DNA of 64,000 bases. It comes from Secundilactobacillus hailunensis. Lineage in GTDB: Bacteria; Bacillota; Bacilli; Lactobacillales; Lactobacillaceae. The position numbers were made by a program, and so were the translations under genes. Positions 1 to 64,000 of this stretch are shown piece after piece (within the stretch, counting starts at the first letter, position 1; the number at the start of each line of letters is the position of its first letter). Location of the stretch: the NCBI RefSeq assembly GCF_005405185.1, contig NZ_BJDO01000005.1, positions 1 through 64,000 on the forward strand. Direction: 5' to 3'. The notes beneath the pieces were generated by a model. The model did not search any database and was not told the DNA's origin. It saw only the letters and a list, made by a program, of their open reading frames with translations.

Positions 1-1
1 C

Positions 2-475
2 GAACAAATCGGGTTGGATGAAGTCCACGCCGAACTCTTACCTGAAGAAAAAGTTGAGTACATTAAAAAGTTCAAGGATCAAGGTCGTCACGTTGCCTTT
101 GTTGGTGACGGAATCAACGACAGCCCGGCTATCGCTACCGCCCAAATTGGAATCGCCATGGGCAGTGGGACTGACGTTGCCATTGAAACTTCGGACGTTG
201 TGTTAATGCAGTCCAGCTTTGAAGCTCTGGTTCACGCCTACGCCCTTTCTAAGAAGACCGTTATCAACACTAAGGAAAACATCGCCATCGCGATTGGCGT
301 CGTCATCTTCCTGCTAATCGGTTTGATTGTCGGCTTCATCTACATGGCCAGCGGGATGTTTGTCCACGAGGCCAGCATCTTAGTCGTGATCTTCAACGCA
401 ATGCGGCTGATCCGTTACGGCAAGATGCCAACTCAGGCACAGCAGACCGCAACACAAAAAACTTCGCTAACTTGA
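2..475 (+). CDS. P1B-type metal-transporting ATPase, C-terminal part (5' end outside window)
   Basis: The reading frame is open from base 2, so only the last ~157 residues of a P-type ATPase are present. GDGINDSPA (Mg/P-domain hinge motif) is followed by a hydrophobic stretch and a final membrane segment containing HEASILVVIFNAMRL. In P1B-ATPases the last transmembrane helix helps set metal choice. An HE followed by small residues resembles the P1B-4 group (Co/Fe/Zn export) more than the Cu-type helix, but this is inference from a short motif. A small CxxC metal-binding protein and a Dps-like protein follow at short spacing, which fits a metal/oxidative-stress operon. The annotated start is simply the window edge. 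Confidence 0.9.
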   Translation, partial: EQIGLDEVHAELLPEEKVEYIKKFKDQGRHVAFVGDGINDSPAIATAQIGIAMGSGTDVAIETSDVVLMQSSFEALVHAYALSKKTVINTKENIAIAIGVVIFLLIGLIVGFIYMASGMFVHEASILVVIFNAMRLIRYGKMPTQAQQTATQKTSLT

Positions 476-561
476 TTTACGTCAATTTCAAAACCAGTAA
501 AACCAGTTAAACTATAGATAATCAAAACAAACAAGAACAACTAAAAAAGGAGATCGTTATT

Positions 562-807
562 ATGACAAACAAACGTGCGACTTTACAATTAGATGGATTG
601 ACCTGCCCGTCATGCATGACCAAGATTGAAAGTGCCCTGGCTCACCAGCCCGGTGTTGAGAACGTGAAAGTCCTGTTCAACGCCAGCAAAGCCAAAGCCG
701 ACTTTGATGACAGCCAGGTCTCCGCTGAAGAGTTAGGCCAAGTGGTCGACAAGTTAGGTTATGAAGTGAAGAAGATCCGGGTAAAAGACGCAGTCGCTGC
801 TAAGTAG
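562..807 (+). CDS. Heavy-metal-associated (HMA) domain protein, CopZ-like
   Basis: An 81-residue protein that is a single ferredoxin-like HMA domain. The metal-binding motif TCPSCMTKIE lies near residue 14, and the domain ends with the usual GYEV segment. Such proteins are soluble cytosolic metallochaperones that hand Cu(I) or other soft metals to a P1B-ATPase. Here the ATPase gene lies 86 bp upstream on the same strand. An AAAAGGAG ribosome binding site sits before the ATG. The stop is only 13 bp before the dps-like gene, so the three genes are probably co-transcribed. The metal itself cannot be read from the sequence. Confidence 0.88.
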   Translation: MTNKRATLQLDGLTCPSCMTKIESALAHQPGVENVKVLFNASKAKADFDDSQVSAEELGQVVDKLGYEVKKIRVKDAVAAK

Positions 808-820
808 GAGGAATAAATAT

Positions 821-1390
821 ATGACGACAGATGTTAAAGATTTAGTAGAAGAAAAGTACCAAGCCGAAGTTAAACAAGCCGACATCGATCACCATACCCC
901 CACCGCTGGGGCGATGACCGGCCACATCGTCTCGAATCTTCGAGTGCTGGATGTGAAACTCCACCAAGCCAAATGGTTTATGAAAGGCTTTGAAGCCTTA
1001 GCCGTTCGTCCACTCTATGACGAACTGATCGACCAAGCCCGCAAAGATTATGATGTGGTTGCTGAAGCCCTTCTAGACGAAAATGAGCTGCCACCTTCGA
1101 CTACCGAAGAATACGGTAACTACAAGATGCTGGATGAAGATGGCCGCAACAAGTACCTGACTACTTCCGAGCTGGTTGATATTACCGCTCACGACTACAA
1201 CACGGAAAACCTCTTCGTCACCCGGGCGATTAAGTTAGCTGCAAAGGAAGACCGGCCAGCTTTAGCACAAACCCTAACCACCCTATTAAAACAAAACAAT
1301 CACGCTATTCAACAACTGCAAGCACTCCTAGGTAAGACCGCTTGGGAAGGTTTAGTTGAAGAAGACGATGATGATGACGATGATGATTAA
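821..1390 (+). CDS. Dps/ferritin-like protein with altered ferroxidase site and poly-Asp tail
   Basis: A 189-residue four-helix-bundle protein of the Dps family. The helix-B signature is recognisable as KWFMKG and the D-x3-E pair as DYDVVAEA. Classical Dps has a His in the HW.V.G motif and a second His about 12 residues later. Here the aligned positions appear to be Lys (AKWF) and Arg (AVRPLYDEL), while the downstream Asp/Glu pair is kept. The protein ends EEDDDDDDDD, an acidic tail that might bind metal or block DNA binding. Iron storage is therefore doubtful as the main activity; protein or metal buffering is possible. It lies in the metal operon, 13 bp after the HMA gene, with an AGGAGG site. 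Confidence 0.85.
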   Translation: MTTDVKDLVEEKYQAEVKQADIDHHTPTAGAMTGHIVSNLRVLDVKLHQAKWFMKGFEALAVRPLYDELIDQARKDYDVVAEALLDENELPPSTTEEYGNYKMLDEDGRNKYLTTSELVDITAHDYNTENLFVTRAIKLAAKEDRPALAQTLTTLLKQNNHAIQQLQALLGKTAWEGLVEEDDDDDDDD

Positions 1391-1440
1391 ATTAAATGGC
1401 TGACCGGGAGTCACCAATTTAATAACAAGCCCAGTTTTCA

Positions 1441-1478
1441 AAATCCGCTACCAATCATGGTAACGGATTTTTTTAATT
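1441..1478 (+). terminator. Rho-independent terminator of the metal operon
   Basis: AAATCCG-C-TACC pairs with GGTA-A-CGGATTT (one internal mismatch), followed by a run of T. It lies about 50 bp after the dps-like stop. Confidence 0.8.
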
Positions 1479-1493
1479 TCTGAAAAAATATCG

Positions 1494-1736
1494 TATAATT
1501 AATGGAATCAGTAGTGAAAACGGCTTGTTTAAGTCTTTACAGCAGGTGTTTCACATGAAACATTACTGTAAACTACCGTCTTTGTTTTAAAGTTAATATT
1601 GAATAGAAACGAGGAAGTTAAATGACGCATCAGATTTTTCATTGGTTAATCGTACGGACGGAGAGCCCTTTCCTGCTCTAAATAGAACATTCTACCTTTG
1701 CACACTATTCTATTCGAAAGAAGACTTCCTTATATT
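1494..1736 (+). promoter_or_regulatory. Structured leader before the MFS gene, with -10 box and hairpin
   Basis: A TATAAT at 1494-1499 is followed by a ~240-nt untranslated stretch. A hairpin near 1538-1572 pairs TTACAG with CTGTAA and TGTTTCA with TGAAACA. A micro-ORF follows at 1622. The micro-ORF's ribosome binding site (GAGGAAG, 1611-1617) is complementary to ACTTCCT just before the MFS start, so the two could be mutually exclusive. This resembles leaders that sense translation-inhibiting drugs, but no family was recognised. Confidence 0.4.
1622..1681 (+). CDS. Putative 19-residue leader peptide upstream of the MFS exporter
   Basis: ATG at 1622 has a good ribosome binding site (GAGGAAG, 5 bases away) and encodes MTHQIFHWLIVRTESPFLL before a TAA at 1679. 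It sits inside the leader of the MFS gene, 55 bp before that gene's start. No homology is recognised; a regulatory role is inferred from position only. Confidence 0.35.
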   Translation: MTHQIFHWLIVRTESPFLL

Positions 1737-2918
1737 ATGGATGAACCACAATCAATTTCTCGTAAAACCGTTTTAATTATGGCGATTGCTACTGGTGTGA
1801 TCGTCGCTAATCTGAACTTTATCCAACCCATCGAAGGCTTAATCGCTAACGATTTTCACCTTTCCAAAGCAATCGTCGGTGTGCTGGCAATGCTGACACA
1901 GATGGGATATGCTGTTGGCTTATTATTGATCGTTCCCCTAGGTGATATCTTTGACCGTTATCACTTGATTCAGTTCATGATGGTCCTGTCGATTATTTCC
2001 CTGTTCATTGCGTTTATATCACCAAATGCACTTGTCTTTGCCATTGCCACCACTCTGATTGGAATCACGTCAGTAGCACCGCAGATCATTATCCCGTACG
2101 CCGGTTTTCTTGCACCAGCGATGCAGCGTGGCAAAGTATTAGGTACCGTTCTAAGTGGCCTGTTGACCGGGATCCTGCTGTCACGATCCTTTAGCGGTCT
2201 GCTTGGGAGCGTCATTAATTGGCAATATATTTATTTGATTGCCGCGATAATGGACATCATTTTACTGCTCATCGTCCATCAAGCAATGCCGCGGGATCCC
2301 CGTGGTCACCAGCATTTAAGCTATGCGAGCGTTATTAAATCATTGCCGCGTCTATTCACCACTCAACGAAGATTACGCGGTTCGTCGCTCAACGGTTTTA
2401 CTATGTTTGCCGTTTCTAACGTTTTATGGTCAACCCTAGCTTTCTATTTGGCTGACCAGTACCACCTGGGCAGTAACGTCGCTGGGTTACTAGGACTATT
2501 GGGCATTGCAGGCGTTATCGTCGCTCCCTATATTGGTAATCTGGTAGACCACCGCTCACCTCGGCTGACCATCGGATTATCAGTTTTCTTCTCCAGTATC
2601 GCCTTCCTGCTATTTTGGCTCATCGGTCACTGGCTGATTGGATTGATCGTTGGAATCGTCTTACTGGATCTGGGAACTCAATTCAGTCAGGTGTCCAATC
2701 AAGCCATCGTCCAATCCTTGAATCGTAAAGAAAGCAGCCGCAATAACTCCATCTTTATGTTCAGCTACTTTCTCGGTGGCTCACTAGGTACCCTATCCGC
2801 AACTTGGGCATGGAGTATCGCCAAATGGAATGGTGTTTGCCTTGTCGCGGTCGTCTTCTTAGTCATTGCACTACTTGGACATTTAATTTTAAAAGAACCA
2901 GAAAAGCTACACGATTAA
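1737..2918 (+). CDS. MFS transporter (12-TM, exporter-like)
   Basis: About 393 residues from the ATG at 1737. A longer frame begins with a TTG at 1698, but that region reads as leader. Twelve hydrophobic segments are visible, with a central basic loop near the middle (PRDPRGHQH ... TTQRRLRG). The segment GLLLIVPLGDIFDRY is the conserved MFS loop 2-3 motif (G...GD..DR). The overall pattern matches the sugar/drug efflux-type MFS of Firmicutes; the substrate is unknown. A structured leader with a micro-ORF precedes it. A fragment matching its last codons (KEPEKLH) recurs near 4750 after the next gene, evidence of a local rearrangement. Confidence 0.8.
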   Translation: MDEPQSISRKTVLIMAIATGVIVANLNFIQPIEGLIANDFHLSKAIVGVLAMLTQMGYAVGLLLIVPLGDIFDRYHLIQFMMVLSIISLFIAFISPNALVFAIATTLIGITSVAPQIIIPYAGFLAPAMQRGKVLGTVLSGLLTGILLSRSFSGLLGSVINWQYIYLIAAIMDIILLLIVHQAMPRDPRGHQHLSYASVIKSLPRLFTTQRRLRGSSLNGFTMFAVSNVLWSTLAFYLADQYHLGSNVAGLLGLLGIAGVIVAPYIGNLVDHRSPRLTIGLSVFFSSIAFLLFWLIGHWLIGLIVGIVLLDLGTQFSQVSNQAIVQSLNRKESSRNNSIFMFSYFLGGSLGTLSATWAWSIAKWNGVCLVAVVFLVIALLGHLILKEPEKLHD

Positions 2919-2966
2919 AATTATATGTGAAAACTGTTTAATTAATTAAAAATTTATGTTATCATT

Positions 2967-3252
2967 TATAATATAAATTTAATACAGTATGCAATGAAGA
3001 GAAGAGTAAAGGAATTAGTAAAGTTGTAGAGCGACCATCGTTGGTGAAAGGGTGGACTAGAACGTTTCTTGAAGATGAGCTCTGAGCAATTATCAAAAGT
3101 GAAAGCTTGCGGTACGTGGGAAGCACGATAAAATTCCGGGCATGTTTGTGCCTTTGAGGTAGCGATGGTAACGTCACTACGAATAAATGGGTGGTAACAC
3201 GATCAAAAATCGTCCCTGTACAGAATAATTCTGTGCGGGGACGATTTTTTGT
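2967..3252 (+). promoter_or_regulatory. T-box riboswitch, probably Met-specific, controlling the downstream permease
   Basis: A TATAAT lies at 2967-2972. The T-box core GGGTGGTAACACGA is at 3189-3202 and is followed by a terminator (AAAATCGTCCC ... GGGGACGATTTTTT, 3205-3252). On the 3' side of stem I, GAA (3071-3073), one base, then ATG (3075-3077) has the same geometry as GAA-A-ATC in the brnQ T-box of this window. That suggests a methionine specifier; GAT (Asp) one base earlier is the alternative. Uncharged tRNA would stabilise the antiterminator and switch on the permease. Confidence 0.85.
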
Positions 3253-3337
3253 TTGGTAAGCATACTCTACCAACGCGTTATCAAAGTAGATTCTCAGATT
3301 TTTAATGATTAATGAGTGGCTTAAGGAGGCCAAAAAC

Positions 3338-4726
3338 ATGTTGAAAAAAGAGAAAATTCAGGTTAACAAAGACGGGACTCGCCGTGGTCTATCCAACATT
3401 GCTGTTCAAATGATTGCGTTTGGTGGCTCGATTGGGACCGGACTCTTCTTGGGTGCCGGCAGCACGATTCACAGAACCGGACCATCGATCTTGTTAGTTT
3501 ATTTAATCATCGGTGGCTTCTTCTTCCTCATGATGCGCGCAATTGGTGAAATGATGTACTCCGATCCGGATCAACACACCTTCGTCTCGTTTATCAGAAA
3601 GTACGTTGGCTCAGGAGTGGGTAAATTTGCCGAATGGAGCTATTGGCTGGAACTGATTTTGGTGGCAAACGCCGAACTCATCGCGCTATCAACCTACGTC
3701 CAGTTCTGGTTCCCACATAGTTCCGCCGCCCTAGTTCAACTGGGCTTCTGGGTAGTTTTGACCGGCGTTAACATTGCGATGGTCAGTTCATTCGGCCATT
3801 CCGAAACGTTCTTATCCGGGATTAAAATTTTGGCCATTATCGCGCTGATATGCGTTGGTATTTATTTAGTATTCATCCATCACCAAAACCCCGCTGGCAC
3901 TCACGCATCCTGGGGTAATTTAACCAACCACTTCACGATGTTTCCAAATGGGTTCCATCAGTTTATCATGGCCTTTCCAATGGTCTTCTTCGCCTTTCAA
4001 GGAATGGAATTCGTGGGAATTACCACCGCTGAAACCAAGGATCCTAAACGCGTTTTACCAAAAGCAATCAACCAAATCATTTTCAGAATTCTGCTATTTT
4101 ATATTGGTTCGCTGGTCGTGATCATGGCGATCACCCCTTGGCGTTCACTGAATCCGGCTCAAAGCCCATTCGTGCAAATCTTTACCCTTGCTGGGATGCC
4201 AGCTGCCTCTCAGGTGATCAACGTGGTGGTTATTGCCGCCGCAATGTCAACTTTGAACAGTTCCATTTTCTCAACTGGTCGTCACTTGTATCAACTGGCA
4301 TTGGAATCACACAGCAAACATATGAAGCCATTCACCAAAGTTTCTACCAATGGGATTCCCATCGTTGCGGTACTGTTCTCCGCAGCTTGCATGTTGTTTG
4401 CCCCAATCATCAGTTCGTTCAACGCCTTGAGCACGGCGTTTACCTTCATCGCCTCCGTTTCCAGTGATATTTATATTCTGGTCTGCATCCTAACGATGGT
4501 GGCCCACTACAAGTACCGTCGTTCCGCAGATTTTCAGACTGACGGCTTCAAGATGCCTGGCTACAAGTGGTCCAATCCATTGACGATCTGCTTCTTTATC
4601 GCCATCTTTGTGAGCCTATTCTTCAGCCACGCATCGCTATTGCCGGCCATCGGTGCCATTATATGGGCAGTCGCGTTTAACTTGTTGCTTAAACGCAATG
4701 ACGGTCTGAGTATTCGATATCAGTAA
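3338..4726 (+). CDS. Amino acid permease, AAT/APC family
   Basis: A 462-residue inner-membrane amino-acid:proton symporter. The start is set by AAGGAGG (3323-3329) before ATG 3338; an in-frame ATG at 3305 lacks such a site. TM1 carries the family signature IAFGGSIGTGLFLGAG, followed by about 11 more membrane segments. The glycine/serine-rich unwound helix and a FQGMEFVGITTAET segment in TM6 are typical of the APC amino-acid/cation superfamily. It is monocistronic behind a T-box leader, so expression should rise when the cognate tRNA is uncharged. Methionine is the best guess from the specifier position; the permease sequence alone does not fix the substrate. Confidence 0.9.
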   Translation: MLKKEKIQVNKDGTRRGLSNIAVQMIAFGGSIGTGLFLGAGSTIHRTGPSILLVYLIIGGFFFLMMRAIGEMMYSDPDQHTFVSFIRKYVGSGVGKFAEWSYWLELILVANAELIALSTYVQFWFPHSSAALVQLGFWVVLTGVNIAMVSSFGHSETFLSGIKILAIIALICVGIYLVFIHHQNPAGTHASWGNLTNHFTMFPNGFHQFIMAFPMVFFAFQGMEFVGITTAETKDPKRVLPKAINQIIFRILLFYIGSLVVIMAITPWRSLNPAQSPFVQIFTLAGMPAASQVINVVVIAAAMSTLNSSIFSTGRHLYQLALESHSKHMKPFTKVSTNGIPIVAVLFSAACMLFAPIISSFNALSTAFTFIASVSSDIYILVCILTMVAHYKYRRSADFQTDGFKMPGYKWSNPLTICFFIAIFVSLFFSHASLLPAIGAIIWAVAFNLLLKRNDGLSIRYQ

Positions 4727-4735
4727 TATTGATCT

Positions 4736-4780
4736 AACTTTCATTCTAAAAGAACCGGAAAAATTACATGCTTAAAAATG
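4736..4780 (+). repeat. Remnant copy of the MFS gene 3' end
   Basis: The stretch around 4745-4778 (TAAAAGAACCGGAAAA then TTACATGCTTAAAA) closely matches the last codons of the MFS gene at 2889-2922. It encodes a KEPEKLH-like end again. It suggests that the T-box/permease unit was inserted into, or duplicated beside, the MFS 3' end. Confidence 0.55.
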
Positions 4781-4824
4781 AAGAACGCACTCACCCGCTG
4801 AAATGCAAATGAGTGCGTTCTTTT
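4781..4824. terminator. Bidirectional terminator
   Basis: AAGAACGCACTCA pairs with TGAGTGCGTTCTT across a 16-nt loop, with T/A runs on both sides. It serves the permease (+) and the convergent small membrane protein gene (-). Confidence 0.85.
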
Positions 4825-5122
4825 AACTAAAAATAACATGATTGATTCCCGTGATATTCATCACATATAAGACCAGTATCAGGGCATTTACCGCAGCTGA
4901 AATCACAATAATGCCGTAGGAAAATGTGGCTGTAAAAAAGCCAAAGATCAACGGATTACGGTATCTTTGATGCTGATACGTAAATGTCCAAATGATTAAG
5001 ACTAACGTCGCCACAGCTTGGACGACGATTCCAATTAAATAAACCGGCACAGTACCCAATTTAGCCTGGAAAAAATAAGTTAAGGCAGTAATCACATCAA
5101 CAATAATGGCTAATAGCGACAT
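4823..5122 (-). CDS. Small membrane protein of unknown function
   Basis: About 99 residues starting MSLLAIIVDVITALTY. The start at 5122 is chosen because GGGGAGGGG lies 6 bases upstream; the longer frame to 5167 has no such site. Three to four hydrophobic segments cover most of the protein, with a short basic loop YQHQRYRNP in the middle. The size and layout resemble the PnuC/SemiSWEET-sized integral membrane proteins, but no defining motif was found, so no function is proposed. It is convergent with the permease and shares its terminator. Confidence 0.6.
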   Translation of the reverse strand: MSLLAIIVDVITALTYFFQAKLGTVPVYLIGIVVQAVATLVLIIWTFTYQHQRYRNPLIFGFFTATFSYGIIVISAAVNALILVLYVMNITGINHVIFS

Positions 5123-5381
5123 AGCGTACCCCTCCCCCATTGGATTAGTAATCCTAATTATACACAAACTTGCCGCAAAGGTGTTTTTGGAAGAACCGCC
5201 AGTTTTAAAATAGAACGGTATTTAGTTAGTCGGCAGTTAAAACATGGATTCCAAATTATCCTGAACCTGTTTAAATTCTCGATGAGTCCGCTCAAAGTTT
5301 TGTTATTTAATCACGGATAACCGCAACTAAAACCTGTTCTAATGAGGCATCATTGGAAAATTATTCTTTCTTTTTAGTTAA
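5123..5381. other. Intergenic region with a possible gene remnant
   Basis: No full gene is seen. On the minus strand, 5242-5307 reads QNFERTHREFKQVQDNLESM-F-stop, a coiled-coil-like C-terminus without an upstream gene body, probably a decayed ORF. Confidence 0.35.
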
Positions 5382-5602
5382 GGGCAAGGAAACACGTTCT
5401 TTTAAGGACGTGATGAATTGCCTAGATTCGAGCCATCAGGTATAATAACGAGGTAGCGAAAACCAAGCTACAAAATATTGAAACGTCACTGGCACGGAAT
5501 GCGCCTTAGTCAATAGCCGTAACCTCTGCACGCCATTCAACGAATGATGTGTAAGTCAGCGGTGTTCCTAGAAGCTCGTTACTTCAGTGACGAGTAGTTC
5601 AC
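5382..5602 (+). mobile_element. Solo omega-RNA-like element, copy 1 (IS200/IS605-derived, no transposase)
   Basis: A 221-bp unit that is near-identical to 33841-34065 and, over its last ~125 bp, to the 3' end of the tnpB element ending at 57304. The left part has a hairpin ACGTTC-tttaag-GACGT. The right part ends in hairpin CTCGTTAC-TTCA-GTGACGAG plus TAGTTCAC. It carries its own promoter. No ORF is present. The best reading is a palindrome-ended element that keeps the TnpB guide-RNA scaffold but not the nuclease. Confidence 0.75.
5418..5446 (+). promoter_or_regulatory. Sigma-A promoter inside solo element copy 1
   Basis: TTGCCT (5418-5423), 17-bp spacer, TATAAT (5441-5446). The same pair with the same spacing is kept in copy 2. 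Confidence 0.75.
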
Positions 5603-5699
5603 AGCCAACGTTGTGCTCTCATGGTAGGATATAGATATATCAAATGAGTTCAAAGTCATCATAAACCGTCGCGGTCGCTACCCGTGACGGCATTTTTTT
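5453..5699 (+). ncRNA. Predicted omega-RNA-like transcript from solo element copy 1
   Basis: Transcription from the promoter at 5418-5446 would start near 5453, pass a GTAGC/GCTAC hairpin, then the block shared with the tnpB 3' region, exit the element at 5602 and reach a terminator at 5666-5699. In TnpB systems the bases immediately after the right end act as guide; here that would be AGCCAACGTTGTGCTCTC. The RNA is predicted, not observed. Confidence 0.5.
5666..5699 (+). terminator. Terminator downstream of solo element copy 1
   Basis: CCGTC-GC-GGT pairs with ACC-CGT-GACGG, followed by CATTTTTTT. Confidence 0.7.
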
Positions 5700-5729
5700 G
5701 CAGCTCGAATTGTCAAATTAAATGCAAAA

Positions 5730-5765
5730 ATGACCTGATCCTAATATTTAAAGGGATCAGGTCAT
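5730..5765 (-). terminator. Terminator of secreted paralog A
   Basis: ATGACCTGATCC and GGATCAGGTCAT form a perfect 12-bp stem. The same stem recurs after three other paralogs (6804, 16226, 20041), and a decayed copy stands alone near 12036. Confidence 0.8.
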
Positions 5766-5812
5766 CATTGTTCACCATATAAAGTTATTAATTATTAAGT
5801 GAATCAGTCAGT

Positions 5813-6661
5813 TTACGGATTGGGTACCAATATAATTAGCATATAGCCAGGTTCTGGCGCCTCACCACCCAGTTCTGCTCCTGCGTACTGAGCGCCAATT
5901 GACCAACCAGTATACTTAGCTCGAGCAGTGGCACCATAACCAGCCTTTTCAAGTGCCTGTTCCATTGCTACATGGTCGTATGGGGCATCAGCATCAACAC
6001 GGATAATGACTGCACCATTACCATTAACATGCTCTTCACCCAGCGTTTCCTGTATGCTTTGAGTCGAATCATCAAAGTCTACAGCATCACTATAACCAGA
6101 GTCAAAAACATCGTTTGCTGCTCGTGTAATCTGAGAACTATAAATAGTGTGTGGGAATAACTGCATTAGATAAGCTCCACCGGCATCAATTCCACTACGA
6201 GGATCTTTTTCTAGTGCATTCCAATCCACATTTTCAACTGTGGTGCTAGGTGCAATTGACTTGCCACCAGTTGTTTGTGTGTTAGCACCACTAGTTGGTA
6301 TTGTTGGTGTAGTTCCAGTGCTTGAAGCAATTGACTTCAAGTAGCCATGCCATACCCAGCCTGTGCGGTGACCCACACGGAACTTGTAGTAAACGGAAGT
6401 CTTACCGTTCTTGGTCACATGGGCCGCGTAGTATTCTTCAACCTTTGAACCGTAATAGCGCATGGTACCCATCTTACGGGATAAGCGACCATTGTTATAA
6501 ACGTAGGCGTTCTTGTTAGTTACTGAGACCGTCTTGTTTGGGATGTTCTCGTAATACCGTACATAAGTCCGAGCCTGTGCGTTGGCTGGGGTTGCTGATA
6601 GGCCGAGTAACAAGCCACCGCCGATAACCAATGACAAACCCAATTGTTTCTTTAAGTTCAT
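5813..6661 (-). CDS. Secreted SH3-like protein, paralog A
   Basis: 282 residues. Residues 1-30 form a classical signal peptide (two Lys, hydrophobic LSLVIGGGLLLGLSATP, cleavage near ANAQA). Residues ~31-118 form an SH3/GW-like wall-binding segment rich in Tyr and ending RTGWVWHGYLK. A Thr/Ser-rich linker follows, then a ~140-residue C-terminal domain of unknown function that ends in VPNP. The N-terminal half is nearly identical in paralogs A, B, C and E, while the C-terminal half varies. It follows paralog B on the same strand, downstream of a phosphoesterase and a phage lysis module. The likely site of action is the cell wall. No enzyme motif was recognised in the C-terminal domain. Confidence 0.8.
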   Translation of the reverse strand: MNLKKQLGLSLVIGGGLLLGLSATPANAQARTYVRYYENIPNKTVSVTNKNAYVYNNGRLSRKMGTMRYYGSKVEEYYAAHVTKNGKTSVYYKFRVGHRTGWVWHGYLKSIASSTGTTPTIPTSGANTQTTGGKSIAPSTTVENVDWNALEKDPRSGIDAGGAYLMQLFPHTIYSSQITRAANDVFDSGYSDAVDFDDSTQSIQETLGEEHVNGNGAVIIRVDADAPYDHVAMEQALEKAGYGATARAKYTGWSIGAQYAGAELGGEAPEPGYMLIILVPNP

Positions 6662-6803
6662 TTTAAAGTTCCTCCCTTTAATGCAATTTAATTATAGTCT
6701 ATTTTTAGGGGGACAATATACAAGCATTTAAAGCTAAAAATGCATAAGCAAAACACCTTAAATAATTGCGGATCTCACCATCAGAGATTTTAGATTATTC
6801 ACA

Positions 6804-6842
6804 AAAATGGCTCGATCCCCATATTTAAGGGATCAGGCCATC
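6804..6842 (-). terminator. Terminator of secreted paralog B
   Basis: ATGGCtcGATCCC and GGGATCaGGCCAT stem, the same family as the stem at 5730. Confidence 0.7.
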
Positions 6843-6885
6843 ATTACTTAACCTATTTATTTAATTATTAAATGAAATTATCAAT

Positions 6886-7722
6886 TTATGGATTTGGTAC
6901 CAACAAAACTAATCCCATACCGCCTTGTGGACCTTCATCTGTATTTCCTGGTTCTTCATACTGAGCACCAATTGACCAACCAGCAAATTTAGCACGTGCA
7001 TTAGCGTCATAACCAGCTTTGTCGAGTGCTTTTTCGATTGCAGCGTAATCATCCAGTTTATTGGTAGAAGCACGGAACCTAATAGCAACAAAACCGTTCA
7101 TGTTTACACCCGTACCCCATGAATTTTGGTTTATACCATTATCGCTGTCATCAAAATCTGCCTCATCAGTAGTGTTCCATGAATATGCGGTAATTTCTTC
7201 TACTTTTTGATTGTAAATAGTTTTAGGGAACATCTGCATTATAGCAGCTGTGTCTGAATAGACTCCATCTCTCCTTGCAAGTGCGTTCCAGTCTTCATTT
7301 TCAACTGTGGTACCAGGAGCGATTGATTTACCGCTAGTCGTTTGTGTGTTAGTACCATTAGTTGGTGTTGTAGTCCCAGTGCTTGAAGCGATTGACTTTA
7401 AGTAGCCATGCCATACCCAGCCGGTGCGGTGACCCACACGGAACTTGTAGTAAACGGAAGTCTTACCGTTCTTGGTCACATGGGCCGCGTAGTACTCTTC
7501 AACCTTTGAACCGTAGTAACGCATGGTGCCCATCTTACGTGATAAGCAACCATTGTTATATACGTAGGCGTTCTTGTTGGTGACTGAAACCGTCTTGTTA
7601 GGGATGTTCTCATAGTACCGTACATAAGTTCTAGCCTGTGCGTTGGCTGGGGTGGCTGATAGACCGAGTAATAAGCCGCTGCCGACAACTAACGACAAGC
7701 CTAACTGTTTCTTTAAGTTCAT
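6886..7722 (-). CDS. Secreted SH3-like protein, paralog B
   Basis: 278 residues with the same signal peptide and SH3-like segment as paralog A; one difference is Cys in NNGCLSRK. The linker is shorter. The C-terminal domain contains IMQMFPKTIYN, a DFDDSD cluster, the segment AIEKALDKAGYDANARAKF and the end LVLLVPNP. It lies 139 bp downstream of phosphoesterase copy 1 on the same strand, so the pair may be co-expressed; a stem-loop (7824-7851) lies between them. AGGGAGG precedes the ATG. Its function is unknown; by context it could be the partner, substrate-presenting factor or protector for the adjacent phosphoesterase. Confidence 0.8.
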   Translation of the reverse strand: MNLKKQLGLSLVVGSGLLLGLSATPANAQARTYVRYYENIPNKTVSVTNKNAYVYNNGCLSRKMGTMRYYGSKVEEYYAAHVTKNGKTSVYYKFRVGHRTGWVWHGYLKSIASSTGTTTPTNGTNTQTTSGKSIAPGTTVENEDWNALARRDGVYSDTAAIMQMFPKTIYNQKVEEITAYSWNTTDEADFDDSDNGINQNSWGTGVNMNGFVAIRFRASTNKLDDYAAIEKALDKAGYDANARAKFAGWSIGAQYEEPGNTDEGPQGGMGLVLLVPNP

Positions 7723-7823
7723 TTCAATATCCTCCCTTTATATCCAAACTCATTATAAGTCTCCCCCATTTGTAAAACAATAAAGTCAATGTGAAATGAG
7801 CTTTCTTGATGTTGATTATGTAT

Positions 7824-7851
7824 GTAAACATGCGTCGATCTGCATGCTTAC
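7824..7851 (-). repeat. Stem-loop between phosphoesterase copy 1 and paralog B
   Basis: GTAAACATGC pairs with GCATGCTTAC (one wobble). Stem-loops with different sequence occupy the same place after copies 3 and 4 (17266-17288, 21069-21090). T-tracts are poor, so processing or stabilisation is as likely as termination. Confidence 0.5.
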
Positions 7852-7861
7852 AATATATAGA

Positions 7862-10195
7862 TTATGCTTTGCCTCCTGTATTCTGTGGCAGGTTATCAAT
7901 TTCCCAACTAGGTAAGAAATGAGTACCTGAAACATTGGATGTACCTCCATTATCAGGTGTATCTGTTTCTCCAAAACGGTGTTGGATTACTTGGCCAGCG
8001 GTAGGATTAAGCTGAATAACTCCCCAGCCATTTTCTTCAATATCACCGAGTCTAAATTGAGTAGTTTTAGCATTATCAAAACGATCTACATCCAGTGCCC
8101 GATCAGCAACCCCAGCTAAGGTAGTTACAAATTCAATTCCACCGGAAGTAGCATAATTATCACAATGAGTATGACCTGCAAAAAAGCCTAAAATATTATG
8201 ATACGTACTTTGATGATTAACCAACGAAGTGTAGATATTACCACTTGCTGTAACACCGGGTTTATAGGATGTTGTGGTGCTATTTTCAAACAGACCATCG
8301 ACATCGGCATTATAATTCCAAGCAGAACCAATTCCATTTAGCGCGATATGGTCAAATACTACAATTTTCCTATCTGCAGAGATCTCGCCTAGTGTTTTAT
8401 TTAACCATTTTTGTTGGCCTGCTGAATAATCTGTGTGACCGTGTCTGTACGCTTCGCGGTTGGGGTTAGGATTGTCGGCCATATCAAAGCCATCTAAAAC
8501 AAGAACCGTAACGTTACTGTCAGGCACATCATAACGACCAAACACTGCGTTATAGGGATTAGTTTTAATACCCTCAATTTCATCGTTCACAGATGGTACA
8601 TTGAGCCATTGAGAAAATTGATCTAAACGTAGTGGCGCAGCCTCGTTGTTAGTGATAACTTGATCAGCATTATCAAGAGTCTCATCACGCGCGTAACCAG
8701 AATTATCATCGTGGTTACCCTGTAAGACAATGAACGGCCGATGACTTAATTTAATAGCATCCATTGCTCGTTTAACATCTGCTACGGAAAAGTTTTTCGG
8801 TTTAACACCATCATTTAAATCACCACCATGGACAACTAAATCAACTCCGAAATTAGCAGCATAGTAGCTCATCAGTTGCATATTGCGTAATACTCGTGCA
8901 GTAGATGGTGTTTTGTAACTATCTACATGAGTATCAGTTGTATATGCAATCGTAACGCAATCTGACGCTGCTTCCTGATCGATTAAGTCTGACATTTTTT
9001 GCATAGCAGCTAATTCATCAGTTGTTGGTTGAACTGCAGTAGTAGTATCAATATCGGTAATGCTCGTTCCTACTTCCCAAGGTCGGGTGTCACGCCGAGT
9101 ATCATCTGTGTCGGTGGTATAAGGCCAATACTCTGAAATTGGTTGGATTTTTCCTCTGTCATTAATTACATACGAATAATCTGACTCATCCTTAGCTGCA
9201 CCAGACTTTCCACTTCGATGGATACTCTCAACATTAACATACGTACTTACCGGCAAAAATTGTCCATTTCGTAAAACGACCCAGAGGTGTCCGTCATTAA
9301 AGACTTTTCCAGTGTAATTAATGGGTGTACCTTTTTTGTATAGGCGAATGTTTTGCACGCCATGTGAATTCATATATGCTTTATCTCGGCCCCAGGCATC
9401 AGAAGTAATTGTTAATGTTGCTACCGTTGGATAAGTCACGCCTTCGCCAGCTGGTTCTCGATTAGGATCAGAGGTCATTGCTGGCATTGGTGTATCTGTA
9501 CCATTATGGGAACGGGTAATCTCGGTTTCACCGCCACCCGTAGTAGTCTTTTGTGGAATAACCGGGTCGCCAGGATTAGTATCCGTCCCATAATACCGGA
9601 ATGGACTGATCGTGACATATGGTACATAGTAAGTTAAACCATTCGTATTTACATATTGGAACCAGTAGTGACCGTCGGCTTTAATCTTGGCGTTATAGTC
9701 GACCGTTTCACCAATTGACCATGAATCCAGATGCTCAGCATCCATGTCTGTTGAGGCGCGACCTGCCACGGGTTCGGAAAAGGTAAACTGACCAGATTCT
9801 GTCAGCGTTGTGCCATCAGGCGTTTGATTAGCAACATCAGCACCTGCTTGACCAGTTAAGCTACCTAATTCACCGGTTTGACCAGTCTCAGTTCCAGTTG
9901 GTGGCACGATTGGCTGAACACTGGCATTGCTGTCAGTCCCCAAGTATTCGCCAGTATCGGTATTGGCATATGGCGCGTACCGAGTAGTACCAGAAGCAGA
10001 TTCATATGATAACCACAACCAGTTACCATTCTTTAGTTTCTTGGAATAGTTAACACTTTCACCAGATTCATAATAAACAATTGGTGTCGTGTCAATATTG
10101 GGTTCGTTTCGGACGCCAGCTTGAGCATTAAAAGTAAATGTCCCGTTAGCATTAATCGTATACATATCAGGTGTATTTGAAACATCAATAGGCAT
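7862..10195 (-). CDS. SH3-domain metallophosphoesterase, copy 1 (no signal peptide)
   Basis: 777 residues. Two clear SH3b-type wall-binding repeats (about 15-88 and 135-205) carry the GESVNY...GHYWFQY...YVPY pattern of lactobacillus phage lysins. A third, weaker repeat lies at about 258-325. Gly/Thr-rich linkers separate them. The C-terminal half is a calcineurin-like phosphoesterase: D-T-H near 421-423, GGD near 457-459, GNHD near 493-496, a FDH segment and GHTH, all metal ligands present. There is no N-terminal signal peptide, although wall-binding domains imply an extracellular target. It lies directly behind holin and lysozyme genes, so release by that pair is plausible. The natural substrate is unknown; a wall polymer phosphodiester is a guess. 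Confidence 0.82.
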   Translation of the reverse strand: MPIDVSNTPDMYTINANGTFTFNAQAGVRNEPNIDTTPIVYYESGESVNYSKKLKNGNWLWLSYESASGTTRYAPYANTDTGEYLGTDSNASVQPIVPPTGTETGQTGELGSLTGQAGADVANQTPDGTTLTESGQFTFSEPVAGRASTDMDAEHLDSWSIGETVDYNAKIKADGHYWFQYVNTNGLTYYVPYVTISPFRYYGTDTNPGDPVIPQKTTTGGGETEITRSHNGTDTPMPAMTSDPNREPAGEGVTYPTVATLTITSDAWGRDKAYMNSHGVQNIRLYKKGTPINYTGKVFNDGHLWVVLRNGQFLPVSTYVNVESIHRSGKSGAAKDESDYSYVINDRGKIQPISEYWPYTTDTDDTRRDTRPWEVGTSITDIDTTTAVQPTTDELAAMQKMSDLIDQEAASDCVTIAYTTDTHVDSYKTPSTARVLRNMQLMSYYAANFGVDLVVHGGDLNDGVKPKNFSVADVKRAMDAIKLSHRPFIVLQGNHDDNSGYARDETLDNADQVITNNEAAPLRLDQFSQWLNVPSVNDEIEGIKTNPYNAVFGRYDVPDSNVTVLVLDGFDMADNPNPNREAYRHGHTDYSAGQQKWLNKTLGEISADRKIVVFDHIALNGIGSAWNYNADVDGLFENSTTTSYKPGVTASGNIYTSLVNHQSTYHNILGFFAGHTHCDNYATSGGIEFVTTLAGVADRALDVDRFDNAKTTQFRLGDIEENGWGVIQLNPTAGQVIQHRFGETDTPDNGGTSNVSGTHFLPSWEIDNLPQNTGGKA

Positions 10196-10303
10196 AATTT
10201 TTACCTCACTTTATTTTTATTGTGATGCTGTAATCGCGATTACAGTGACCATTCTAGTGAGGTTTCTAAGCCCTACGTTCCGGATTTGTTGCAATCTACA
10301 GAA
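10196..10303 (-). promoter_or_regulatory. Palindrome-containing 5' region of phosphoesterase copy 1
   Basis: It contains the perfect palindrome CTGTAATCGCGATTACAG (10228-10245). It also has a second inverted pair in the gene's sense, ACCTCACT (upstream) and AGTGAGGT (overlapping the ribosome binding site), and the box CCGGATTTGTTGCAA (10280-10294). A TAGAAT lies between the ACCTCAC arm and the palindrome. The block is shared by all four copies. It may be a repressor/activator operator or an RNA hairpin that hides the ribosome binding site. Confidence 0.65.
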
Positions 10304-10336
10304 TAAAAGAGCCACCGAATTTCTCGGTAGCTTTTA
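10304..10336 (-). terminator. Terminator of the lysozyme gene
   Basis: TAAAAGAGCCACCGA and TCGGTAGCTTTTA stem with T-run in the minus direction. It is copied with each amplified unit (15805, 23477; a variant at 19742). Confidence 0.8.
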
Positions 10337-10933
10337 CTATAAAATACCTGCAAAATCATAATTAAAGTCCGTTTTTAACTGATACCCATTATTGGTATAC
10401 TGCCAAGCCTGGGCATTATCTACTCCGGGTTGGCTGACACCGTAAGAAGCAACCCAGATAGCTGGCAGATATTTTAGCTGAGTACGTTTAATTCGCTGAC
10501 TATTAAACCAGCTGGCTGAGGCGTAGACGACCAAGTAGTGAAAGCCCTGTCGGTATACGTAATCTAAGAACAGATTGATATCAGCAGTCACATTGTATTG
10601 TAAAGACTGATCTTCAACATCAATGGCACACACAGTATCCCTGTTTAGACCAAGCTTAATGATGTTTTTGACGAACCATTTAGCTTCATTTACGGGGTCG
10701 TTCATTCCGTAGCGCTGACTGTTGCCTCTAAAATAGTGATAGACACCAATTGATTTGAAAAAATCAAAACCGTTCAATAGTTGTATACCAGCCTTAGGAT
10801 TCACATAATGCGAACCGTTTTCAGATCCTTCCGTTAGCTTAACGAATAACCCCGTTGCGTGGTTATGTAACTTTCGCATGTAGTCCAAAGTATCTGGCTG
10901 AAACGAACTGATATCAGCAAATTCAGTTGTCAT
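10337..10933 (-). CDS. GH25-family endolysin (lysozyme)
   Basis: 198 residues from the ATG at 10933, which has GGAGG inside the end of the holin gene; a longer frame starts at 10948. Glycoside hydrolase 25 motifs: FADISSFQP near the start, FVKLTEG, YHYFRG, and the catalytic AIDVED, ending with AWQYTNNG. It cleaves peptidoglycan glycan strands. No separate wall-binding domain is present, unlike many lactobacillus phage lysins; SH3 repeats occur instead on the downstream phosphoesterase. It overlaps or abuts the holin gene, the standard phage lysis arrangement. Its last ~40 codons recur as fossils near 15838, 19771 and 23517. Confidence 0.92.
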   Translation of the reverse strand: MTTEFADISSFQPDTLDYMRKLHNHATGLFVKLTEGSENGSHYVNPKAGIQLLNGFDFFKSIGVYHYFRGNSQRYGMNDPVNEAKWFVKNIIKLGLNRDTVCAIDVEDQSLQYNVTADINLFLDYVYRQGFHYLVVYASASWFNSQRIKRTQLKYLPAIWVASYGVSQPGVDNAQAWQYTNNGYQLKTDFNYDFAGIL

Positions 10934-10934
10934 T

Positions 10935-11345
10935 TCATTTACCTCCATTCGCAGTTAATAGCTCTGGATCAGCAGCAGTTTCATCAACTTTGACTGCTTC
11001 GTGATTATCACCTAGAGTGACGTGCTTATATTCCTGGTAAGCTAGTTCAACCTTATCGGCCACAACATCTTTAGAAATATTGCCAGCTGTTTTTGCCATA
11101 TGCTGTAATACATAGTCTACTGCTTGGACTTTTCGTTCACTCTTAGAAAGTGCGGCATAATTGGCCATCGCAGCCACGGCTGAATAAGCTAAATTATCAG
11201 CAATCTGTAGGCACTGCTGAACTTGTCGGTTCTTTTCAGTGGCCATTTTTTCTGCAATAAAGGGATGTAGTAGCTTATAAACCGCCGGAATAGTGGTACA
11301 AATCAAAGTTACGATTGACGCAAAATCTAACGTTCCTGTTGTCAT
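10935..11345 (-). CDS. Phage holin, LLH type
   Basis: 136 residues. One N-terminal hydrophobic segment (about 5-28, FASIVTLICTTIPAVYKLL) is followed by a long amphipathic, Lys/Glu-rich helical region and a hydrophilic tail. This matches the LLH-type holin family of lactobacillus phages. Holins form membrane lesions that let a cytosolic endolysin reach the wall. The stop codon overlaps the ribosome binding site/start region of the GH25 gene. No phage head or tail genes are nearby, so the pair looks retained outside a prophage. Confidence 0.8.
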   Translation of the reverse strand: MTTGTLDFASIVTLICTTIPAVYKLLHPFIAEKMATEKNRQVQQCLQIADNLAYSAVAAMANYAALSKSERKVQAVDYVLQHMAKTAGNISKDVVADKVELAYQEYKHVTLGDNHEAVKVDETAADPELLTANGGK

Positions 11346-11363
11346 AATAAAACTCTCCTTTCA

Positions 11364-11756
11364 CTAATACCCCAATTCTTGTTCCAATAACTTAAAAAAA
11401 GCTGTCCGTTTACGGCTCACACTGGATTTACTCATATTCAAAACCATTCCAATACCTTCCAAGCTTAGATTGTTATCATGATTAAAGTACAGTTGTTTGA
11501 TAATTGTCTGGGTATCTTTGTCGGAATATTTTAAACAGTAGCTGATGCACTGCTTATTGATTTCTAGTTGCGCTAAGCAACGATCTGTACCGATACAATC
11601 ATCAAATAACATAGTTCCCACTGCCAATTTAGATAGCACATGGCTATGCCCTTGATATGAATATGAAAGTTCCGCCACTCTCACGGCCATATACTTATCG
11701 ATCTTTGGATAATCCCGCAAGATACTTTCTAAATGCTGACGCTCATAATCGTCCAT
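11364..11756 (-). CDS. ArpU/RinA-like phage transcriptional regulator
   Basis: 130 residues from ATG 11756 (GAGGTGA 6 bases upstream). The C-terminal part LSLEGIGMVLNMSKSSVSRKRTAFFKLLEQEL is a sigma-like helix-turn-helix, as in ArpU-family late regulators that switch on phage packaging/lysis genes. The N-terminal half is helical with no motif. It lies 19 bp upstream of the holin gene on the same strand. It is the obvious candidate to control holin, lysozyme and perhaps the palindrome-led phosphoesterase genes. A box resembling those before the phosphoesterase genes lies ~100 bp upstream of it. Confidence 0.8.
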   Translation of the reverse strand: MDDYERQHLESILRDYPKIDKYMAVRVAELSYSYQGHSHVLSKLAVGTMLFDDCIGTDRCLAQLEINKQCISYCLKYSDKDTQTIIKQLYFNHDNNLSLEGIGMVLNMSKSSVSRKRTAFFKLLEQELGY

Positions 11757-12389
11757 AAAAATCACCTCAAAATTATAGTTTAGAAACTTAAACTTGTTTC
11801 TGTATTACAAAGGACTTAAAACCTATGTTAATAAAATGGGAAAGAAACGTATCCCGGTTTTGTTGCAATATATCGATTCTTATCCATCTCCCTAGAACAT
11901 TTAGAATGTTAATAGTAATCACGTTAAAAGATCCCATATAACATCACTTCAAAATCAATTATAGAACGTACGTTCCCCATAATTCAAGACTGCTAACTTT
12001 AAAATTCTTGACTTTTAATAGCTAATCTGAAAAACAAAAATGGTCTGACTCTGTCGAATACAGGAATCAGGCCATTAATGAATTACTTATTTAAATCTAT
12101 CTAACTTCGTTGTAACACTTCAGCAGGTACGAGCAAAGGAAACTTATTACAGAATTAAATATAGCTTTAATAAGAGTATATTTTAATCTCTGCTATAAGA
12201 TAGAAAAACTTTTTTAAGACAGTAATATTCAACTTTTTTAATAAATTATTCTCCTAAAAGATTCGATGAAAGTACGTTTATATTTACACTTCTTATGTTC
12301 TAATGACTAAATACGGTAAAGAGCAAACACATGGTTTATTTCAAGTAACTAGTTTATAATTAGGTGGTTATTGGAAGGGGAGATTTATT
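11757..12389. other. Long intergenic region between divergent units
   Basis: The minus-strand side carries the ArpU promoter region, including CCCGGTTTTGTTGCAA (11853-11868), related to the box before the phosphoesterase genes. Around 12036-12076 is a decayed copy of the paralog terminator (ATGGTCTGACTC ... GAATCAGGCCAT) with no gene beside it, suggesting a lost paralog. The remainder is A/T-rich; a TATAAT-like box near 12354 probably serves paralog C. Confidence 0.5.
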
Positions 12390-13265
12390 ATGAATTTAAA
12401 GAAACAATTAGGCTTGTCGTTAGTTGTCGGTGGTGGCTTGTTACTCGGTCTATCAGCTACCCCAGCCAACGCACAGGCTCGGACCTATGTACGGTATTAT
12501 GAGAACATCCCTAATAAGATGGTCTCAGTCACCAACAAGAATGCCTATGTATATAACAATGGTCGCTTATCACGTAAGGTAGGTACCATGCGTTATTACG
12601 GATCTAAGGTCGAAGAATACTATGCCGCTCACGTGGTTAAGAACGGTAAAGCTTCAATCTACTACAAGTTCCGTGCCGGTAAATACACTGGCTGGGTATG
12701 GCACGGCTACTTGAAGTCAATTACTTCAAGTACTGGTGTTACCCCTACTACCACGCCAACGAATACTGGTACAACCACTAATACTGGTACAACCACTAAT
12801 ACAGGTAACACAGGCGCAACTAGCACTGATTTAGCAGCAGTTGAGAACATTAACTGGAGTAAGACTAATGCAGTTGGTCCTTTTGCTAGTGACCCAACAT
12901 TAATGCAAATGTTCCCTCACACTACATTTAGCAATTTTCTATATTCAACAGCTAAAAGTTACGACAACTTGGACGATGGTGTTGATCGGGTAGGTTACTT
13001 TGGCCCTGACATGACTAAGACTATTGATAATAATTTGCACTTACCTAGTGGTACTGAGCCAGTAATTGTTCATGCTGACGTTAGTGAGCCAGAACCATTT
13101 ACGAAAGCTAACATTGACACAGCTTTGACAAAGGCTGGTTATGATGCAAACACCCGAGCTAAGTACAGTGGCTGGTATATCGGTGGTAGCATTGAACCTG
13201 AGAGCTGGGCTGATGAAGGTGCATACGGTGGTATGACAACCATCATCTTAGTGCCTTCAAAATAA
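12390..13265 (+). CDS. Secreted SH3-like protein, paralog C (inverted)
   Basis: 291 residues. The signal peptide and SH3-like segment are nearly identical to paralogs A and B, but the gene is on the plus strand, alone among the five. The linker holds a TNTGTTTNTG repeat. The C-terminal domain is the most divergent: it keeps LMQMFPHTTF, ALTKAGYDANTRAKYSGW and an ILVP end, but lacks the DFDDS cluster and ends PSK rather than PNP. GGGGAG lies before the ATG. It converges on phosphoesterase copy 2, so this unit has been partly inverted or assembled from different copies. Confidence 0.8.
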   Translation: MNLKKQLGLSLVVGGGLLLGLSATPANAQARTYVRYYENIPNKMVSVTNKNAYVYNNGRLSRKVGTMRYYGSKVEEYYAAHVVKNGKASIYYKFRAGKYTGWVWHGYLKSITSSTGVTPTTTPTNTGTTTNTGTTTNTGNTGATSTDLAAVENINWSKTNAVGPFASDPTLMQMFPHTTFSNFLYSTAKSYDNLDDGVDRVGYFGPDMTKTIDNNLHLPSGTEPVIVHADVSEPEPFTKANIDTALTKAGYDANTRAKYSGWYIGGSIEPESWADEGAYGGMTTIILVPSK

Positions 13266-13337
13266 CCTCTTAAAGATTCTAATTTAAGAGTATTACTTAA
13301 TAACAAATAACTATAACTAAATAATCTTATCTGGTTA

Positions 13338-13386
13338 GGCAACTAGATTTCACTTTATGCAAGTGAAATCTAGTTGCCTTTTTTGA
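13338..13386 (+). terminator. Terminator of paralog C
   Basis: GGCAACTAGATTTCACTT pairs perfectly with AAGTGAAATCTAGTTGCC, followed by TTTTTT. Confidence 0.9.
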
Positions 13387-13410
13387 TTGTACCAGTATGC
13401 TTTTCTTTAG

Positions 13411-13449
13411 AAAAAGCAACCCCCAAGGTATATTTTGGGGGTTGCTTTC
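13411..13449 (-). terminator. Terminator of phosphoesterase copy 2
   Basis: AAAGCAACCCCCAA pairs with TTGGGGGTTGCTTT; the run of A on its left gives a U-tract on the minus strand. Confidence 0.85.
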
Positions 13450-13475
13450 GAAGGAACATGTAGTAATCATTTTAG

Positions 13476-15695
13476 TTACATTGTCCAAGTTGGTTTAAAT
13501 GCAGGACCTGAAAACCCAAATCGATATTGTGTCACTTGATTTCGTGTTGGATTGATTTGGATCACTTCCCAAGCGTTTTCAGATAATTCACCAATTCGAC
13601 GAGTATTCTCCCCGTCACCACGATCAGCTATACCACATGTAGCTTCAATAAACCGAATACCACCTGAATTAGCATTATTATCAGTATGAGTGTGACCTGC
13701 AAAGAAGCCTAAAATGTTATGAAATGCTGCTTGATGGGCAACAAGCATATTATAGATATTTCCGCTTGCTTTTACACCAGGTTGATAAGATACCGTTCCA
13801 GTATTTTCATAGCGATCGTCATAACCACTGTTATCTTTCCAGTTATCAATACCTGCCAGAGAAATATGATCAAACAAAACTATCTTACGAGTACCACCAA
13901 TTTTATTCAGAGTATTCTGCAACCAATCTTGTTGTGCTTGAGAATAATCGGTGTGTCCATGCCGAAATTCAGTACGTGTTGGATTAGTATAATCCGCCAT
14001 ATCAAAACCATCGAGTACGATAACTGTCACATTGCTATTAGGAATTTCATATGTGCCAAACACCGCATTATTTGGATTATCAGATGGAATGTTTAACCAT
14101 TGTGAAAAGTTGCTAGAACGCAATGTAAAAGCTTCATTATTAGTAATTACTTGATCCCCATTGTAGTTTGTTTCATCTCTAGCATAACCAGAATTGTCAT
14201 CATGATTACCTTGCAGAATGATGTATGGTCGCTGACCGAGTTTCATGGCATCCACGGCACGTGCAATATCTTCTTCAGAAATATCTTTTGGTTTAACACC
14301 ATCATTCAAATCACCGCCATTAACCATCAAATCAACGCCATAATTTTTAGCATAATAACTCATTAATTGCATGCTCCGTAAAACACGTGCAGTTGAGGGA
14401 GTTTTCCAGCTATCAAAATGAGTATCCGTAATGAAGGTAATTGAGACACTGTCGGGATCCGCGTTAGTTTCAATTTCAGAAGAAAGTTGATCCATGGCAG
14501 TTTTTTCATTATCGGTAATTGTCGGAAGATTTCGAGAATCAACATTTTCGATGTTAAGGTTTTCCTCCCAATCCTCAATGTCAGTTCGCGCATCCCCTAT
14601 GCAATCGTTATTGTACGGAGATAATTCATGAATCGGTAAATGTTTTCCAGTATCGTTAATAACATAAGAGTACGAAGATTGATTTTTAGTTCCACCTGTC
14701 GAATCGCTGTAAGTAGTTTCAGCATGTTCAATCGTACTTACAGGTAAGTATTGACCGTCTTTAAGGATTACCCAGCAATGATCATCATTAATTAATTTGT
14801 GAGTATATTCAATTTTTGTACCGGCCGTATATCTGTGAATCTGGTTAGCCTGGGTGGGATCCATGAACGGTTTGTCACGTCCCCAAGCATTTGAAGTAAT
14901 TGTTAAAGAACTAACTGAAGGATATTCGTACTTCTCACCCACATTGGTACGTGTGGAAGTACTAGTTAAATTAGGCGTGCCGGTATCTGTGCCTGTATGA
15001 GAACGGGTAATTTCAGTTTCACCGCCACCAGTAGTAGTCTTTTGTGGAATAACCGGGTCGCCAGGATTGGCGTCCGTCCCATAGTAACGGAATGGGCTAA
15101 TAGTTGCGTATGGCACGTAGTAAGTTGAACCATTCGTATTTACATATTGGAACCAGTAGTGACCGTCGGCTTTGATTTTAGCATCATAATCAACCGTCTC
15201 GCCGATTGACCATGAATCCAGATGCTCAGCATCCATGTCTGTTGAGGCGCGGCCTGCCGCGGGTTCGGAAAAGGTAAACTGACCAGATTCTGTCAGCGTT
15301 GTGCCATCAGTCGTTTGATCAGCAACATCAGCACCTGCTTGACCAGTTAAACTACCTAATTCACCAGTTTCAGTACCGGTTCCAGTTCCTGTACCAGTTG
15401 GTGGTACGATAGGTTGAACACTGGCATTACTATCGGTTCCTAAATATTCACCAGTTTCTGTATTGGCATATGGTACATACCTAGTAGCACCAGAAGTCGA
15501 TTCATAGGATAACCATAACCAGATACCATTTTTTAGTTTCTTGGAATAATTAACACTTTCACCAGATTCATAATAAACAATTGGTGTCGTGTCAATATTG
15601 GGTTCGTTTCGGACGCCAGCTTGAGCATTGAAAGTAAATGTTCCGTTAGCATCAATTTCATACATATCAGGTGTATTTGAAACATCAATAGGCAT
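13476..15695 (-). CDS. SH3-domain metallophosphoesterase, copy 2
   Basis: 739 residues with the same order as copy 1: SH3b repeat, Gly/Thr linker (here a GTGTGTGT run), SH3b repeat, third weaker repeat, then the phosphoesterase. The N-terminal ~230 residues are almost identical to copy 1, while the middle and catalytic parts are clearly more divergent. D-T-H (FITDTHFD), GGD, GNHD, FDH and GHTH are all present. It lacks the C-terminal ~20 residues (LPQNTG...) seen in copies 1 and 3 and ends FKPTWTM. It carries the palindrome leader and an upstream lysozyme 3' fossil. Confidence 0.82.
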   Translation of the reverse strand: MPIDVSNTPDMYEIDANGTFTFNAQAGVRNEPNIDTTPIVYYESGESVNYSKKLKNGIWLWLSYESTSGATRYVPYANTETGEYLGTDSNASVQPIVPPTGTGTGTGTETGELGSLTGQAGADVADQTTDGTTLTESGQFTFSEPAAGRASTDMDAEHLDSWSIGETVDYDAKIKADGHYWFQYVNTNGSTYYVPYATISPFRYYGTDANPGDPVIPQKTTTGGGETEITRSHTGTDTGTPNLTSTSTRTNVGEKYEYPSVSSLTITSNAWGRDKPFMDPTQANQIHRYTAGTKIEYTHKLINDDHCWVILKDGQYLPVSTIEHAETTYSDSTGGTKNQSSYSYVINDTGKHLPIHELSPYNNDCIGDARTDIEDWEENLNIENVDSRNLPTITDNEKTAMDQLSSEIETNADPDSVSITFITDTHFDSWKTPSTARVLRSMQLMSYYAKNYGVDLMVNGGDLNDGVKPKDISEEDIARAVDAMKLGQRPYIILQGNHDDNSGYARDETNYNGDQVITNNEAFTLRSSNFSQWLNIPSDNPNNAVFGTYEIPNSNVTVIVLDGFDMADYTNPTRTEFRHGHTDYSQAQQDWLQNTLNKIGGTRKIVLFDHISLAGIDNWKDNSGYDDRYENTGTVSYQPGVKASGNIYNMLVAHQAAFHNILGFFAGHTHTDNNANSGGIRFIEATCGIADRGDGENTRRIGELSENAWEVIQINPTRNQVTQYRFGFSGPAFKPTWTM

Positions 15696-15804
15696 AATTT
15701 GTTACCTCACTTATATTTTATTGTGATACTGTAATCGCGATTACAGTGACCATTCTAGTGAGGTTCCTAAGTCCTACGTTCCGGATCTGTTGCAATCTAC
15801 AGAA
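15696..15804 (-). promoter_or_regulatory. Palindrome-containing 5' region of phosphoesterase copy 2
   Basis: The 20-bp palindrome ACTGTAATCGCGATTACAGT lies at 15728-15747, with the flanking ACCTCACT/AGTGAGGT pair and the box CCGGATCTGTTGCAA at 15781-15795. Same layout as copy 1. Confidence 0.65.
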
Positions 15805-15838
15805 TAAAAGAGCCACCGAATTTTTCGGTGGCTTTTAC
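15805..15838 (-). terminator. Copied lysozyme terminator
   Basis: AAAAGAGCCACCGAA and TTCGGTGGCTTTT stem, the same as at 10304-10336 with one change. Confidence 0.75.
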
Positions 15839-16076
15839 TATAAAATACCTGCAAAATCATAATTAAAGTCCGTTTTTAACTGATACCCATTATTGGTATA
15901 CTGCCAAGCCTGGGCATTATCTACTCCGGGTTGGCTGACACCGTAAGAAGCAACCCAAATTGCCGGCTGATACGCACATAAGTCCGAGCCTGTGTGTTGG
16001 CTGGGGTTGCTGATAAGCCAAGTAACAAACCACCGCAAATAACTAACGGCAAGCCTAATTGTTTCTTTAAGTTCAT
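15838..16076 (-). pseudogene. Chimeric fossil: start of a secreted paralog joined to the end of the GH25 lysozyme
   Basis: Reading from ATG 16076, the first ~36 codons match the secreted paralogs' signal peptide (MNLKKQLGLPLVICGG ... ARTYVR). The sequence then switches, around a short TATC-GCC similarity, into the last ~41 codons of the lysozyme gene (AIWVASYGVSQPGVDNAQAW ... DFAGIL), which are in another frame. The paralog frame stops soon after the switch. This is a recombination scar between a paralog 5' end and the lysozyme 3' end, i.e. the joint of one amplified unit. Confidence 0.8.
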
Positions 16077-16225
16077 ATCAATGTTCCTCCCTTTAAAGCA
16101 ATTTAATTATTGCCTTTTTTCGGGGGGGACAATGCAAAGGCATTTAATGCTAAAAATGCATCGACCCTAGGTCCTAAATACTGCCAGGCTTCGCTACCGA
16201 AACTTTTAACGTGATTTGCAAAAAA

Positions 16226-16261
16226 ATGACCTGATCCCAATATTTAAAGGGATCAGGTCAT
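16226..16261 (-). terminator. Terminator of secreted paralog D
   Basis: ATGACCTGATCCC and GGGATCAGGTCAT perfect stem, same family as 5730-5765. Confidence 0.8.
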
Positions 16262-16308
16262 CATTGTTTACCATATAAAGTTATTAATTGCTAAATGAAT
16301 CATTCAGC

Positions 16309-17157
16309 TTATGGATTTGGAACTAGTAAAATTAAACCATCACCATCTTTTGGCCCTTCGGAATAACTACCTGGTTCTTCATATTCAGCACCAATTGACC
16401 AACCGGTAAATTTGGCACGTGCACTAGCATCATATCCTGCTTTTTCAATGGCATTTTTAATTGCAGTATAATCATGATACTTATTAGTGGAAGCTGTAAA
16501 TCGAATAGCCACAATTCCAGTTGAATTTACACCATAGCGACTAGAATTCTCTTGTAAGGCCTGATCGCTATCATCAAAATCAGCACTATCAGCTTCATTC
16601 CAAGATAAATTAGCTACATTCTGGACTTTTTGATTGTAAATAGTTCCAGAAAATAGTTGCATTATATAAGCCTGATTATCGTCAACACCTGCTTTTTTTG
16701 CAAGTGCAGTCCAATCCTCATTTTCAACCGTAGTACCCGGTGCAATTGATTTACCAGATGCAGTTGTTGAAGGATTCTTTGTTGAAGCTGGAGTAGTTGA
16801 CGTAGTAGCTCCTGTATTTGAAACAATTGGCTTTAAATAGCCATGCCATACCCAACCCGTTCGTTTACCATCACGAAACTTGTAATAAACTGATGTTTTA
16901 CCGTTCTTAGTAACATGAGCAGCATAATACTGCTCAACCTTAGCATGATAGTTCCACATGGTACCAGCTCGATGCTTTAACGAGCCACTTGTGTATACTG
17001 TCGCATTCCGATTAGTAACTGTTGCATTTTGGTTTGCGATGTTTTCGTAGTAACGCAGATAAGTACGTGCATGTGCCGTGCTTTGTGTTACTGATAAACC
17101 AAGCAACATACCACTGACTACTAACAACGAAAGACCAACTTGATTAAGTTTTTTCAT
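16309..17157 (-). CDS. Secreted SH3-like protein, paralog D (divergent N-terminus)
   Basis: 282 residues. The signal peptide differs from the others (MKKLNQVGLSLLVVSGMLLG ... HA), as does the SH3-like segment (NATVYTSGSLKHRAGTMWNY). It keeps the shared YYAAHVTKNGKTSVYYKF and TGWVWHGYLK blocks. The C-terminal domain is close to that of paralog B (IMQLFSGTIYNQKV, DFDDSDQALQE, LILLVPNP). This suggests that exchange between copies has homogenised the halves separately. It lies 139 bp downstream of phosphoesterase copy 3 on the same strand. A cell-wall location is likely; the function is unknown. Confidence 0.8.
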   Translation of the reverse strand: MKKLNQVGLSLLVVSGMLLGLSVTQSTAHARTYLRYYENIANQNATVTNRNATVYTSGSLKHRAGTMWNYHAKVEQYYAAHVTKNGKTSVYYKFRDGKRTGWVWHGYLKPIVSNTGATTSTTPASTKNPSTTASGKSIAPGTTVENEDWTALAKKAGVDDNQAYIMQLFSGTIYNQKVQNVANLSWNEADSADFDDSDQALQENSSRYGVNSTGIVAIRFTASTNKYHDYTAIKNAIEKAGYDASARAKFTGWSIGAEYEEPGSYSEGPKDGDGLILLVPNP

Positions 17158-17265
17158 TTTAAGTTTCTCCTTTTAAGAACAAATTTAAGTATAGCCCCCC
17201 TTTTTCATTTAAGCAATAAATCTAATATCAATAAACATTCATTAATTACTATTGCACTTATGTAA

Positions 17266-17288
17266 GCAAGCATGCAACGCATGCTTGC
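17266..17288 (-). repeat. Stem-loop between phosphoesterase copy 3 and paralog D
   Basis: GCAAGCATGC pairs perfectly with GCATGCTTGC across a 3-nt loop. It corresponds in place, not sequence, to the stem-loops after copies 1 and 4. Confidence 0.5.
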
Positions 17289-17296
17289 AGTATTCA

Positions 17297-19630
17297 TTAT
17301 GATTCTGCCCCAGTATTCTGTGGTAATTTACCAATCTGCCAATTAGATAAAAAGTACTCATCGGGATTGTTACTTATACCACTCGTTTTACCGCCAAAAC
17401 GATGTCTAATAACTTGACCATTTGATGGATTAAGTTGAATAATTTCCCAACCATTTTCTTCAATATCACCCAATTTAAAAGGGGTACCATCTGCTACAGT
17501 TGCACTAACAAATTTAGAACGATCCGCAACAGCAGCTAAGGAAGTTACAAATTCAATTCCTCCAGAAGTTGCATAGTTATCTAAATGAGTATGCCCAGCA
17601 AAAAATCCTAAGATGTTATGATGCTGATTCTGCTGATTAACTAGAGACGTATAAATGGCATGGCTTGCCTTAACTCCTGGTTGATATGAAACAGCATCCG
17701 TATTATTTTCATCAAGTTTTTCCCAGCCATCATGATTCTTCCAGTCAGTACCGATACCACTTAGTCCAATATGATCAAACACGACAATTTTTCTATCTAC
17801 AGAAATTTCACCTAATGTCTTATTTAGCCACTTCTGTTGACCTGGCGAGTAATCAGTATGCCCATGCCGAAATGACTCACGATTTGGGTTAGGATTATCT
17901 GCCATATCAAAACCATCTAAAACAAGAACTGTAACATCACTATTTGGCACATCATAACGACCAAACACCGCATTATTAGGATTAGTCTTGATACCATCAA
18001 TTTCATCCTCAGTAGATGGTACATTTAGCCATTGTGAAAATTGATTTAAACGTAATGGTGCAGCTTCATCATTAGTAATAACCTGATCACCATTCTCATG
18101 AGTCTCATCTCGCGCATAACCAGAATTGTCATCATGATTCCCTTGAAGTACAATGAATGGCCGACGACTCAATTTGATGGCATCCATAGCTCGTTTAATA
18201 TCGGCTTTTGAAATGTCCTTAGGTTTAACCCCATCATTTAAGTCACCGCCATGGACAACTAAATCAACTCCGAAATGATTAGCATAGTAACTCATCAATT
18301 GCATGTTTCGTAATACCCTGGCCGTTGATGGTGTCTTATAACTATCAACATGAGTATCAGTAGTATATGCAATAGTAACGCAATCTGGTGCAGCCGCAGC
18401 ATCAATGGCTTTAGACATATTTTCCATGGCCGTTAATTCATCACTTGTTGGTTCAACTTCAGTCGTGGTATCAATATCAGTAATACTCAATCCACTTTCC
18501 CAAGATTTCGTATCGCCAACACTATGAGGAAATTCGCTCGTAAAAGGCCAATATTCTTCAATAGGTTGAAAATGCCCTGTATCATCAGAAACATAGCCGT
18601 AATCTGATTTATACTTTGAATCAGTACTATTGTGAATAGTCTTTGCATTATCATACGTACTTACGGGCAAATATTGACCGTTTCGGAGAACAACCCATAA
18701 ATGGTTATCGTTAAAGAGTTTCCCCGTATAATTAATTGGAGTATTTTTCTTATATAAACGAATCTGATTAGCTTTATTATTAGGATCCATAACTGGTTTA
18801 GCACGTCCCCAAGCATTAGACAAAAGCGTTAACGAACCTACTGTTGGATAGATATATTGATCACCTTCACCAATATATTCGCGCACAGGATTGGAATCCA
18901 TTGTTGGCATGACCGTATCGACCCCAGTATGTGAACGTGGTGTTCCAGTCTGCGTAGTACCAGTATCTTTTTGAGGAATAACCGGGTCGCCAGGATTGGC
19001 GTCCGTCCCGTAGTAACGGAATGGGTTAATGGTAGCATATGGGACATAATACGTGGAACCGTTAGTATTTACATATTGGAACCAGTAATGACCGTCGGCT
19101 TTAATCTTGGCGTTATAGTCGACTGTTTCCCCAACTGACCATGAATCTAGATGCTCAGCATCCATGTCTGTTGAGGCGCGGCCTGCAGCGGGTTCGGAAA
19201 AGGTAAACTGACCAGATTCTGTCAGCGTTGTACCATCAGGCGTTTGATCAGCAACATCAGCACCTGCTTGACCAGTTAAACTACCTAATTCACCAGTTTC
19301 AGTACCGGTTCCAGTTCCTGTACCAGTACCAGTTGGTGGTACGATAGGTTGAACACTGGCATTACTATCGGTTCCTAAATATTCACCAGTTTCTGTATTG
19401 GCATATGGTACATACCTAGTAGCACCAGAAGTCGATTCATAGGATAACCATAACCAGGTACCATTTTTTAGTTTCTTGGAATAATTAACACTTTCACCAG
19501 ATTCATAATAAACAATTGGTGTCGTGTCAATATTGGGTTCGTTTCGGACGCCAGCTTGAGCATTGAAAGTAAATGTTCCGTTAGCATCAATTTCATACAT
19601 ATCAGGTGTATTTGAAACATCAATAGGCAT
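17297..19630 (-). CDS. SH3-domain metallophosphoesterase, copy 3
   Basis: 777 residues. The N-terminal SH3 region is nearly identical to copy 2 (same EIDANG start and GTGTGT linker, one GT unit longer). The catalytic half is closer to copy 1 (CVTIAYTTDTHVDSY, RPFIVLQGNHDDNSG, GHTHLDNYATSGG) and has the LPQNTG-like end. All metal-ligand motifs are intact. So copy 3 appears to be a mosaic of a copy 2-type N-terminus and a copy 1-type catalytic part. It is followed by paralog D and preceded by the palindrome leader and a longer lysozyme fossil. Confidence 0.82.
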   Translation of the reverse strand: MPIDVSNTPDMYEIDANGTFTFNAQAGVRNEPNIDTTPIVYYESGESVNYSKKLKNGTWLWLSYESTSGATRYVPYANTETGEYLGTDSNASVQPIVPPTGTGTGTGTGTETGELGSLTGQAGADVADQTPDGTTLTESGQFTFSEPAAGRASTDMDAEHLDSWSVGETVDYNAKIKADGHYWFQYVNTNGSTYYVPYATINPFRYYGTDANPGDPVIPQKDTGTTQTGTPRSHTGVDTVMPTMDSNPVREYIGEGDQYIYPTVGSLTLLSNAWGRAKPVMDPNNKANQIRLYKKNTPINYTGKLFNDNHLWVVLRNGQYLPVSTYDNAKTIHNSTDSKYKSDYGYVSDDTGHFQPIEEYWPFTSEFPHSVGDTKSWESGLSITDIDTTTEVEPTSDELTAMENMSKAIDAAAAPDCVTIAYTTDTHVDSYKTPSTARVLRNMQLMSYYANHFGVDLVVHGGDLNDGVKPKDISKADIKRAMDAIKLSRRPFIVLQGNHDDNSGYARDETHENGDQVITNDEAAPLRLNQFSQWLNVPSTEDEIDGIKTNPNNAVFGRYDVPNSDVTVLVLDGFDMADNPNPNRESFRHGHTDYSPGQQKWLNKTLGEISVDRKIVVFDHIGLSGIGTDWKNHDGWEKLDENNTDAVSYQPGVKASHAIYTSLVNQQNQHHNILGFFAGHTHLDNYATSGGIEFVTSLAAVADRSKFVSATVADGTPFKLGDIEENGWEIIQLNPSNGQVIRHRFGGKTSGISNNPDEYFLSNWQIGKLPQNTGAES

Positions 19631-19730
19631 AATTTTTACCTCGCTTTATTTTTATTGTGATACTGCAATCGCGATTACAGTGACCATTCTAGTGAGGTTT
19701 ATGCTGCCCGTGTCCCGGGTTTGTTGCAAC
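19631..19730 (-). promoter_or_regulatory. Palindrome-containing 5' region of phosphoesterase copy 3
   Basis: CTGCAATCGCGATTACAG (19663-19680) has one arm changed relative to the other copies; as RNA it would still pair through a G-U wobble. The outer arm at the ribosome binding site also has one change (AGCGAGGT). The box CCCGGGTTTGTTGCAA is at 19714-19729. Confidence 0.6.
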
Positions 19731-19741
19731 TCACGGGATAT

Positions 19742-19772
19742 AAAAAAGCTGTTGAAAACTCGACAGCTTTTT
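19742..19772 (-). terminator. Terminator after the lysozyme fossil of unit 3
   Basis: AAAAAAGCTGT and ACAGCTTTTT stem; the sequence differs from the other lysozyme terminators although its place is the same. Confidence 0.75.
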
Positions 19773-19945
19773 ATTGTAGAATTCCAGCAAAATCATAATT
19801 AAAGTCCTTTTTTAACTGATACCCATTATTGGTATATTGCCAAGCCTGGACATTATCTATTCCGGGTTGGCTGACACCATAAGAAGCAACCCAGATAGCT
19901 GGCTGATATTTTAATTGCTCCCTTTTGATCCCAGACTGTGGGAAG
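19771..19945 (-). pseudogene. 3' fragment of a GH25 lysozyme gene
   Basis: About 50 codons (GIKREQLKYQPAIWVASYGV ... DFAGILQ) match the C-terminus of the lysozyme at 10337. The upstream part is missing. It marks the left-over end of the lysozyme gene in amplified unit 3 and is longer and more diverged than the fossil at 15838. The transition out of homology is near 19945. Confidence 0.75.
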
Positions 19946-20040
19946 ATATTGATGATGTGAACTGGGACAAGCTCTAGGCTTCAGAAACTTAAAACTATGC
20001 ACTCACGGAGAATGCTTTTACGATCTTGGTTAGAATAAAA
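19946..20040. other. Intergenic spacer
   Basis: No gene or structure recognised beyond the edge of the lysozyme fossil. Confidence 0.4.
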
Positions 20041-20075
20041 ATGACCCAATCCCCTTGTTTAAAGGATCAGGTCAT
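20041..20075 (-). terminator. Terminator of secreted paralog E
   Basis: ATGACCCAATCC and GGATCAGGTCAT stem with mismatches, same family as 5730-5765. Confidence 0.65.
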
Positions 20076-20114
20076 CTCTATTGAATTTATTACTTGTTAA
20101 GTAAATCAGTCAGT

Positions 20115-20969
20115 TTATGGATTTGGTACCAAGTAGACTAAAGCATCACCCGCTTGTGGCCCTTCATCTGTACTACCTGGTTCTTCATATTCAGCTCCAA
20201 TTGACCAACCAGCAAACTTAGAACGGGCGTTAGCATCATAACCAGCTTGGTCGAGTGCTCTTAAAATTGCAGCATGATCATATGGTGCTTTGACCGTGAA
20301 CGGAATCCCAACAAAGCCGGTACTGTTAATTGTTTTAGATGAACTAACACGATGACCATAGTCTCCACTTATGAAATGAGTGCTACTTAGCCATCTCTGT
20401 AAGGATTGCTGACTTTCGTCAAAATCTACGCCATCTGCTGATCCGGCACTCCAAAGTTGTTGAGCAGCCAGTTCAACTGAACGGTTATATATGGTGTCTG
20501 GGAACAATTGCATAATATATTCCTGTGTACTATCTAAAACATCACGTTTTTCAATAGCCGACCAATTCATATTATCAACTGTTGTGTTAGTTGGCGTGGT
20601 TGCACCACTAGTTGGTGTAGTACCAGTGCTTGAAGCGATTGACTTCAAGTAGCCATGCCATACCCAGCCAGTGCGATTACCAGCACGGAACTTGTAGTAG
20701 ATTGAAGCTTTGCCGTTCTTAACCACGTGAGCAGCGTAATATTCTTCAACCTTTGAACCGTAATAACGCATCGTGCCAACCTTACGGGATAAACGACCAT
20801 TGTTATATACGTAGGCGTTCTTGTTAGTTACTGAAACCGTCTTGTTGGGAATATTCTCATAATAGCGTAAATAAGTGCTGGCATGTGCCGTTGTCTGCGT
20901 GGTTGATAAACCGAATAACAAGCCACCGCCGACAACTAATGACAAGCCTAATTGTTTCTTTAAATTCAT
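20115..20969 (-). CDS. Secreted SH3-like protein, paralog E
   Basis: 284 residues. A signal peptide (FGLSTTQTTAHA) is followed by the shared SH3-like segment (VYNNGRLSRKVGTMRYYGSK) and a short linker. The C-terminal domain has IMQLFPDTIYN, VDFDESQQSLQ and a ~15-residue insertion (STHFISGDYGHRVSSS) absent in the others, then AILRALDQAGYDANARSKF and an LVPNP end. It lies about 140 bp after the frameshifted phosphoesterase copy 4. The gene itself is intact, so any requirement for its neighbour is not absolute. Function unknown. Confidence 0.8.
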   Translation of the reverse strand: MNLKKQLGLSLVVGGGLLFGLSTTQTTAHASTYLRYYENIPNKTVSVTNKNAYVYNNGRLSRKVGTMRYYGSKVEEYYAAHVVKNGKASIYYKFRAGNRTGWVWHGYLKSIASSTGTTPTSGATTPTNTTVDNMNWSAIEKRDVLDSTQEYIMQLFPDTIYNRSVELAAQQLWSAGSADGVDFDESQQSLQRWLSSTHFISGDYGHRVSSSKTINSTGFVGIPFTVKAPYDHAAILRALDQAGYDANARSKFAGWSIGAEYEEPGSTDEGPQAGDALVYLVPNP

Positions 20970-21068
20970 TTCAATATCCCCCCTTTACGTACAACTCATT
21001 ATAAATCCCCTCTATTCATAAAACAATGAATTCAATGCTATACAAGGTTCACCTAGTCATTATGTACG

Positions 21069-21090
21069 CGGGTATACGTATGCATACCCG
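21069..21090 (-). repeat. Stem-loop after phosphoesterase copy 4
   Basis: CGGGTAT pairs with ATACCCG. It sits where copies 1 and 3 carry unrelated stem-loops. Confidence 0.45.
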
Positions 21091-21108
21091 TTATTTACTA
21101 GAAATGGC

Positions 21109-23374
21109 TTAGTTAATAGACCACTCGCCTAAGTAACTTTCTGAGTCGATATGTCCATTTTGCACGTTTTCATCTTGTTCAGAGCGTCCAAATCGATGCT
21201 GGATGACCATCTTACCATTAGTGTTGGTTGGATTTAATTGAATAACCTCCCAAGCATACTCATTTAAATCATCACCATCGTAATCACGTGCTTCTCGACC
21301 GTCACCACGATCAGCAATATCGCATGCAATAGTCGCAAAATGTATATTGCCAGAGTCTGCATAATTGTCACGATGAGTGTGACCGGAGAAGAACCCTAAA
21401 ATGTTGTGTTTCTGCGCTTGATTATCAACCAGGGCAGTATAAATTAATCCACTGCGTTCAGCAGCTTCCTGATAAGATTTGGCGCCAGTATTTTCATACA
21501 GTGATTTAAAATCATCAAATTTCCATTCAGTTTCTTTAATACCTTTAACCGTTAAATGATCAAATACAGCAATTTTACGGTTTGAAGGGATATCGGCAAG
21601 TTTCTTAACTAACCAGTCACGTTGCTGCATAGTGTAGTCAGTATGTCCATGTCGGAAAGATTCATGATTTGGCTCTGACACATCAGCCATGTCGAAACCA
21701 TCTAAAACAATAATTGTTACATTACTATTTGGTACATCATAACTACCAAACACCGCATTATTTGGATTTTCACTACCTGTAGGGACATCTAGCCACTGTG
21801 AAAACTGATCTAAGCGTAAGGGCTTAGCTTCATCATTAGTAATAACCTGATCTGCATTGTTATTTGTTTCGTCCCGTGCGTAACCAGAATTATCATCATG
21901 ATTACCTTGAAGAACAATAAATGGACGATGGCACAACTTAATAGCATTCATGGCCCGTTTGATATCGGCAATTGAAATATCTTTTGGCTTTGCACCATCA
22001 TTTAAATCACCACCATGAATAACTAAATCCACACTATAGTGATTAGCAAAATAGCTAACTAATTTAAGATGACGTAAAGCCCGTGCACTGGAAGGCGTTT
22101 CATAACTATCAAAATGAGTATCAGCCATGTATGCTATCTGGATCAGCATCATGATCAATATCAGCAGCTAAGTTATCCATAGCAACCTTTTCGGCAGGCG
22201 TTGGCTCAATTTCAGTTGTAGAATCGATATCTGTAATTGTTAATCCCTTTTCCCATGTTGCTGTATTAACTTGACCATGTTTCATTTCCAAAGCATAAGG
22301 CCAATATTCTTCAATCGGCTGAACTTTTCCAGTATCATCAGTAACATAACTATAATTTGACCAGTTGTGAGGGACTCCCTTAGTGGCACTATCAACAATA
22401 CTCTTTACATTTTCATACGTACTGACTGGCAAATATTGGCCGTTTCGAAGAACAACCCATAAATGATCATCATTAAAAGTTTTTCCAGTATAATTAATTG
22501 GAGTACCTTTCTTATATAACCGAATTTGATTAGCTTTATTATTAGGATCCATAACTGGTTTAACACGACCCCATGCATCAGAATGAATTGTTAATGACCC
22601 AACCGATGGATAAATATAGGCTTCCCCGACAAACTTTCTTCCTGGATCAGAATCCATGGCCGGCATGGCTGTATCGACCCCAGTATGTGAACGTGGCGTC
22701 CCAGTTTGGGTAGTAGTCCCGGTATCTTTTTGCGGAATAACCGGATCACCAGGATTAGTATCTGTTCCATAATACCGGAATGGACTGATCGTGGCATATG
22801 GTACATAGTAAGTTGAACCATTCGTATTTACATATTGGAACCAGTAGTGACCGTCGGCTTTAATCTTGGCGTTATAGTCGACCGTTTCCCCAACTGACCA
22901 TGAATCCAGATGCTCAGCATCCATGTCTGTTGAGGCTCGGCCTGCCGCGGGTTCGGAAAAGGTAAACTGACCAGATTCTGTCAGCGTTGTGCCGTCAGGC
23001 GTTTGGTCAGCAACATCAGCACCTGCTTGACCAGTTAAGCTACCTAATTCACCAGTTTGACCAGTCTCAGTTCCAGTTGGTGGCACGATTGGCTGAACAC
23101 TGGCATTGCTGTCAGTCCCCAAGTATTCGCCAGTATCGGTATTGGCATATGGCACGTACCGAGTAGTACCAGAAGCAGATTCATATGATAACCACAACCA
23201 GTTACCATTCTTTAGTTTCTTGGAATAGTTAACACTTTCACCGGATTCATAATAAACAATTGGTGTCGTGTCAATATTGGGTTCGTTTCGGACGCCAGCT
23301 TGAGCATTAAAAGTAAATGAGCCATTAGCATCAATTTCATACATATCAGGTGTATTTGAAACATCAATAGGCAT
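21109..23374 (-). pseudogene. SH3-domain metallophosphoesterase, copy 4, frameshifted
   Basis: The 5' part (22121-23374, 417 codons) has the SH3b repeats and stops right before the catalytic domain, reading DPDSIHG-stop. The catalytic domain continues in another frame (21109-22158) from IQIAYMADTHFDSY, with GGD, GNHD, FDH and GHTH all intact. Compared with DPDSVSITFITDTH in copy 2, about 11 bases are missing, consistent with loss between two ATAGC repeats. The result would be a free SH3 fragment. A separately translated catalytic fragment is possible but has no clear ribosome binding site. The C-terminus ends YLGEWSIN. Confidence 0.8.
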
Positions 23375-23470
23375 AATTTTTACCTCACTTTATTTTGATG
23401 CTGTAATCGCGATTACAGTGACCATTCTAGTGAGGTTTCTAAGCCCTACGTTCCGGATTTGTTGCAATCT
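23375..23470 (-). promoter_or_regulatory. Palindrome-containing 5' region of phosphoesterase copy 4
   Basis: The perfect palindrome CTGTAATCGCGATTACAG is at 23401-23418 and the box CCGGATTTGTTGCAA at 23452-23466. The spacer between ribosome binding site and palindrome is shorter than in the other copies. Confidence 0.6.
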
Positions 23471-23476
23471 ACAGAA

Positions 23477-23535
23477 TAAAAGAGCCACCGAATTTTTCGG
23501 TGGCTTTTACTATAGAGAATACCTGCAAAGTCAAA
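23477..23535 (-). repeat. Copied lysozyme terminator with last lysozyme codons
   Basis: The terminator stem (23477-23510) is followed by only ~15 bases resembling the lysozyme end (ATACCTGCAAAGTC), which breaks off just before the merR-type gene. It is the outer edge of the amplified region. Confidence 0.65.
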
Positions 23536-23545
23536 ACGGTATTTC

Positions 23546-24127
23546 CTAATATTGTAAACCAGTCAATAATGCAAAGGCAGCTTGAGCTTCAGCCAAATAT
23601 TCGGGTTGAAAACAATCCTTTAGTTCGGTGTAAGTGTCCTTTAAAATTGCCGGTTTGGTCTGTTCAAACAGCGCAGTCAACCTTTTAGTAACGTGCTGTT
23701 GCTGATCTGGTCTGGCATATTTCACAAAATACTGCACTAACTCAGTTTCGCCATGATCAACCCGATTCGGGTCAGTTAAGACGGCTTCATAACGTGCTGT
23801 TTTAACTTGTAAAGCCAGTAAAGAGATATCAATCTGTCTGCGCTGCATCCGTAAAGTTGCCTGTTGTTCCTTCAACACCTTTAACCGTTGTTCAACCGTT
23901 TCCTGGTTTAAGTCAGTTGATACCACGATCTTCTTAATTTGCTTGATTGGCACCCCAACTTCACGGAAACATTTCACCAGATTAACGTCACTCACATCGC
24001 GGTCTGAAAACTGGCGGTAGCCATTTTGATTCCGAATTAAATTCGGCAAGAGCCCCAATCGATCATAATAGCGCAGGGTCGGTACCGTTAAATCAGTTAA
24101 TTTTGCCACTGCTTGAATGGATTTCAT
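23546..24127 (-). CDS. MerR-family transcriptional regulator
   Basis: 193 residues from ATG 24127, 9 bases after GGAG; an ATG six bases earlier is too close to that site. The N-terminal winged helix reads IQAVAKLTDLTVPTLRYYDRLGLL, the standard MerR DNA-binding start, followed by a ~30-residue dimerisation coiled coil (VEQRLKVLKEQQATLRMQR). The C-terminal ~80 residues look like a TipAS/ligand-binding helical domain but have no Cys metal site. It is divergent from an SDR gene, with a 20-bp palindrome between them, so it probably regulates that oxidoreductase and itself. The effector is unknown. Confidence 0.88.
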   Translation of the reverse strand: MKSIQAVAKLTDLTVPTLRYYDRLGLLPNLIRNQNGYRQFSDRDVSDVNLVKCFREVGVPIKQIKKIVVSTDLNQETVEQRLKVLKEQQATLRMQRRQIDISLLALQVKTARYEAVLTDPNRVDHGETELVQYFVKYARPDQQQHVTKRLTALFEQTKPAILKDTYTELKDCFQPEYLAEAQAAFALLTGLQY

Positions 24128-24142
24128 AAACATTTCTCCTTG

Positions 24143-24162
24143 CCCTAAAGTGTACTTTAGGG
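24143..24162. promoter_or_regulatory. MerR-type operator between divergent genes
   Basis: CCCTAAAGTGTACTTTAGGG, 9-bp arms around GT. It lies 15-35 bp upstream of the merR-type start, in the shared promoter region. Confidence 0.75.
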
Positions 24163-24207
24163 AATATACTTCGCTTGAATCATAACCGAATCGGAGGAAA
24201 TACGCAA

Positions 24208-25227
24208 TTGGAAAACTTACAGCAATCCATCAACAGTCCCTTTAACTTTCATTCAACTGCTAAGCAAATTATGAAAAATATTGATTTAACGTGCAAGTAC
24301 GCCATCGTTACCGGTGGTTATAGCGGGATTGGTCTGGTCACTTCATTAGCTTTAGCGCACGCTGGCGCTCAAGTCACGGTCCCCGCCCGTCATCCAGAAA
24401 CGGCGCGGGAACTGTTCGCAAACGAACCTAATATTACCGTTGCGACCCTTGATTTAATGGATCCGCATTCAATTGATCAGTTTGCTGATAACTACCTTGC
24501 TAGCGGTCATCCGCTGCATATTTTGATCAACAGCGCGGGCATCATGTTCCCACCCCTACGCCGTGATTCACGGGGGTATGAATCCCAATTTTCAACTAAT
24601 CATTTGGGTCATTTCCAACTCACACTGAGACTGTACCCTGCTTTACAAAAAGCTCACGGTGCCCGAGTAATTGCTGTATCCAGCCGGGCCCAACGAATGG
24701 GTGGCATTCAGTGGGATGACATCAACTGGGAACATACACCCTACGATTCTCATCTGGCCTACGCACAATCTAAAGTAGCCAATGGGCTTTTCGCCGTAGC
24801 GTTAGACCAATACGGCAAAAGGGATAACATCCGTGCATTTGCTGTTCATCCCGGACTAATTCCGACGTCCGGCCTCGGTCGCGCTTCTGGCCAGTATCAT
24901 CCGTTCATGAGTCGCTTCATCAACCAATTAGGTCTGCTGCACGTTAGAAATACCATTGAAGCAGCTAAGGTCGGCTTCCGAACTGCGGATTACGATTACT
25001 ATAAAACCTTGCAGCAAGGTGCTGCAACTCAGCTTTGGGCAGCTACTAGTCCCCTGTTAAATGACATGGGTGGCCTTTTTCTCGAAGACAGCAACGTGGC
25101 AACCGCAGTATCCGCCAACTCCGATTCCCGCTTTGGAGTCCGCCCGTGGACCATCGACCCCCATGATGCAAAACGCCTCTGGACCATCAGTGAACAGCTG
25201 ACGAATACTAAATTACCGCAAAATTAA
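24208..25227 (+). CDS. Short-chain dehydrogenase/reductase (SDR)
   Basis: About 339 residues from a TTG at 24208 that follows TCGGAGG; the frame is open upstream to 24175 but without a site. NAD(P) motif TGGYSGIG, NSAG motif and catalytic YAQSK with an upstream SSR serine are present, giving the classical Tyr-x3-Lys tetrad. The length and layout match the retinol-dehydrogenase-like/oxidoreductase SDRs of bacteria. The substrate is unknown; neighbouring MerR control suggests induction by a small organic molecule or aldehyde stress. Confidence 0.85.
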   Translation: MENLQQSINSPFNFHSTAKQIMKNIDLTCKYAIVTGGYSGIGLVTSLALAHAGAQVTVPARHPETARELFANEPNITVATLDLMDPHSIDQFADNYLASGHPLHILINSAGIMFPPLRRDSRGYESQFSTNHLGHFQLTLRLYPALQKAHGARVIAVSSRAQRMGGIQWDDINWEHTPYDSHLAYAQSKVANGLFAVALDQYGKRDNIRAFAVHPGLIPTSGLGRASGQYHPFMSRFINQLGLLHVRNTIEAAKVGFRTADYDYYKTLQQGAATQLWAATSPLLNDMGGLFLEDSNVATAVSANSDSRFGVRPWTIDPHDAKRLWTISEQLTNTKLPQN

Positions 25228-25289
25228 AACCGTTAAAGTTGCATTACCTTTAACGGCTATCGCATTTATTTCACTCAACTAGACACAAC

Positions 25290-25434
25290 AAAATCTCCCT
25301 GCAAAACTACTTTAATCAAAGGTTGTAGTTGAAAATACACGTTACAAGTTGTGGTATGAAAGAAAGTTTAGATAGAGCTTTTGTTGTCGAAGCAGGTGTA
25401 TCTCTTGATTAATGTAGTCTGCCAGAGAGATTTT
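25290..25434 (+). repeat. 145-bp imperfect palindrome (structured RNA or MITE-like)
   Basis: The arms pair in order: AAAATCTC/GAGATTTT, CTG/CAG, ACTAC/GTAGT, TTAATCAA/TTGATTAA and ATACAC/GTGTAT, giving a long interrupted hairpin across the convergent gap between the SDR gene and brnQ. It ends in TTTTT on the plus strand. No ORF is present. Confidence 0.6.
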
Positions 25435-25442
25435 TAAGTTGC

Positions 25443-25470
25443 TAAGCGCTCATTGATAAAGCGCTTACAT
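25443..25470. promoter_or_regulatory. Candidate cre-like palindrome
   Basis: TAAGCGCT, 9-bp loop, AGCGCTTA. On the minus strand TGTAAGCGCTTTATCA is close to the CcpA cre consensus, but slightly too long, and no promoter is evident near it. Confidence 0.3.
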
Positions 25471-25569
25471 TTTGATTATAACACGCTTAAAGTGACCCTG
25501 TTCAAATAACGATTGGACGGCATTTACCTTGCCGAAAACCACCATTAATGATGCTAGATCATAGCACGC

Positions 25570-25602
25570 AAAAGCCCACCGAGTGCGTACTCTGTGGGCT
25601 TT
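25570..25602 (-). terminator. Terminator of brnQ
   Basis: AAAGCCCAC and GTGGGCTTT stem, 27 bp after the brnQ stop. Confidence 0.8.
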
Positions 25603-25628
25603 GTTACTAGTATTCATTTTAATATTAA

Positions 25629-27038
25629 TTAATGATTGTGAACTTGCTGCGATGCAACACTGCTGCGATGTGCAGCAAAGACTGGCCGTAAGAAGTGAAC
25701 CCCAAGGCCTAATACCAAACCGACTACAGCTGGCAAGACCCAGTCCATGCCGATGCTTGCGAATGGCAGAGCACCCTGCTGGAACGTTGCGACGGCTTTA
25801 CCAAAGGCACTTTGACTGACAACAGCTGGGAAGGCGTCGATCATGTCAAAGAATGCGGGAACGGCGGTGCAAACAACGACGAATGCGTAAACCACACCAT
25901 CCCGATGGAACAGTGGTGAAAAGACTGACAACAAGATCAGTACCATGGCGAATGGATACAGGAACATTAACATTGGTGTTGACCAAGCGATGATGGTATC
26001 CAAACCGAAGTTAGCGGTCAAGAATGAAGCAGCACACATAAATGCGAGCCATTGACGATAGCTGACACGGCTGAAATGCTTGTGAAAATCTTGAGCAAAA
26101 GCAGTAACCAAACCGATAGCAGTGGTCAAACAAGTAACTGTCAGTAACGTTGCTAATAGTGCATGACCAAAGGTACCCAAGTAATGCGTCACCAGTTGGT
26201 TGAAAGCAACCCCACCATCAGCAGAAACTTTATATTTACCTAACGTAGTAGCACCTAAGAAGATAAGACCAACGTAAATCACACCAATCGTCCCAGTTGC
26301 CAAGACACCTGCGCGAGCAGTTACTTTAGCATTTGAACTAGGCTTCGTCTTACCAAGTTGATTAACGGCGGTAACGACGGTAACCCCGAAGGCTAAGCCG
26401 GCTAAGGCATCCATGGTGTTGTAACCTTGTAAGAAGCCGTTGAAGAATGAAGCGTGCTGATAAGCGGTAGTGACGGCCATTTTGCTAGCGTTGCCCATTG
26501 GATGAGCAAACCCCATGACGAAGACCGCGAAAAGCATCAGCAGAAATACTGGGTTAAGCACTTTACCAACACTCGTCATGACGTTTGATTGTTCGTATGA
26601 AACCAAGAAAGCTGCACCAAAGAACAGCACTGAGAAAACTAATAGTCCACCATGTGCCCAGCTTGCAGGAATCAATGGCTGAACCCCAACTGAGAAGGGA
26701 ATTGTGGCTGTCCGGGGAGTCCCGAATAACGGTCCGATGGTGGCGTGAATCATGATCATGAACACCAACGCGAATGCTGGACCAAGGGGACGACCGATGT
26801 CATAAACACCCTTTGAACGGGTAACGGCAACCGCTAAAACTGACAGTAATGGCAGTAACACCGCGGTAACTAAGAAGCCAACCGTTGCTAAGCCCCAATG
26901 TGCACCGGCTAATTGACCTAAATGAATTGGGAAAATCAAATTCCCGGCACCGAAGAAGAGTCCGAAAAGCATTGAACTGACGACTAAATATTGTTTCACT
27001 GATAAGGGTTTAGGATTTAAATCTTTGACCTGTTCCAT
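25629..27038 (-). CDS. brnQ: Branched-chain amino acid transporter BrnQ
   Basis: 469 residues with about 12 hydrophobic segments; a membrane-embedded Na+ or H+ symporter for Leu/Ile/Val. The N-terminal FGLFFGAGNLIFPIHLGQLAG is the LIVCS family signature, and TPRTATIPF follows at the expected distance. GGAGG lies 9 bases before the ATG. It is monocistronic and controlled by an upstream T-box with an ATC (Ile) specifier, so it should be induced when tRNA-Ile is uncharged. A small GTG-started ORF overlaps its first codons in another frame. Confidence 0.93.
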   Translation of the reverse strand: MEQVKDLNPKPLSVKQYLVVSSMLFGLFFGAGNLIFPIHLGQLAGAHWGLATVGFLVTAVLLPLLSVLAVAVTRSKGVYDIGRPLGPAFALVFMIMIHATIGPLFGTPRTATIPFSVGVQPLIPASWAHGGLLVFSVLFFGAAFLVSYEQSNVMTSVGKVLNPVFLLMLFAVFVMGFAHPMGNASKMAVTTAYQHASFFNGFLQGYNTMDALAGLAFGVTVVTAVNQLGKTKPSSNAKVTARAGVLATGTIGVIYVGLIFLGATTLGKYKVSADGGVAFNQLVTHYLGTFGHALLATLLTVTCLTTAIGLVTAFAQDFHKHFSRVSYRQWLAFMCAASFLTANFGLDTIIAWSTPMLMFLYPFAMVLILLSVFSPLFHRDGVVYAFVVVCTAVPAFFDMIDAFPAVVSQSAFGKAVATFQQGALPFASIGMDWVLPAVVGLVLGLGVHFLRPVFAAHRSSVASQQVHNH

Positions 27039-27126
27039 ATCTGAAGACCTCCGTATTATGTGTATGATTGCTAATTAAATAAGTATGAGTCTGAATCTGA
27101 CTAATGTGACTAATCTGATCTTCCAC
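27010..27126 (-). CDS. Possible 38-codon ORF overlapping the brnQ start
   Basis: GTG at 27126 follows AAAGGTGGTGG and encodes MEDQISHISQIQTHTYLIS..., rich in Ile, ending 29 bases inside brnQ out of frame. It could couple translation or be chance. Confidence 0.25.
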   Translation of the reverse strand: MEDQISHISQIQTHTYLISNHTHNTEVFRYGTGQRFKS

Positions 27127-27165
27127 TGAAACCACCACCTTTATGTGTTTGATAAGCTATGTATT

Positions 27166-27447
27166 AAAAAAGCACCCTTACTCCACAACATGTGTGAACT
27201 AAGGGTGCTTTTACACTGTACCACCTTATAATCGTTATTTTATCACTAAAATAACCTCTTCACGTACGGTCGCAAGGACGATACGCTAACTCGATAATGG
27301 GAGTGCCCAACGTACGTTACTTAAATTCGGTACGTCGCTCAAAAGGGATTTTCACTGTTCAACTCTGGCTTCCTCTCACCAAACGAAGCTCGCTTACAGG
27401 TGCTGAACAATTACTTAACTTTCTCATAGCGTTTTAATTTGTTTAAC
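27166..27447 (-). promoter_or_regulatory. T-box riboswitch of brnQ, Ile specifier
   Basis: T-box core AAGGTGGTACAGTG (27214-27227, minus). The terminator (AAAAGCACCCTTA ... TAAGGGTGCTTTTTT) is at 27166-27213. In stem I, GAA-A-ATC places the isoleucine codon at 27349-27347, which fits the BCAA transporter downstream. Confidence 0.9.
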
Positions 27448-27454
27448 AAGTTCC

Positions 27455-27483
27455 ATGATAATCACATTAGATAAGAATGTCAA
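27455..27483 (-). promoter_or_regulatory. Promoter of the brnQ T-box leader
   Basis: Minus strand TTGACA (27483-27478), 17-bp spacer, TATCAT (27460-27455). Confidence 0.8.
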
Positions 27484-27530
27484 CATAATTTTTTAATCTT
27501 TTTGCCATAAAATAGTTCAAATACTCACAG

Positions 27531-28112
27531 CTAAAACTGCGGCATCTTCTTCTCATAAGCCTCAATCTGGTCCTCATACTGCATCGTAATGGCAATATCA
27601 TCCAGACCATTAATGAACTTATGCTTCCAGAGTGGATCAATGTCAAAAGCAAATCGATTCCCATCATAGCGCACTTCTTGTTTAGGTAGATCCACGGTGA
27701 TCTTAGCATCCGCTGGCGCAGCAGCTAAAATTTCCCGTTGATCAAGCGGCAATTTAATGGCCAGAAAGCCATTTTTAGTACTATTCATATAGAAGATATC
27801 GCTGAAACCACCAGCAATAACGGCCTTAAAGCCGTAGTCCTTCAATGCCCAAACGGCGTGTTCACGGGAAGATCCACAGCCGAAGTTATCGCCCGCAACT
27901 AAGATCTCCGCACCCTGTCGTTCAGGCTTGTTCAAGATAAAGTCTGGATTAGGCTTGCCATCCTTATCATAGCGCCAGTCAAAGAATAGATGACGGCCAT
28001 ACCCGACTTTTAGAATGTTCTTTAAAAACTGCTTGGGAATCAATTGATCGGTATCAATGTTATCCTTCATGATTGGAATTGAAGTACTCGTAATCGTTGT
28101 AATGGGTTCCAT
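27531..28112 (-). CDS. leuD: 3-isopropylmalate dehydratase small subunit
   Basis: 193 residues. The swivel domain motif [17 protein letters not shown] and the N-terminal [14 protein letters not shown] are diagnostic for bacterial LeuD. It works with LeuC to convert 2-isopropylmalate to 3-isopropylmalate in the cytosol. It is the last gene of leuABCD; its start abuts the leuC stop (1-bp overlap). A second, shorter aconitase-type small subunit lies at 42481 and is only distantly similar. Confidence 0.95.
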
Positions 28113-29488
28113 TATGCGACGCCTGCCTTTCTGATATCAACAAAGTGGCCATTGATGGCTGCGGCAGCCACCATTGCTGGACTTGCTAAGTGTGTCCGCG
28201 AACCAGCCCCTTGACGGCCTTCAAAGTTGCGGTTGGAGGTTGACGCACAGTGAACCCCTGCTGGCACTTGGTCTGGGTTCATCCCTAGACAAGCTGAACA
28301 GCCGGGTTCACGCCAATCACAGCCAGCATCCTTAAAAATCTTATCAATGCCCAATTTTTCAGCCTGTTCCTTAACCGTCCGTGAGCCAGGAACAACTAAG
28401 GCCGTGACTTGCGGTGCAATATGGTGACCCTTCAATACTGAAGCCGCAATCTTCAAATCAGATAGCCGACCATTGGTGCAAGAACCGAAGAAGGCAAATT
28501 CAATCGGAATTTCCGGTGCCGTTTGGCCTGGTTCAAGGCCAACGTAGTCATAGGCCTTTTGATCGTCTTCATTTTTAATTTCTGGGAATGGTTGATCGAT
28601 TGGTACCGCCATGCCGGGATTAGTTCCCCATGATACGAATGGTGCGAGGTCGCTGACATCAAAATCAATCACGCGGTCGAAGGCAGATTCATCATCCGTA
28701 TAAAATTGCTTCCAATATTCAATCGCTTTAGCCATGTTCTTAGGCGCGTATTTACGACCAGCAACGTAATCAAAGGTCGTTTGATCAGGCCGCATGGTAC
28801 CAATCTTAGCACCGCCTTCGATCGCCATGTTACTCAACGTCATCCGTTCTTCCATGCTCATTTGTTCAATGGTATCGCCGTAGAATTCAGCCGCGTAACC
28901 AGTCCCAAACGAAACTCCTTCACGGGCGATTAATCCCATGATAATATCCTTAGCATAAACGCCTTTTGGCAGCTTGCCATGAACGTGGATCCCCATGGTC
29001 TTAGGTTTCGTCTGCCAGATGGTTTGCGTTGCCAGCACGTGTTCCACTTCTGAAGTCCCGATACCAAACGCAATGGAACCAAATGCCCCGTGAGTGGCGG
29101 TATGTGAATCACCGCAAACGATAACCATGCCAGGTTGTGTTAGCCCAAGTTGCGGTCCAATCACGTGGATGATGCCTTGATCTTCATCACCCATACCAGC
29201 TAACCGAACACCAAACTCCTTGGCGTTTTTAGCCAGCGTATCGATCTGCTTACGTGAAATTTCATCCTTAATGTTAAAGATATCTTTGGTTGGCACGTTA
29301 TGGTCCATCGTTGCGAACGTTTTATCGGTCCGGCGTACTTTACGATGATTTTCGCGAAGTCCTTCAAAGGCTTGCGGTGACGTCACTTCATGAAGTAAGT
29401 GCAGATCCACGTAAATGAGCTGTGGGTCGCCCTCTTTTCCTGTAATCACGTGCTGATCCCAAATTTTATCAAACATGGTCTGGCTCAT
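28112..29488 (-). CDS. leuC: 3-isopropylmalate dehydratase large subunit
   Basis: 458 residues, the usual bacterial LeuC length. The [4Fe-4S] cysteines lie in FFGSCTNGR and [24 protein letters not shown] and the [19 protein letters not shown] end are typical. It overlaps leuB by 20 bp and leuD by 1 bp, indicating translational coupling. Confidence 0.96.
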
Positions 29489-30539
29489 ATGAATGCCTGC
29501 TTTCTTTAATATGGTTAATAATTGTCTTTGTCATTTCATCAGTAGTTGCTTTGCCACCTAAATCAGGTGTTACAACACCGGCCGCTACCGTTTGGTTGAT
29601 TCCATCAGTGATTTCAGTGGCTAAATCAGCGCGGTTAAATGAATGGGTCAGCATCATGGCCACTGACCGGATCATTGAAATCGGGTCGGCAATCCCTTTG
29701 CCGGCGATATCTGGTGCGGATCCGTGAATTGGTTCATACAGTGATGGCCCATCAGTACCGCGGCTCATAGATGGAATGGTTCCCAGTGAACCGGTGGTCT
29801 GAGCAGCTTCATCACTGAGGATATCGCCAAAGAGATTTTCAGTGAGGATCACGTCGAATTGACTTGGTGACGCAATGATTTTCATGGAGGCCGCATCAAC
29901 GTAGCTGGTGTCATAGGTCACATCCGGATACTCCGTGGCAATTTGCGCAACGATCTTGCGCCACAATTTACTGGTATCCAGCACGTTCGCCTTATCCACT
30001 AAAGTGACGTGCTTCCGGCGCTTCATGGCCATATCGAAGGCCACCCGAGTGATCCGTTCGATTTCTTCGTTGGTATAACGCATGGTATCTAGCGCGTAAT
30101 CAGCGGTGGTTTCCCGAGGCTTACCGAAGTAAATACCACTGGTTAATTCACGGACGATCACAAAGTCTACCGGTTCGGTATTTTTAATGGGCGAATATTT
30201 CTGCATTGCGGGACTGATCTCCGTTGGTCGGATATTAGCGAATAAATTCAACGCTTTTCGAATGGCCAGTAACCCGTGCTCCGGTGTTTGTGGTACGCCA
30301 TCCCACTTTGGCCCGCCAATGGCAGCCAGTAAAACAGCATCGCTTTGCTTGGCAGACTGCAAGGTTTCAGCCGGTAACGGTTCGCCGGTCTGGTCAATCC
30401 CGGCACCACCAAATGGCATCTCATGAAGCTGGTAATCGAAGTTTTGCCCCTCACTGACTGCAGCCAGGACCTTTAATCCGGCTGCCATGATTTCTGGGCC
30501 GATATAATCACCGGCAAGGACTGTAATATTAACTGTCAT
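29469..30539 (-). CDS. leuB: 3-isopropylmalate dehydrogenase
   Basis: 356 residues. The start [20 protein letters not shown], the substrate-binding [13 protein letters not shown] and the NAD-binding [15 protein letters not shown] are all present. It oxidises and decarboxylates 3-isopropylmalate to 2-ketoisocaproate. Its ATG overlaps the leuA stop (ATGA) and its 3' end overlaps leuC. Confidence 0.96.
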
Positions 30540-31702
30540 GATGCTTTCACCTCACTGTATTTGTTCATAATCACTCGAAGATCATCTTCGGAGACAATGT
30601 CGGTATGATCCGCTTTATTCTTAAAATGGGGGAAGATGATCTTCATATCGTCACGGTCAACGTCGTAACCCATTTTGTGCAATTTACTCATCACCGCGTG
30701 GGAACCTGAAAGCTTCCCAAGTGGCAACGTGGTCTTAGCAGCACCAACCGATTCAGGGGTCAAAATTTCGTAAGTCTGTGGGTTCTTAAGCATCCCATCT
30801 TGATGGATCCCTGATTCATGGGCAAAGGCGTTGGCACCAACCACCGCCTTATTATGCGGTACTGGCATCTTAGCGAATTTGCTGATCATGTCGCTGGTGT
30901 GCTTAGTTTCCTTCATATTAATGTTGTTGGTGACATCGTAATAATCTTTACGAACGTACATTGCGGCGGCAACTTCTTCCAGCGCTGCGTTACCAGCACG
31001 TTCACCAATTCCGTTGATGGTTCCTTCAATCCGAGTAGCACCATTTTCGATTGAAGCTAAGCTGTTCGCAACGGCCATGCCAAGATCATCGTGACAGTGA
31101 ACGGAGAAGGTGTATTGATCAAAATCAGTGACGTTTTCGCGCAGGTTCTTAAAGAGTGCAGCGAATTCAACGGGGTTGGTGTAGCCCACGGTGTCTGGAA
31201 TGTTAATCACGGTTGCCCCGGCTGCAGTGGCCGCGTTAATCGATTCAACCAAGAAATCAGGCTCAGTTCGAGTCGCATCTTCTGGTGAAAATTCCACGAT
31301 GTCAAAGAACTTATGAGCGTATGAAACGCAGTCGGTAATGGTATCGATTACTTGTTGTTTGGACATGTGGAGTTTGGAGTCACGGTGAATTGGACTGGTG
31401 GCAATGAAGACGTGGACTTGTTTATGGGCAGCATCTGCAGTGGCTTTGACACAGGCGTCAATATCACCCTTTCGAGCTCGGGCAAGACCAGTCACACAGG
31501 TGTTTTTTACGGCTCGGGAAACAGCTTGAACAGCTTCAAAGTCGCCTTCGGAAGCAACTGGAAAACCGGCTTCGATTACGTCAACGCCCCAGGCTTCAAG
31601 CTGTTTGGCAATCGCCACTTTTTCATCAATACTGAAGTTGACGCCAATGGTTTGTTCGCCGTCACGCAGCGTGGTATCAAAAAACTGAATTTGTTTAGTC
31701 AT
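30536..31702 (-). CDS. leuA: 2-isopropylmalate synthase, short form without the regulatory domain
   Basis: 388 residues. The DRE-TIM catalytic barrel is complete: DTTLRDGEQTIGV, HCHDDLGMAVANS, GIGERAGNAALEE, AHESGIHQDG. Usual bacterial LeuA is about 510 residues with a C-terminal leucine-sensing domain. This one ends soon after the subdomain I/II region, and its stop overlaps the leuB start, so the short form is genuine rather than a sequencing stop. It should lack allosteric leucine inhibition, leaving control to the attenuator upstream. Homocitrate- or citramalate-synthase-like activity is possible, but the leuBCD context supports LeuA. Confidence 0.9.
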   Translation of the reverse strand: MTKQIQFFDTTLRDGEQTIGVNFSIDEKVAIAKQLEAWGVDVIEAGFPVASEGDFEAVQAVSRAVKNTCVTGLARARKGDIDACVKATADAAHKQVHVFIATSPIHRDSKLHMSKQQVIDTITDCVSYAHKFFDIVEFSPEDATRTEPDFLVESINAATAAGATVINIPDTVGYTNPVEFAALFKNLRENVTDFDQYTFSVHCHDDLGMAVANSLASIENGATRIEGTINGIGERAGNAALEEVAAAMYVRKDYYDVTNNINMKETKHTSDMISKFAKMPVPHNKAVVGANAFAHESGIHQDGMLKNPQTYEILTPESVGAAKTTLPLGKLSGSHAVMSKLHKMGYDVDRDDMKIIFPHFKNKADHTDIVSEDDLRVIMNKYSEVKAS

Positions 31703-31735
31703 ATGTATATCCTCCTAGATTTGAGTAATTTAACC

Positions 31736-31835
31736 AAAAACAACACCCCATTCGCTTTGAATGGGGTGTTGTTTTGCCAAGCCCCATTTCATAACGCAAA
31801 TAGGACTTGACGTGTTACACAATGTCAAATCCTAG
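31736..31835 (-). promoter_or_regulatory. leu attenuator (terminator and competing hairpin)
   Basis: The terminator AACACCCCATTC/GAATGGGGTGTT (31742-31770) with a T-run precedes leuA. A second hairpin, AGGATTTGAC/GTCAAGTCCT (31802-31833), lies between the leader peptide and the terminator. Ribosome stalling on Leu codons would be expected to shift the structures. Confidence 0.75.
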
Positions 31836-31836
31836 G

Positions 31837-31899
31837 TCATAATAATAAGGCTAATAAAGAGGTTGCAAGTGTTGAGTTGTTATTGAATTGAACAGTCAT
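31837..31899 (-). CDS. Leucine-rich leader peptide of the leu operon
   Basis: ATG at 31899, 7 bases after AAGGAGG, encodes MTVQFNNNSTLATSLLALLL then TGA. Six of the last ten residues are Leu, five of them read by TTA codons. It lies between the promoter and the leu attenuator, the classical position for a transcription-attenuation leader. No gene would be recognised here by length alone, but position and codon content make it convincing. Confidence 0.85.
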   Translation of the reverse strand: MTVQFNNNSTLATSLLALLL

Positions 31900-31943
31900 C
31901 AGATGTACCTCCTTATCTTTTTGGTCGTTTTTAGTATGCTCAC

Positions 31944-31972
31944 AGGTTAGCATATCAAATGAGAGCTGACAA
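31944..31972 (-). promoter_or_regulatory. Promoter of the leu operon
   Basis: Minus strand TTGTCA (31972-31967), 17-bp spacer, TAACCT (31949-31944), about 45 bp before the leader peptide. Confidence 0.65.
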
Positions 31973-32218
31973 ATCATTTTCTAATATTCCTAACAATTTA
32001 CTCATTAAATTATTAGTTTATATCAAGCTACGCCTAGCCTTCTTAAATCTCCTTCTTCTTTACTATTCTTTTTTCTCATGAATATATTCTCTATTAGTTA
32101 ATATTCTATTGGAATACAAAGACAATCATCGTAATTTGTCATGCTAGACGATACTAATTATGCTATACTACTTTTATGAAATCATGAATTTGTTATAACG
32201 AAAGGGACGATCAACCTC

Positions 32219-32440
32219 ATGAATGAAATTAAATCACAACGTCAAATCATTCAAGTTGGCAATTCATTAGCGATTACCATTCCCGCAAATATTGCGCGTA
32301 AACTGAAAGTCCAAAAAGGAGATGCCATCGACGTCTCTTTTCGAAATGATATCCAGCTCGATGATCAATTTTTCCAAAGTCTAGAAACAGTCATCGATCA
32401 ATATGATGGCGCGCTCAATCAACTACGAGGTGAACAGTAA
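32219..32440 (+). CDS. AbrB/MazE-type antitoxin-like protein
   Basis: 73 residues. The N-terminal SpoVT-AbrB fold segment is QRQIIQVGNSLAITIPANIARKLKVQKGDAIDV; the C-terminal tail is acidic and flexible, as in antitoxins that wrap a toxin. It overlaps the next gene by one base, a standard toxin-antitoxin arrangement. A TATACT box lies near 32163. It probably binds its own promoter. Confidence 0.8.
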   Translation: MNEIKSQRQIIQVGNSLAITIPANIARKLKVQKGDAIDVSFRNDIQLDDQFFQSLETVIDQYDGALNQLRGEQ

Positions 32441-32823
32441 TGCGTTATCTAACAGCAGATGAATTAGTCGCTATCAACAGCCGGCTAGTTCTCAATGACA
32501 GCCAGCAGCCCGGCGTCAACAATATCGACCAGTTGGATAAGATTATCGCGGTTCCCCAATCCACCTTTTATGATCAGAGCCTGCGAGAAATGGTCGCCAA
32601 TAAAACCGGTTTTTTAATGGAATCCATTATTTCCGGCAAACCGTTTTTGAGCATGAATCTGCAAACTGCAATGATTGCCGTAGCGACCTTAGCTGATTTA
32701 AATGATTATCACCTAACCTTTACCAACGATGAGTTCGTGGATCTGGTTAACCGCGTCAATCAAAATAACCTTGAAGCAACTGATCTGTTCGGTATTTTTA
32801 ACAGCCATTTAAAGCAAAAGTAA
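32440..32823 (+). CDS. Doc/Fic-like protein with degenerate catalytic motif
   Basis: 127 residues, the size of Doc toxins. The start YLTADELVAINSRLV and the helical pattern match death-on-curing proteins. The Fic core HPFxDGNKRTA is replaced by KPFLSMNLQTA: the catalytic His is Lys, and the acidic residue, the Gly and the Lys-Arg pair are lost, while Phe, Asn and Thr-Ala remain. It is therefore probably not an active kinase/AMPylase, or it uses different chemistry. It is coupled to the AbrB-type gene. A strong terminator follows. Confidence 0.7.
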   Translation: MRYLTADELVAINSRLVLNDSQQPGVNNIDQLDKIIAVPQSTFYDQSLREMVANKTGFLMESIISGKPFLSMNLQTAMIAVATLADLNDYHLTFTNDEFVDLVNRVNQNNLEATDLFGIFNSHLKQK

Positions 32824-32828
32824 ATAGT

Positions 32829-32876
32829 AAAGCGCAGCTCAGTTTCCAAAATTTGGAAACTGAGCTGCGCTTTTTT
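32829..32876. terminator. Terminator of the AbrB/Doc pair
   Basis: AAGCGCAGCTCAGTTTCC pairs perfectly with GGAAACTGAGCTGCGCTT, then T6. It also serves the convergent LysR gene. Confidence 0.9.
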
Positions 32877-32896
32877 ATCAACGACTTACTTTTATT

Positions 32897-33799
32897 CTAT
32901 TCACCATTTCCCGGTACTTTTAGCTGCTTCAAAACTTCAATAAACCGTTCCTCTTCTGGTGTTAAAACGTATCCTTGGCGCGTGACAACCGAAATATTAA
33001 ACCGTTCAGCTACCGGATCCAAGACCGTTAAACAAGCCAAAGACTCCTCATCTGCTGGACCCACTACATCCCGGACCAACAAACTGATCCCAAGATTTTC
33101 TTTCACCAGACTGGTGATCCAGGACGTATCCGGTGTTTTATAGATCACTGGCGGATTCACGCCCGCAAACCGGCTAAAGGCTTCAAATGCCTTAGGATGA
33201 ACAAAGCGTCGATTTAACATAATAAACTCTTCATCGGCCAGTTCTTTAAAATACACGCTGCCCTGATCAGCCAGCCGGTGCTGCCGGCTCACCACGACCA
33301 CAAAGGGCCGACTGCCAATGTGACGAACGCTTAACGAAGGATCATGCAGTGGTAAAACTGAAGCCAGTAAAGCAACGTCAACTTCGCCGTTCTTAACAGA
33401 ATCTAATAGGTCACCAGACCCAGTCTCAGTGACGTCTAAGCGCTGTAAGAGCCCCTCTTTTAATAGCTGACCAGCCAATGAAGGAAAGTATAAGGAACCA
33501 ATGATTGGCGGCAAGCCAAAGCGAATCCGCGATAATTTAGCGTTTTCAATTTCTTGATGGGCTAACGTTAAATTGGCGGTGATCATGCTGGCTTTTTCGT
33601 ATAGCAACAATCCAGACCGGGTAATTTCGGTCCGATTGTGAGCACGATCAACGTGCACTAATTCATCTTCAAATTCTCGTTCAAGTCGTTTAACCGCCTG
33701 AGTGATGGTTGGCTGTGAAACATTAAACGCCTTAGCAACGGCAGTATAATTACGCTTTTCGACCAATGCTTTAAAGTAGGCTAAGTCTTTTGTGTTCAT
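32897..33799 (-). CDS. LysR-family regulator, copy 1
   Basis: 300 residues. The N-terminal winged HTH reads FNVSQPTITQAVKRLEREF; a ~200-residue periplasmic-binding-like effector domain follows. It is a close paralog of the gene at 44571 (most residues shared along the whole length). AAGGAG lies 8 bases before the ATG. Relatives of this type control malate, citrate or tartrate genes in lactobacilli. Here it follows the broken DASS transporter gene, while the second copy follows the intact lar operon. A solo omega-RNA-like element has inserted ~40 bp upstream of its start, so its promoter has been replaced or displaced. Confidence 0.88.
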   Translation of the reverse strand: MNTKDLAYFKALVEKRNYTAVAKAFNVSQPTITQAVKRLEREFEDELVHVDRAHNRTEITRSGLLLYEKASMITANLTLAHQEIENAKLSRIRFGLPPIIGSLYFPSLAGQLLKEGLLQRLDVTETGSGDLLDSVKNGEVDVALLASVLPLHDPSLSVRHIGSRPFVVVVSRQHRLADQGSVYFKELADEEFIMLNRRFVHPKAFEAFSRFAGVNPPVIYKTPDTSWITSLVKENLGISLLVRDVVGPADEESLACLTVLDPVAERFNISVVTRQGYVLTPEEERFIEVLKQLKVPGNGE

Positions 33800-33840
33800 T
33801 TATAAAGCTCCTTAGATTCAATTACTCATCATAGCTTAGC

Positions 33841-34065
33841 GTGAACTACTCGCAACTAAAGTAGCGAGCTTCTAGGAATACCGCTGACTTACACATTATT
33901 CTTTGAATGTCGTGCAGAGGTTACTTACGGCTATTGACTAAGGCACGTTCCATGCCAGTTATGGTTCAATATTTGGCAGCTTGGTTTTCGCTACCTCATT
34001 ATTATACTTGATGGCCCGAATCTAGGCAATTCATCACGTCCTTAAAAGAACGTGTTCCCTTGCCC
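33841..34065 (-). mobile_element. Solo omega-RNA-like element, copy 2
   Basis: 225 bp, minus orientation. It matches 5382-5602 along its whole length and the tnpB 3' region over its last ~125 bp. The left hairpin (ACGTTC/GACGT) and the right hairpin before TAGTTCAC are kept. The right end abuts GCTAAGCTATGATGAGTAAT, which is the native LysR leader: the paralog at 45482 has the matching GCTAAACTATGATGTGTAAT without an element. Confidence 0.75.
34001..34029 (-). promoter_or_regulatory. Sigma-A promoter inside solo element copy 2
   Basis: Minus strand TTGCCT (34029-34024), 17-bp spacer, TATAAT (34006-34001), the same as in copy 1. It points toward LysR copy 1 and could drive it. Confidence 0.75.
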
Positions 34066-34071
34066 ATATAC

Positions 34072-34112
34072 AAAAAGTTGTGCCCGTCTAAATAAACAGG
34101 CACAACTTTTTT
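34072..34112. terminator. Terminator after the DASS pseudogene
   Basis: AAAAAGTTGTGCC pairs with GGCACAACTTTTT. Confidence 0.85.
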
Positions 34113-34135
34113 AAATTCTAATTTAAAAACATTTT

Positions 34136-35554
34136 TTACCACATACCGAGTACTTTCATCCAAAGAGAACCAACTCCGCCCCAAACAACGAGGTAAACCA
34201 GACCCAAGATGAAGTTTAGACGCCACCAGTCGCTTTGCTTGTTGTAACCAGCACCAAACAGTGCGGAAGCAGGACCGTTAGCATACTGCGTGGTTGAACC
34301 GAAGATCGCACCGGTAAAACCAAGCATCATTGCGGCAAAGGTTGCGGGTGCACCAGCTGAAATGGCAACGGCCAGTAAGGCACCATACATTGCTGTAACG
34401 TGAGCAGTACCTGATGCAAACAGGTAGTGACTGTAGAAGTAGAACAGAACTAAGACAGCCAACACAATTCCCCAGCTCATGCCGTGGAGGCTACTACCCA
34501 AAGCTTTTGATAACCAAGGAATAAAGCCTAAGGTGTTTAATTCATTGGCCATAAAGATCAAAATTGAGAACCAAATGATGGTGTTCCAGGCACCAGTTTC
34601 GTGCAAAATATCACTAACACTTAAAACGCCAGTCAATAGCAGTAAAACAACGGCTAAGAAGGCAACCGTAGAAGCTTCCAAACCAACAAAGCTAGAGATC
34701 ATCCAGAGGAATAGGGCAATTACGAAAACAGTTGCCATGATCTTTTCTGGCGTGGACATCTTGCCCATTTCAGCCAATTCTTTGTCAGCCCATTCTTTGG
34801 CATTAGGAGTTTCCTTGATTTAAGGTGGGTACATCTTGTAAATCAACCATGGTACTAATGCTAAACAGATAATACCAGGAAAAAGTGCAGCGATGAACCA
34901 GCCCATCCATGAGATCTGAACGTGCATTCCTTTAGCTAAAGCAACGGCAACCAAGTTAGGCGCCATGGCAGTCATAAACATCCCAGAGGTGATAATATCA
35001 CCATGGAATTCAGTGAACATCAAGTATGAACCGATCTTGCTCTGTGTGCCATCTTTAGGCGTTGAACCAAACGTATCGGACAGAGATTCGATGATTGGCA
35101 TAACGATCCCACCGGCACGAGCCGTGTTACTTGGTGTGGCTGGCGCAGTGACCAGATCAACACCGATCAAAGCGTATGACAGACCCAACGTTCGTTTACC
35201 GAATAAGCGAACGAAGATCAACGCGATTCGACGACCTAATCCGGTATTAATGAAACCGCGTGACAGGAAGTAAGCCATCCCGATCATCCAAACAGTATCA
35301 TTACCAAATCCGACGGCAGCATCTGCCATCTTCACTAAACCGAGTAAAACGGACGCCGTAATACCAATAAGTGCTACCCCAGCAATGGGAAGGGGCTGTG
35401 TAATACAGCCCAGAATGGTGGCAATAAAAACAGCTAACATGTGCCAAGCGACGAGTGAAACACCGACTGGCTTAATTGGTGACAAGAACCAAATAATCAA
35501 ACCGACTGCTATCGGTAAAATAAATCTCTTATAATTTATTTTATTGAGTATCAT
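34136..35554 (-). pseudogene. DASS-family dicarboxylate transporter interrupted by one stop codon
   Basis: The frame from 35554 to 34136 is continuous except for a TAA at 34822-34820. The sequence MYPP-stop-IKETPNAKEW aligns with FPPE-IKETPNAKEW of the intact paralog at 51037, so a single GAA-to-TAA change explains the break. The two parts together give a ~472-residue divalent anion/Na+ symporter with SNTARAGG and about 12 membrane segments. No other damage was seen, which suggests a recent loss or a revertible state. The TAA falls in the central cytoplasmic loop. Confidence 0.88.
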
Positions 35555-35581
35555 TTTGCTACTCCCTAATAATATATATTA

Positions 35582-36535
35582 ACGCGTGGTGCTAGTTAAA
35601 TATTGTTGTACAAAAATAGCCTGAATCGGCTACACTTTAGTTACCGCTAACTAAAAAAAGCAAGACCAATATCAGATCACGTCAAGTGTAATCAAAGTAC
35701 GATTAAATTTCAATCCCCATTGAACCGCTGGAGTGAGGTTTTAGAACCGCTATATCAGCGCTTTATTTCCCAGTTTGATTCGATTTAGACGAAACGTTAA
35801 ACAAGCTAAATTAACTGATGTAGCGCGGTATTGGCTTTACTGTGTTGGCAAGTCGAACTAGGCATGACCAATCAACGGCGATTTTATCGCTTCCTAGTGG
35901 TTTTCAGAACTTACCAGAACGGTCTCGTTTCAGTCGGATTTGTGCCCGTACTAATCGACTTTTTCAATTGATTCGCTGCGCTTTAATCCGGACAGCAATG
36001 CCCCAACCAAGCTATACCATCATTGATAGTTTTCCGATACCACTGTGTCAAAATATTCGTAATCGCCGCGCAAAACTGTTCAAACCGAATGCCGATATTG
36101 GCTATAATGACACCAAAAGAATGTGGTATTACGGTTTCAAAGGTAGCTTTGAAGTCACTAATCAAGGCGTTGCCGTGGCTTACACCATCACAGCAGCATC
36201 AAAACACGATATTAAAATGGTACCAACCCTGGTTAATCAATATCCGTGTCAGCATATTCTAGGAGATGCCGGGTATCCAAGTCAAAAACCACATCAACAG
36301 TTAGCTAAAATCGGCGTTGATTTTTGGACGTCGAAACGCCGAAATATGAAACAACCGAAAGCAAATCAGCGACTACTAAAACGGAAACGTCGGCATATCG
36401 AAACCATTTTTTCTAAGTGGGTAAGTTATTTTGATCTGGAGCATAATCGTGCTAGATCATTGGCTGGATTTCAAACGCGAATTGAACAATGTTTGTTTGT
36501 CGATACTTGTTTTAGAATTAACTAGCACCACGCGT
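35582..36535 (+). mobile_element. IS982-family insertion sequence, degenerate
   Basis: Perfect 18-bp terminal inverted repeats: ACGCGTGGTGCTAGTTAA at 35582-35599 and its complement at 36518-36535. The transposase inside has several frameshifts and stops. It separates the DASS pseudogene from a phage gene fragment. No clear target duplication was found. Confidence 0.85.
35700..36525 (+). pseudogene. IS982-family transposase pseudogene
   Basis: The last 227 codons (35842-36525) are open and carry the family's IIDSFPIPLC, ILGDAGYP and HIETIFSKW segments, i.e. the D-D-E residues, plus NRRAKLFKPNADIGYN. Upstream, recognisable pieces (LYQRFISQFDSI, RRNVKQAKLTDV, LCWQVELGMTNQRRFYRFL) lie in different frames with stops. 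Not functional. Confidence 0.85.
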
Positions 36536-36671
36536 AGTCATTAGTGTAGTTGTAGACGATTAACGATTTATCTTCACTCAATCGCAGTTGAAAAGCCTTG
36601 CCGGGTGTTGCTGGCTTACCTGATTTTGATTGATCGAGTTTAATTTGAACAACATCTTGAAGTTTAGCCAT
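36536..36671 (-). pseudogene. Phage tail/baseplate protein fragment, N-terminus only
   Basis: From ATG 36671 (GAGGTG upstream) the frame reads MAKLQDVVQIKLDQSKSGKP... and about 45 codons later runs into the IS982 end. It resembles the N-terminus of lactobacillus phage baseplate upper (BppU-like) proteins, judged by memory of the family rather than a search. The preceding phage gene's last codons (NASNGAESPYQL-stop) lie on the far side of the IS4-like element, at 38266-38310. Confidence 0.5.
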
Positions 36672-36698
36672 AAAAAATCACCTCATCATAATTGATAA

Positions 36699-38262
36699 CT
36701 AAAGGTTGAAAGTTAAAAATGTACAATAAAACCCCGGCTTACCGGGGTTTTATTGTACAAAAATAGACATGAATCACTCCACATCTGTATACTTAAAGTG
36801 TCTAATCCCAAATATACGGAGGAGTTTCATGCCCATGTCTACTATACAATATAATTCCACTAATATTCACCATTCTTTTCACCATTTTTCAAAATTGGTA
36901 CACCTTTCCGCCACGCTACGGCGGTCTAATATTTCGAAATCACGCGGTATTCGCACCGAGTTACTCTTCGAATGGTTACTGACCACCATCTTTAATCGTT
37001 ACTCGATTTTTAGAGCCGAAAAAGCCAATGGTTTTTCGAAACGCACCGTACGTAATTGTTTAAATAACGCTCATACTAACTGGCAACGCTTAGTTCAATT
37101 AGTCGGGATTCATTTGATTGAATATGTCCAACACTTCACCGATAATCGTCGACGTCAGGCTTTGATTATCGATGATTCGCTTTTTAAGCGGGAGTTTTCT
37201 AAGAAAACCGAGTTATTAGCGCGGGTCTTTGATCATGATAAACAATGTTACTTTAAGGTTTTTCGCGCTCTAACCTTAGGTTGGAGCGATGGCAATACTT
37301 TCCTGCCACTTCATTTTGCGCTGATGTCTTCTCACAACGTTAAAAACCAGTTAGGGCTGTTCAACGCGACTGATCAGCGTTCTTTAGCGGCTCGACGTCG
37401 GTCACAAGCGGTCCGTAAAATGATGATGTGGCTCTCGAATTAGTGGATGATGCCATTGCGTCTGGTGTTAAAGCCAAATATGTTCTTTTTGATAGCTGGT
37501 ACGCTTCACCGCATATGTTTTCGGAACTAGTCAAACGCCATCGTGACGGCATCGGCATGCTGAAGAAAACGCAAAAAGTTTACTTTCGTTATCGTGGTCG
37601 TGAAATGGACGTTAAAACGCTATATGCCATTCTCCGTCACAGTAAGTGGTCGACTAAGACCACTTACCTGTACAGTCCAATGGTGACATTTGAAGTCGCT
37701 GGTCAGGCTATGCCGATGAAATTAGTCTTTGTGACCAAACGTGGTCAAACCGATCAGTACTTGGTTTTAGCGGCTACTAAGCTAAGTTTAAAACCAGCTG
37801 AAATCATTCAACTATACGGTCGTCGCTGGCAAGTTGAGTGTTATTTCAAAGTCGCTAAACAATATCTTCAATTTAACCAAACCCAAATTCAAAGTTATGA
37901 CGGCTTGTGTGGCCATTTAGCGATGGTCATGTTAAGCTATGATATTTTGGCGTTATCACAACGTGAGAACACCGATGAACGTACGCTAGGGGATCTATTT
38001 TACGATTACGGTCGTCCATTACCCGATATTGAGGTTGCCAAAGCCTTGGGCTGGTTATTAAAAACGATAACTGGTCTAGGTGAACGCTTTGAAATGCTGA
38101 CTGCGGTTCTTGATGCCATTTTCGATGAGTTCAAAAAAGCATTACCCAGCGGCCTCACGAGGCTGCTGGGTAGTGCTCAATAAACTTAAAAATACTATTA
38201 TTTGATGCCACATGCCTTTTGTATCAAGGACTGTGGTCTGTTTTGGTACTTTCAACCTTTAG
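36699..38262 (+). mobile_element. IS4-family-like insertion sequence with 8-bp target duplication
   Basis: Inverted repeats CTAAAGGTTGAAAGT (36699-36713) and its complement (38248-38262). The direct repeat ATTGATAA flanks both sides (36691-36698 and 38263-38270), a clear target-site duplication. 1564 bp. A perfect stem TGTACAATAAAACCCCGG/CCGGGGTTTTATTGTACA (36720-36761) near the left end should stop read-in transcription. It inserted between two phage genes. Confidence 0.9.
36829..38183 (+). pseudogene. IS4-like transposase, single-base frameshift
   Basis: The first frame runs to 37443 and contains IIDDSLFKR (first catalytic Asp). The second frame (37428-38183) continues with LFDSWYASP (second Asp), YRGREMDVKTL and YGRRWQVECYFK (catalytic Glu). 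The joint reads ATGATGATGTGG where ATGATGGATGTGG would restore the frame, i.e. one base is missing. The start is taken as the ATG at 36829 after GGAGG (the longer frame starts at 36769). A programmed frameshift is possible but unusual in this family. Confidence 0.85.
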
Positions 38263-38431
38263 ATTGATAAGGTGATTCTGCGCCGTTAGACGCATTCATA
38301 GACGTTCGGTTATAGTGCGCTTACGAACTAAGAACGTGTTTTTTTGATATATATGCCGTGACATAAAATATACTCTTTCCTAGTTAACGGAAAGCCATAA
38401 ATCACTTGACTTTTGGTGGGAAACAACCCTC
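38263..38431. other. Phage gene remnant and spacer
   Basis: Minus strand 38310-38266 reads TSMNASNGAESPYQL-stop, ending in TGAGGTG, which would have been the ribosome binding site for the fragment at 36671 before the IS insertion. Nothing else recognised. Confidence 0.45.
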
Positions 38432-38474
38432 AAAAGCAAGTTAAGTTTATTGAATAAACTTAACTTGCTTTTGA
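38432..38474 (-). terminator. Terminator overlapping the ttdB stop codon
   Basis: AAAAGCAAGTTAAGTTTATT pairs perfectly with AATAAACTTAACTTGCTTTT. The last codons of ttdB form one arm. Confidence 0.85.
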
Positions 38475-39058
38475 ATCTTCTTAATTTCAGCTTCCTTACG
38501 TTCGTTAAAGATAACCTTGTTCTTCGTAAAGAGGTTATCGCCATTCGTATCGATCGAAACGATCAGTGGACCAAAGTCTGACACGTCGCATGACCACATT
38601 GCTTCAGGCATGCCCAGATCCGTCCACTTAGCATCAACGATCTCATTAACATGCAACCCACCATAAACGGCGTTACCGGCAGGATAGATCAAGTGCAGTG
38701 CCTTATACTTTTTGCAGGCGCGTTCGGTACCAGGACCCATACCGCCTTTACCAATAATCAACTTAACGTGAGATTGTTTGATGAATTCTTCTTCAAACTT
38801 CTCCATCCGCATACTAGTAGATGTCCCAATAGCAACCATTTTATACTTGCCATTACCCTCATCTTTAACAATGGGGCCAGCGTGCATGATTGCCTTGTTC
38901 GCGATATCAATTGGCAATGGTCGATGCTGTTCAACAAAACGCCGGTGAACCATATCACGTGCACAGGTCATTGAGCCGTTCAGGTAAACCAGGTCGCCTA
39001 CGCGGATATCTTTAATATCATCATCAGAAATTGGGGTGGTCAAATGATAAGTTTTCAT
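38447..39058 (-). CDS. ttdB: L(+)-tartrate dehydratase / class I fumarase, beta subunit
   Basis: About 203 residues from ATG 39058. The motifs DLVYLNGSMTCARDMVHRR, HAGPIV, GTSTSMRME, GKGGMG and YPAGNA are typical of the swivel (beta) domain of two-subunit iron-sulfur hydro-lyases. With TtdA it would dehydrate L-tartrate to oxaloacetate, or malate to fumarate. TtdB and fumarase beta are hard to separate by eye. The start lies 1 bp after the ttdA stop. Neighbouring DASS transporters support a C4-diacid role. Confidence 0.88.
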   Translation of the reverse strand: MKTYHLTTPISDDDIKDIRVGDLVYLNGSMTCARDMVHRRFVEQHRPLPIDIANKAIMHAGPIVKDEGNGKYKMVAIGTSTSMRMEKFEEEFIKQSHVKLIIGKGGMGPGTERACKKYKALHLIYPAGNAVYGGLHVNEIVDAKWTDLGMPEAMWSCDVSDFGPLIVSIDTNGDNLFTKNKVIFNERKEAEIKKIQKQVKFIQ

Positions 39059-39059
39059 T

Positions 39060-39998
39060 TTAAAGTTCAACTCCTTTGTTATAAGGTAATTCATAGTTCA
39101 GATCTTCATCAAATTTAATCAAGCCACGTCGGTGTGACCAGCAGCCGGTGCTGACCGCAACACCCAAGTCTGATGGATGGCGGGCAGTGTTAACCACGTT
39201 GACGCCGTAAACAGACTTCTTACCACCAATACCTTGCGGGCCAAGGCCAATGTTGTTGATACCATCTTCAAGCAAGTGTTCCAGCTTGGCAGCATTAGCG
39301 TTAGAGTTTTGACTATCTACTCGGCGCATCAGGGCCATCTTAGAATTAAAGGCTGCCGTTTCAACTGAGGTACCGATACCAACCCCAACTAACAATGGCG
39401 GGCAGGCATTAACCCCATAACTCGTCATCCGATCCATAACGAAACGCACAACACCTTCATAACCTTCACCAGGCATGAGAACTTGAGCTTCGCCAGGTAG
39501 CGTACAACCACCGCCGGCCATATAAACGTACATCTGAATGTCAGAACCATTACCATCAACTTGTAAGAAGACGGAAGGAATGCCATCACCAATATTCAGC
39601 CCAGTGTTGAATTCATCAAACGACTGGAGTGCGTTAGTCCGCAGTGGTGCTTTCTTGGTTGCACGGTAAACTGCGTCCTTCAAAATGTCATTGAGTTCGC
39701 CTAATAGTGGAAATTTAGCGCCACACTTAACGAAGAATTGTAAGGCACCCGTATCTTGACAGCTTGGCCGCTTCAGTTTATTAGCCAGCATTTGATTTTC
39801 CATCATCGTGTCGTAGAAGAGCTTTTGAACTGGATCAACTTCCACTTTTTGTAGTTCTTGTAATTTGGCTGTAATATCGTCTGGTAAACGGTGGCTGACC
39901 ATCACAACGTAGTCAGTAAGAATGTCTCTCATCCGTTGACCCTTGGCAGATAGAACAGGTTCTGTATAATCATAGGTCTGAGTCTTAGCAGTATCCAT
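39060..39998 (-). CDS. ttdA: L(+)-tartrate dehydratase / class I fumarase, alpha subunit
   Basis: 312 residues. The three [4Fe-4S] cysteines appear to be in RPSCQDTG, GVNACPP and VSTGCWSHRRG. GGGCTLPGEAQVL and GLGPQGIGGKKSVYGV are family segments. An iron-sulfur enzyme in the cytosol, oxygen sensitive. It is the first gene of a two-gene operon. The AraC-type gene lies upstream on the same strand, behind a terminator, and may regulate it. Confidence 0.9.
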   Translation of the reverse strand: MDTAKTQTYDYTEPVLSAKGQRMRDILTDYVVMVSHRLPDDITAKLQELQKVEVDPVQKLFYDTMMENQMLANKLKRPSCQDTGALQFFVKCGAKFPLLGELNDILKDAVYRATKKAPLRTNALQSFDEFNTGLNIGDGIPSVFLQVDGNGSDIQMYVYMAGGGCTLPGEAQVLMPGEGYEGVVRFVMDRMTSYGVNACPPLLVGVGIGTSVETAAFNSKMALMRRVDSQNSNANAAKLEHLLEDGINNIGLGPQGIGGKKSVYGVNVVNTARHPSDLGVAVSTGCWSHRRGLIKFDEDLNYELPYNKGVEL

Positions 39999-40144
39999 TT
40001 GATTTTTCCTCCTTTAATTCATAAATTTAGTGTAGTTAGTTTGTGTTTAAAAAACTAACCCTTATATAACTTGTTTTATCAGAAAAATAAAATAATCAAT
40101 TTGGTTAATATTAAAAATTAACTATAAGACGGCAAAAAAAGAAA

Positions 40145-40185
40145 CGCACCATCAACAGTCAAAAAGCTGTTAATGGTGCATTTTA
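40145..40185 (-). terminator. Terminator of the AraC-type gene
   Basis: AACGCACCAT-CAACAG and CTGTTA-ATGGTGC stem; the flanking A-run gives the U-tract on the minus strand. Confidence 0.8.
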
Positions 40186-40255
40186 TAGCTGAAAATAGCC
40201 ATAATTTGTGATGGGTAGTTACCTGATCTTCTCACAAAAATTGACTATCCAAGAT

Positions 40256-41290
40256 TTATTGATTGAGCAATGATTTTAATTTATCGACCTTCGTTTTAAG
40301 CGCCTCATATTCCACAAAATGTTCTCGATAGGAACAGGTGTTACAGACGCTAAGCTGATTGACTGCAGTGTCTCCCGCCCAATCGGTGAGCTGATGGGTG
40401 ACCCATAATTTTTGCTCGGCTGAAAGCGGTCGTCTGAACTGATCAGCTTGCGCACTTTCATTTTGCGAAAGATGATTGCGATACTCAGATGGGGTCTGAC
40501 CAAAATGTTTTTTGAACATCATATTAAACGACTTGACCTCTTTAAAGCCGTTGTTGAAAGCAATGTCGGCAATCTTGGTATCCAGATCGCCCAAAGCAAT
40601 CACCGTGTGCTGTAGGCGACAGCGTGTCAAATATTCATAGAAGTTAATCCCAATTTCCGACTTAAATATCCGTGAGAGATAGGCGGTTGAATAGTGGCTC
40701 ACAGCCGCAGCAGTCTCTAGAGTGATATTTCGCGCATAGTTAGTATTAATGTACGTAATGACACGGCTGAGTGAGCTCTGGCGATGCTGGGGCTGATTAT
40801 TACTCATGTTATCCGTATCTTCCGGATCAAAGAAATCGTTCACCAAAACACCGATCAATCTGAAATAAAGCAGATTCATGTTGAAGTGATTCAAATGATC
40901 AGGTTTCAAGCCCAGACTCAGTTGCGCCATGATTTGGCGAATCAGATCATAATCATGATGTTGCGGTAATTTGACACTGTTAAGTGCGAATGCGCCATGG
41001 TCGAGATCGATCCCTTGGTCGAGTAAAAAGGTCGGCATAATGCGTAGCCGCATAGCAATACATTCACTAGACAACGCAAAAGTCGCGAAACCACAGTTGG
41101 CGTTAACAAGCAGAAGATCGTTTTCGTGCATCGTATAGCGCTTGCCATCCACGTTAGCTTCTACCGTGCCTTTCAGCAACCAGATCAGCTTCACTTGCTC
41201 ATGCCAGCTGTAGTGATAATTGCCAATCATATAAGTCAGCAGATCAAATTTAACCTGAGCCACTGAAGAATAGGTGATGTCATTTGTCAT
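40256..41290 (-). CDS. AraC-family regulator with C-terminal CxxC/coiled-coil extension
   Basis: 344 residues. An N-terminal cupin-like sensor (about 1-150, with YHYSWHEQVKLIWLLKGTVE) is followed by the double HTH at about 175-275 (ITLETAAAVSHYSTAYLSRIFKSE; IADIAFNNGFKEVKSFNMMFKKHFGQTPSEYR). A ~65-residue tail after the HTH carries CNTC and a leucine-heptad end (YEALKTKVDKLKSLLNQ), unusual for the family. It lies upstream of ttdAB and downstream of the GntR gene, all minus strand. It probably controls ttdAB in response to a C4 acid. Ribosome binding site AAAGGAG. Confidence 0.88.
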   Translation of the reverse strand: MTNDITYSSVAQVKFDLLTYMIGNYHYSWHEQVKLIWLLKGTVEANVDGKRYTMHENDLLLVNANCGFATFALSSECIAMRLRIMPTFLLDQGIDLDHGAFALNSVKLPQHHDYDLIRQIMAQLSLGLKPDHLNHFNMNLLYFRLIGVLVNDFFDPEDTDNMSNNQPQHRQSSLSRVITYINTNYARNITLETAAAVSHYSTAYLSRIFKSEIGINFYEYLTRCRLQHTVIALGDLDTKIADIAFNNGFKEVKSFNMMFKKHFGQTPSEYRNHLSQNESAQADQFRRPLSAEQKLWVTHQLTDWAGDTAVNQLSVCNTCSYREHFVEYEALKTKVDKLKSLLNQ

Positions 41291-41486
41291 ATGATTTCCG
41301 CTCCTTTTTGTGATTCTTAGTTGCCTTTAGCTTTCTTTCTCTTGCAAATAAATAGTCCATTGAAACATATCAAGTCAAGATTTGACATTTTTTAGCTCAT
41401 TCACCTGTATAAGTTTTAACGCAGCACAATTGTGACCGTAAATGTACTCGTTTGCACATTATTTAACAATTCGGAGGAGGGGTATT

Positions 41487-42134
41487 TTAAATGTTTTGAG
41501 TGAAGTTAAAATTATCTAAAATATTATTCATACTTCTTAACAAATGTTTTTTCATAATATTTTCTGCTACCTCAGCATGACCTTTTTTGATCTCAGTGAG
41601 TAATTCAATATGTTCATGTGCAGATTTCAAATGATGTTCCAAAGCTGGATGAATCGTATTGGTGCTGGCCCCGTTCCAAAGTTCTTCGAGGATTTTATAC
41701 AGTTTATTGTTATCGGCAGCTTTCCAGATAGCGGTATGGATTGTCTGATTAAGTGACGCAAAATCTTCAACTGTCGCAGCTGGTGAATCAATTAAAGCTC
41801 GTTCCCGATCGATTAAACCTTGAACATCCATTTGATTTTCAGTGGCCCGTTTGACTGCGGCACTCTCCAGAATGATCCGGACTTCAAAATGATCAGTTAT
41901 GAATTTTTTATCGATCTTACTGACGATAGCACCCTTGTTCATCCGAAGAACAATGAGCCCTTCTGAGCCCAGCTTTTGAAATGCTTCGCGCACGGGGGTC
42001 CGGCTGACACCCAATTCAGTCGCAATTTGGGTCAGACTAAGTTCTTCTCCCCCAGAATATTCACCGCTTAAGATTGCTTTTCTCATAATAGAAGCAACCC
42101 GTATGTTTGTGGGCATCTGTTTGATAGGTTCCAT
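41487..42134 (-). CDS. GntR-family regulator, FCD subfamily
   Basis: 215 residues. The N-terminal winged HTH is LSLTQIATELGVSRTPVREAFQKL. The FCD effector domain has the acidic, Arg and two later His positions (EVRIILE, LNQTIHTAIW, SAHEHIELL) that usually hold a metal and a carboxylic acid ligand. FCD regulators commonly sense organic acids. The gene lies just downstream of the aconitase-type pair, separated by a 53-bp palindromic terminator. The likely operator is ATATTGTATACAATAT before that pair (44314-44329). Confidence 0.88.
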   Translation of the reverse strand: MEPIKQMPTNIRVASIMRKAILSGEYSGGEELSLTQIATELGVSRTPVREAFQKLGSEGLIVLRMNKGAIVSKIDKKFITDHFEVRIILESAAVKRATENQMDVQGLIDRERALIDSPAATVEDFASLNQTIHTAIWKAADNNKLYKILEELWNGASTNTIHPALEHHLKSAHEHIELLTEIKKGHAEVAENIMKKHLLRSMNNILDNFNFTQNI

Positions 42135-42317
42135 GTAAATTAACCAGTCCTTTTATAATTTTGAGTCTGAGTAATCGTGGTGAAACTGATAGGTTAATCG
42201 CAAAACTTTATAGAATAAGTATACTAAAAACGATCGATAAAGTTAAATGTTTAGTTACTATAATGCCTGATGTATCAGTTATCTACTCAGTTTAAAATAC
42301 CGATGAGGTCCCTATTA

Positions 42318-42370
42318 TATAGCAAATAAAGATGGTTTTCCGAATCGGAAAACCATCTTTATTTGCTATA
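42318..42370 (-). terminator. 53-bp perfect palindrome/terminator
   Basis: 26-bp arms beginning TATAGCAAATAAAGATGG with a single central base. It lies 110 bp after the hydro-lyase pair and upstream of the GntR gene. The length and perfection exceed a normal terminator. Confidence 0.75.
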
Positions 42371-42480
42371 CTTCGAAATCTAACCAATTTGTGGCCTAAT
42401 TTCCTGATGATCACCAAAACCGCGTACTTTCAGCCAAAGCACTAAAATCATTTAATCATCAGTCACGCAAGGCTTGACTA

Positions 42481-42984
42481 TTAATCAACGCCTAACTTAT
42501 GACGCATATACGGTTTGATACCGCCAGCGTCAAGAATCTTAAGGGGTTGACCGGTGATTTTTTCAGATTTGAATTCTTCTCCAGTGGTTAAATCTTTAAC
42601 AACACCTTTATCAAGGTCAATTTTCAAATCATCACCATCTTTAACATGTTGACTGATTCCTTTGCAGATAACCGGTACCAATGACAAATTAACAGCGTTG
42701 CGGTAGAAGATTCGAGCAAACGAGTCCGCAATAACGGCACTGGCACCCATGTGCAGCATCGTAATGACGGCATGTTCACGACTCGAACCACAGCCATAAT
42801 TAGTCCCGGCAACGACGATTCCACCCTTAGGGAAGTTCTTACCAATGTTTTTATCCACACCCTCTAAGCAATGCTTACCGATTTCGACTGGATCAGTCAG
42901 TTCCAAGTAACGACCAGGATAAATTTGATCGGTATCAATATTGTTACCTAATACAATGATTTTTCCTTCAATTGTCGTTTTCAC
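42481..42984 (-). CDS. Aconitase-superfamily hydro-lyase, small subunit (LeuD/HacB-like)
   Basis: 167 residues from a GTG after GGGAGG, the short archaeal-type LeuD form. NNIDTDQIYPGRYLEL and the swivel motif [17 protein letters not shown] are present. In archaeal-type enzymes the residues between the conserved blocks set the substrate (isopropylmalate, homoaconitate, dimethylmalate or citramalate); this cannot be resolved by eye. A normal leuCD exists at 28112-29488, so this pair should have another substrate, probably a 2-substituted malate. Co-transcribed with the large subunit, 16 bp apart. Confidence 0.85.
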   Translation of the reverse strand: MKTTIEGKIIVLGNNIDTDQIYPGRYLELTDPVEIGKHCLEGVDKNIGKNFPKGGIVVAGTNYGCGSSREHAVITMLHMGASAVIADSFARIFYRNAVNLSLVPVICKGISQHVKDGDDLKIDLDKGVVKDLTTGEEFKSEKITGQPLKILDAGGIKPYMRHKLGVD

Positions 42985-43000
42985 AATTTATTCCTCCCTG

Positions 43001-44281
43001 TTAGTCTGTCACTTTAATTTCATCAAGATATGGTCTAGGGTCCGTAATCTTTCCGTTCAAGATACTAGAAGCAACGGCTGCTGGACTAGCCAAATAAATC
43101 TTGGCATCAACGGATCCCATCCGTCCTGGGAAGTTCCGGTTGGTACTGCTCATGCAAACTTCACCGGAAGCTAAAATTCCTTCGTGAATACCTAAACAAG
43201 CAGCACATCCAGGAGCGGCAATCGTTGCGCCAGCAAGAATTAAGTCTTTGATATACCCCTTTTCGATACATCTGCGCATCACTTCTGCTGAAGCGGGTAC
43301 AATATCTAGCCGTTTGAACTTTGGAATACGTTTGCCCTTAAGAATTTTGGCAGCAACTTCAATATCTTCGAATCGACCACCGGTACAGCTACCAATGTAG
43401 CCTTGATCAAGTTCAACATCACCGTCTTTAACAACGTCGGTCAAAGCATGAACGTTATCAACACTGTTTGGGCAAGATAGGGTTGGTTGCATTTTAGAAA
43501 CATCGAATTGGTGGCTTTCTTGATATTCAAAATCATCATCGGTGTATTGGACTTCAAAAGGTTTAACCGCCCGTTTTGAAACGTAGTCTAAAACGGCTTG
43601 GTTAGGTTGCATGTAAGCTGTTTTAGCACCCATTTCAACCGCCATGTTGCAAATCGTCATTCGACCGGCAACGCCCAGTTGGTCAACGTATGAACCGGTG
43701 AAGTCAATGGCTTTATAAACCGCGCCATCCGCTTTAAGTTTACCCAAAACGTTTAAGATAACGTCTTTAGGAAAGACCCCTTCAGGAGCTTCGCCATCTA
43801 GTCTAACTTCAATGATTTCAGGTACTCTAAACCATAGCTTACCAGTCAGGAGAATCGTTGCCATATCCGTTGCACCGACCCCCGTACCAAAGGCACCAAA
43901 CGCACCATGGGTAGTCGTATGAGAATCAGTGGCAACCAAGATCATCCCTGGATAAGCTAATCCAGCTTCTGGCATTACTTGGTGACAAACACCCGCATTC
44001 GTATCAAAATGATATTTCAAATTATTTTTCTTGGCAAATTCGCGCATTTCCTTGTGGTTTTGTGCGGCCTTTTCATCTGGAGCTGGTGCATAGTGATCAA
44101 AGACAAATGTGCACTTCGTATTGTCCCAAACCTTTTTACCACCCATTTCATAAAATGAATAAACCGTTTGTAAATACAAATCATTAATTTCCGCAAAATC
44201 AATGTCTGCGGTTACAATTTCTCCAGCTGAAACATGATCTTTTCCACTATTTTTTGCAAGAATCTTCTCTAAAGCATGCAT
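43001..44281 (-). CDS. Aconitase-superfamily hydro-lyase, large subunit (LeuC/HacA-like)
   Basis: About 426 residues from ATG 44281 (AAGGAG 8 bases upstream; the frame is open from a GTG three codons earlier). The cluster cysteines are in GYIGSCTGGR and APGCAACLGIH. The substrate-side motifs VATDSHTTTHGAFGAFGTGVGATD and STNRNFPGRMG are present. The short length and sequence style match the archaeal-type LeuC/homoaconitase/dimethylmalate dehydratase clade rather than the 458-residue bacterial LeuC at 28112. GntR control and diacid-metabolism neighbours suggest catabolism of a branched hydroxy diacid. Confidence 0.88.
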   Translation of the reverse strand: MHALEKILAKNSGKDHVSAGEIVTADIDFAEINDLYLQTVYSFYEMGGKKVWDNTKCTFVFDHYAPAPDEKAAQNHKEMREFAKKNNLKYHFDTNAGVCHQVMPEAGLAYPGMILVATDSHTTTHGAFGAFGTGVGATDMATILLTGKLWFRVPEIIEVRLDGEAPEGVFPKDVILNVLGKLKADGAVYKAIDFTGSYVDQLGVAGRMTICNMAVEMGAKTAYMQPNQAVLDYVSKRAVKPFEVQYTDDDFEYQESHQFDVSKMQPTLSCPNSVDNVHALTDVVKDGDVELDQGYIGSCTGGRFEDIEVAAKILKGKRIPKFKRLDIVPASAEVMRRCIEKGYIKDLILAGATIAAPGCAACLGIHEGILASGEVCMSSTNRNFPGRMGSVDAKIYLASPAAVASSILNGKITDPRPYLDEIKVTD

Positions 44282-44313
44282 ACCGTTCACTCCTTCTTAA
44301 AATTAGATATCGT

Positions 44314-44329
44314 ATATTGTATACAATAT
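44314..44329. promoter_or_regulatory. Candidate GntR operator before the hydro-lyase pair
   Basis: Perfect 16-bp palindrome ATATTGTATACAATAT, ~35 bp upstream of the large-subunit start. The TTGT-AT-ACAA core fits FCD-type GntR sites. Confidence 0.6.
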
Positions 44330-44488
44330 TATTGCTCTTGTTCCCAGTGAAATTCAATAGCAAAATTAGAATATCCTTAATATTCTTTTTTAGAATATCA
44401 TCAGCCACAATGAACACTCATCGGCTAAGCAACGCCTCCCGAAGTATCACCTTAAACCGCGTTAGGTCGGGTTATGTTTAAGAAATAA

Positions 44489-44533
44489 GAATAGCGGCTG
44501 GTTCCCTAAAGTTCCGGAAACCAGCCGCTATTC
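44489..44533 (-). terminator. Terminator of LysR copy 2
   Basis: GAATAGCGGCTGGTTcC pairs with GGAAACCAGCCGCTATTC. Confidence 0.85.
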
Positions 44534-44570
44534 TAGGTAACTAAACCGTATTTTGATACTCGGTTACTGA

Positions 44571-45482
44571 TCAATTCTGATAGTCACCATTTTGCGATAT
44601 TTTTAATTGTTTCAAAACTTTGATAAACCGTTTCTCATCAGCGGTCAATATGTAACCTTGCCAAGTAACAATGGAAATATTGAACCTTTCAGGTAATGGA
44701 TCCAGGATGGTCAAACAGGCCAGTGATTCTTTATCGGCAGGACTGATCACATCATGAACCAACAAACTGATCCCCAGATTTTCTTTGACTAGACTTGTGA
44801 TCCACAAAATATCTGGGGTTTTATAAATAATCGGTGGATTAACGCCCGCGAACTGACTAAAGGCTTTAAAGGCTTTAGGATGAACAAACTTATAGTTTAA
44901 CATGATAAATTCTTCATTAGCTAGTTCTTTAAAATAGACGTTGTTTTGATTGGCTAGTCGATGCTGACGGCTGACCACGATCACAAAAGGTCGGCTGCCA
45001 AGGTGCTTGACGTTTAATAAGGGATCGTGAAGCGGTAAAACTGAAGCCAGCAGTGCAATATCGATGGTTCCCTCTTTCACAGCAGTTAATAAACCACCAG
45101 AACCGGTCTCAACTACGTTTAAGCGCTGTAAAAGTCTGTTTTTTAGCAACTGACCAGCCAGTGAGGGGAAATACAGTGACCCGATGATCGGTGGCAGGCC
45201 AAAGCGAATTCTCGATAATTTTGCGTTTTCAATTTCTTGATGGGCCAAATTTAAATTGGCCGTAATCGCGCTGGCCTTCTCATATAATAATAATCCAGCC
45301 CGGGTAATTTCGGTTTGACTATGGGTTCGATCGACGTGAACCAATTCATCTTTAAATTCTCGTTCAAGTCGCTTGACCGCCTGAGTAATGGTTGGTTGCG
45401 ACACATTAAAAGCCTTAGCAACAGATGTATAATTTCGCTTTTCAACTAATGCTTTAAAGTAGGCGAGGTCTTTCGTATTCAT
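44571..45482 (-). CDS. LysR-family regulator, copy 2
   Basis: About 303 residues from the ATG aligned with copy 1 (MNTKDLAYFKALVEKRNYT). HTH FNVSQPTITQAVKRLEREF; the effector domain is very similar to that at 32897. AAGGAG is 13 bases before the ATG, longer than in copy 1 (8 bases), so translation may be weaker. It lies at the downstream end of the fum-frd-DASS-lar operon after a terminator. It is the most likely regulator of that operon, probably sensing a C4 diacid. Confidence 0.88.
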   Translation of the reverse strand: MNTKDLAYFKALVEKRNYTSVAKAFNVSQPTITQAVKRLEREFKDELVHVDRTHSQTEITRAGLLLYEKASAITANLNLAHQEIENAKLSRIRFGLPPIIGSLYFPSLAGQLLKNRLLQRLNVVETGSGGLLTAVKEGTIDIALLASVLPLHDPLLNVKHLGSRPFVIVVSRQHRLANQNNVYFKELANEEFIMLNYKFVHPKAFKAFSQFAGVNPPIIYKTPDILWITSLVKENLGISLLVHDVISPADKESLACLTILDPLPERFNISIVTWQGYILTADEKRFIKVLKQLKISQNGDYQN

Positions 45483-45592
45483 CTTTACTACACCGCTCCT
45501 TAGATGCAATTACACATCATAGTTTAGCAATAGCTTAGCACAAACGAAAAGATCGTGCTGGCTGGGCAATCCCAAGATCATTTCAAAACACA

Positions 45593-45630
45593 CAAAAAAA
45601 GACACAGCCACAATAAATGTGACTGTGCCG
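45593..45630 (-). terminator. Terminator of the lar operon
   Basis: GACACAGCCACA and TGTGACTGTGCC stem, with an A-run on the left giving U on the minus strand. Confidence 0.8.
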
Positions 45631-45711
45631 ATTGGATCTCAACAGGAGCTAGTTAACAGCGACTTAAGAAGCCACCAGCAAACCGGATTGACCTGAATTT
45701 TCCACTACTTA

Positions 45712-46542
45712 TTACTTATAAGCCTTTACTTGGTCATCACTAAGTTCGTCATTCATATGGCCGCTTACAAAACCACCAAGATCTAACGAGACATACTTAA
45801 AGCCCAAGCCCTTCAATGTTTCATTGACGCTTGCACCCATGGTTAATAAGGCGGTCATTTTATCTGCAGGGACTTCAATTCTAGCCACTGTATCATGTAC
45901 TCTAACACGGACAGTACCAAAACCTAATGACCGCAGATAAGCTTCCGACTTCATAACCATATCGATCTTTTCTTGGGTAATCGTGGTGTTATAAGGGAAT
46001 CTTGAAGACACACTGCATGACGGTACCTTGTTCCAATTAGTGAGTTGATATTGACGAGCTAGGTCACGCACATCAGCTTTGGTAAAGCCATTGATCTCCA
46101 GTGGACTAACAGCTTTTTCTTCATCCCGGGCTTTTAAACCTGGACGGTAATCAGCAAGATCATCATAGATGATGCCATCAAAAACAACACCGCTTTGATA
46201 TTGTGCTTTAAGTTCATTCATCCGTTCATAAAACAGCTTTTTAGCCGCATACCAGCTGTTGGCCGTGTTATGACGAATATCGTCATTGGCTAAGTACGAA
46301 ATTTGGGTTTCAACAACTTCTACACCCAGTGAACGACCTAATGCAATTGCTTTGTTAAACTCTTCATCGCTAAAAAGTTCAGAATTAGCAACAACCGCTT
46401 TCACATTTTGACTGCCTAATTGATTCATGGCAGCCTTTAAAATAACCGTGCTGTCAATGCCACCAGAAAATGCGACCAGTGCTGAGTGATACTGTTTAAC
46501 AGTTGCATTCAATGCTTCTTCTTTGCTCATTACTATATCCAT
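45712..46542 (-). CDS. larE: Nickel-pincer cofactor sulfur transferase LarE
   Basis: 276 residues. The PP-loop SGGIDST near residue 26 binds ATP for AMPylation of the LarB product. The segment KVPSCSVSSRFPY carries one Cys at the place of the sacrificial sulfur-donor Cys (Cys176 in the Lactiplantibacillus enzyme). No three-Cys cluster is seen, so it is the single-turnover type that becomes dehydroalanine. It sulfurates both carboxylates of the pyridinium precursor. Last gene of the operon, 17 bp after larC. Confidence 0.93.
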   Translation of the reverse strand: MDIVMSKEEALNATVKQYHSALVAFSGGIDSTVILKAAMNQLGSQNVKAVVANSELFSDEEFNKAIALGRSLGVEVVETQISYLANDDIRHNTANSWYAAKKLFYERMNELKAQYQSGVVFDGIIYDDLADYRPGLKARDEEKAVSPLEINGFTKADVRDLARQYQLTNWNKVPSCSVSSRFPYNTTITQEKIDMVMKSEAYLRSLGFGTVRVRVHDTVARIEVPADKMTALLTMGASVNETLKGLGFKYVSLDLGGFVSGHMNDELSDDQVKAYK

Positions 46543-46559
46543 GATATTCCCTCCGATTT

Positions 46560-47795
46560 CTAACCTTGATAGCGTTTCTTAATATTGTCATACACTGTAT
46601 CCAATGATAAATCAAATTTGTCAGCGATCTCTTTGCAATCCTCATACTCCGGAGTGATCCGCTTAACAGCTTTAAAACTGGCAATTTTTATTCGAACTGG
46701 CATATTTTTATAAGTTATTTTTTCAAAACTTCTCTGCATGATCGTTCTTTCGTACGGGATGTATCTGACACCCTTAGCAGTCGTATATTTGAAAACCAGT
46801 TCCGTTAACTTATCTTGATCCTGTTTTTTTACTAGTAAAGTCAACTTAGTTCCTGGTCGATTTTTCTTCATCTGAATCGGGATAAAGAACGCATCTAGCG
46901 CGCCGTTGGCTAACAATTTATCCATCGCGTAGCCCAGACTTTCGGCAGTCTGATCATCAATATTGGTTTCAATTTGAACCACCTGATCATGCGTCCCCGA
47001 AACATCGATATGGGAATCGGTCTTCTCGAGAATAAAGACCCGTAATGCGTTAAACAGACCAGTATCGCGTTTACCAAACCCGTAACCAATTTTTTGAATA
47101 TCGTCATTTTGATCAAGTGAACTGAATTCACTCACGAATTCTTTAACGATTCCTAAACCAGTTGGGGTCAGCAGTTCCGTGTGAACATTGACGTTTTGTT
47201 TGACTGGGATTGTTCGTTCAGTTAGCATCTGTGAGACTGCGGGGACGGGAACCGGCATCCGGCCATGAGCAACATCGATAAAACCGGTGCCATCTGTAAT
47301 GGTCGAACACTTAACGTCATCAACACCCAACAGCTCCATGGCAATGCAGGAACCGACAATATCAACGATGGAATCTAGAGCGCCGACCTCGTGAAAATGA
47401 ACTTCATTCAGCGGCACGTTATGAACCTTAGATTCAGCCCGACCAATATCTTGGAAAATTGAAATGGCGTGTTTTTTAACCGTCTCGGATAATTGACTGT
47501 TCTCAATTAACTTAACAATATCGTCAAGATGGCGACCATGATGATGCCCATGGTGTTCCTGCTCGCGATGTTCAATGAAGCCGTGATCTTTTTCTTCACC
47601 CGAGTCCAAAACAACATCAAAGTTAGTGCCATAAATGGCGCTTTTGGCAATTCGTTCAGCCGTCAAAGTGTAGCCGCTGACGTGCAGTTTCTTTAATTCT
47701 GCTTCAATATCGTGAATATCAACGCCTAAATCAATCAGCGCTCCAAGGAACATATCGCCACTCATACCCGAAAACGCATCTAAATACAAAGTCTT
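46560..47795 (-). CDS. larC: Nickel-pincer cofactor nickel insertase LarC, unsplit
   Basis: About 412 residues from the ATG starting MKTLYLDAFSGMSGDMFLGAL (the frame is open 6 codons earlier). A His-rich stretch near residue 80 (EHHGHHHGRH) probably binds Ni. NEVHFHEVGALDSIVDIVG, THTELLTPTGLG-type and ETNIDDQTAE segments follow. LarC uses CTP to insert Ni into the pincer cofactor. In Lactiplantibacillus plantarum larC is expressed as LarC1/LarC2 through a frameshift; here it is one open frame. It lies between larB (5-24 bp) and larE. Confidence 0.92.
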   Translation of the reverse strand, partial: KTLYLDAFSGMSGDMFLGALIDLGVDIHDIEAELKKLHVSGYTLTAERIAKSAIYGTNFDVVLDSGEEKDHGFIEHREQEHHGHHHGRHLDDIVKLIENSQLSETVKKHAISIFQDIGRAESKVHNVPLNEVHFHEVGALDSIVDIVGSCIAMELLGVDDVKCSTITDGTGFIDVAHGRMPVPVPAVSQMLTERTIPVKQNVNVHTELLTPTGLGIVKEFVSEFSSLDQNDDIQKIGYGFGKRDTGLFNALRVFILEKTDSHIDVSGTHDQVVQIETNIDDQTAESLGYAMDKLLANGALDAFFIPIQMKKNRPGTKLTLLVKKQDQDKLTELVFKYTTAKGVRYIPYERTIMQRSFEKITYKNMPVRIKIASFKAVKRITPEYEDCKEIADKFDLSLDTVYDNIKKRYQG

Positions 47796-47818
47796 CATTA
47801 CTTTAACCCTCAATTCAT

Positions 47819-48562
47819 CTACATATGATTAATCACACTGGCAGAATAAGCAGCGCCAAAACCGTTATCAATGTTCACGACCGTTACCCCTTCTGCACAG
47901 GAATTTAGCATCGTTAAAAGTGCGCTGAGACCGTTAAAACTGCTGCCGTAGCCAATACTAGTTGGTAATGCAATGACGGGGCTTGCAACTAGGCCGCCAA
48001 CCACGCTGGCCAATGCACCATCCATGCCAGCTGCTACAATGACAACTTTGGCGCCTCGAATGACGTCTAAATGTTCGAATAGCCGGTGAATGCCAGCAAC
48101 TCCCACGTCATAAACACGTTCAACACGATTACCAAACGTTTCGGCCGTTACAGCCGCTTCTTCAGTAATCGGAATATCAGAGGTTCCCGCACTGACGATT
48201 GCAATATATGAATCTGGTGAGGCCGTCATTTTGTCGCCAATAACTAAGCAACGCGCGGTTTGATAGTATTTTGCCTGTGCAATTTTTTGAGAAACATAGT
48301 GGGCTTTTTCAGGAGAAATTCTGGTACATAAAACGACTTGCTCATTTTCCCGAAACTTTTCGATAATTGCGGTGATTTGTTCAGCAGTCTTTCCTTCACC
48401 AAAAACGGTTTCCGGATAACCCGTTCTTTGCTGACGTTCTAAATCAAGATCAGCAAACGGCAAAGCCTCTTTATTCGTGACCAATTTTTGCCTAGCCGTA
48501 TCAACATCGATGTCGTGTCGCTGGACTGCCTTTAAAATGTCGATCATCTTATCTTGCCCCAT
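47819..48562 (-). CDS. larB: Nickel-pincer cofactor carboxylase/hydrolase LarB
   Basis: 247 residues. The C-terminal ~150 residues form the AIR-carboxylase (PurE)-like domain: [52 protein letters not shown]. LarB carboxylates nicotinic acid adenine dinucleotide and cleaves the phosphoanhydride to make the pincer precursor. A GGAGGG site precedes the ATG. Tightly spaced between larA (19 bp) and larC. Confidence 0.94.
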
Positions 48563-48581
48563 AGCGTCTCCCTCCTAAAAT

Positions 48582-49838
48582 CTACTTCGTTACTTCTGGA
48601 ACCGTCATTGAACCAGCTGGTAAAACAATCACACTTGCGCTATCACCCTTCTCTGCCAGAGCCGCTGCATAGGCCTTTTTAAGGTCATGGAACGGCTTAA
48701 AGTGAACGTTTTCCATTTCCTCGTCAGTTAGATCAGTAACCGCCCAAGTCTGCGCCCAAATATCAATTTGAGCCATTTTAGCTGCTTTATGGTATCCCAG
48801 TTTCCAACTAGAATGAATTTTGTCCAATACCGCTTGAGGATCCTTTTCCGAACTTAGCAGATCATAGAAAGGCTTAGGACCAATGCCAGTCCGGCACTTA
48901 GCGACCAGAATTAAAATGCCATCCTTGTTTAAGGCTAATTTGCCGTTATCAAGTGCTTTTTGTGATTGATACAGATCAACATCCATTGGGTATGGTGCCA
49001 CTGAAATGACAATGTCAGCCTTGTGCGGGATCTGAACGCCATAGACTTCTTTAGCCTTATCGATACCAGCGTAAAATGATTTAGTTAAATCGCCAGTCGT
49101 GACTGCATAGATTTCATGGCTGCTATCGAGCACCATTTCAATTGCAAAGATATGGATGTCTTTTAACACATGCATGGCATCCATCATGTCTTCGTGAACT
49201 GGATTACCATCTAATGCTAATGCCCGTGCTGAATCCTGTAAGGCCAAATAATGGTTTTGAGAAATCGTATCATAGGAAGCTACCCCTGGCAGGAAAGATT
49301 TCCGACCACCCGTATAGCCAGCAAAATAGTGCGGTTCAATTGAACTGATTGGCACTACTTTATCCGCATCCGCCACAATTTTATTAATGTACATTTCAGT
49401 TCCGTTAGACGATTTCCCGAGAAATTCCATTTCGTCATTGTGACAATCATGGCAATGAATCCGGTTCTTCTGCTTCAAGTCTTGATAAATGTCTTTCCCA
49501 AAAATAAAGTTATATTCTTCTTCAGTAGGTGCCCGGTGGACCCCAGTGGCAATAATAAAGTAAATATTTTTATCTTTGATCTTGGGATAAATATGACTCA
49601 AAACTTTGGCGGTTGGTGTTGGTCGTGTTCCATCATTAACGATAAAGACGACTCGTTCATCAGTATCCATAAACTTTTCAAAGGCTTCTGAATCAAACGG
49701 ATTGTCTAAGGCTTCATCAATAGCTGAATCTTGATCCACTTTTTCAACTTTATTGGGATTAAAAACCCCCGTCAACTGTGAATCCTGAACATCAATATTA
49801 AATTCTTCATCTTTTCCGTATGGTACTCTGACTTTCAA
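48582..49838 (-). CDS. larA: LarA-family nickel-dependent 2-hydroxyacid racemase/epimerase (malate racemase candidate)
   Basis: 418 residues from a TTG at 49838 preceded by GAGGGGTGAT; this gives the standard MKVRVPYGKDEEF start. Key family residues are visible: NDGTRPTPT (substrate-side Arg), GVHRAPTEEE (catalytic His), EPHYFAGYTGGRKSFLPG (second catalytic His and the Lys that anchors the pincer cofactor), QNHYLAL (Ni-ligand His) and YQSQKALDNG (Gln/Lys pair). Archetypal LarA racemises lactate. Here it is co-transcribed with fumarase, fumarate reductase and a C4-diacid carrier, so malate or a related diacid is the more likely substrate. This is inferred from context, not from specificity residues. 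Confidence 0.9.
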   Translation of the reverse strand: MKVRVPYGKDEEFNIDVQDSQLTGVFNPNKVEKVDQDSAIDEALDNPFDSEAFEKFMDTDERVVFIVNDGTRPTPTAKVLSHIYPKIKDKNIYFIIATGVHRAPTEEEYNFIFGKDIYQDLKQKNRIHCHDCHNDEMEFLGKSSNGTEMYINKIVADADKVVPISSIEPHYFAGYTGGRKSFLPGVASYDTISQNHYLALQDSARALALDGNPVHEDMMDAMHVLKDIHIFAIEMVLDSSHEIYAVTTGDLTKSFYAGIDKAKEVYGVQIPHKADIVISVAPYPMDVDLYQSQKALDNGKLALNKDGILILVAKCRTGIGPKPFYDLLSSEKDPQAVLDKIHSSWKLGYHKAAKMAQIDIWAQTWAVTDLTDEEMENVHFKPFHDLKKAYAAALAEKGDSASVIVLPAGSMTVPEVTK

Positions 49839-49867
49839 AAGATCACCCCTCAATATTTAGTCTGATT

Positions 49868-50929
49868 CTAGTGAATCGCTTTTTCCTTCTTGTTTAAACC
49901 GAAATAATACCAACCGAATAACGATACTGACCATAACACAACGAATAGCACCACTAAGCCAATTCCCAAATGGAAGAAGTTCAGCCCCTCTGCCCATGAA
50001 ATTAAAGGATTATCAACTTTAAAAATAAGCTTAAAGGCTAATAATAAATTAACCATCCCAGAAAACAGCGCAGCAAGTACGGAAAGTCCCGTTAAAATCA
50101 TATTGTAATAAACCTTTCGTACCGGGGATGAAAACACCCAAGAATAAGCCGTACTCATAAAAATACCATCACTGGTATCAAGAAAACACATACCAGAGGT
50201 AAACAGCAATGGAAAAGATAGTACGGCATACCATGGCACCCCTTGACTCGTAGTAACTGCAGAAGTCGCCAGCACCGCAATTTGAGTTGCAGTATCAAAC
50301 CCCAACCCAAATAGAAATCCAATGCAGACAATTTGCCAATTATGATTGATCAGGTGAAGCATTTTCTCAAAAATCAGGTAAATCTTTGATTTCTCAATTT
50401 TAACTTCTTTGGCTGACTTATCTAAGTGCTTAAATTCCTTCCAGATATTCAGAAAGATAAAAACGTTGACAATCGCTAAGAAAATCAGCGTGACACCAGC
50501 AAAGGTCGTGCCGATAATACTACCAACACTCTTTAGTCCTGGTAAGAGTTTCTTGGATAACTCCACGAAGAAAATCGTCACAACGGCCATCAAAATTACC
50601 ACTAAGGAATGCCCCAGTGAAAAACTAAAACCGACCCCGTGGGTGTTACGTCCATCATTGATCATTTTTCGGGTAATGTTGTCAATTGCAGTAATGTGAT
50701 CAACATCAAAAGCGTGCTGCAACCCAAAAGCAAAGGACAGGAAGGCCATTGATAATAGTGACGGGTATTTCGCCATATAGGAAATTACCAAAAACGTACC
50801 AGTAATAAACATTACTAACACAACGCCCCCATATTTAAGAATATCTGGCATCAGCGGGTACTTATAACGTTTTTGCACAAAATCACCAACTTTCATTGAC
50901 TTAACAGACAATTTCGCACGATATTTCAA
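49868..50929 (-). CDS. NiCoT-family nickel/cobalt permease
   Basis: Up to 353 residues with 8 membrane segments. The metal-selecting signature QHAFDVDHITAIDN in TM II and FSLGHSLVV, LGFDTATQ and GMCFLDTSDG complete the HoxN/NixA family motifs. It would import Ni2+ across the cytoplasmic membrane to feed the lar cofactor. The start is uncertain: TTG at 50929 or ATG at 50896, neither with a good ribosome binding site. A hairpin with AAGGAG in its loop lies just upstream (50948-50981). It lies 29 bp before larA on the same strand. A dedicated Ni importer inside the operon argues that LarA is the reason for the operon. Confidence 0.92.
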   Translation of the reverse strand: MKYRAKLSVKSMKVGDFVQKRYKYPLMPDILKYGGVVLVMFITGTFLVISYMAKYPSLLSMAFLSFAFGLQHAFDVDHITAIDNITRKMINDGRNTHGVGFSFSLGHSLVVILMAVVTIFFVELSKKLLPGLKSVGSIIGTTFAGVTLIFLAIVNVFIFLNIWKEFKHLDKSAKEVKIEKSKIYLIFEKMLHLINHNWQIVCIGFLFGLGFDTATQIAVLATSAVTTSQGVPWYAVLSFPLLFTSGMCFLDTSDGIFMSTAYSWVFSSPVRKVYYNMILTGLSVLAALFSGMVNLLLAFKLIFKVDNPLISWAEGLNFFHLGIGLVVLFVVLWSVSLFGWYYFGLNKKEKAIH

Positions 50930-50947
50930 ATTGTAGTTGATAGACCA

Positions 50948-50981
50948 ATAAACTTCTTGGAATTATCTCCTTGAAGTTTAT
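50948..50981 (-). repeat. Intercistronic hairpin before the nickel permease
   Basis: ATAAACTTC pairs with GAAGTTTAT; the loop contains AAGGAG. It may be an mRNA processing/stabilising hairpin or a translational switch. Confidence 0.45.
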
Positions 50982-51036
50982 CGTCAGTTTATTCATTAAT
51001 TTTTGACTTCCCGTTCAGATAAATTGATTGCTATGT

Positions 51037-52455
51037 TTACCACATACCAATGACTTTCATCCAAAGTGAGCCAGCACCGATCCAAATAATCAGATATACG
51101 ACCCCCATAAGGGCGTTCATCTTCCACCATTCACCTTGAGTAACGTACCCAGAACCATAGAGTATTGGTGCAGGACCATTACTGTAATGAGTGGTTGAAC
51201 CAAGCAAGTTACCAAAGAATCCTAACATTAAGGCAGCTAGCATTGTTGGCACACCAGCAGCAATAGCGACAGCTAAGAACGCACTATACATTGCACTAAC
51301 GTGGGCTGTTGCACTAGCAAACAGGTAGTGACTGTAGAAGTAAGCGGCAATCAAAATAATCATGACAAGTATCCAGTTCATACCATGTAATGAAGATCCA
51401 ATAGTCTTGCTCAACCAAGGAATAAATCCAAGAGTATTCAGCTGAGTAGCCATCATAACTAGAACAGAGAACCAAGCCAATGTGTTCCAAGCTCCAGTTT
51501 CTTTAGTAATATCTGACCATGAAAGAACACCAGTCAACAGTAAAAGCGAAAGTGCAACAAAAGCTGTTGTAGTTGCATCAATGCCAATGAATGATCCTGA
51601 TACCCAAAGTACCAAGGCAACCACAAAAACTAATGCCATGTATTTCTCTGGTTTACTGAATTTTCCCATTTCTGTTAATTGCTTTTCTGACCACTCTTTA
51701 GCATTTGGTGTTTCCTTAATCTCAGGTGGAAAGATTTTGTAGATAATGAAAGGAACAAGAATTAGGCAAATCAAACCTGGGACCAAACCAGCGATAAACC
51801 AATTCATCCAAGTAATATGAATCCCCATCGGTTTCGCTAACGATTGTGCCAATGGATTAGCAGCCATAGCGGTCAAGAACATAGCCGAAGTAATAATATC
51901 CCCTTGAAATTCTGAATAAATGAGGAAAGAACCAATTTTTCTCTGGGTATTATCCTTCGGGGTTGAGCCAAAGGCTTGCGCCAAGGATTGAATAATTGGA
52001 TACATAATTCCACCAGCACGTGCAGTGTTACTTGGTGTAGCAGGAGCAAGAACTAAATCCACTCCAATAAGCGAATAAGCCAACCCTAGAGTCCGTTTAC
52101 CAAAAAGTCGAACAAAATTAAAGGCAATTCGCCGACCTAAACCAGTCTTAATAAACCCTCTCGAAATGAAAAATGCCATAACAATTAGCCATATACTAGT
52201 ATTCCCAAAGCCTGCAATAGCCGTATCTACTGGTACTTCGCCAGTTAAAACCGTAATAGTAAATCCAATAATTGCAACACCACCAATCGGTAGTGGTTGG
52301 GTAATACACCCAATAATAGTTGCAACGAAAATTGCAAACATATGCCACGCTGCAATAGAAACCCCAACAGGTTTAAATGGCGTTAATAACCATATAATAA
52401 TTCCAACTGCTAGCGGTGCTATAAACTTTCTGTATTTAACCTTTCCCAGGCTCAT
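51037..52455 (-). CDS. DASS-family dicarboxylate transporter (TtdT/CitT-like)
   Basis: 472 residues with about 12 hydrophobic segments. The substrate/Na+ motif SNTARAGG appears in the first repeat and the family ending GAGSLWMKVIGMW is present. Members exchange C4 or C6 di/tricarboxylates (tartrate, malate, citrate) for succinate or couple to Na+. It is the intact version of the pseudogene at 34136. In the operon it lies between the fumarate reductase and the nickel permease, so diacid uptake with succinate export would close the pathway. Confidence 0.92.
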   Translation of the reverse strand: MSLGKVKYRKFIAPLAVGIIIWLLTPFKPVGVSIAAWHMFAIFVATIIGCITQPLPIGGVAIIGFTITVLTGEVPVDTAIAGFGNTSIWLIVMAFFISRGFIKTGLGRRIAFNFVRLFGKRTLGLAYSLIGVDLVLAPATPSNTARAGGIMYPIIQSLAQAFGSTPKDNTQRKIGSFLIYSEFQGDIITSAMFLTAMAANPLAQSLAKPMGIHITWMNWFIAGLVPGLICLILVPFIIYKIFPPEIKETPNAKEWSEKQLTEMGKFSKPEKYMALVFVVALVLWVSGSFIGIDATTTAFVALSLLLLTGVLSWSDITKETGAWNTLAWFSVLVMMATQLNTLGFIPWLSKTIGSSLHGMNWILVMIILIAAYFYSHYLFASATAHVSAMYSAFLAVAIAAGVPTMLAALMLGFFGNLLGSTTHYSNGPAPILYGSGYVTQGEWWKMNALMGVVYLIIWIGAGSLWMKVIGMW

Positions 52456-52495
52456 TTTCTTAACCTCTTTTGATTATTCCCCGAAGGTTTCATTA

Positions 52496-53893
52496 TTATT
52501 TTTCGTTGATGTAGTTGAAGACTTGTTCCCCAGCTTGACGGCCGAAGATCACCGTTTCAGCAATTGAGTTACCGCCGATTCGGTTATTACCATGCAAGCC
52601 ACCAACAATTTCACCGGCAGCATAGAGGCCCTTGATGGCTTTACCGTCATCATTAAGCACTTCTGTCTTATGGTTAATGGCAATACCACCCATTGTATAA
52701 TGGACGGCTGGTGCAATGTGAATCGCGAAGAATGGCGCTGTTGAAATATCACGTTCCATACCAGTGGTCCGGCTAAATGCTGAATCATCTTGGTCAGCAA
52801 CCGCGGTATTCCAATCAGTAACAGTCTGCTTCAACGCTGTGGCGTCAAAACCTAATTGATCAGCTAAATCGTCCAACGACTTACCCGTGTGAACTAACCC
52901 GATTGAGTCGTAGAATTCCACCGCTTTAGCCCGGTCACGAATGCCCTGGTCAAAGATCAGATAAGCACCGTTTTCCTTCAAACCATCAATGGCAGCCGTC
53001 ACGTTCTTACGGGTATCCAATTCGTTGACGAACCGGTCGCCATGCTTATTAACTAAGATGGCACCTTCACCACGAACAGCTTCACCGATGAGGTAAGCGT
53101 GCGGGGTATCCTGTTGAACAGTTGGGTGAACTTGGACTTGATCCATATCAACCAATTTAGCGCCTAACGCCTCTGCCAGCTTGATACCGTCACCGGTAGC
53201 ACCTGGTTGGTTAGTGGTGTTCATGCCCTTTAAATCAGGACGGTACTTCGTCAGCATCTCCTGGTTGGCACCGAAGCCACCGGCAGCCAGCACAACGGCA
53301 TCCGCTGTCAGCGGACCGCTTTGCTTACCAGTTGTGGCCCGTACACCAGTCACTTTACCTTCATCATCAGTGGTTAATTCAGTGACCTTTAACCCTGCAA
53401 ATAGCGGAATCCGTGCTTTTTGCACTTGCTTGAGCAGTTCTGTCACCAGAAAACCACCAATCGCAGCTAAGGAATGAGGCCGGTGGGTTCGCATCTTGCT
53501 CATCCCACCAGTGATCGTGAGTTCATCCAAGATGATGTCGTGATCAGCTAACCAGTCGATGGCCAAAGCAGCGTGTTCACTGAAATACTTCAGTAATTCA
53601 GTGTTGTTCTTGCCACCGCCACCTTTTAAGGTCTCGTCGTAGAATTCTTGGTAGCTGTCGACTACGTGGTGCTGTAACTGAACGTTGGTTTCGGCAGCGT
53701 TCATTCCGGATGAAGCCCGGTTAGTGTTACCACCCAGTTTATCCATTTTTTCAAGGATAACGGGTTTTAAACCTAACTCGTGTGCCTGAATGGCAGCCGT
53801 CATACCAGCTGCACCTGAACCAATCACAATCACGTCGTAGTGCTTACGCAGCCGCGTGAGTGAGGTTGGTTGAAAATGAAATTTTTCAGCCAT
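52496..53893 (-). CDS. Soluble fumarate reductase flavoprotein
   Basis: 465 residues. The FAD Rossmann start is DVIVIGSGAAGMTAAIQA. The flavocytochrome c/fumarate reductase active-site elements are HPTVQ, GEAVRGEGAILVN, RFVNELDTRKNV and HYTMGGIAIN, with a GNNRIGGNSIAETVIFG end. There is no signal peptide, heme motif or FMN-binding domain, so it is cytosolic and depends on reduced flavins or another donor. It would reduce fumarate to succinate, disposing of electrons. It lies 38 bp after fumC. Confidence 0.9.
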   Translation of the reverse strand: MAEKFHFQPTSLTRLRKHYDVIVIGSGAAGMTAAIQAHELGLKPVILEKMDKLGGNTNRASSGMNAAETNVQLQHHVVDSYQEFYDETLKGGGGKNNTELLKYFSEHAALAIDWLADHDIILDELTITGGMSKMRTHRPHSLAAIGGFLVTELLKQVQKARIPLFAGLKVTELTTDDEGKVTGVRATTGKQSGPLTADAVVLAAGGFGANQEMLTKYRPDLKGMNTTNQPGATGDGIKLAEALGAKLVDMDQVQVHPTVQQDTPHAYLIGEAVRGEGAILVNKHGDRFVNELDTRKNVTAAIDGLKENGAYLIFDQGIRDRAKAVEFYDSIGLVHTGKSLDDLADQLGFDATALKQTVTDWNTAVADQDDSAFSRTTGMERDISTAPFFAIHIAPAVHYTMGGIAINHKTEVLNDDGKAIKGLYAAGEIVGGLHGNNRIGGNSIAETVIFGRQAGEQVFNYINEK

Positions 53894-53931
53894 GATTTTG
53901 CTCCTATTCTTAATCTATTGTGCTTTTAAAT

Positions 53932-55317
53932 TTACTTTTGATCGATGTTGGTCATGTTGATTGGGATAACCCAAGCATCGTATTGTTCTTCAGTCAGTAA
54001 GCCAGATTTCAAAGCAGCTTCTTTCAAATTAGTACCTTCAGCTAAGGCTTCTTGTGCAATCGTGGCACTTTCGTGGTAACCAATGTGTGGTGATAAGGCA
54101 GTAACCGTCATCAATGAGCGGTCAACTAATTCTTCCATCCGGTCTGAGTTAACACTCAAACCATGGATCATCTTGTCAGCAAAGCCACGCATGGTTCCTT
54201 CCAATAATTCAGCTGATTCAAGGAAGGCTGAAATTAAAACTGGCTTGTAAACGTTCATTTCGAAGTTACCTTGGCTAGATGCCATATCAACAACGACATC
54301 GTTACCCATAACCCGAACAGCAGCCATGGTGATGGCTTCGGCTTGAGTTGGGTTAACCTTACCAGGCATAATCGATGAACCAGGTTCGTTAGCTGGAATG
54401 TTTAATTCGCCATAACCGGCACGGGGACCTGAAGCTAAGAACCGTACGTCATTGGCAATCTTCATCAGATCAGCAGCTAAGGTCTTGATTGCACCGTGGA
54501 CCACGTTTAAGCCTGAGTGGTGAGCTAAACCGTAAAATTTGTTGGTTTTAGCTGTAAAGTGCAGGCCGTAAAGTTCGCCCATCTTGTCAGCAATGATATC
54601 GGCAAAGCCAGGAGCAGCGTTCAAGCCAGTCCCAACAGCGGTACCACCCATTGCCAGTTCACTCAAAGTCTTACCTAAAGTCTTTAGGTAATCCAAATCA
54701 TGTTCCAATGCACTAGCCCAGCCAGAAACTTCTTGGCCAAAGGTTAATGGTGTAGCATCTTGCAAGTGGGTCCGGCCAATTTTAACCGTCTTCCAGTATT
54801 TTTCTTGCTTGACCTTTAATTCGTCGATCAAGTGCTGAGTTGAATCTTCCAAACGGCTAACTGCCTTGGCAGCTGTGATGTTCATTGCTGTTGGGAAGAT
54901 ATCGTTAGAGCTTTGACCCTTGTTAACATCATCGTTTGGTAAGATCTCAATGTCAGCGTTGAGTTTACCAGCTTGGTGAGCAACGACTTCGTTGACGTTC
55001 ATGTTGGTTTGCGTACCTGAACCAGTTTGGTAAACGACCAATGGGAAGTCCTTACGTAAGTCCTCATCGTCAAGTGCAAGTAAGGTATCAATGGCTTCGA
55101 CGATCAAGTCGGCCTTAGCACCGTCAATATTCTTTAATTCTTTGTTGGCAGTAGCTGCGGCTTTCTTGATCTGCAGCAAAGCCTTGATAATTTCCAGTGG
55201 CATCTTTTCACCAGTTGGGAAGTTGTTACGGCTTCTTTCGGTTTGAGCGCCCCAAAGTGCGGTAGCGGGAATCTTAACTTCGCCAATCGTATCTGATTCA
55301 ATTCTGTAATCTGACAT
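53932..55317 (-). CDS. fumC: Class II fumarate hydratase
   Basis: About 461 residues from ATG 55317 (GGAGG 8 bases upstream). The signature GSSIMPGKVNP near residue 317 holds the catalytic Ser loop; TGSGTQTNMNVNEV and GRTHLQDATPLT are diagnostic for fumarase C. It interconverts L-malate and fumarate without an Fe-S cluster. It is the first gene of the fum-frd-DASS-NiCoT-larABCE operon, so malate is a likely intermediate of the pathway. Confidence 0.95.
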   Translation of the reverse strand: MSDYRIESDTIGEVKIPATALWGAQTERSRNNFPTGEKMPLEIIKALLQIKKAAATANKELKNIDGAKADLIVEAIDTLLALDDEDLRKDFPLVVYQTGSGTQTNMNVNEVVAHQAGKLNADIEILPNDDVNKGQSSNDIFPTAMNITAAKAVSRLEDSTQHLIDELKVKQEKYWKTVKIGRTHLQDATPLTFGQEVSGWASALEHDLDYLKTLGKTLSELAMGGTAVGTGLNAAPGFADIIADKMGELYGLHFTAKTNKFYGLAHHSGLNVVHGAIKTLAADLMKIANDVRFLASGPRAGYGELNIPANEPGSSIMPGKVNPTQAEAITMAAVRVMGNDVVVDMASSQGNFEMNVYKPVLISAFLESAELLEGTMRGFADKMIHGLSVNSDRMEELVDRSLMTVTALSPHIGYHESATIAQEALAEGTNLKEAALKSGLLTEEQYDAWVIPINMTNIDQK

Positions 55318-55398
55318 TTTCTTGACCTCCATTGTATTTGTAACTGCTATACAGGTAACAACAAAAAGACTATCGTGATATTGTTCACTAACATCTAT

Positions 55399-55427
55399 AG
55401 AATAATAGCCAAATACGTTATAGTCAA
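55399..55427 (-). promoter_or_regulatory. Promoter of the fum-frd-DASS-Ni-lar operon
   Basis: Minus strand TTGACT (55427-55422), 17-bp spacer, TATTCT (55404-55399), about 80 bp before fumC. Confidence 0.7.
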
Positions 55428-55648
55428 AAACTACTCACTTCATTATATTTGCTTATGAGGTTGCTATATCGGCGATCAATTAGTATTATGCCCCCATTTT
55501 ATATTTTACACAATCCAAATGAATATTTTTTAATTTAGTTTACATTTTCACACATATTTTTTGGAATCGTTTTCACAAGTTATTCCCCATTTTGTACTTT
55601 ATAAGTGGCGTCAGTTGAGAAAAATCGGTATTTTAATGCCGAGATGAA

Positions 55649-55926
55649 TCAATGTCTTGGACATCCACCGTTGTATCGGTCTAATTGTGAGTCAACGTAT
55701 TGAACTATTGTTTCTTTTGAAGCATTACCAAGGGTACTCATAAAGAAGCTAGGAGACCATAAATGTCCGCTCCAGAGTAATCTCTTGGTTTGTGGGAACT
55801 GAATAAACCATGAACCACCTTTAAAAGCTTTAACGATTGAAGATGGCGCTGATTTATTCACTACTTGGTAGTCCAAACCAGTTGAAAGTTAAAATCATAC
55901 ACATTAGGATGTTCGTGCTTAATCAT
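55649..55926 (-). pseudogene. Y1 (HUH) transposase tnpA, internally deleted
   Basis: From ATG 55926 the frame reads MIKHEHPNVYDFNFQLVWTTK-stop, matching a TnpA N-terminus. The C-terminal part (from 55876) is in another frame: FKGGSWFIQFPQTKRLLWSGHLWSPSFF then TIVQYVDSQ, which holds the catalytic Tyr. The central part, with the HUH motif, is missing. The element cannot transpose by its own TnpA. Confidence 0.85.
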
Positions 55927-56018
55927 ACGTTTACCTAATTTCGTTGGTATATAGCCACTTATATTCATTTTTAGCATACCATTATGATATACTAGAAATG
56001 GAAAAGAGGTGAACCTAT

Positions 56019-57170
56019 ATGACTTTAAAAGGGATCAAATTACGGCTATATCCTAATCAAGAGCAGCAACTCAAAATCAAACTCAACTTTGGGTATAACC
56101 GTTTTGTTTGGAATCAAATACTAGCGATGATGGTTGAAAGATATCAAAATAACCCAGAAGCTAAATTCTTAAATGCGTTTGCCTTGAATAATTTACTGCC
56201 AGCCTTGAAGACTGAGTATGAATGGTTAAAAGATGCTGAAAGCACTAGCTTACAGTCAACCAACCATGACTTAGTAGAAGCCTATAAAAAGTTTTTTAGG
56301 CTGCATAAAGGCTTCCCTAAGTTCAAATCTCGTAAGTACCCGAAGCAGAGCTATCAGACCAAGTCGGTCAATCACAATATTAAACTAGTTGATAATCACC
56401 ACATCCAGTTACCCAAATTGGGAAAGCTAAAATTTAAATCAGGTAGAAAACCAGTTGGCAAAATCAAGAATGTGACTATTCGCCTTTCAGCTACGGGTAA
56501 GTTCTATGCCATTATTCTAGTCGACACTGACATTAAAGCCTTAGCCAAGACCGGTAATCCAGTTGGTATTGATCTGGGTGTTGCTGACTTAATGATCACC
56601 AGTGATGGCGTGAAATACCCAACGATTCGCTTTGATAAACGACTCAGTAAAAAGAAACATTACTGGGAGAAACGTTTAGCTCGGAGAAGGTTACAAGCTC
56701 AGCAAGAAATTGCTTGGGATAAACACAACAAAGTCATTGAACCCCGCGAGCTATCAGACTTTAAGAACTATCAAAAAGCTAAAAGAATGGTCGCTAAGTA
56801 TGCGGAAAAAATAGCCAACCAACGTAACAATTACTTAAATACGTTAACAAAAACTTTGGTAGCCCAATATGATGTGATCTATATTGAAGATTTGAAAACC
56901 AAAAATCTCCTTAAAAACCACAAGCTTGCTAGAGCAATTGCCAATCAAAGCTGGCGGGAACTACATCGAATGCTTGAATATAAGTGCGTTTGGTATGGAA
57001 AACAGTTAGTCACTGTTAATCCTAGAAAAACTTCTCAAATATGTTCCAGCTGTGGCTATGATGATGGTAAGCACACTTTAGATATTAGACAGTGGGCCTG
57101 TCCTAATTGTGGCGTTAGCCATGATCGAGACATTAATGCCGCAGTTAATATTCTACAAGCGACTGCGTAA
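56019..57170 (+). CDS. tnpB: RNA-guided nuclease TnpB
   Basis: 383 residues. The N-terminal HTH/wedge region (MTLKGIKLRLYPNQEQQ) is followed by a split RuvC: GIDLGVADLMITSDG (first Asp), YIEDLKTKNLL (Glu) and HDRDINAAVNI (last Asp). The zinc ribbon is CSSCGY...CPNCG. All catalytic residues are present and the length is typical, so it is probably active. TnpB cuts DNA guided by an RNA made from the element's right end. With tnpA broken and two solo RNA elements nearby, its guides could come in trans. GAGGTG precedes the ATG. Confidence 0.93.
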   Translation: MTLKGIKLRLYPNQEQQLKIKLNFGYNRFVWNQILAMMVERYQNNPEAKFLNAFALNNLLPALKTEYEWLKDAESTSLQSTNHDLVEAYKKFFRLHKGFPKFKSRKYPKQSYQTKSVNHNIKLVDNHHIQLPKLGKLKFKSGRKPVGKIKNVTIRLSATGKFYAIILVDTDIKALAKTGNPVGIDLGVADLMITSDGVKYPTIRFDKRLSKKKHYWEKRLARRRLQAQQEIAWDKHNKVIEPRELSDFKNYQKAKRMVAKYAEKIANQRNNYLNTLTKTLVAQYDVIYIEDLKTKNLLKNHKLARAIANQSWRELHRMLEYKCVWYGKQLVTVNPRKTSQICSSCGYDDGKHTLDIRQWACPNCGVSHDRDINAAVNILQATA

Positions 57171-57324
57171 CTTGGAGTCTAAAAGACTATCTGGCATGGA
57201 ACGTGCCTTAGTAAATAGCCGTAACCGCTGCATGCCATTCGGAGAATGCTGTGTAAGTCAGCGGTGTTCCTAGAAGCTCGTTACTTTAGTGACGAGTAGT
57301 TCACTTAATCGGATTTATGTTATT
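57171..57324 (+). ncRNA. Omega-RNA (reRNA) 3' region of the tnpB element
   Basis: The stretch TGGCATGGAACGTGCCTTAG through the right-end hairpin (57190-57304) is shared with both solo elements. In characterised TnpB systems this region plus ~16-20 downstream bases forms the guide RNA; the guide here would be TTAATCGGATTTATGTTA. The 5' boundary probably lies inside tnpB. Confidence 0.65.
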
Positions 57325-57399
57325 ATTCCCCATTTTATAGTAGAATTAACTTCTAAATCAGGTTTATTTCGGCTGTCATTTATAGAGAGGAATTTTTTG

Positions 57400-58218
57400 T
57401 TGCGTATTAAACACTTACTATTCGGAACTTTAGTTGTACCGCTCGGCCTACTCTTAACCGCTTGCGGTAATCAAAAGGTTCAGACGCAACCAGTCACTAA
57501 ACTGGCATTGGTTAAATCAGGCCAGACTGCCCGACCACGTATTTGGTATCATGTTTCTCAAGCTCAAAATCAGGTCACTGCCAACTCTGCCGTCAACGGA
57601 ATCTTTGTCCTTCAAAAAGGTAAAGCTACTACTTATATGTTACCAACTGGTAAACAGCCGATCTCCTTAAAGCAATTAGCCAAAATGTCGACTGCTGAAC
57701 AGATCAGGTGGGCGAAAAATAAGGACCAAGAGGCTTTTCACACTGGCGTTACTGCTCAGCAAGCTCAAACAGCTAATAATATTGCAGGCATTAAATCTGA
57801 TTTAAAACAACTACGAAGAACCAATGGCGAACCATCACAAATCAAAGCATTACAGCAGTATTTGAAAATCAATCAAGCGATTCACGATAATCCCAGCAGC
57901 TATGCAGCACCAATTGCTTATCCGCTAACCGCTGTCAGCCAAGCTCATAGTGAACAATTCGGGCTGAAACTTTATCCGGTAAAGACCGTTCAGTACGGTG
58001 ATGCTAACATCATTACGGCCAGTGAACTATCGCTGAGTAATTATAATTTTAATCACCGCATCCAGCCTGACAAAATTGCCGGCCACTACTACGGTGGTTA
58101 CAGTTCCGCTATTAACGCGCATCACTATTTCATGCTGACCCGAGTGACGAAGCACACCCGCATCGTTTATGATCGACAAAAATCGGCTAATATTGTGAAG
58201 ACCGGTACAACTGACTAA
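57400..58218 (+). CDS. Putative lipoprotein of unknown function
   Basis: About 272 residues from a TTG at 57400 (GAGAGG 9 bases upstream; an adjacent TTG is at 57397). The signal sequence LLFGTLVVPLGLLLTAC-GN has a lipobox ending in Cys, so the protein should be lipid-anchored to the outer face of the membrane. The mature part has a Lys/Gln-rich helical centre and a Tyr/His-rich C-terminal section (HYYGGYSSAINAHHYF). No known domain was recognised. The nearest upstream feature is the tnpB element's right end. Confidence 0.7.
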   Translation: MRIKHLLFGTLVVPLGLLLTACGNQKVQTQPVTKLALVKSGQTARPRIWYHVSQAQNQVTANSAVNGIFVLQKGKATTYMLPTGKQPISLKQLAKMSTAEQIRWAKNKDQEAFHTGVTAQQAQTANNIAGIKSDLKQLRRTNGEPSQIKALQQYLKINQAIHDNPSSYAAPIAYPLTAVSQAHSEQFGLKLYPVKTVQYGDANIITASELSLSNYNFNHRIQPDKIAGHYYGGYSSAINAHHYFMLTRVTKHTRIVYDRQKSANIVKTGTTD

Positions 58219-58225
58219 CTACTCG

Positions 58226-58271
58226 AAAAAGCGCAATGACCAGTTATGACACCTGATCATTGCGCTTTTTT
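58226..58271. terminator. Bidirectional terminator
   Basis: AAAAAGCGCAATGA pairs with TCATTGCGCTTTTT. Confidence 0.85.
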
Positions 58272-58286
58272 ACTACTACTTATTCA

Positions 58287-58886
58287 CTACTGCTTACTCT
58301 CGTTCATGGCCGTAGCCTGCCCGTTCTTAATAGACAAGATCACTGGACCGCTCTTAGACCGTTTCACTTGCAAGGTATAGCTGCCCTTTAACGACTGATC
58401 AATGGACTGCGACATCTTTACATAGTTAGCTGACATTGTCTTAATTGATTTGGCATTGGTTTTAGGATATTTCCACATCGTCGTGACCGACTGAATGTAT
58501 TTCGCATTAGTGGGTGTCACTGTGTAGGTCTTAGTATCCTGATTGAAGCTCACATCGCCGACATTTTTACCATACGATTTCTGCAGTTGCTGCAAGATAC
58601 TCTGTTCATTTTGATGCTGCTGCCTGATTGATTCAGATTCGGAGCTTTTTTGCGCAAAATAGAGATTGGAATTGACGTTATTTTTAGTTGAGGTCGTTTG
58701 CGTCTGCTTAGGTCTGACCCAGCCCTTTTCATAAACATAGCCAAAGCTAAATAACAATCCAAGCACACTGATAATCGTGAGTATCATGGTTGTGCCGACT
58801 AACCCGTTATAATGAGCTGCGTACCACCATGACAGTGCGCCCATGATAGTCATGAGGCTAAAGATAAATACCAGAATGATTCCCAT
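58287..58886 (-). CDS. Membrane-anchored protein of unknown function
   Basis: 199 residues. Two N-terminal hydrophobic segments (about 1-20 and 28-50) are followed by a ~145-residue soluble part with KSYGKNVGDVSFNQDTKTYTV, a domain-like stretch of alternating strands. Topology suggests that the soluble part follows two membrane passes. No family recognised. Convergent with the lipoprotein gene. Confidence 0.6.
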   Translation of the reverse strand: MGIILVFIFSLMTIMGALSWWYAAHYNGLVGTTMILTIISVLGLLFSFGYVYEKGWVRPKQTQTTSTKNNVNSNLYFAQKSSESESIRQQHQNEQSILQQLQKSYGKNVGDVSFNQDTKTYTVTPTNAKYIQSVTTMWKYPKTNAKSIKTMSANYVKMSQSIDQSLKGSYTLQVKRSKSGPVILSIKNGQATAMNESKQ

Positions 58887-59052
58887 GTCGTATCCCCCTA
58901 GAAAATTAAAATTTAATTGTTTTAGATTTCGTTGATTTACCTATCTATTATAATTCTTTTCTAGTGGGTAAGGCTAAGGATACGCAAAGAGAATCAATTT
59001 ATTGCTGTATTTGAAAAGACAGTCTTAGCATTGATCAGCCTGCCCTTATCTT

Positions 59053-60477
<1,425 letters not shown>

Positions 60478-60509
60478 CTAAATTAAAAATAAATGAGAAA
60501 GCATTCTAA

Positions 60510-60560
60510 AGTAAAGAGCCGCTAAATTTCCTAATTGAGGAAATCTAGCGGCTCTTTACT
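60510..60560. terminator. Terminator between the GNAT gene and gdhA
   Basis: AGTAAAGAGCCGCTA-aATTTCC pairs with GGAAAT-cTAGCGGCTCTTTACT. Confidence 0.85.
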
Positions 60561-60594
60561 AAACCAACTGACACTTGTCACGGGCGTTGATTGC

Positions 60595-61029
60595 TTACGC
60601 ACGCCATTTCATTTTAAGTTCAACTTCATCCGTATCCTGATCCACTACCCGATCACTTTCATCAAAGTCATGTTTTTGGTAAAAACGGACAGCTTTTTCG
60701 TTTTTTTCATAAACCGCCAGATCAATTCGTTGATAGTCTGATTTTAAGGCAAATAACAGCAGACTGCCGATACCCGTGTTACGATAACCCGGTTTAACAA
60801 ACAGTCCCGCCAAATTATACATCTGCATCCCAGCAAAGCCAATGATCTGATCATCTTGCTGAACGACATAAATAGTGGCCTTAGCCAATTGCTGTGACAC
60901 TTCGGTAGCCTGATCTTGCCAGTATTTAGCAGCAACAAACGGGTGAGCATCCAAATTACCGGCGAGCCAAATGCTCATCAGTACCTTCTGATCAGTTTCA
61001 GTCAAGTTCTCCAGCTTTTCAGCTTTCAC
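60595..61029 (-). CDS. GNAT-family N-acetyltransferase
   Basis: 144 residues. The acetyl-CoA loop VKPGYRNTGIGSLLL (R/Q-x-x-G-x-G/A type) and the downstream strand-helix EKNEKAVRFYQKHDF are standard GNAT. The substrate is unknown; the size suggests a small-molecule or peptide-N-terminus acetyltransferase. Ribosome binding site AAGAGAGGG. Confidence 0.88.
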   Translation of the reverse strand: MKAEKLENLTETDQKVLMSIWLAGNLDAHPFVAAKYWQDQATEVSQQLAKATIYVVQQDDQIIGFAGMQMYNLAGLFVKPGYRNTGIGSLLLFALKSDYQRIDLAVYEKNEKAVRFYQKHDFDESDRVVDQDTDEVELKMKWRA

Positions 61030-61158
61030 TTTTTGACCCTCTCTTCTCTTTTACTCTTTAACACAATCTTTAAGGTACGCCGCTCAGCACTAAATGGCAA
61101 GTTTTCACAACTTGAATAGGTATTTCCACGTTTGGCCCTATTTAATCTTGTGTTAATG

Positions 61159-61187
61159 TTGCACTCATTTGTTTTTAATGTTATAGT
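61159..61187 (+). promoter_or_regulatory. Promoter of the apbE leader
   Basis: TTGCAC (61159-61164), 17-bp spacer, TATAGT (61182-61187). Confidence 0.7.
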
Positions 61188-61193
61188 AACTTT

Positions 61194-61530
61194 AATCCAA
61201 TTAAACAGAGGTGACATCCACTTAGTTTCACATTGTCGTACATATATCTTTAATCTGAAATGGAGGGTATGCGTATGAAAGAAACGACTACATAATAATT
61301 GATCATCCTTATGAATCCGGCAGTTTTTTACTCATTTTTTACTCATCAAGTTATCGGATTTCATAAGGCTCATCAAAGTGACTTTATTGATGGCACACTT
61401 GCGACTCATATAGCTTCACCATTTAGATGTTTCACGATAGAAGACCGACCGCGTTGACTGAATATATCAGCCAACGCGGTTTTGTGTTATCTTAAACCTA
61501 TACGAAATTTATGGAAGGCGTGACCCCTAG
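61194..61530 (+). promoter_or_regulatory. ~330-nt leader before apbE with micro-ORF, long hairpin and terminator
   Basis: After the promoter comes GGAGGG and a micro-ORF (ATG 61275, MKETTT-stop). A hairpin follows (CCTTATGAAtCCG ... CGGATTTCATAAGG, ~61309-61367), then a terminator ACCGCGTTG/CAACGCGGT with TTTTG (~61449-61480), and only then apbE at 61531. The layout is an attenuator. It matches no riboswitch known to me; the FMN riboswitch core is absent. Confidence 0.6.
61275..61295 (+). CDS. Micro-ORF MKETTT in the apbE leader
   Basis: ATG 7 bases after GGAGGG, six codons, TAA. Short leader peptides of this kind can report ribosome stalling. The in-frame ATG at 61260 would give a longer form. 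Confidence 0.35.
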   Translation: MKETTT

Positions 61531-62475
61531 ATGATTCAAAAACAATATTATGGCTTAGGAACAGTTATCACCCTCTCGGTAAATGAACCAGCAACAACAG
61601 CTGATCTCGATGCAGGTAACCGTCTGATCAAACACTACGAAGATATTCTGACGGTCAACCGCCCCGTCTCTGAAGTTATGTCCGTTAACCACGCGGCGGG
61701 AGAAAAGCCCGTTCAGGTCTCCAAAATTACCTACCAGCTAATCAAACGCGCGGTGGCCGTCAGCAAATGGCAACTGGGCTTTAACACCGCTATTGGGCCG
61801 TTAGTCAAGTTATGGAAAATCGGCTTTGATGGCGCTAATTTACCGGCTGATACCGAGATTAAAAAACGGCTCCAATTAATTGATCCCAACGATATTCACT
61901 TGGACGATGATCAGCAAACGGTCTTTCTCACCAAGCCCGGTATGGAAATCGATCTGGGAGCCATCGCGAAGGGCTACATTGCCGATGCCATCAAGGATCT
62001 GTGGGTTTCCATGGGCGTCAAAAGCGGCATCATCGACCTAGGCGGCAATATCTTACTGGTTGGTGACAGCGCGCGCCCCAATGGGCTATGGCGCATCGGG
62101 GTCCAAAACCCGCTTAAACAGCGTCACACTGCGCTAGGTATTCTCACCACCCCCGCCAAATCGATCGTGACTTCGGGCATTTATGAACGCTACCTTGTCA
62201 TTAATGGGCATAACTACCACCATATGTTTGATTCCAAGACCGGTTATCCCATTCAAAATGACTTGGAAAGTGTCACCATTGTGAGTGACGTTTCCATCGA
62301 CGGTGATATCTGGACGACCGAGGCCTTCTATCAGGATATCGATAAGGGAATTCCGTTGATTGAAAAACAGCCAGGCTTAGACGCCATTTTTGTCACTCGT
62401 GACTTCAAAGTCGCCATCACGTCCGGTTTAAAGGATCGTTTTGAATTGACAGACGATCATTACCACCTCATTTAA
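61531..62475 (+). CDS. apbE: FAD:protein FMN transferase ApbE
   Basis: 314 residues. The flavin/Mg motifs are GFNTAIGPLVKLWKIG, EIDLGAIAKGYIADA, GIIDLGGNILLVG, and HHMFDSKTGYPIQND near the C-terminus. It attaches FMN by a phosphoester to Thr/Ser of flavoprotein domains. No lipobox or signal peptide is visible, so it appears cytosolic or non-classically exported. No flavinylation target is seen nearby; the fumarate reductase at 52496 lacks an FMN-binding domain. Control is probably by the leader upstream. Confidence 0.92.
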   Translation: MIQKQYYGLGTVITLSVNEPATTADLDAGNRLIKHYEDILTVNRPVSEVMSVNHAAGEKPVQVSKITYQLIKRAVAVSKWQLGFNTAIGPLVKLWKIGFDGANLPADTEIKKRLQLIDPNDIHLDDDQQTVFLTKPGMEIDLGAIAKGYIADAIKDLWVSMGVKSGIIDLGGNILLVGDSARPNGLWRIGVQNPLKQRHTALGILTTPAKSIVTSGIYERYLVINGHNYHHMFDSKTGYPIQNDLESVTIVSDVSIDGDIWTTEAFYQDIDKGIPLIEKQPGLDAIFVTRDFKVAITSGLKDRFELTDDHYHLI

Positions 62476-62490
62476 ACAACGATTAAATTA

Positions 62491-62539
62491 AAAAAGCGCA
62501 GCCAGCTTGCCTAAAATTCAGGTCAGCTGGCTGCGTTTT
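62491..62539. terminator. Bidirectional terminator
   Basis: AAAAGCGCAGCCAGCT pairs with AGCTGGCTGCGTTTT. Shared by apbE and the convergent permease gene. Confidence 0.85.
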
Positions 62540-62552
62540 AATCTGCTTAAAT

Positions 62553-63737
62553 TCAATCCGTCATCAACGGGTATTTTTTCGTAACTAATCCAGTCAGGTA
62601 CACACCCAGTCCCAATACTAAGAGTAAAAAGAAGGTGGTACCCAAGAAGAAGTCTAATTTCTGCAGCCATGAATAGCCCACTACGCCGATCAGCCACCAA
62701 ATAAAGTTTAACGGTACTGACAGCCGTTGGTGCATCAAAAAGACGCTCACGAATAAAATCGCAAACAGTGGTGCAAAGACTGCCCCAATCGCGTACAGGA
62801 AGTTCTGGTAATACGACATCGAAACAAACAGGGCAATCAGTAAGCCTAAGATCGTCACCCCAATCGCAATCAGGTTGACTCGCTTAGTTTTAACCAAGTT
62901 AGCCACGTTCGTTGCCGCTGAAAAGGCATCCATAAAGGTTGTTGTCACCGTTGAAAACACAATGACTAGCAGCGCAATCATGCCCATGCTAGAATGCGAC
63001 AGCACCGTCGTAAAGTCAGATTGTCCGGTTAAAATCACGGTGAACAATCCCAGTGAAAACATGCAAAAACTAGCGACAAAATAACCGCTCACACTGGCCA
63101 TGCTGGCTCTAAACGGATGGTCAGTATGCTGGGTATAATCCCCAATTAATGGCAGCCAGGACAAGGCCATGGTGACGTTCAGTTCAACCGCGCTACCAAA
63201 ACTCAACGGTGAGAGGTTGGCGCTATTTTGCAAACGGCCCTCTTTGATAATGGTCCACAGCATCAGCAACATGCCAATTGCTAATAACACCACGATCACG
63301 TTGTTGACTTTAAACAGCCAGTCGTGATCCATCAGCAGCCATACCACAATCAGCACGGCCACGATCAAGGACATCACCAAGACTGAATGGTAGTTAAACA
63401 ACGTCTTTGACAGCCCGTTCATCGCTAACTGGGCGTTGACGATCATTACCGCCGTCCAGCCGAGTAACTGTAAGGCATTCAGTCCTGAAAACAACCAGAC
63501 ACCCTGTTTGCCAAAGACCGTTTTAGTGGCCTGAATCGCGGTTCGGTTCTGCTGTGCTGATAAGTAACCAGCTGGCAGCAAAAAGACAAAACAGCCTATG
63601 ATATGCCCAATAAAAATTGCTAGCAGACCACTCTTCCAGCCTAGTGGTGCAATCAGCGTCCCGGTCACAATCTCGGCAATCGAAATCGCCGCACCCATCC
63701 AAAGCAGAAATAAGCCGCTTGGTTTTGTGTTACCCAT
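62553..63737 (-). CDS. CytX-type thiamine-precursor permease (NCS1 family)
   Basis: 394 residues with about 12 hydrophobic segments. The N-terminal WMGAAISIAEIVTGTLIAPLG and the central SWLPLIGDYTQHTDHPF are typical of nucleobase:cation symporter-1 proteins of the CytX group. A TPP riboswitch lies directly upstream, so the substrate is likely hydroxymethylpyrimidine or a related thiamine precursor. AAGGGAG precedes the ATG. Confidence 0.88.
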   Translation of the reverse strand: MGNTKPSGLFLLWMGAAISIAEIVTGTLIAPLGWKSGLLAIFIGHIIGCFVFLLPAGYLSAQQNRTAIQATKTVFGKQGVWLFSGLNALQLLGWTAVMIVNAQLAMNGLSKTLFNYHSVLVMSLIVAVLIVVWLLMDHDWLFKVNNVIVVLLAIGMLLMLWTIIKEGRLQNSANLSPLSFGSAVELNVTMALSWLPLIGDYTQHTDHPFRASMASVSGYFVASFCMFSLGLFTVILTGQSDFTTVLSHSSMGMIALLVIVFSTVTTTFMDAFSAATNVANLVKTKRVNLIAIGVTILGLLIALFVSMSYYQNFLYAIGAVFAPLFAILFVSVFLMHQRLSVPLNFIWWLIGVVGYSWLQKLDFFLGTTFFLLLVLGLGVYLTGLVTKKYPLMTD

Positions 63738-63762
63738 TAAAATCTCCCTTTCTTCAAGTAAA

Positions 63763-63803
63763 AAGACCCTTCAGCCACAGTTAGTTCCGCGCACCGAAAG
63801 GTC
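63763..63803 (-). terminator. Expression-platform terminator of the TPP riboswitch
   Basis: Minus strand GACC-TTTCGG ... CTGAAGGGTC followed by TTTTT. Confidence 0.75.
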
Positions 63804-63828
63804 ATCATTCATCTAGATGTTCGTGTAC

Positions 63829-63907
63829 ACTTTCCTTCGCAAGCATTAACTTAACAGGTTCAAAGGGACCAGATTCATCTATCTCAGCCAAATGGCGCCC
63901 CTAGTGC
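63829..63907 (-). promoter_or_regulatory. TPP riboswitch aptamer
   Basis: Minus strand CACTAGGGGCGCC, then GGCTGAGAT, CCCTTTGAACCTG and GCTTGCGAAGGAA: the conserved thi-box blocks in order, closed by CACT/AGTG. It regulates the CytX-type permease. Confidence 0.95.
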
Positions 63908-64000
63908 ATCAAATTGACAGTTATTATTTTAACATACTTACAGTAATCGAGCGTCAGACGTAAAGCGTAATTATTACAGTTTAATTACATCAAGTCGAAT

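Follow-up and report, generated by a model that had tools for sequence, protein, structure and literature searches.

What are a phage-type regulator, a holin and a lysozyme doing among the chromosomal genes of Secundilactobacillus hailunensis, beside four copies of a large wall-binding enzyme? We addressed this question in a 64,000-nt stretch of the genome (the window; contig NZ_BJDO01000005.1, positions 1 to 64,000), for which an earlier note had proposed a lysis-type secretion system serving one phosphoesterase. Gene content and comparison with related loci make it reasonably probable that this is a chromosomal bacteriocin-type island, whose base is the late-regulator and lysis gene set of a former prophage.

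Gene content, pairing and a shared upstream box

The island consists of the regulator, an LLH-type holin, a GH25 lysozyme and four genes for SH3-calcineurin-phosphoesterases (the cargo, MPP_A to MPP_D), set among chromosomal genes (Table 1). An ORF check found the reading frames of the earlier note at their coordinates, and family matches bore out its ArpU regulator, LLH holin, GH25 lysozyme and four cargo copies. Its order, lysis genes followed by all four copies, had to be revised: a single copy, MPP_D, lies downstream of the lysis genes, and the remaining three are found beyond the regulator. Five genes for exported partners (SP_A to SP_E) had been overlooked, and each phosphoesterase gene adjoins one of these Sec-exported, fast-evolving partners, a pairing that can be read directly from the DNA.

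Table 1. Position, strand and basis of assignment of the island features in the window.
Feature	Position	Strand	Basis
SP_E, second exported partner, downstream of MPP_D, 282 aa	5813..6661	-	ORF, hydropathy
SP_D, exported partner of MPP_D, 278 aa	6886..7722	-	ORF, hydropathy, structure model
MPP_D, leaderless cargo, 777 aa	7862..10195	-	Pfam, hydropathy, model, motifs
18-bp palindrome upstream of MPP_D	10228..10245	.	
Shared box, TTGCAACAAAtCCGG type, upstream of MPP_D; -10-like TAnnAT at fixed distance	10275..10294	-	
Terminator-like hairpin and T-run 3' of lysozyme gene	10301..10332	-	direct inspection
GH25 lysozyme, 203 aa	10337..10948	-	Pfam, PHROG
LLH-type holin, 136 aa	10935..11345	-	Pfam, PHROG
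ArpU/RinA-type regulator, 133 aa	11364..11765	-	PHROG, NCBIfam
Shared box (TTGCAACAAAtCCGG type) upstream of regulator gene	11849..11868	-	
SP_C, exported partner beside MPP_C, inverted, 291 aa	12390..13265	+	ORF, hydropathy
MPP_C, leaderless cargo, 739 aa	13476..15695	-	Pfam, hydropathy, motifs
Palindrome upstream of MPP_C	15729..15746	.	
Shared box upstream of MPP_C, one mismatch	15779..15793	-	
Cut lysozyme 3' end upstream of MPP_C	15841..16002	-	
Partner-gene 5' piece, residues 1-38	15963..16076	-	
SP_B, exported partner of MPP_B, 282 aa	16309..17157	-	ORF, hydropathy
MPP_B, leaderless cargo, 777 aa	17297..19630	-	Pfam, hydropathy, motifs
Palindrome upstream of MPP_B, one base off	19663..19680	.	
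Shared box upstream of MPP_B	19710..19729	-	
Cut lysozyme 3' end, residues 147-203, upstream of MPP_B	19777..19947	-	
SP_A, exported partner of MPP_A, 284 aa	20115..20969	-	ORF, hydropathy
MPP_A C-terminal piece (phosphoesterase), broken fourth cargo gene	21109..22158	-	Pfam, motifs
MPP_A N-terminal piece (SH3 arm), broken fourth cargo gene	22121..23374	-	Pfam
Palindrome upstream of MPP_A	23401..23418	.	
Shared box upstream of MPP_A	23448..23467	-	

The regulator matched NCBIfam RinA above cut-off (1.4e-11) and a PHROG transcriptional regulator (1.3e-15), and the holin matched a PHROG holin (1.7e-9), with Pfam Holin_LLH below cut-off (0.11). The lysozyme matched Pfam GH25 (4.2e-24), with no wall-binding domain found by Pfam in its 203 residues. 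A terminator-like hairpin sits between the lysozyme gene and MPP_D, and we count it against the bacteriocin reading.

The cargo is a large protein with wall-binding and catalytic domains: SH3_5 (5.1e-18) and Metallophos (8.4e-10) stand above the Pfam cut-off in the three intact copies and are spread over two ORFs in the fourth. MPP_D has two SH3-like domains by Pfam and three in the structure model; this arm resembles the wall-binding domains of lysins and lysostaphin, and the model fold of the cargo is close to a zebrafish dimetal phosphatase (2nxf), Lmo2642 and GpdQ. The lack of a signal peptide on the cargo, as first noted, agrees with the absence of a hydrophobic N-terminus, as judged by hydropathy only, a crude test whose wider form also flags some regulators; by the same measure the partners start signal-peptide-like. 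Catalytic motifs, which the earlier note saw kept in three of the four copies, were found in all four. In MPP_A a small deletion immediately 5' of these motifs shifts the frame and splits the gene (by eye against copies B and D); one broken gene among four is also compatible with decay. The phosphoesterase dN/dS of 0.09-0.15 indicates purifying selection in three of four comparisons, the remaining one being saturated.

The copies arose as units of lysozyme 3' end, cargo and partner. Repeats were far above chance, with two families of four 300-nt blocks each at 89-97% identity; a junction between a cut lysozyme 3' end and a partner-gene 5' piece falls at 15972/15973, and a few lysozyme residues remain upstream of copy A (by eye).

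SP_D is predicted to combine a signal-peptide-like start, an SH3/GW-like part (in the partners a weak Pfam match only) and a C-terminal CAP-like domain. The partner C-terminus had no Pfam match. Its model, with a mean pLDDT of 60, matched SAV1118 (Z 9.2, rmsd 3.1, 108 aligned), a B. anthracis SCP-domain protein (Z 8.7, rmsd 3.7, 114 aligned) and PrgA (6z9l; Z 6.6, rmsd 3.8, 124 aligned), as well as a non-CAP structure, 8th8 (Z 7.7). The family searches run returned no known immunity protein resembling any partner, and we know of no CAP domain acting as an immunity protein.

The same 20-nt box precedes the regulator gene and each of the four cargo genes, with one mismatch at MPP_C. Allowing up to 2 mismatches, the 2.7-Mb genome holds 4 matches, all in the island (reversed control, 2), and 15 genomes hold 26, 13 of them in islands (reversed control, 13). 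Because the pattern was itself derived from the island sites, the island matches follow by construction and the informative part is the chance-level rate outside islands. Of 16 regions upstream of regulator and cargo genes, 15 carry a TAnnAT 36 nt past the box start, the sole exception being the S. folii cargo, where the box is weak (3 mismatches). At 3 mismatches no box was found before the phosphoesterase genes examined in Levilactobacillus and Lentilactobacillus, or before the cargo genes of S. kimchicus and of a further genome, G002. The ArpU/RinA-type regulator may well be what binds this box.

Recurrence and exchange of cargo in related islands

We asked whether the arrangement recurs. 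Similar islands occur in other Secundilactobacillus, with looser versions in Levilactobacillus and Lentilactobacillus, and genome searches recovered in related species the link between lysis genes and cargo that the earlier note had suggested looking for in other Lactobacillaceae. Of 15 loci with SH3-armed cargo, 10 have a holin or lysozyme homologue within the stretch retrieved, and holin, lysozyme or regulator homologues occur in 0 of 18 standalone phosphoesterase loci; at the other 5 of the 15, release would need genes in trans. The partner homologue is the next gene for 17 of 20 SH3-armed cargo genes, the rest comprising one with its partner beyond two transposase-like ORFs, one at a contig end and one with none (L. 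hilgardii). Standalone phosphoesterases have an adjoining partner in 1 of 18 cases.

Head, tail and packaging genes, the mark of an intact prophage, were not found beside the lysis module in the window: none was named among the best 25 of 27 PHROG families for 34 chosen flanking ORFs, several of these 25 carrying no description. In ten related loci, the scan covered 66 of the 105 non-island ORFs and gave no head or tail name among the best 25 of 54 and best 25 of 32 families. Two of 33 ORFs in the second flank set of these loci matched a terminase small subunit, so some phage traces persist. Phage tail genes stand just upstream in one of the 15 SH3-armed loci, that of Lentilactobacillus kosonis, whose cassette follows tape-measure, Dit and tail genes. 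Among the PHROG matches listed, then, most loci recur without head or tail genes. We looked for a cluster confined to complete prophages, with the enzyme serving as tail protein, and this is not what we see; recurrence and the shared box support a phage-derived lysis module linked to the cargo without such genes nearby, as the note had held.

The cargo itself is exchanged. Helveticin J-like genes adjoin the lysis genes in three genomes (G002, G011, G014). Against a PF17312 cut-off of 25.5 bits, the G002 gene (L086:9994-10950) scored 40.1 and L106:16262-17434 scored 41.1, with L086:12651 slightly under at 24.2; no Pfam helveticin match was found in three L084/L085 cargo proteins scanned, nor in L091:13090. 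Aligned against L086:9994 (n=5), four L084/L085 proteins were 52-57% identical and one 31%. Upstream regions of the G011/G014 helveticin genes (n=4) share 88, 87, 86 and 81% identity with the MPP_D upstream region, and the coding starts gave no alignment. Moreover, two proteins keep the same SH3 arm and lack the phosphoesterase, one of them matching a tail-spike family (1.4e-10); their partners keep the common N-terminus (one 91% over 127 aa) and form a separate C-terminal cluster. At the sequence level, therefore, a constant SH3 arm is joined to an exchangeable C-terminal effector, phosphoesterase or tail-spike-like. A secretion system for one phosphoesterase does not fit these swaps, nor the exported partner beside nearly every cargo gene; interchangeable cargo with matched exported partners is the anatomy of a bacteriocin-and-immunity island.

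Results also showed that the C-terminal halves of cargo and partner vary together (partial Mantel r=0.44, P=0.0011, 15 pairs), with the reservation that cargo N-termini and partner C-termini correlate as strongly (r=0.68) and that the Mantel test removes shared ancestry incompletely. Cassette exchange and this joint change can be read from the sequences; in L. raoultii, pair 2 resembles L. kefiri in cargo and partner halves alike, and not the adjoining pair 1. Partner type maps uncleanly on effector type, because several partners beside helveticin genes (G002, G011, L091) share the loose C-terminal group of the phosphoesterase partners and one full-length match spans partners of the two effector types (56% over 256 aa, mostly N-terminal, reaching the C-terminus).

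A possible course of events and its rivals

On release by lysis, killing, immunity and substrate, we infer the following from the genes. Through the shared box, the ArpU/RinA-type protein would activate the cargo genes together with the operon to which it belongs (regulator, holin, lysozyme), and a subset of cells would produce cytoplasmic, leaderless cargo. Holin and lysozyme would then breach membrane and wall and let the cargo out, where its SH3 arm would bind the walls of related cells and the phosphoesterase would cleave a wall or membrane polymer with phosphodiester bonds, the simplest candidate being glycerol-phosphate teichoic acid. The exported partner is probably the antidote or immunity protein: Sec-exported, it would protect surviving kin in advance, wall-seated by its own SH3-like part, its variable C-terminal domain neutralising the matching cargo. 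New specificities would come from duplication or exchange of cassettes of lysozyme 3' end, promoter, cargo and partner.

The partner could also be a co-effector docking on the target wall to aid the cargo, in the manner of Bac41, in which BacA is described as a co-factor required by BacL1 (excerpts of PMC9951850); SH3 domains in the cargo and the weakly matched SH3/GW-like part of the partners are consistent with this, as is the joint variation of cargo and partner. However, a signal-like start on partners and not on cargo would place the two outside at different times. Partners outnumber cargo, five to four here and four to one in the S. mixtipabuli stretch, and occur free of cargo in Secundilactobacillus angelensis, which has two such genes, no holin match and no island helveticin, the lysozyme query matching two longer genes at 37-39%. 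In the window quartet, moreover, partner C-termini are more divergent than cargo C-termini. Immunity fits these observations better, and we consider a co-effector quite unlikely. As for the exit, the holin might pass folded cargo and lysozyme from a surviving cell, a route suggested for clostridial toxins and for type 10 secretion; the cargo could then be a bacteriocin or the producer's own wall-remodelling enzyme. Excerpts of PMC9527704 argue that leaderless SH3b bacteriocins are exported through a holin without lysis, and a lysozyme with no Pfam wall-binding domain could be milder; no sequence feature discriminates between the two routes, and we regard the non-lytic one, with either cargo, as unlikely.

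The L. kosonis tail genes, the two terminase matches, the likeness of a phage ATCCB minor structural protein (28% identical over 47% of the query), the broken MPP_A and the cut lysozyme ends would suit prophage debris, that is, a decaying lysis module whose phosphoesterases are old moron or tail-derived genes, roleless or, for example, phage-blocking. Strong purifying selection on the phosphoesterase, recurrence across three genera and a shared box with swaps for helveticin-like cargo argue against it, as do viral contigs, scanned with a phosphoesterase alignment without a confirmed relative, and PADLOC, which gave nothing beyond one weak match (0.0046); we find it rather improbable. Scavenging of extracellular phosphate or glycerophosphate, or self-wall remodelling, by amplified enzymes with ordinary surface proteins as partners would agree with the structural neighbours of the cargo and with the additional standalone phosphoesterase gene of most genus members. 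It leaves the lysis module, the helveticin- and tail-spike-like swaps and the matched variable partners unexplained, and seems very improbable.

Known systems and meaning of the island

By description, the nearest working analogue of the bacteriocin island would be the holin-linked Bcn5-type bacteriocins of Clostridium (Bcn5, UviA, UviB, endolysin), in which genes for a holin, an endolysin and a dedicated regulator accompany that for a leaderless SH3b protein (excerpts of PMC9527704), much as such a protein is encoded beside holin and lysozyme here. UviA is there a sigma factor and UviB a BhlA-family holin; our RinA/ArpU-type regulator, with weak, below cut-off matches to sigma-factor models, differs by description, as does the LLH-type holin. 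The island effectors also differ: they carry a phosphoesterase or a tail-spike-like domain or resemble helveticin J, and exported partners accompany them. In Enterococcus faecalis, Bac41 (BacL1, BacA, immunity factor) likewise has wall-binding SH3 repeats on a large bacteriolysin, with subtypes differing in a region tied to specific immunity factors; BacL1 cleaves peptidoglycan peptides, whereas the catalytic Pfam domain here is Metallophos, and the excerpts of PMC9951850 and PMC8532689 describe no lysis module. Class III bacteriolysins share the large protein with wall-binding (lysostaphin-like SH3) and catalytic domains, and to this class belongs the helveticin J family (PF17312), the alternative cargo. 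A helveticin J homologue was detected outside cells though it has no signal peptide (excerpt of PMC4015849), immunity in helveticin producers is not described in the excerpt of a review (PMC8538875), and L. johnsonii has a helveticin J homologue and a holin in a separate gassericin T-like cluster (excerpt of PMC10703779). No report tying helveticin to a phage lysis module was found in the literature searched, largely by listing.

Type 10 secretion and TcdE-type export also encode holin and muralytic enzyme with leaderless cargo; the island, known from its genes, has several exchangeable cargo-partner pairs instead of a single secreted toxin or set of enzymes. Polymorphic toxin systems share the constant N-terminal arm, the exchangeable C-terminal effector and the co-changing neighbour; here, in contrast, an array of wall-binding SH3 domains forms the arm, and the exported partner carries an SH3-like part of its own. 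What appears new within the literature searched is the phosphoesterase and the tail-spike-like domain as effectors, the link to helveticin and the CAP-like exported partners. Tentatively, these loci may form a class of Lactobacillaceae bacteriocin islands that has so far gone undescribed, polymorphic, released by lysis and aimed at the wall, with a domesticated phage regulator-holin-lysozyme core and exchangeable leaderless effectors (teichoic-acid-type phosphodiesterase, tail-spike-type depolymerase or helveticin J-like), each with a co-varying exported, wall-docked CAP-domain antidote.

If so, Gram-positive bacteria would keep phage lysis genes as a colicin-like release device, giving leaderless helveticin J-like bacteriocins of these species a release route, and a phosphodiesterase and a tail-spike-like depolymerase would extend the set of enzymes proposed for attacks by bacteria on the walls of Gram-positive neighbours. 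The common lysozyme-end and promoter anchor would be an exchange mechanism for loading new weapons. The hosts are food-associated lactobacilli, which makes tests straightforward; the exit of large, leaderless helveticin-type bacteriocins and the protection of their makers would become directly testable.

Layout of the island

The island reads, after MPP_A, on the minus strand through the exported partner SP_A, a cut lysozyme end, the cargo gene MPP_B, its neighbour SP_B, a cut partner start together with a cut lysozyme end, and MPP_C; SP_C, on the plus strand, comes next, and then the regulator, holin and lysozyme genes, MPP_D, SP_D and SP_E. Pfam assigned the four cargo proteins to SH3_5 and Metallophos and the lysozyme to GH25; the regulator is of the RinA/ArpU type according to PHROG and NCBIfam family searches, and the holin was assigned by PHROG, with a Pfam LLH value of only 0.11. 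In the predicted structure of MPP_D (mean pLDDT 80), a phosphoesterase domain is accompanied by three SH3-like beta domains.

The earlier note had described a phosphoesterase cassette with lysis genes. The lysis trio and the four cargo genes are indeed present, but this description overlooked the partners: a gene for a protein whose start looks like a signal peptide adjoins every cargo gene of the window. The note had also credited three of the four copies with intact catalytic motifs; the usual metal-site motifs are seen in all four, and purifying selection acts on the phosphoesterase domain, with dN/dS of 0.09-0.15 in unsaturated comparisons. We also looked at leaders by hydropathy, taking the best 12-residue mean within the first 45 residues, a simple measure other than SignalP. 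SH3-armed and helveticin-like cargo did not exceed 1.06, and partners scored at least 1.78, save for two, at 1.51 and 0.72, the start of the latter being probably missing from its sequence. For the locus tables a wider form was used (60 residues, threshold 1.5), by which some regulators were flagged as well.

Two repeats, D5 and D8, abut exactly at 15972/15973, where a lysozyme end is fused to a partner-gene start; this junction indicates a duplication unit made of the lysozyme 3' end, the intergenic region, the cargo and the partner. One simple operon was ruled out, considering that a terminator-like hairpin follows the lysozyme gene and that each cargo gene has a separate upstream box. Elsewhere in the window, aconitase- and fumarase-like genes were seen by eye amid the duplicated LysR-type and transporter genes, and PHROG transposase families are among the matches of the flanking genes.

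Coordinates of features in the window and in related loci
Feature	Location	Strand	Remark
MPP_A, cargo gene broken in two	window:23374-21109	minus	First in high-to-low order
LysR-type regulator genes	window:32897-33799; 44571-45509		Near-duplicates (by eye)
Dicarboxylate-type transporter genes	window:34136-35554; 51037-52455		One split (by eye)
Transposase-like genes	window:35842-38183; 56019-57170		Some split; TnpB-like gene at 56019-57170 (by eye)
Nickel transporter with lar-like genes	window:45712-50929		By eye; presumably the lar set for lactate racemase and its nickel-pincer cofactor
Helveticin-like protein, genome G002	L086:9994-10950		Passes Pfam Helveticin_J
Two partner-type genes, S. 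angelensis (G001)	L083:7930-9571		No cargo; one with 99% identity to a helveticin partner from G011, the other sharing its first 109 residues (83%) with SP_A
Two similar 102-aa ORFs	L091:4697-5005; 12659-12967		Upstream of helveticin-like genes
Lentilactobacillus kosonis contig 9	L119:36-13152		Tape-measure, Dit with SH3_5 domain, tail genes, then short holin, lysozyme, cargo gene in two pieces, partner
Box copy, genome G011	G011:C12:18891-18910		No evident cargo ORF downstream on the box strand; perhaps a relic of a lost cassette
Conserved chromosomal pair outside islands	G000:C1:52912-56040 (L071:7913-11041); also L121, L123, L125-L130		Divergently oriented genes for a helveticin-like protein and a phosphoesterase of ~684-713 aa

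Recurrence and chromosomal setting

Alignment A1, used as query against 397 genomes of the family, gave matches at E <= 1e-60 in 22 genomes from 3 of the 40 genera, the named relatives belonging to Secundilactobacillus, Levilactobacillus and Lentilactobacillus. Within Secundilactobacillus, the genus of the window, 9 of the 15 genomes were matched by the holin query and 10 of the 15 by the lysozyme query. The regulator-holin-lysozyme trio was also found in Secundilactobacillus mixtipabuli, S. folii, S. kimchicus, three further genomes (G011, G014 and G002) and one Lentilactobacillus-type genome (L091). The earlier note had suggested looking elsewhere for the order holin-lysozyme-SH3-phosphoesterase. 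A holin or lysozyme homologue lies in the fetched stretch at 10 of the 15 SH3-armed-cargo loci; homologues of holin, lysozyme or regulator were seen at none of the 18 standalone phosphoesterase loci. Five of these 18 (L125-L129) received a weak SH3 label; their position in the conserved chromosomal pair was the reason for grouping them with the standalone ones. Seven distant matches (L132-L138), from Clostridia MAGs and an archaeal one, did not enter the locus counts. The island is a real, recurrent feature.

Cargo-related phosphoesterase genes of 519-530 aa without SH3_5 arm, partner or lysis genes were observed at the Lentilactobacillus loci L112, L114, L116, L117 and L118.

An intact prophage, or a tail protein, was ruled out in the window by the flanking genes, as judged from 25 of their 27 PHROG families, and by the conserved chromosomal interval. 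Both flanks align to one S. mixtipabuli contig, one on each side of its island, so that the interval is the same in both species, and the flank genes named by eye are a copper ATPase, Dps, an MFS transporter and a branched-chain amino acid carrier. No head, tail or packaging family is among the matches listed for the flanking genes (25 of 27 PHROG families), in line with the earlier note's lysis module lacking head or tail genes, a statement that concerns head and tail genes in the scanned stretches. At ten related loci, where 66 of the 105 non-island ORFs were scanned (at each locus at most the seven nearest), no family named head or tail is among the matches listed (25 of 54; 25 of 32); a few ORFs match endolysin or transposase families and two match the terminase small subunit, the tool assigning no ORF to these hits, which we would guess are possibly the two 102-aa ORFs of L091. 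The earlier note had also considered that the cluster might always lie inside complete prophages, whereas tape-measure, Dit and tail genes stand directly upstream at one of the 15 SH3-armed-cargo loci, that of L. kosonis. We read this arrangement as a trace of origin, with the cassette behind the lysis genes of a prophage. As to a phage reservoir of the cargo, viral-contig scans with alignments A3 and A5 gave no confirmed relative; the scan with helveticin gave two loci.

Relatives of the holin occur on 16 plasmid records. Among four such loci inspected, H27 has a baseplate gene beside the holin, H37 carries terminase, portal and head genes, and H30 and H35 have holin-type and lysozyme genes with no structural genes listed in their incomplete gene tables; a phosphoesterase is annotated in none of the four, again in incomplete tables. 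For the cargo itself a plasmid origin was dismissed, as MPP_D matched 15 plasmid records by tblastn, all below 60% identity and none with 80% coverage, and SP_D matched none. Anti-phage defence was likewise set aside, PADLOC giving no relevant match for six proteins and a single weak one (0.0046).

Shared box and exchangeable cargo

The regulator gene and all four cargo genes are preceded, at -93 to -103, by DNA of the type TTGCAACAAAyCCGG. Upstream regions of regulator and cargo genes were compared for S. mixtipabuli, S. folii, G011, G014 and the window itself; counted from the start of the box, 15 of these 16 regions have a TAnnAT hexamer at precisely 36 nt. In the own genome (2.7 Mb), the 20-nt pattern with up to two mismatches gave four matches, all inside the island; the copy at MPP_C is weaker. 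Across 15 genomes it gave 26 matches, 13 of them in islands, which are no independent test because the pattern derives from island sites; the non-island matches are at chance rate, since the reversed pattern also gives 13. An 18-bp palindrome follows the box at all four cargo genes and has one 2-mismatch site elsewhere in the genome (control none). No box at three mismatches was seen upstream of the phosphoesterase genes examined in Levilactobacillus and Lentilactobacillus, nor upstream of the cargo genes examined in S. kimchicus and G002. These patterns suggest that the regulator may bind the box.

In G011, G014 and G002, the trio is accompanied by leaderless proteins of ~310 aa. The scanned G011 and G014 proteins do not pass Pfam Helveticin_J on their own; of five aligned to the G002 protein that does, four are 52-57% identical and one 31%. 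Four of their upstream stretches (~190 nt) are 81-88% identical to the MPP_D upstream region. They contain the box and a palindrome-like element, and most of them the terminator-like hairpin and the end of the lysozyme gene as well. The coding starts, by contrast, cannot be aligned with that of MPP_D. A different replacement is seen in Levilactobacillus cerevisiae (L106) and G316 (L101), whose effectors, 65% identical, have the same SH3 arm and another C-terminus without phosphoesterase; a third gene, at an L. kefiri contig start, is similar by BLAST. The L106 effector matches tail-spike PHROG 22811 at 1.4e-10; the same search gave nothing for the L101 C-terminus and weak unnamed matches for the L115 protein. 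We presume by eye a beta-helix-type repeat pattern, for which Pfam gave no match above threshold and a PDB sequence search matched the SH3 arm and nothing convincing C-terminally, so that the tail-spike match is the sole tool result here. Given the conserved pair, the alternative cargo families, helveticin-like and phosphoesterase, are also neighbours outside islands; by eye, the pair lies close to mevalonate-pathway and glycerol kinase genes in several inspected loci.

Matched partners and the proposed mechanism

A partner homologue is adjacent to 17 of the 20 SH3-armed cargo genes and lies across transposase-like ORFs from one more; one has none and one ends its contig. Only one of the 18 standalone phosphoesterases has an adjacent partner. 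In a comparison of 48 partners, the ones belonging to the two tail-spike-like effectors have the N-terminal half of the phosphoesterase partners (in one, with 91% identity over 127 aa), but their C-termini group separately. A third C-terminal cluster consists of seven helveticin partners. Loose links connect 35 others, among them partners of phosphoesterases and some of helveticins, and the remaining four are singletons. The match of partner to effector type is thus clear in places and not throughout, as the loose group mixes effector types. The distances between cargo C-termini and those between partner C-termini are correlated over 15 pairs (Mantel r=0.63, P=0.0001), also when both N-termini are controlled for (partial r=0.44, P=0.0011); shared ancestry is incompletely removed, because cargo N-terminal and partner C-terminal distances correlate as well (r=0.68).

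At the sequence level, the clearest case of what appears to be matched cargo-partner change is L. raoultii. Its two pairs have similar N-termini (cargo 86% over 98 aa, partners 84% over 140 aa), and the C-termini of pair 2 are closer to L. kefiri than to pair 1 (cargo 86% vs 43%, partner 43% vs 14%). In the window quartet, mean identity is 45% for partner C-termini and 64% for cargo C-termini. S. angelensis has partners without cargo, no holin match and, as helveticin-like gene, only the conserved chromosomal one. Such a surplus of partners would fit toxin-immunity pairs, of which it is expected and not proof.

The MPP_D model best matched 2nxf (Z 25.6, rmsd 2.7, 267 aligned), then Lmo2642 (Z 22.7, 3.5, 275), the glycerophosphodiesterase GpdQ (Z 20.4, 3.7, 248) and Rv0805 (Z 19.1, 2.8, 223), with PhoD lower than these four (Z 15.4). 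A common fold does not by itself define the substrate; from wall-binding, the fold and the tail-spike alternative, we infer that this may be a glycerol-phosphate polymer. In its C-terminal half the partner is similar to CAP proteins, with Z 9.2 at best on a low-confidence model. CAP-type catalysis relies on catalytic histidines, and since this half of SP_D has no histidine, binding would be expected of the partner rather than such catalysis.

The nearest working analogue is the Bcn5 system, in which a leaderless, SH3b-bearing protein occurs with UviA, UviB and an endolysin (PMC9527704); because its regulator differs, we do not class the island as a Bcn5-type member. Like the island, Bac41 has SH3 repeats, and its immunity is subtype-specific (PMC9951850, PMC8532689). 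Lactococcus prophage lysins are argued to act as class III bacteriocins (PMC10377672). No title or abstract opening in our literature search described the present combination, which is weak evidence, subscription literature lying mostly outside the search. Overall, we lean towards a mechanism in which holin and lysozyme would release leaderless wall-binding effectors and the exported partners would protect.
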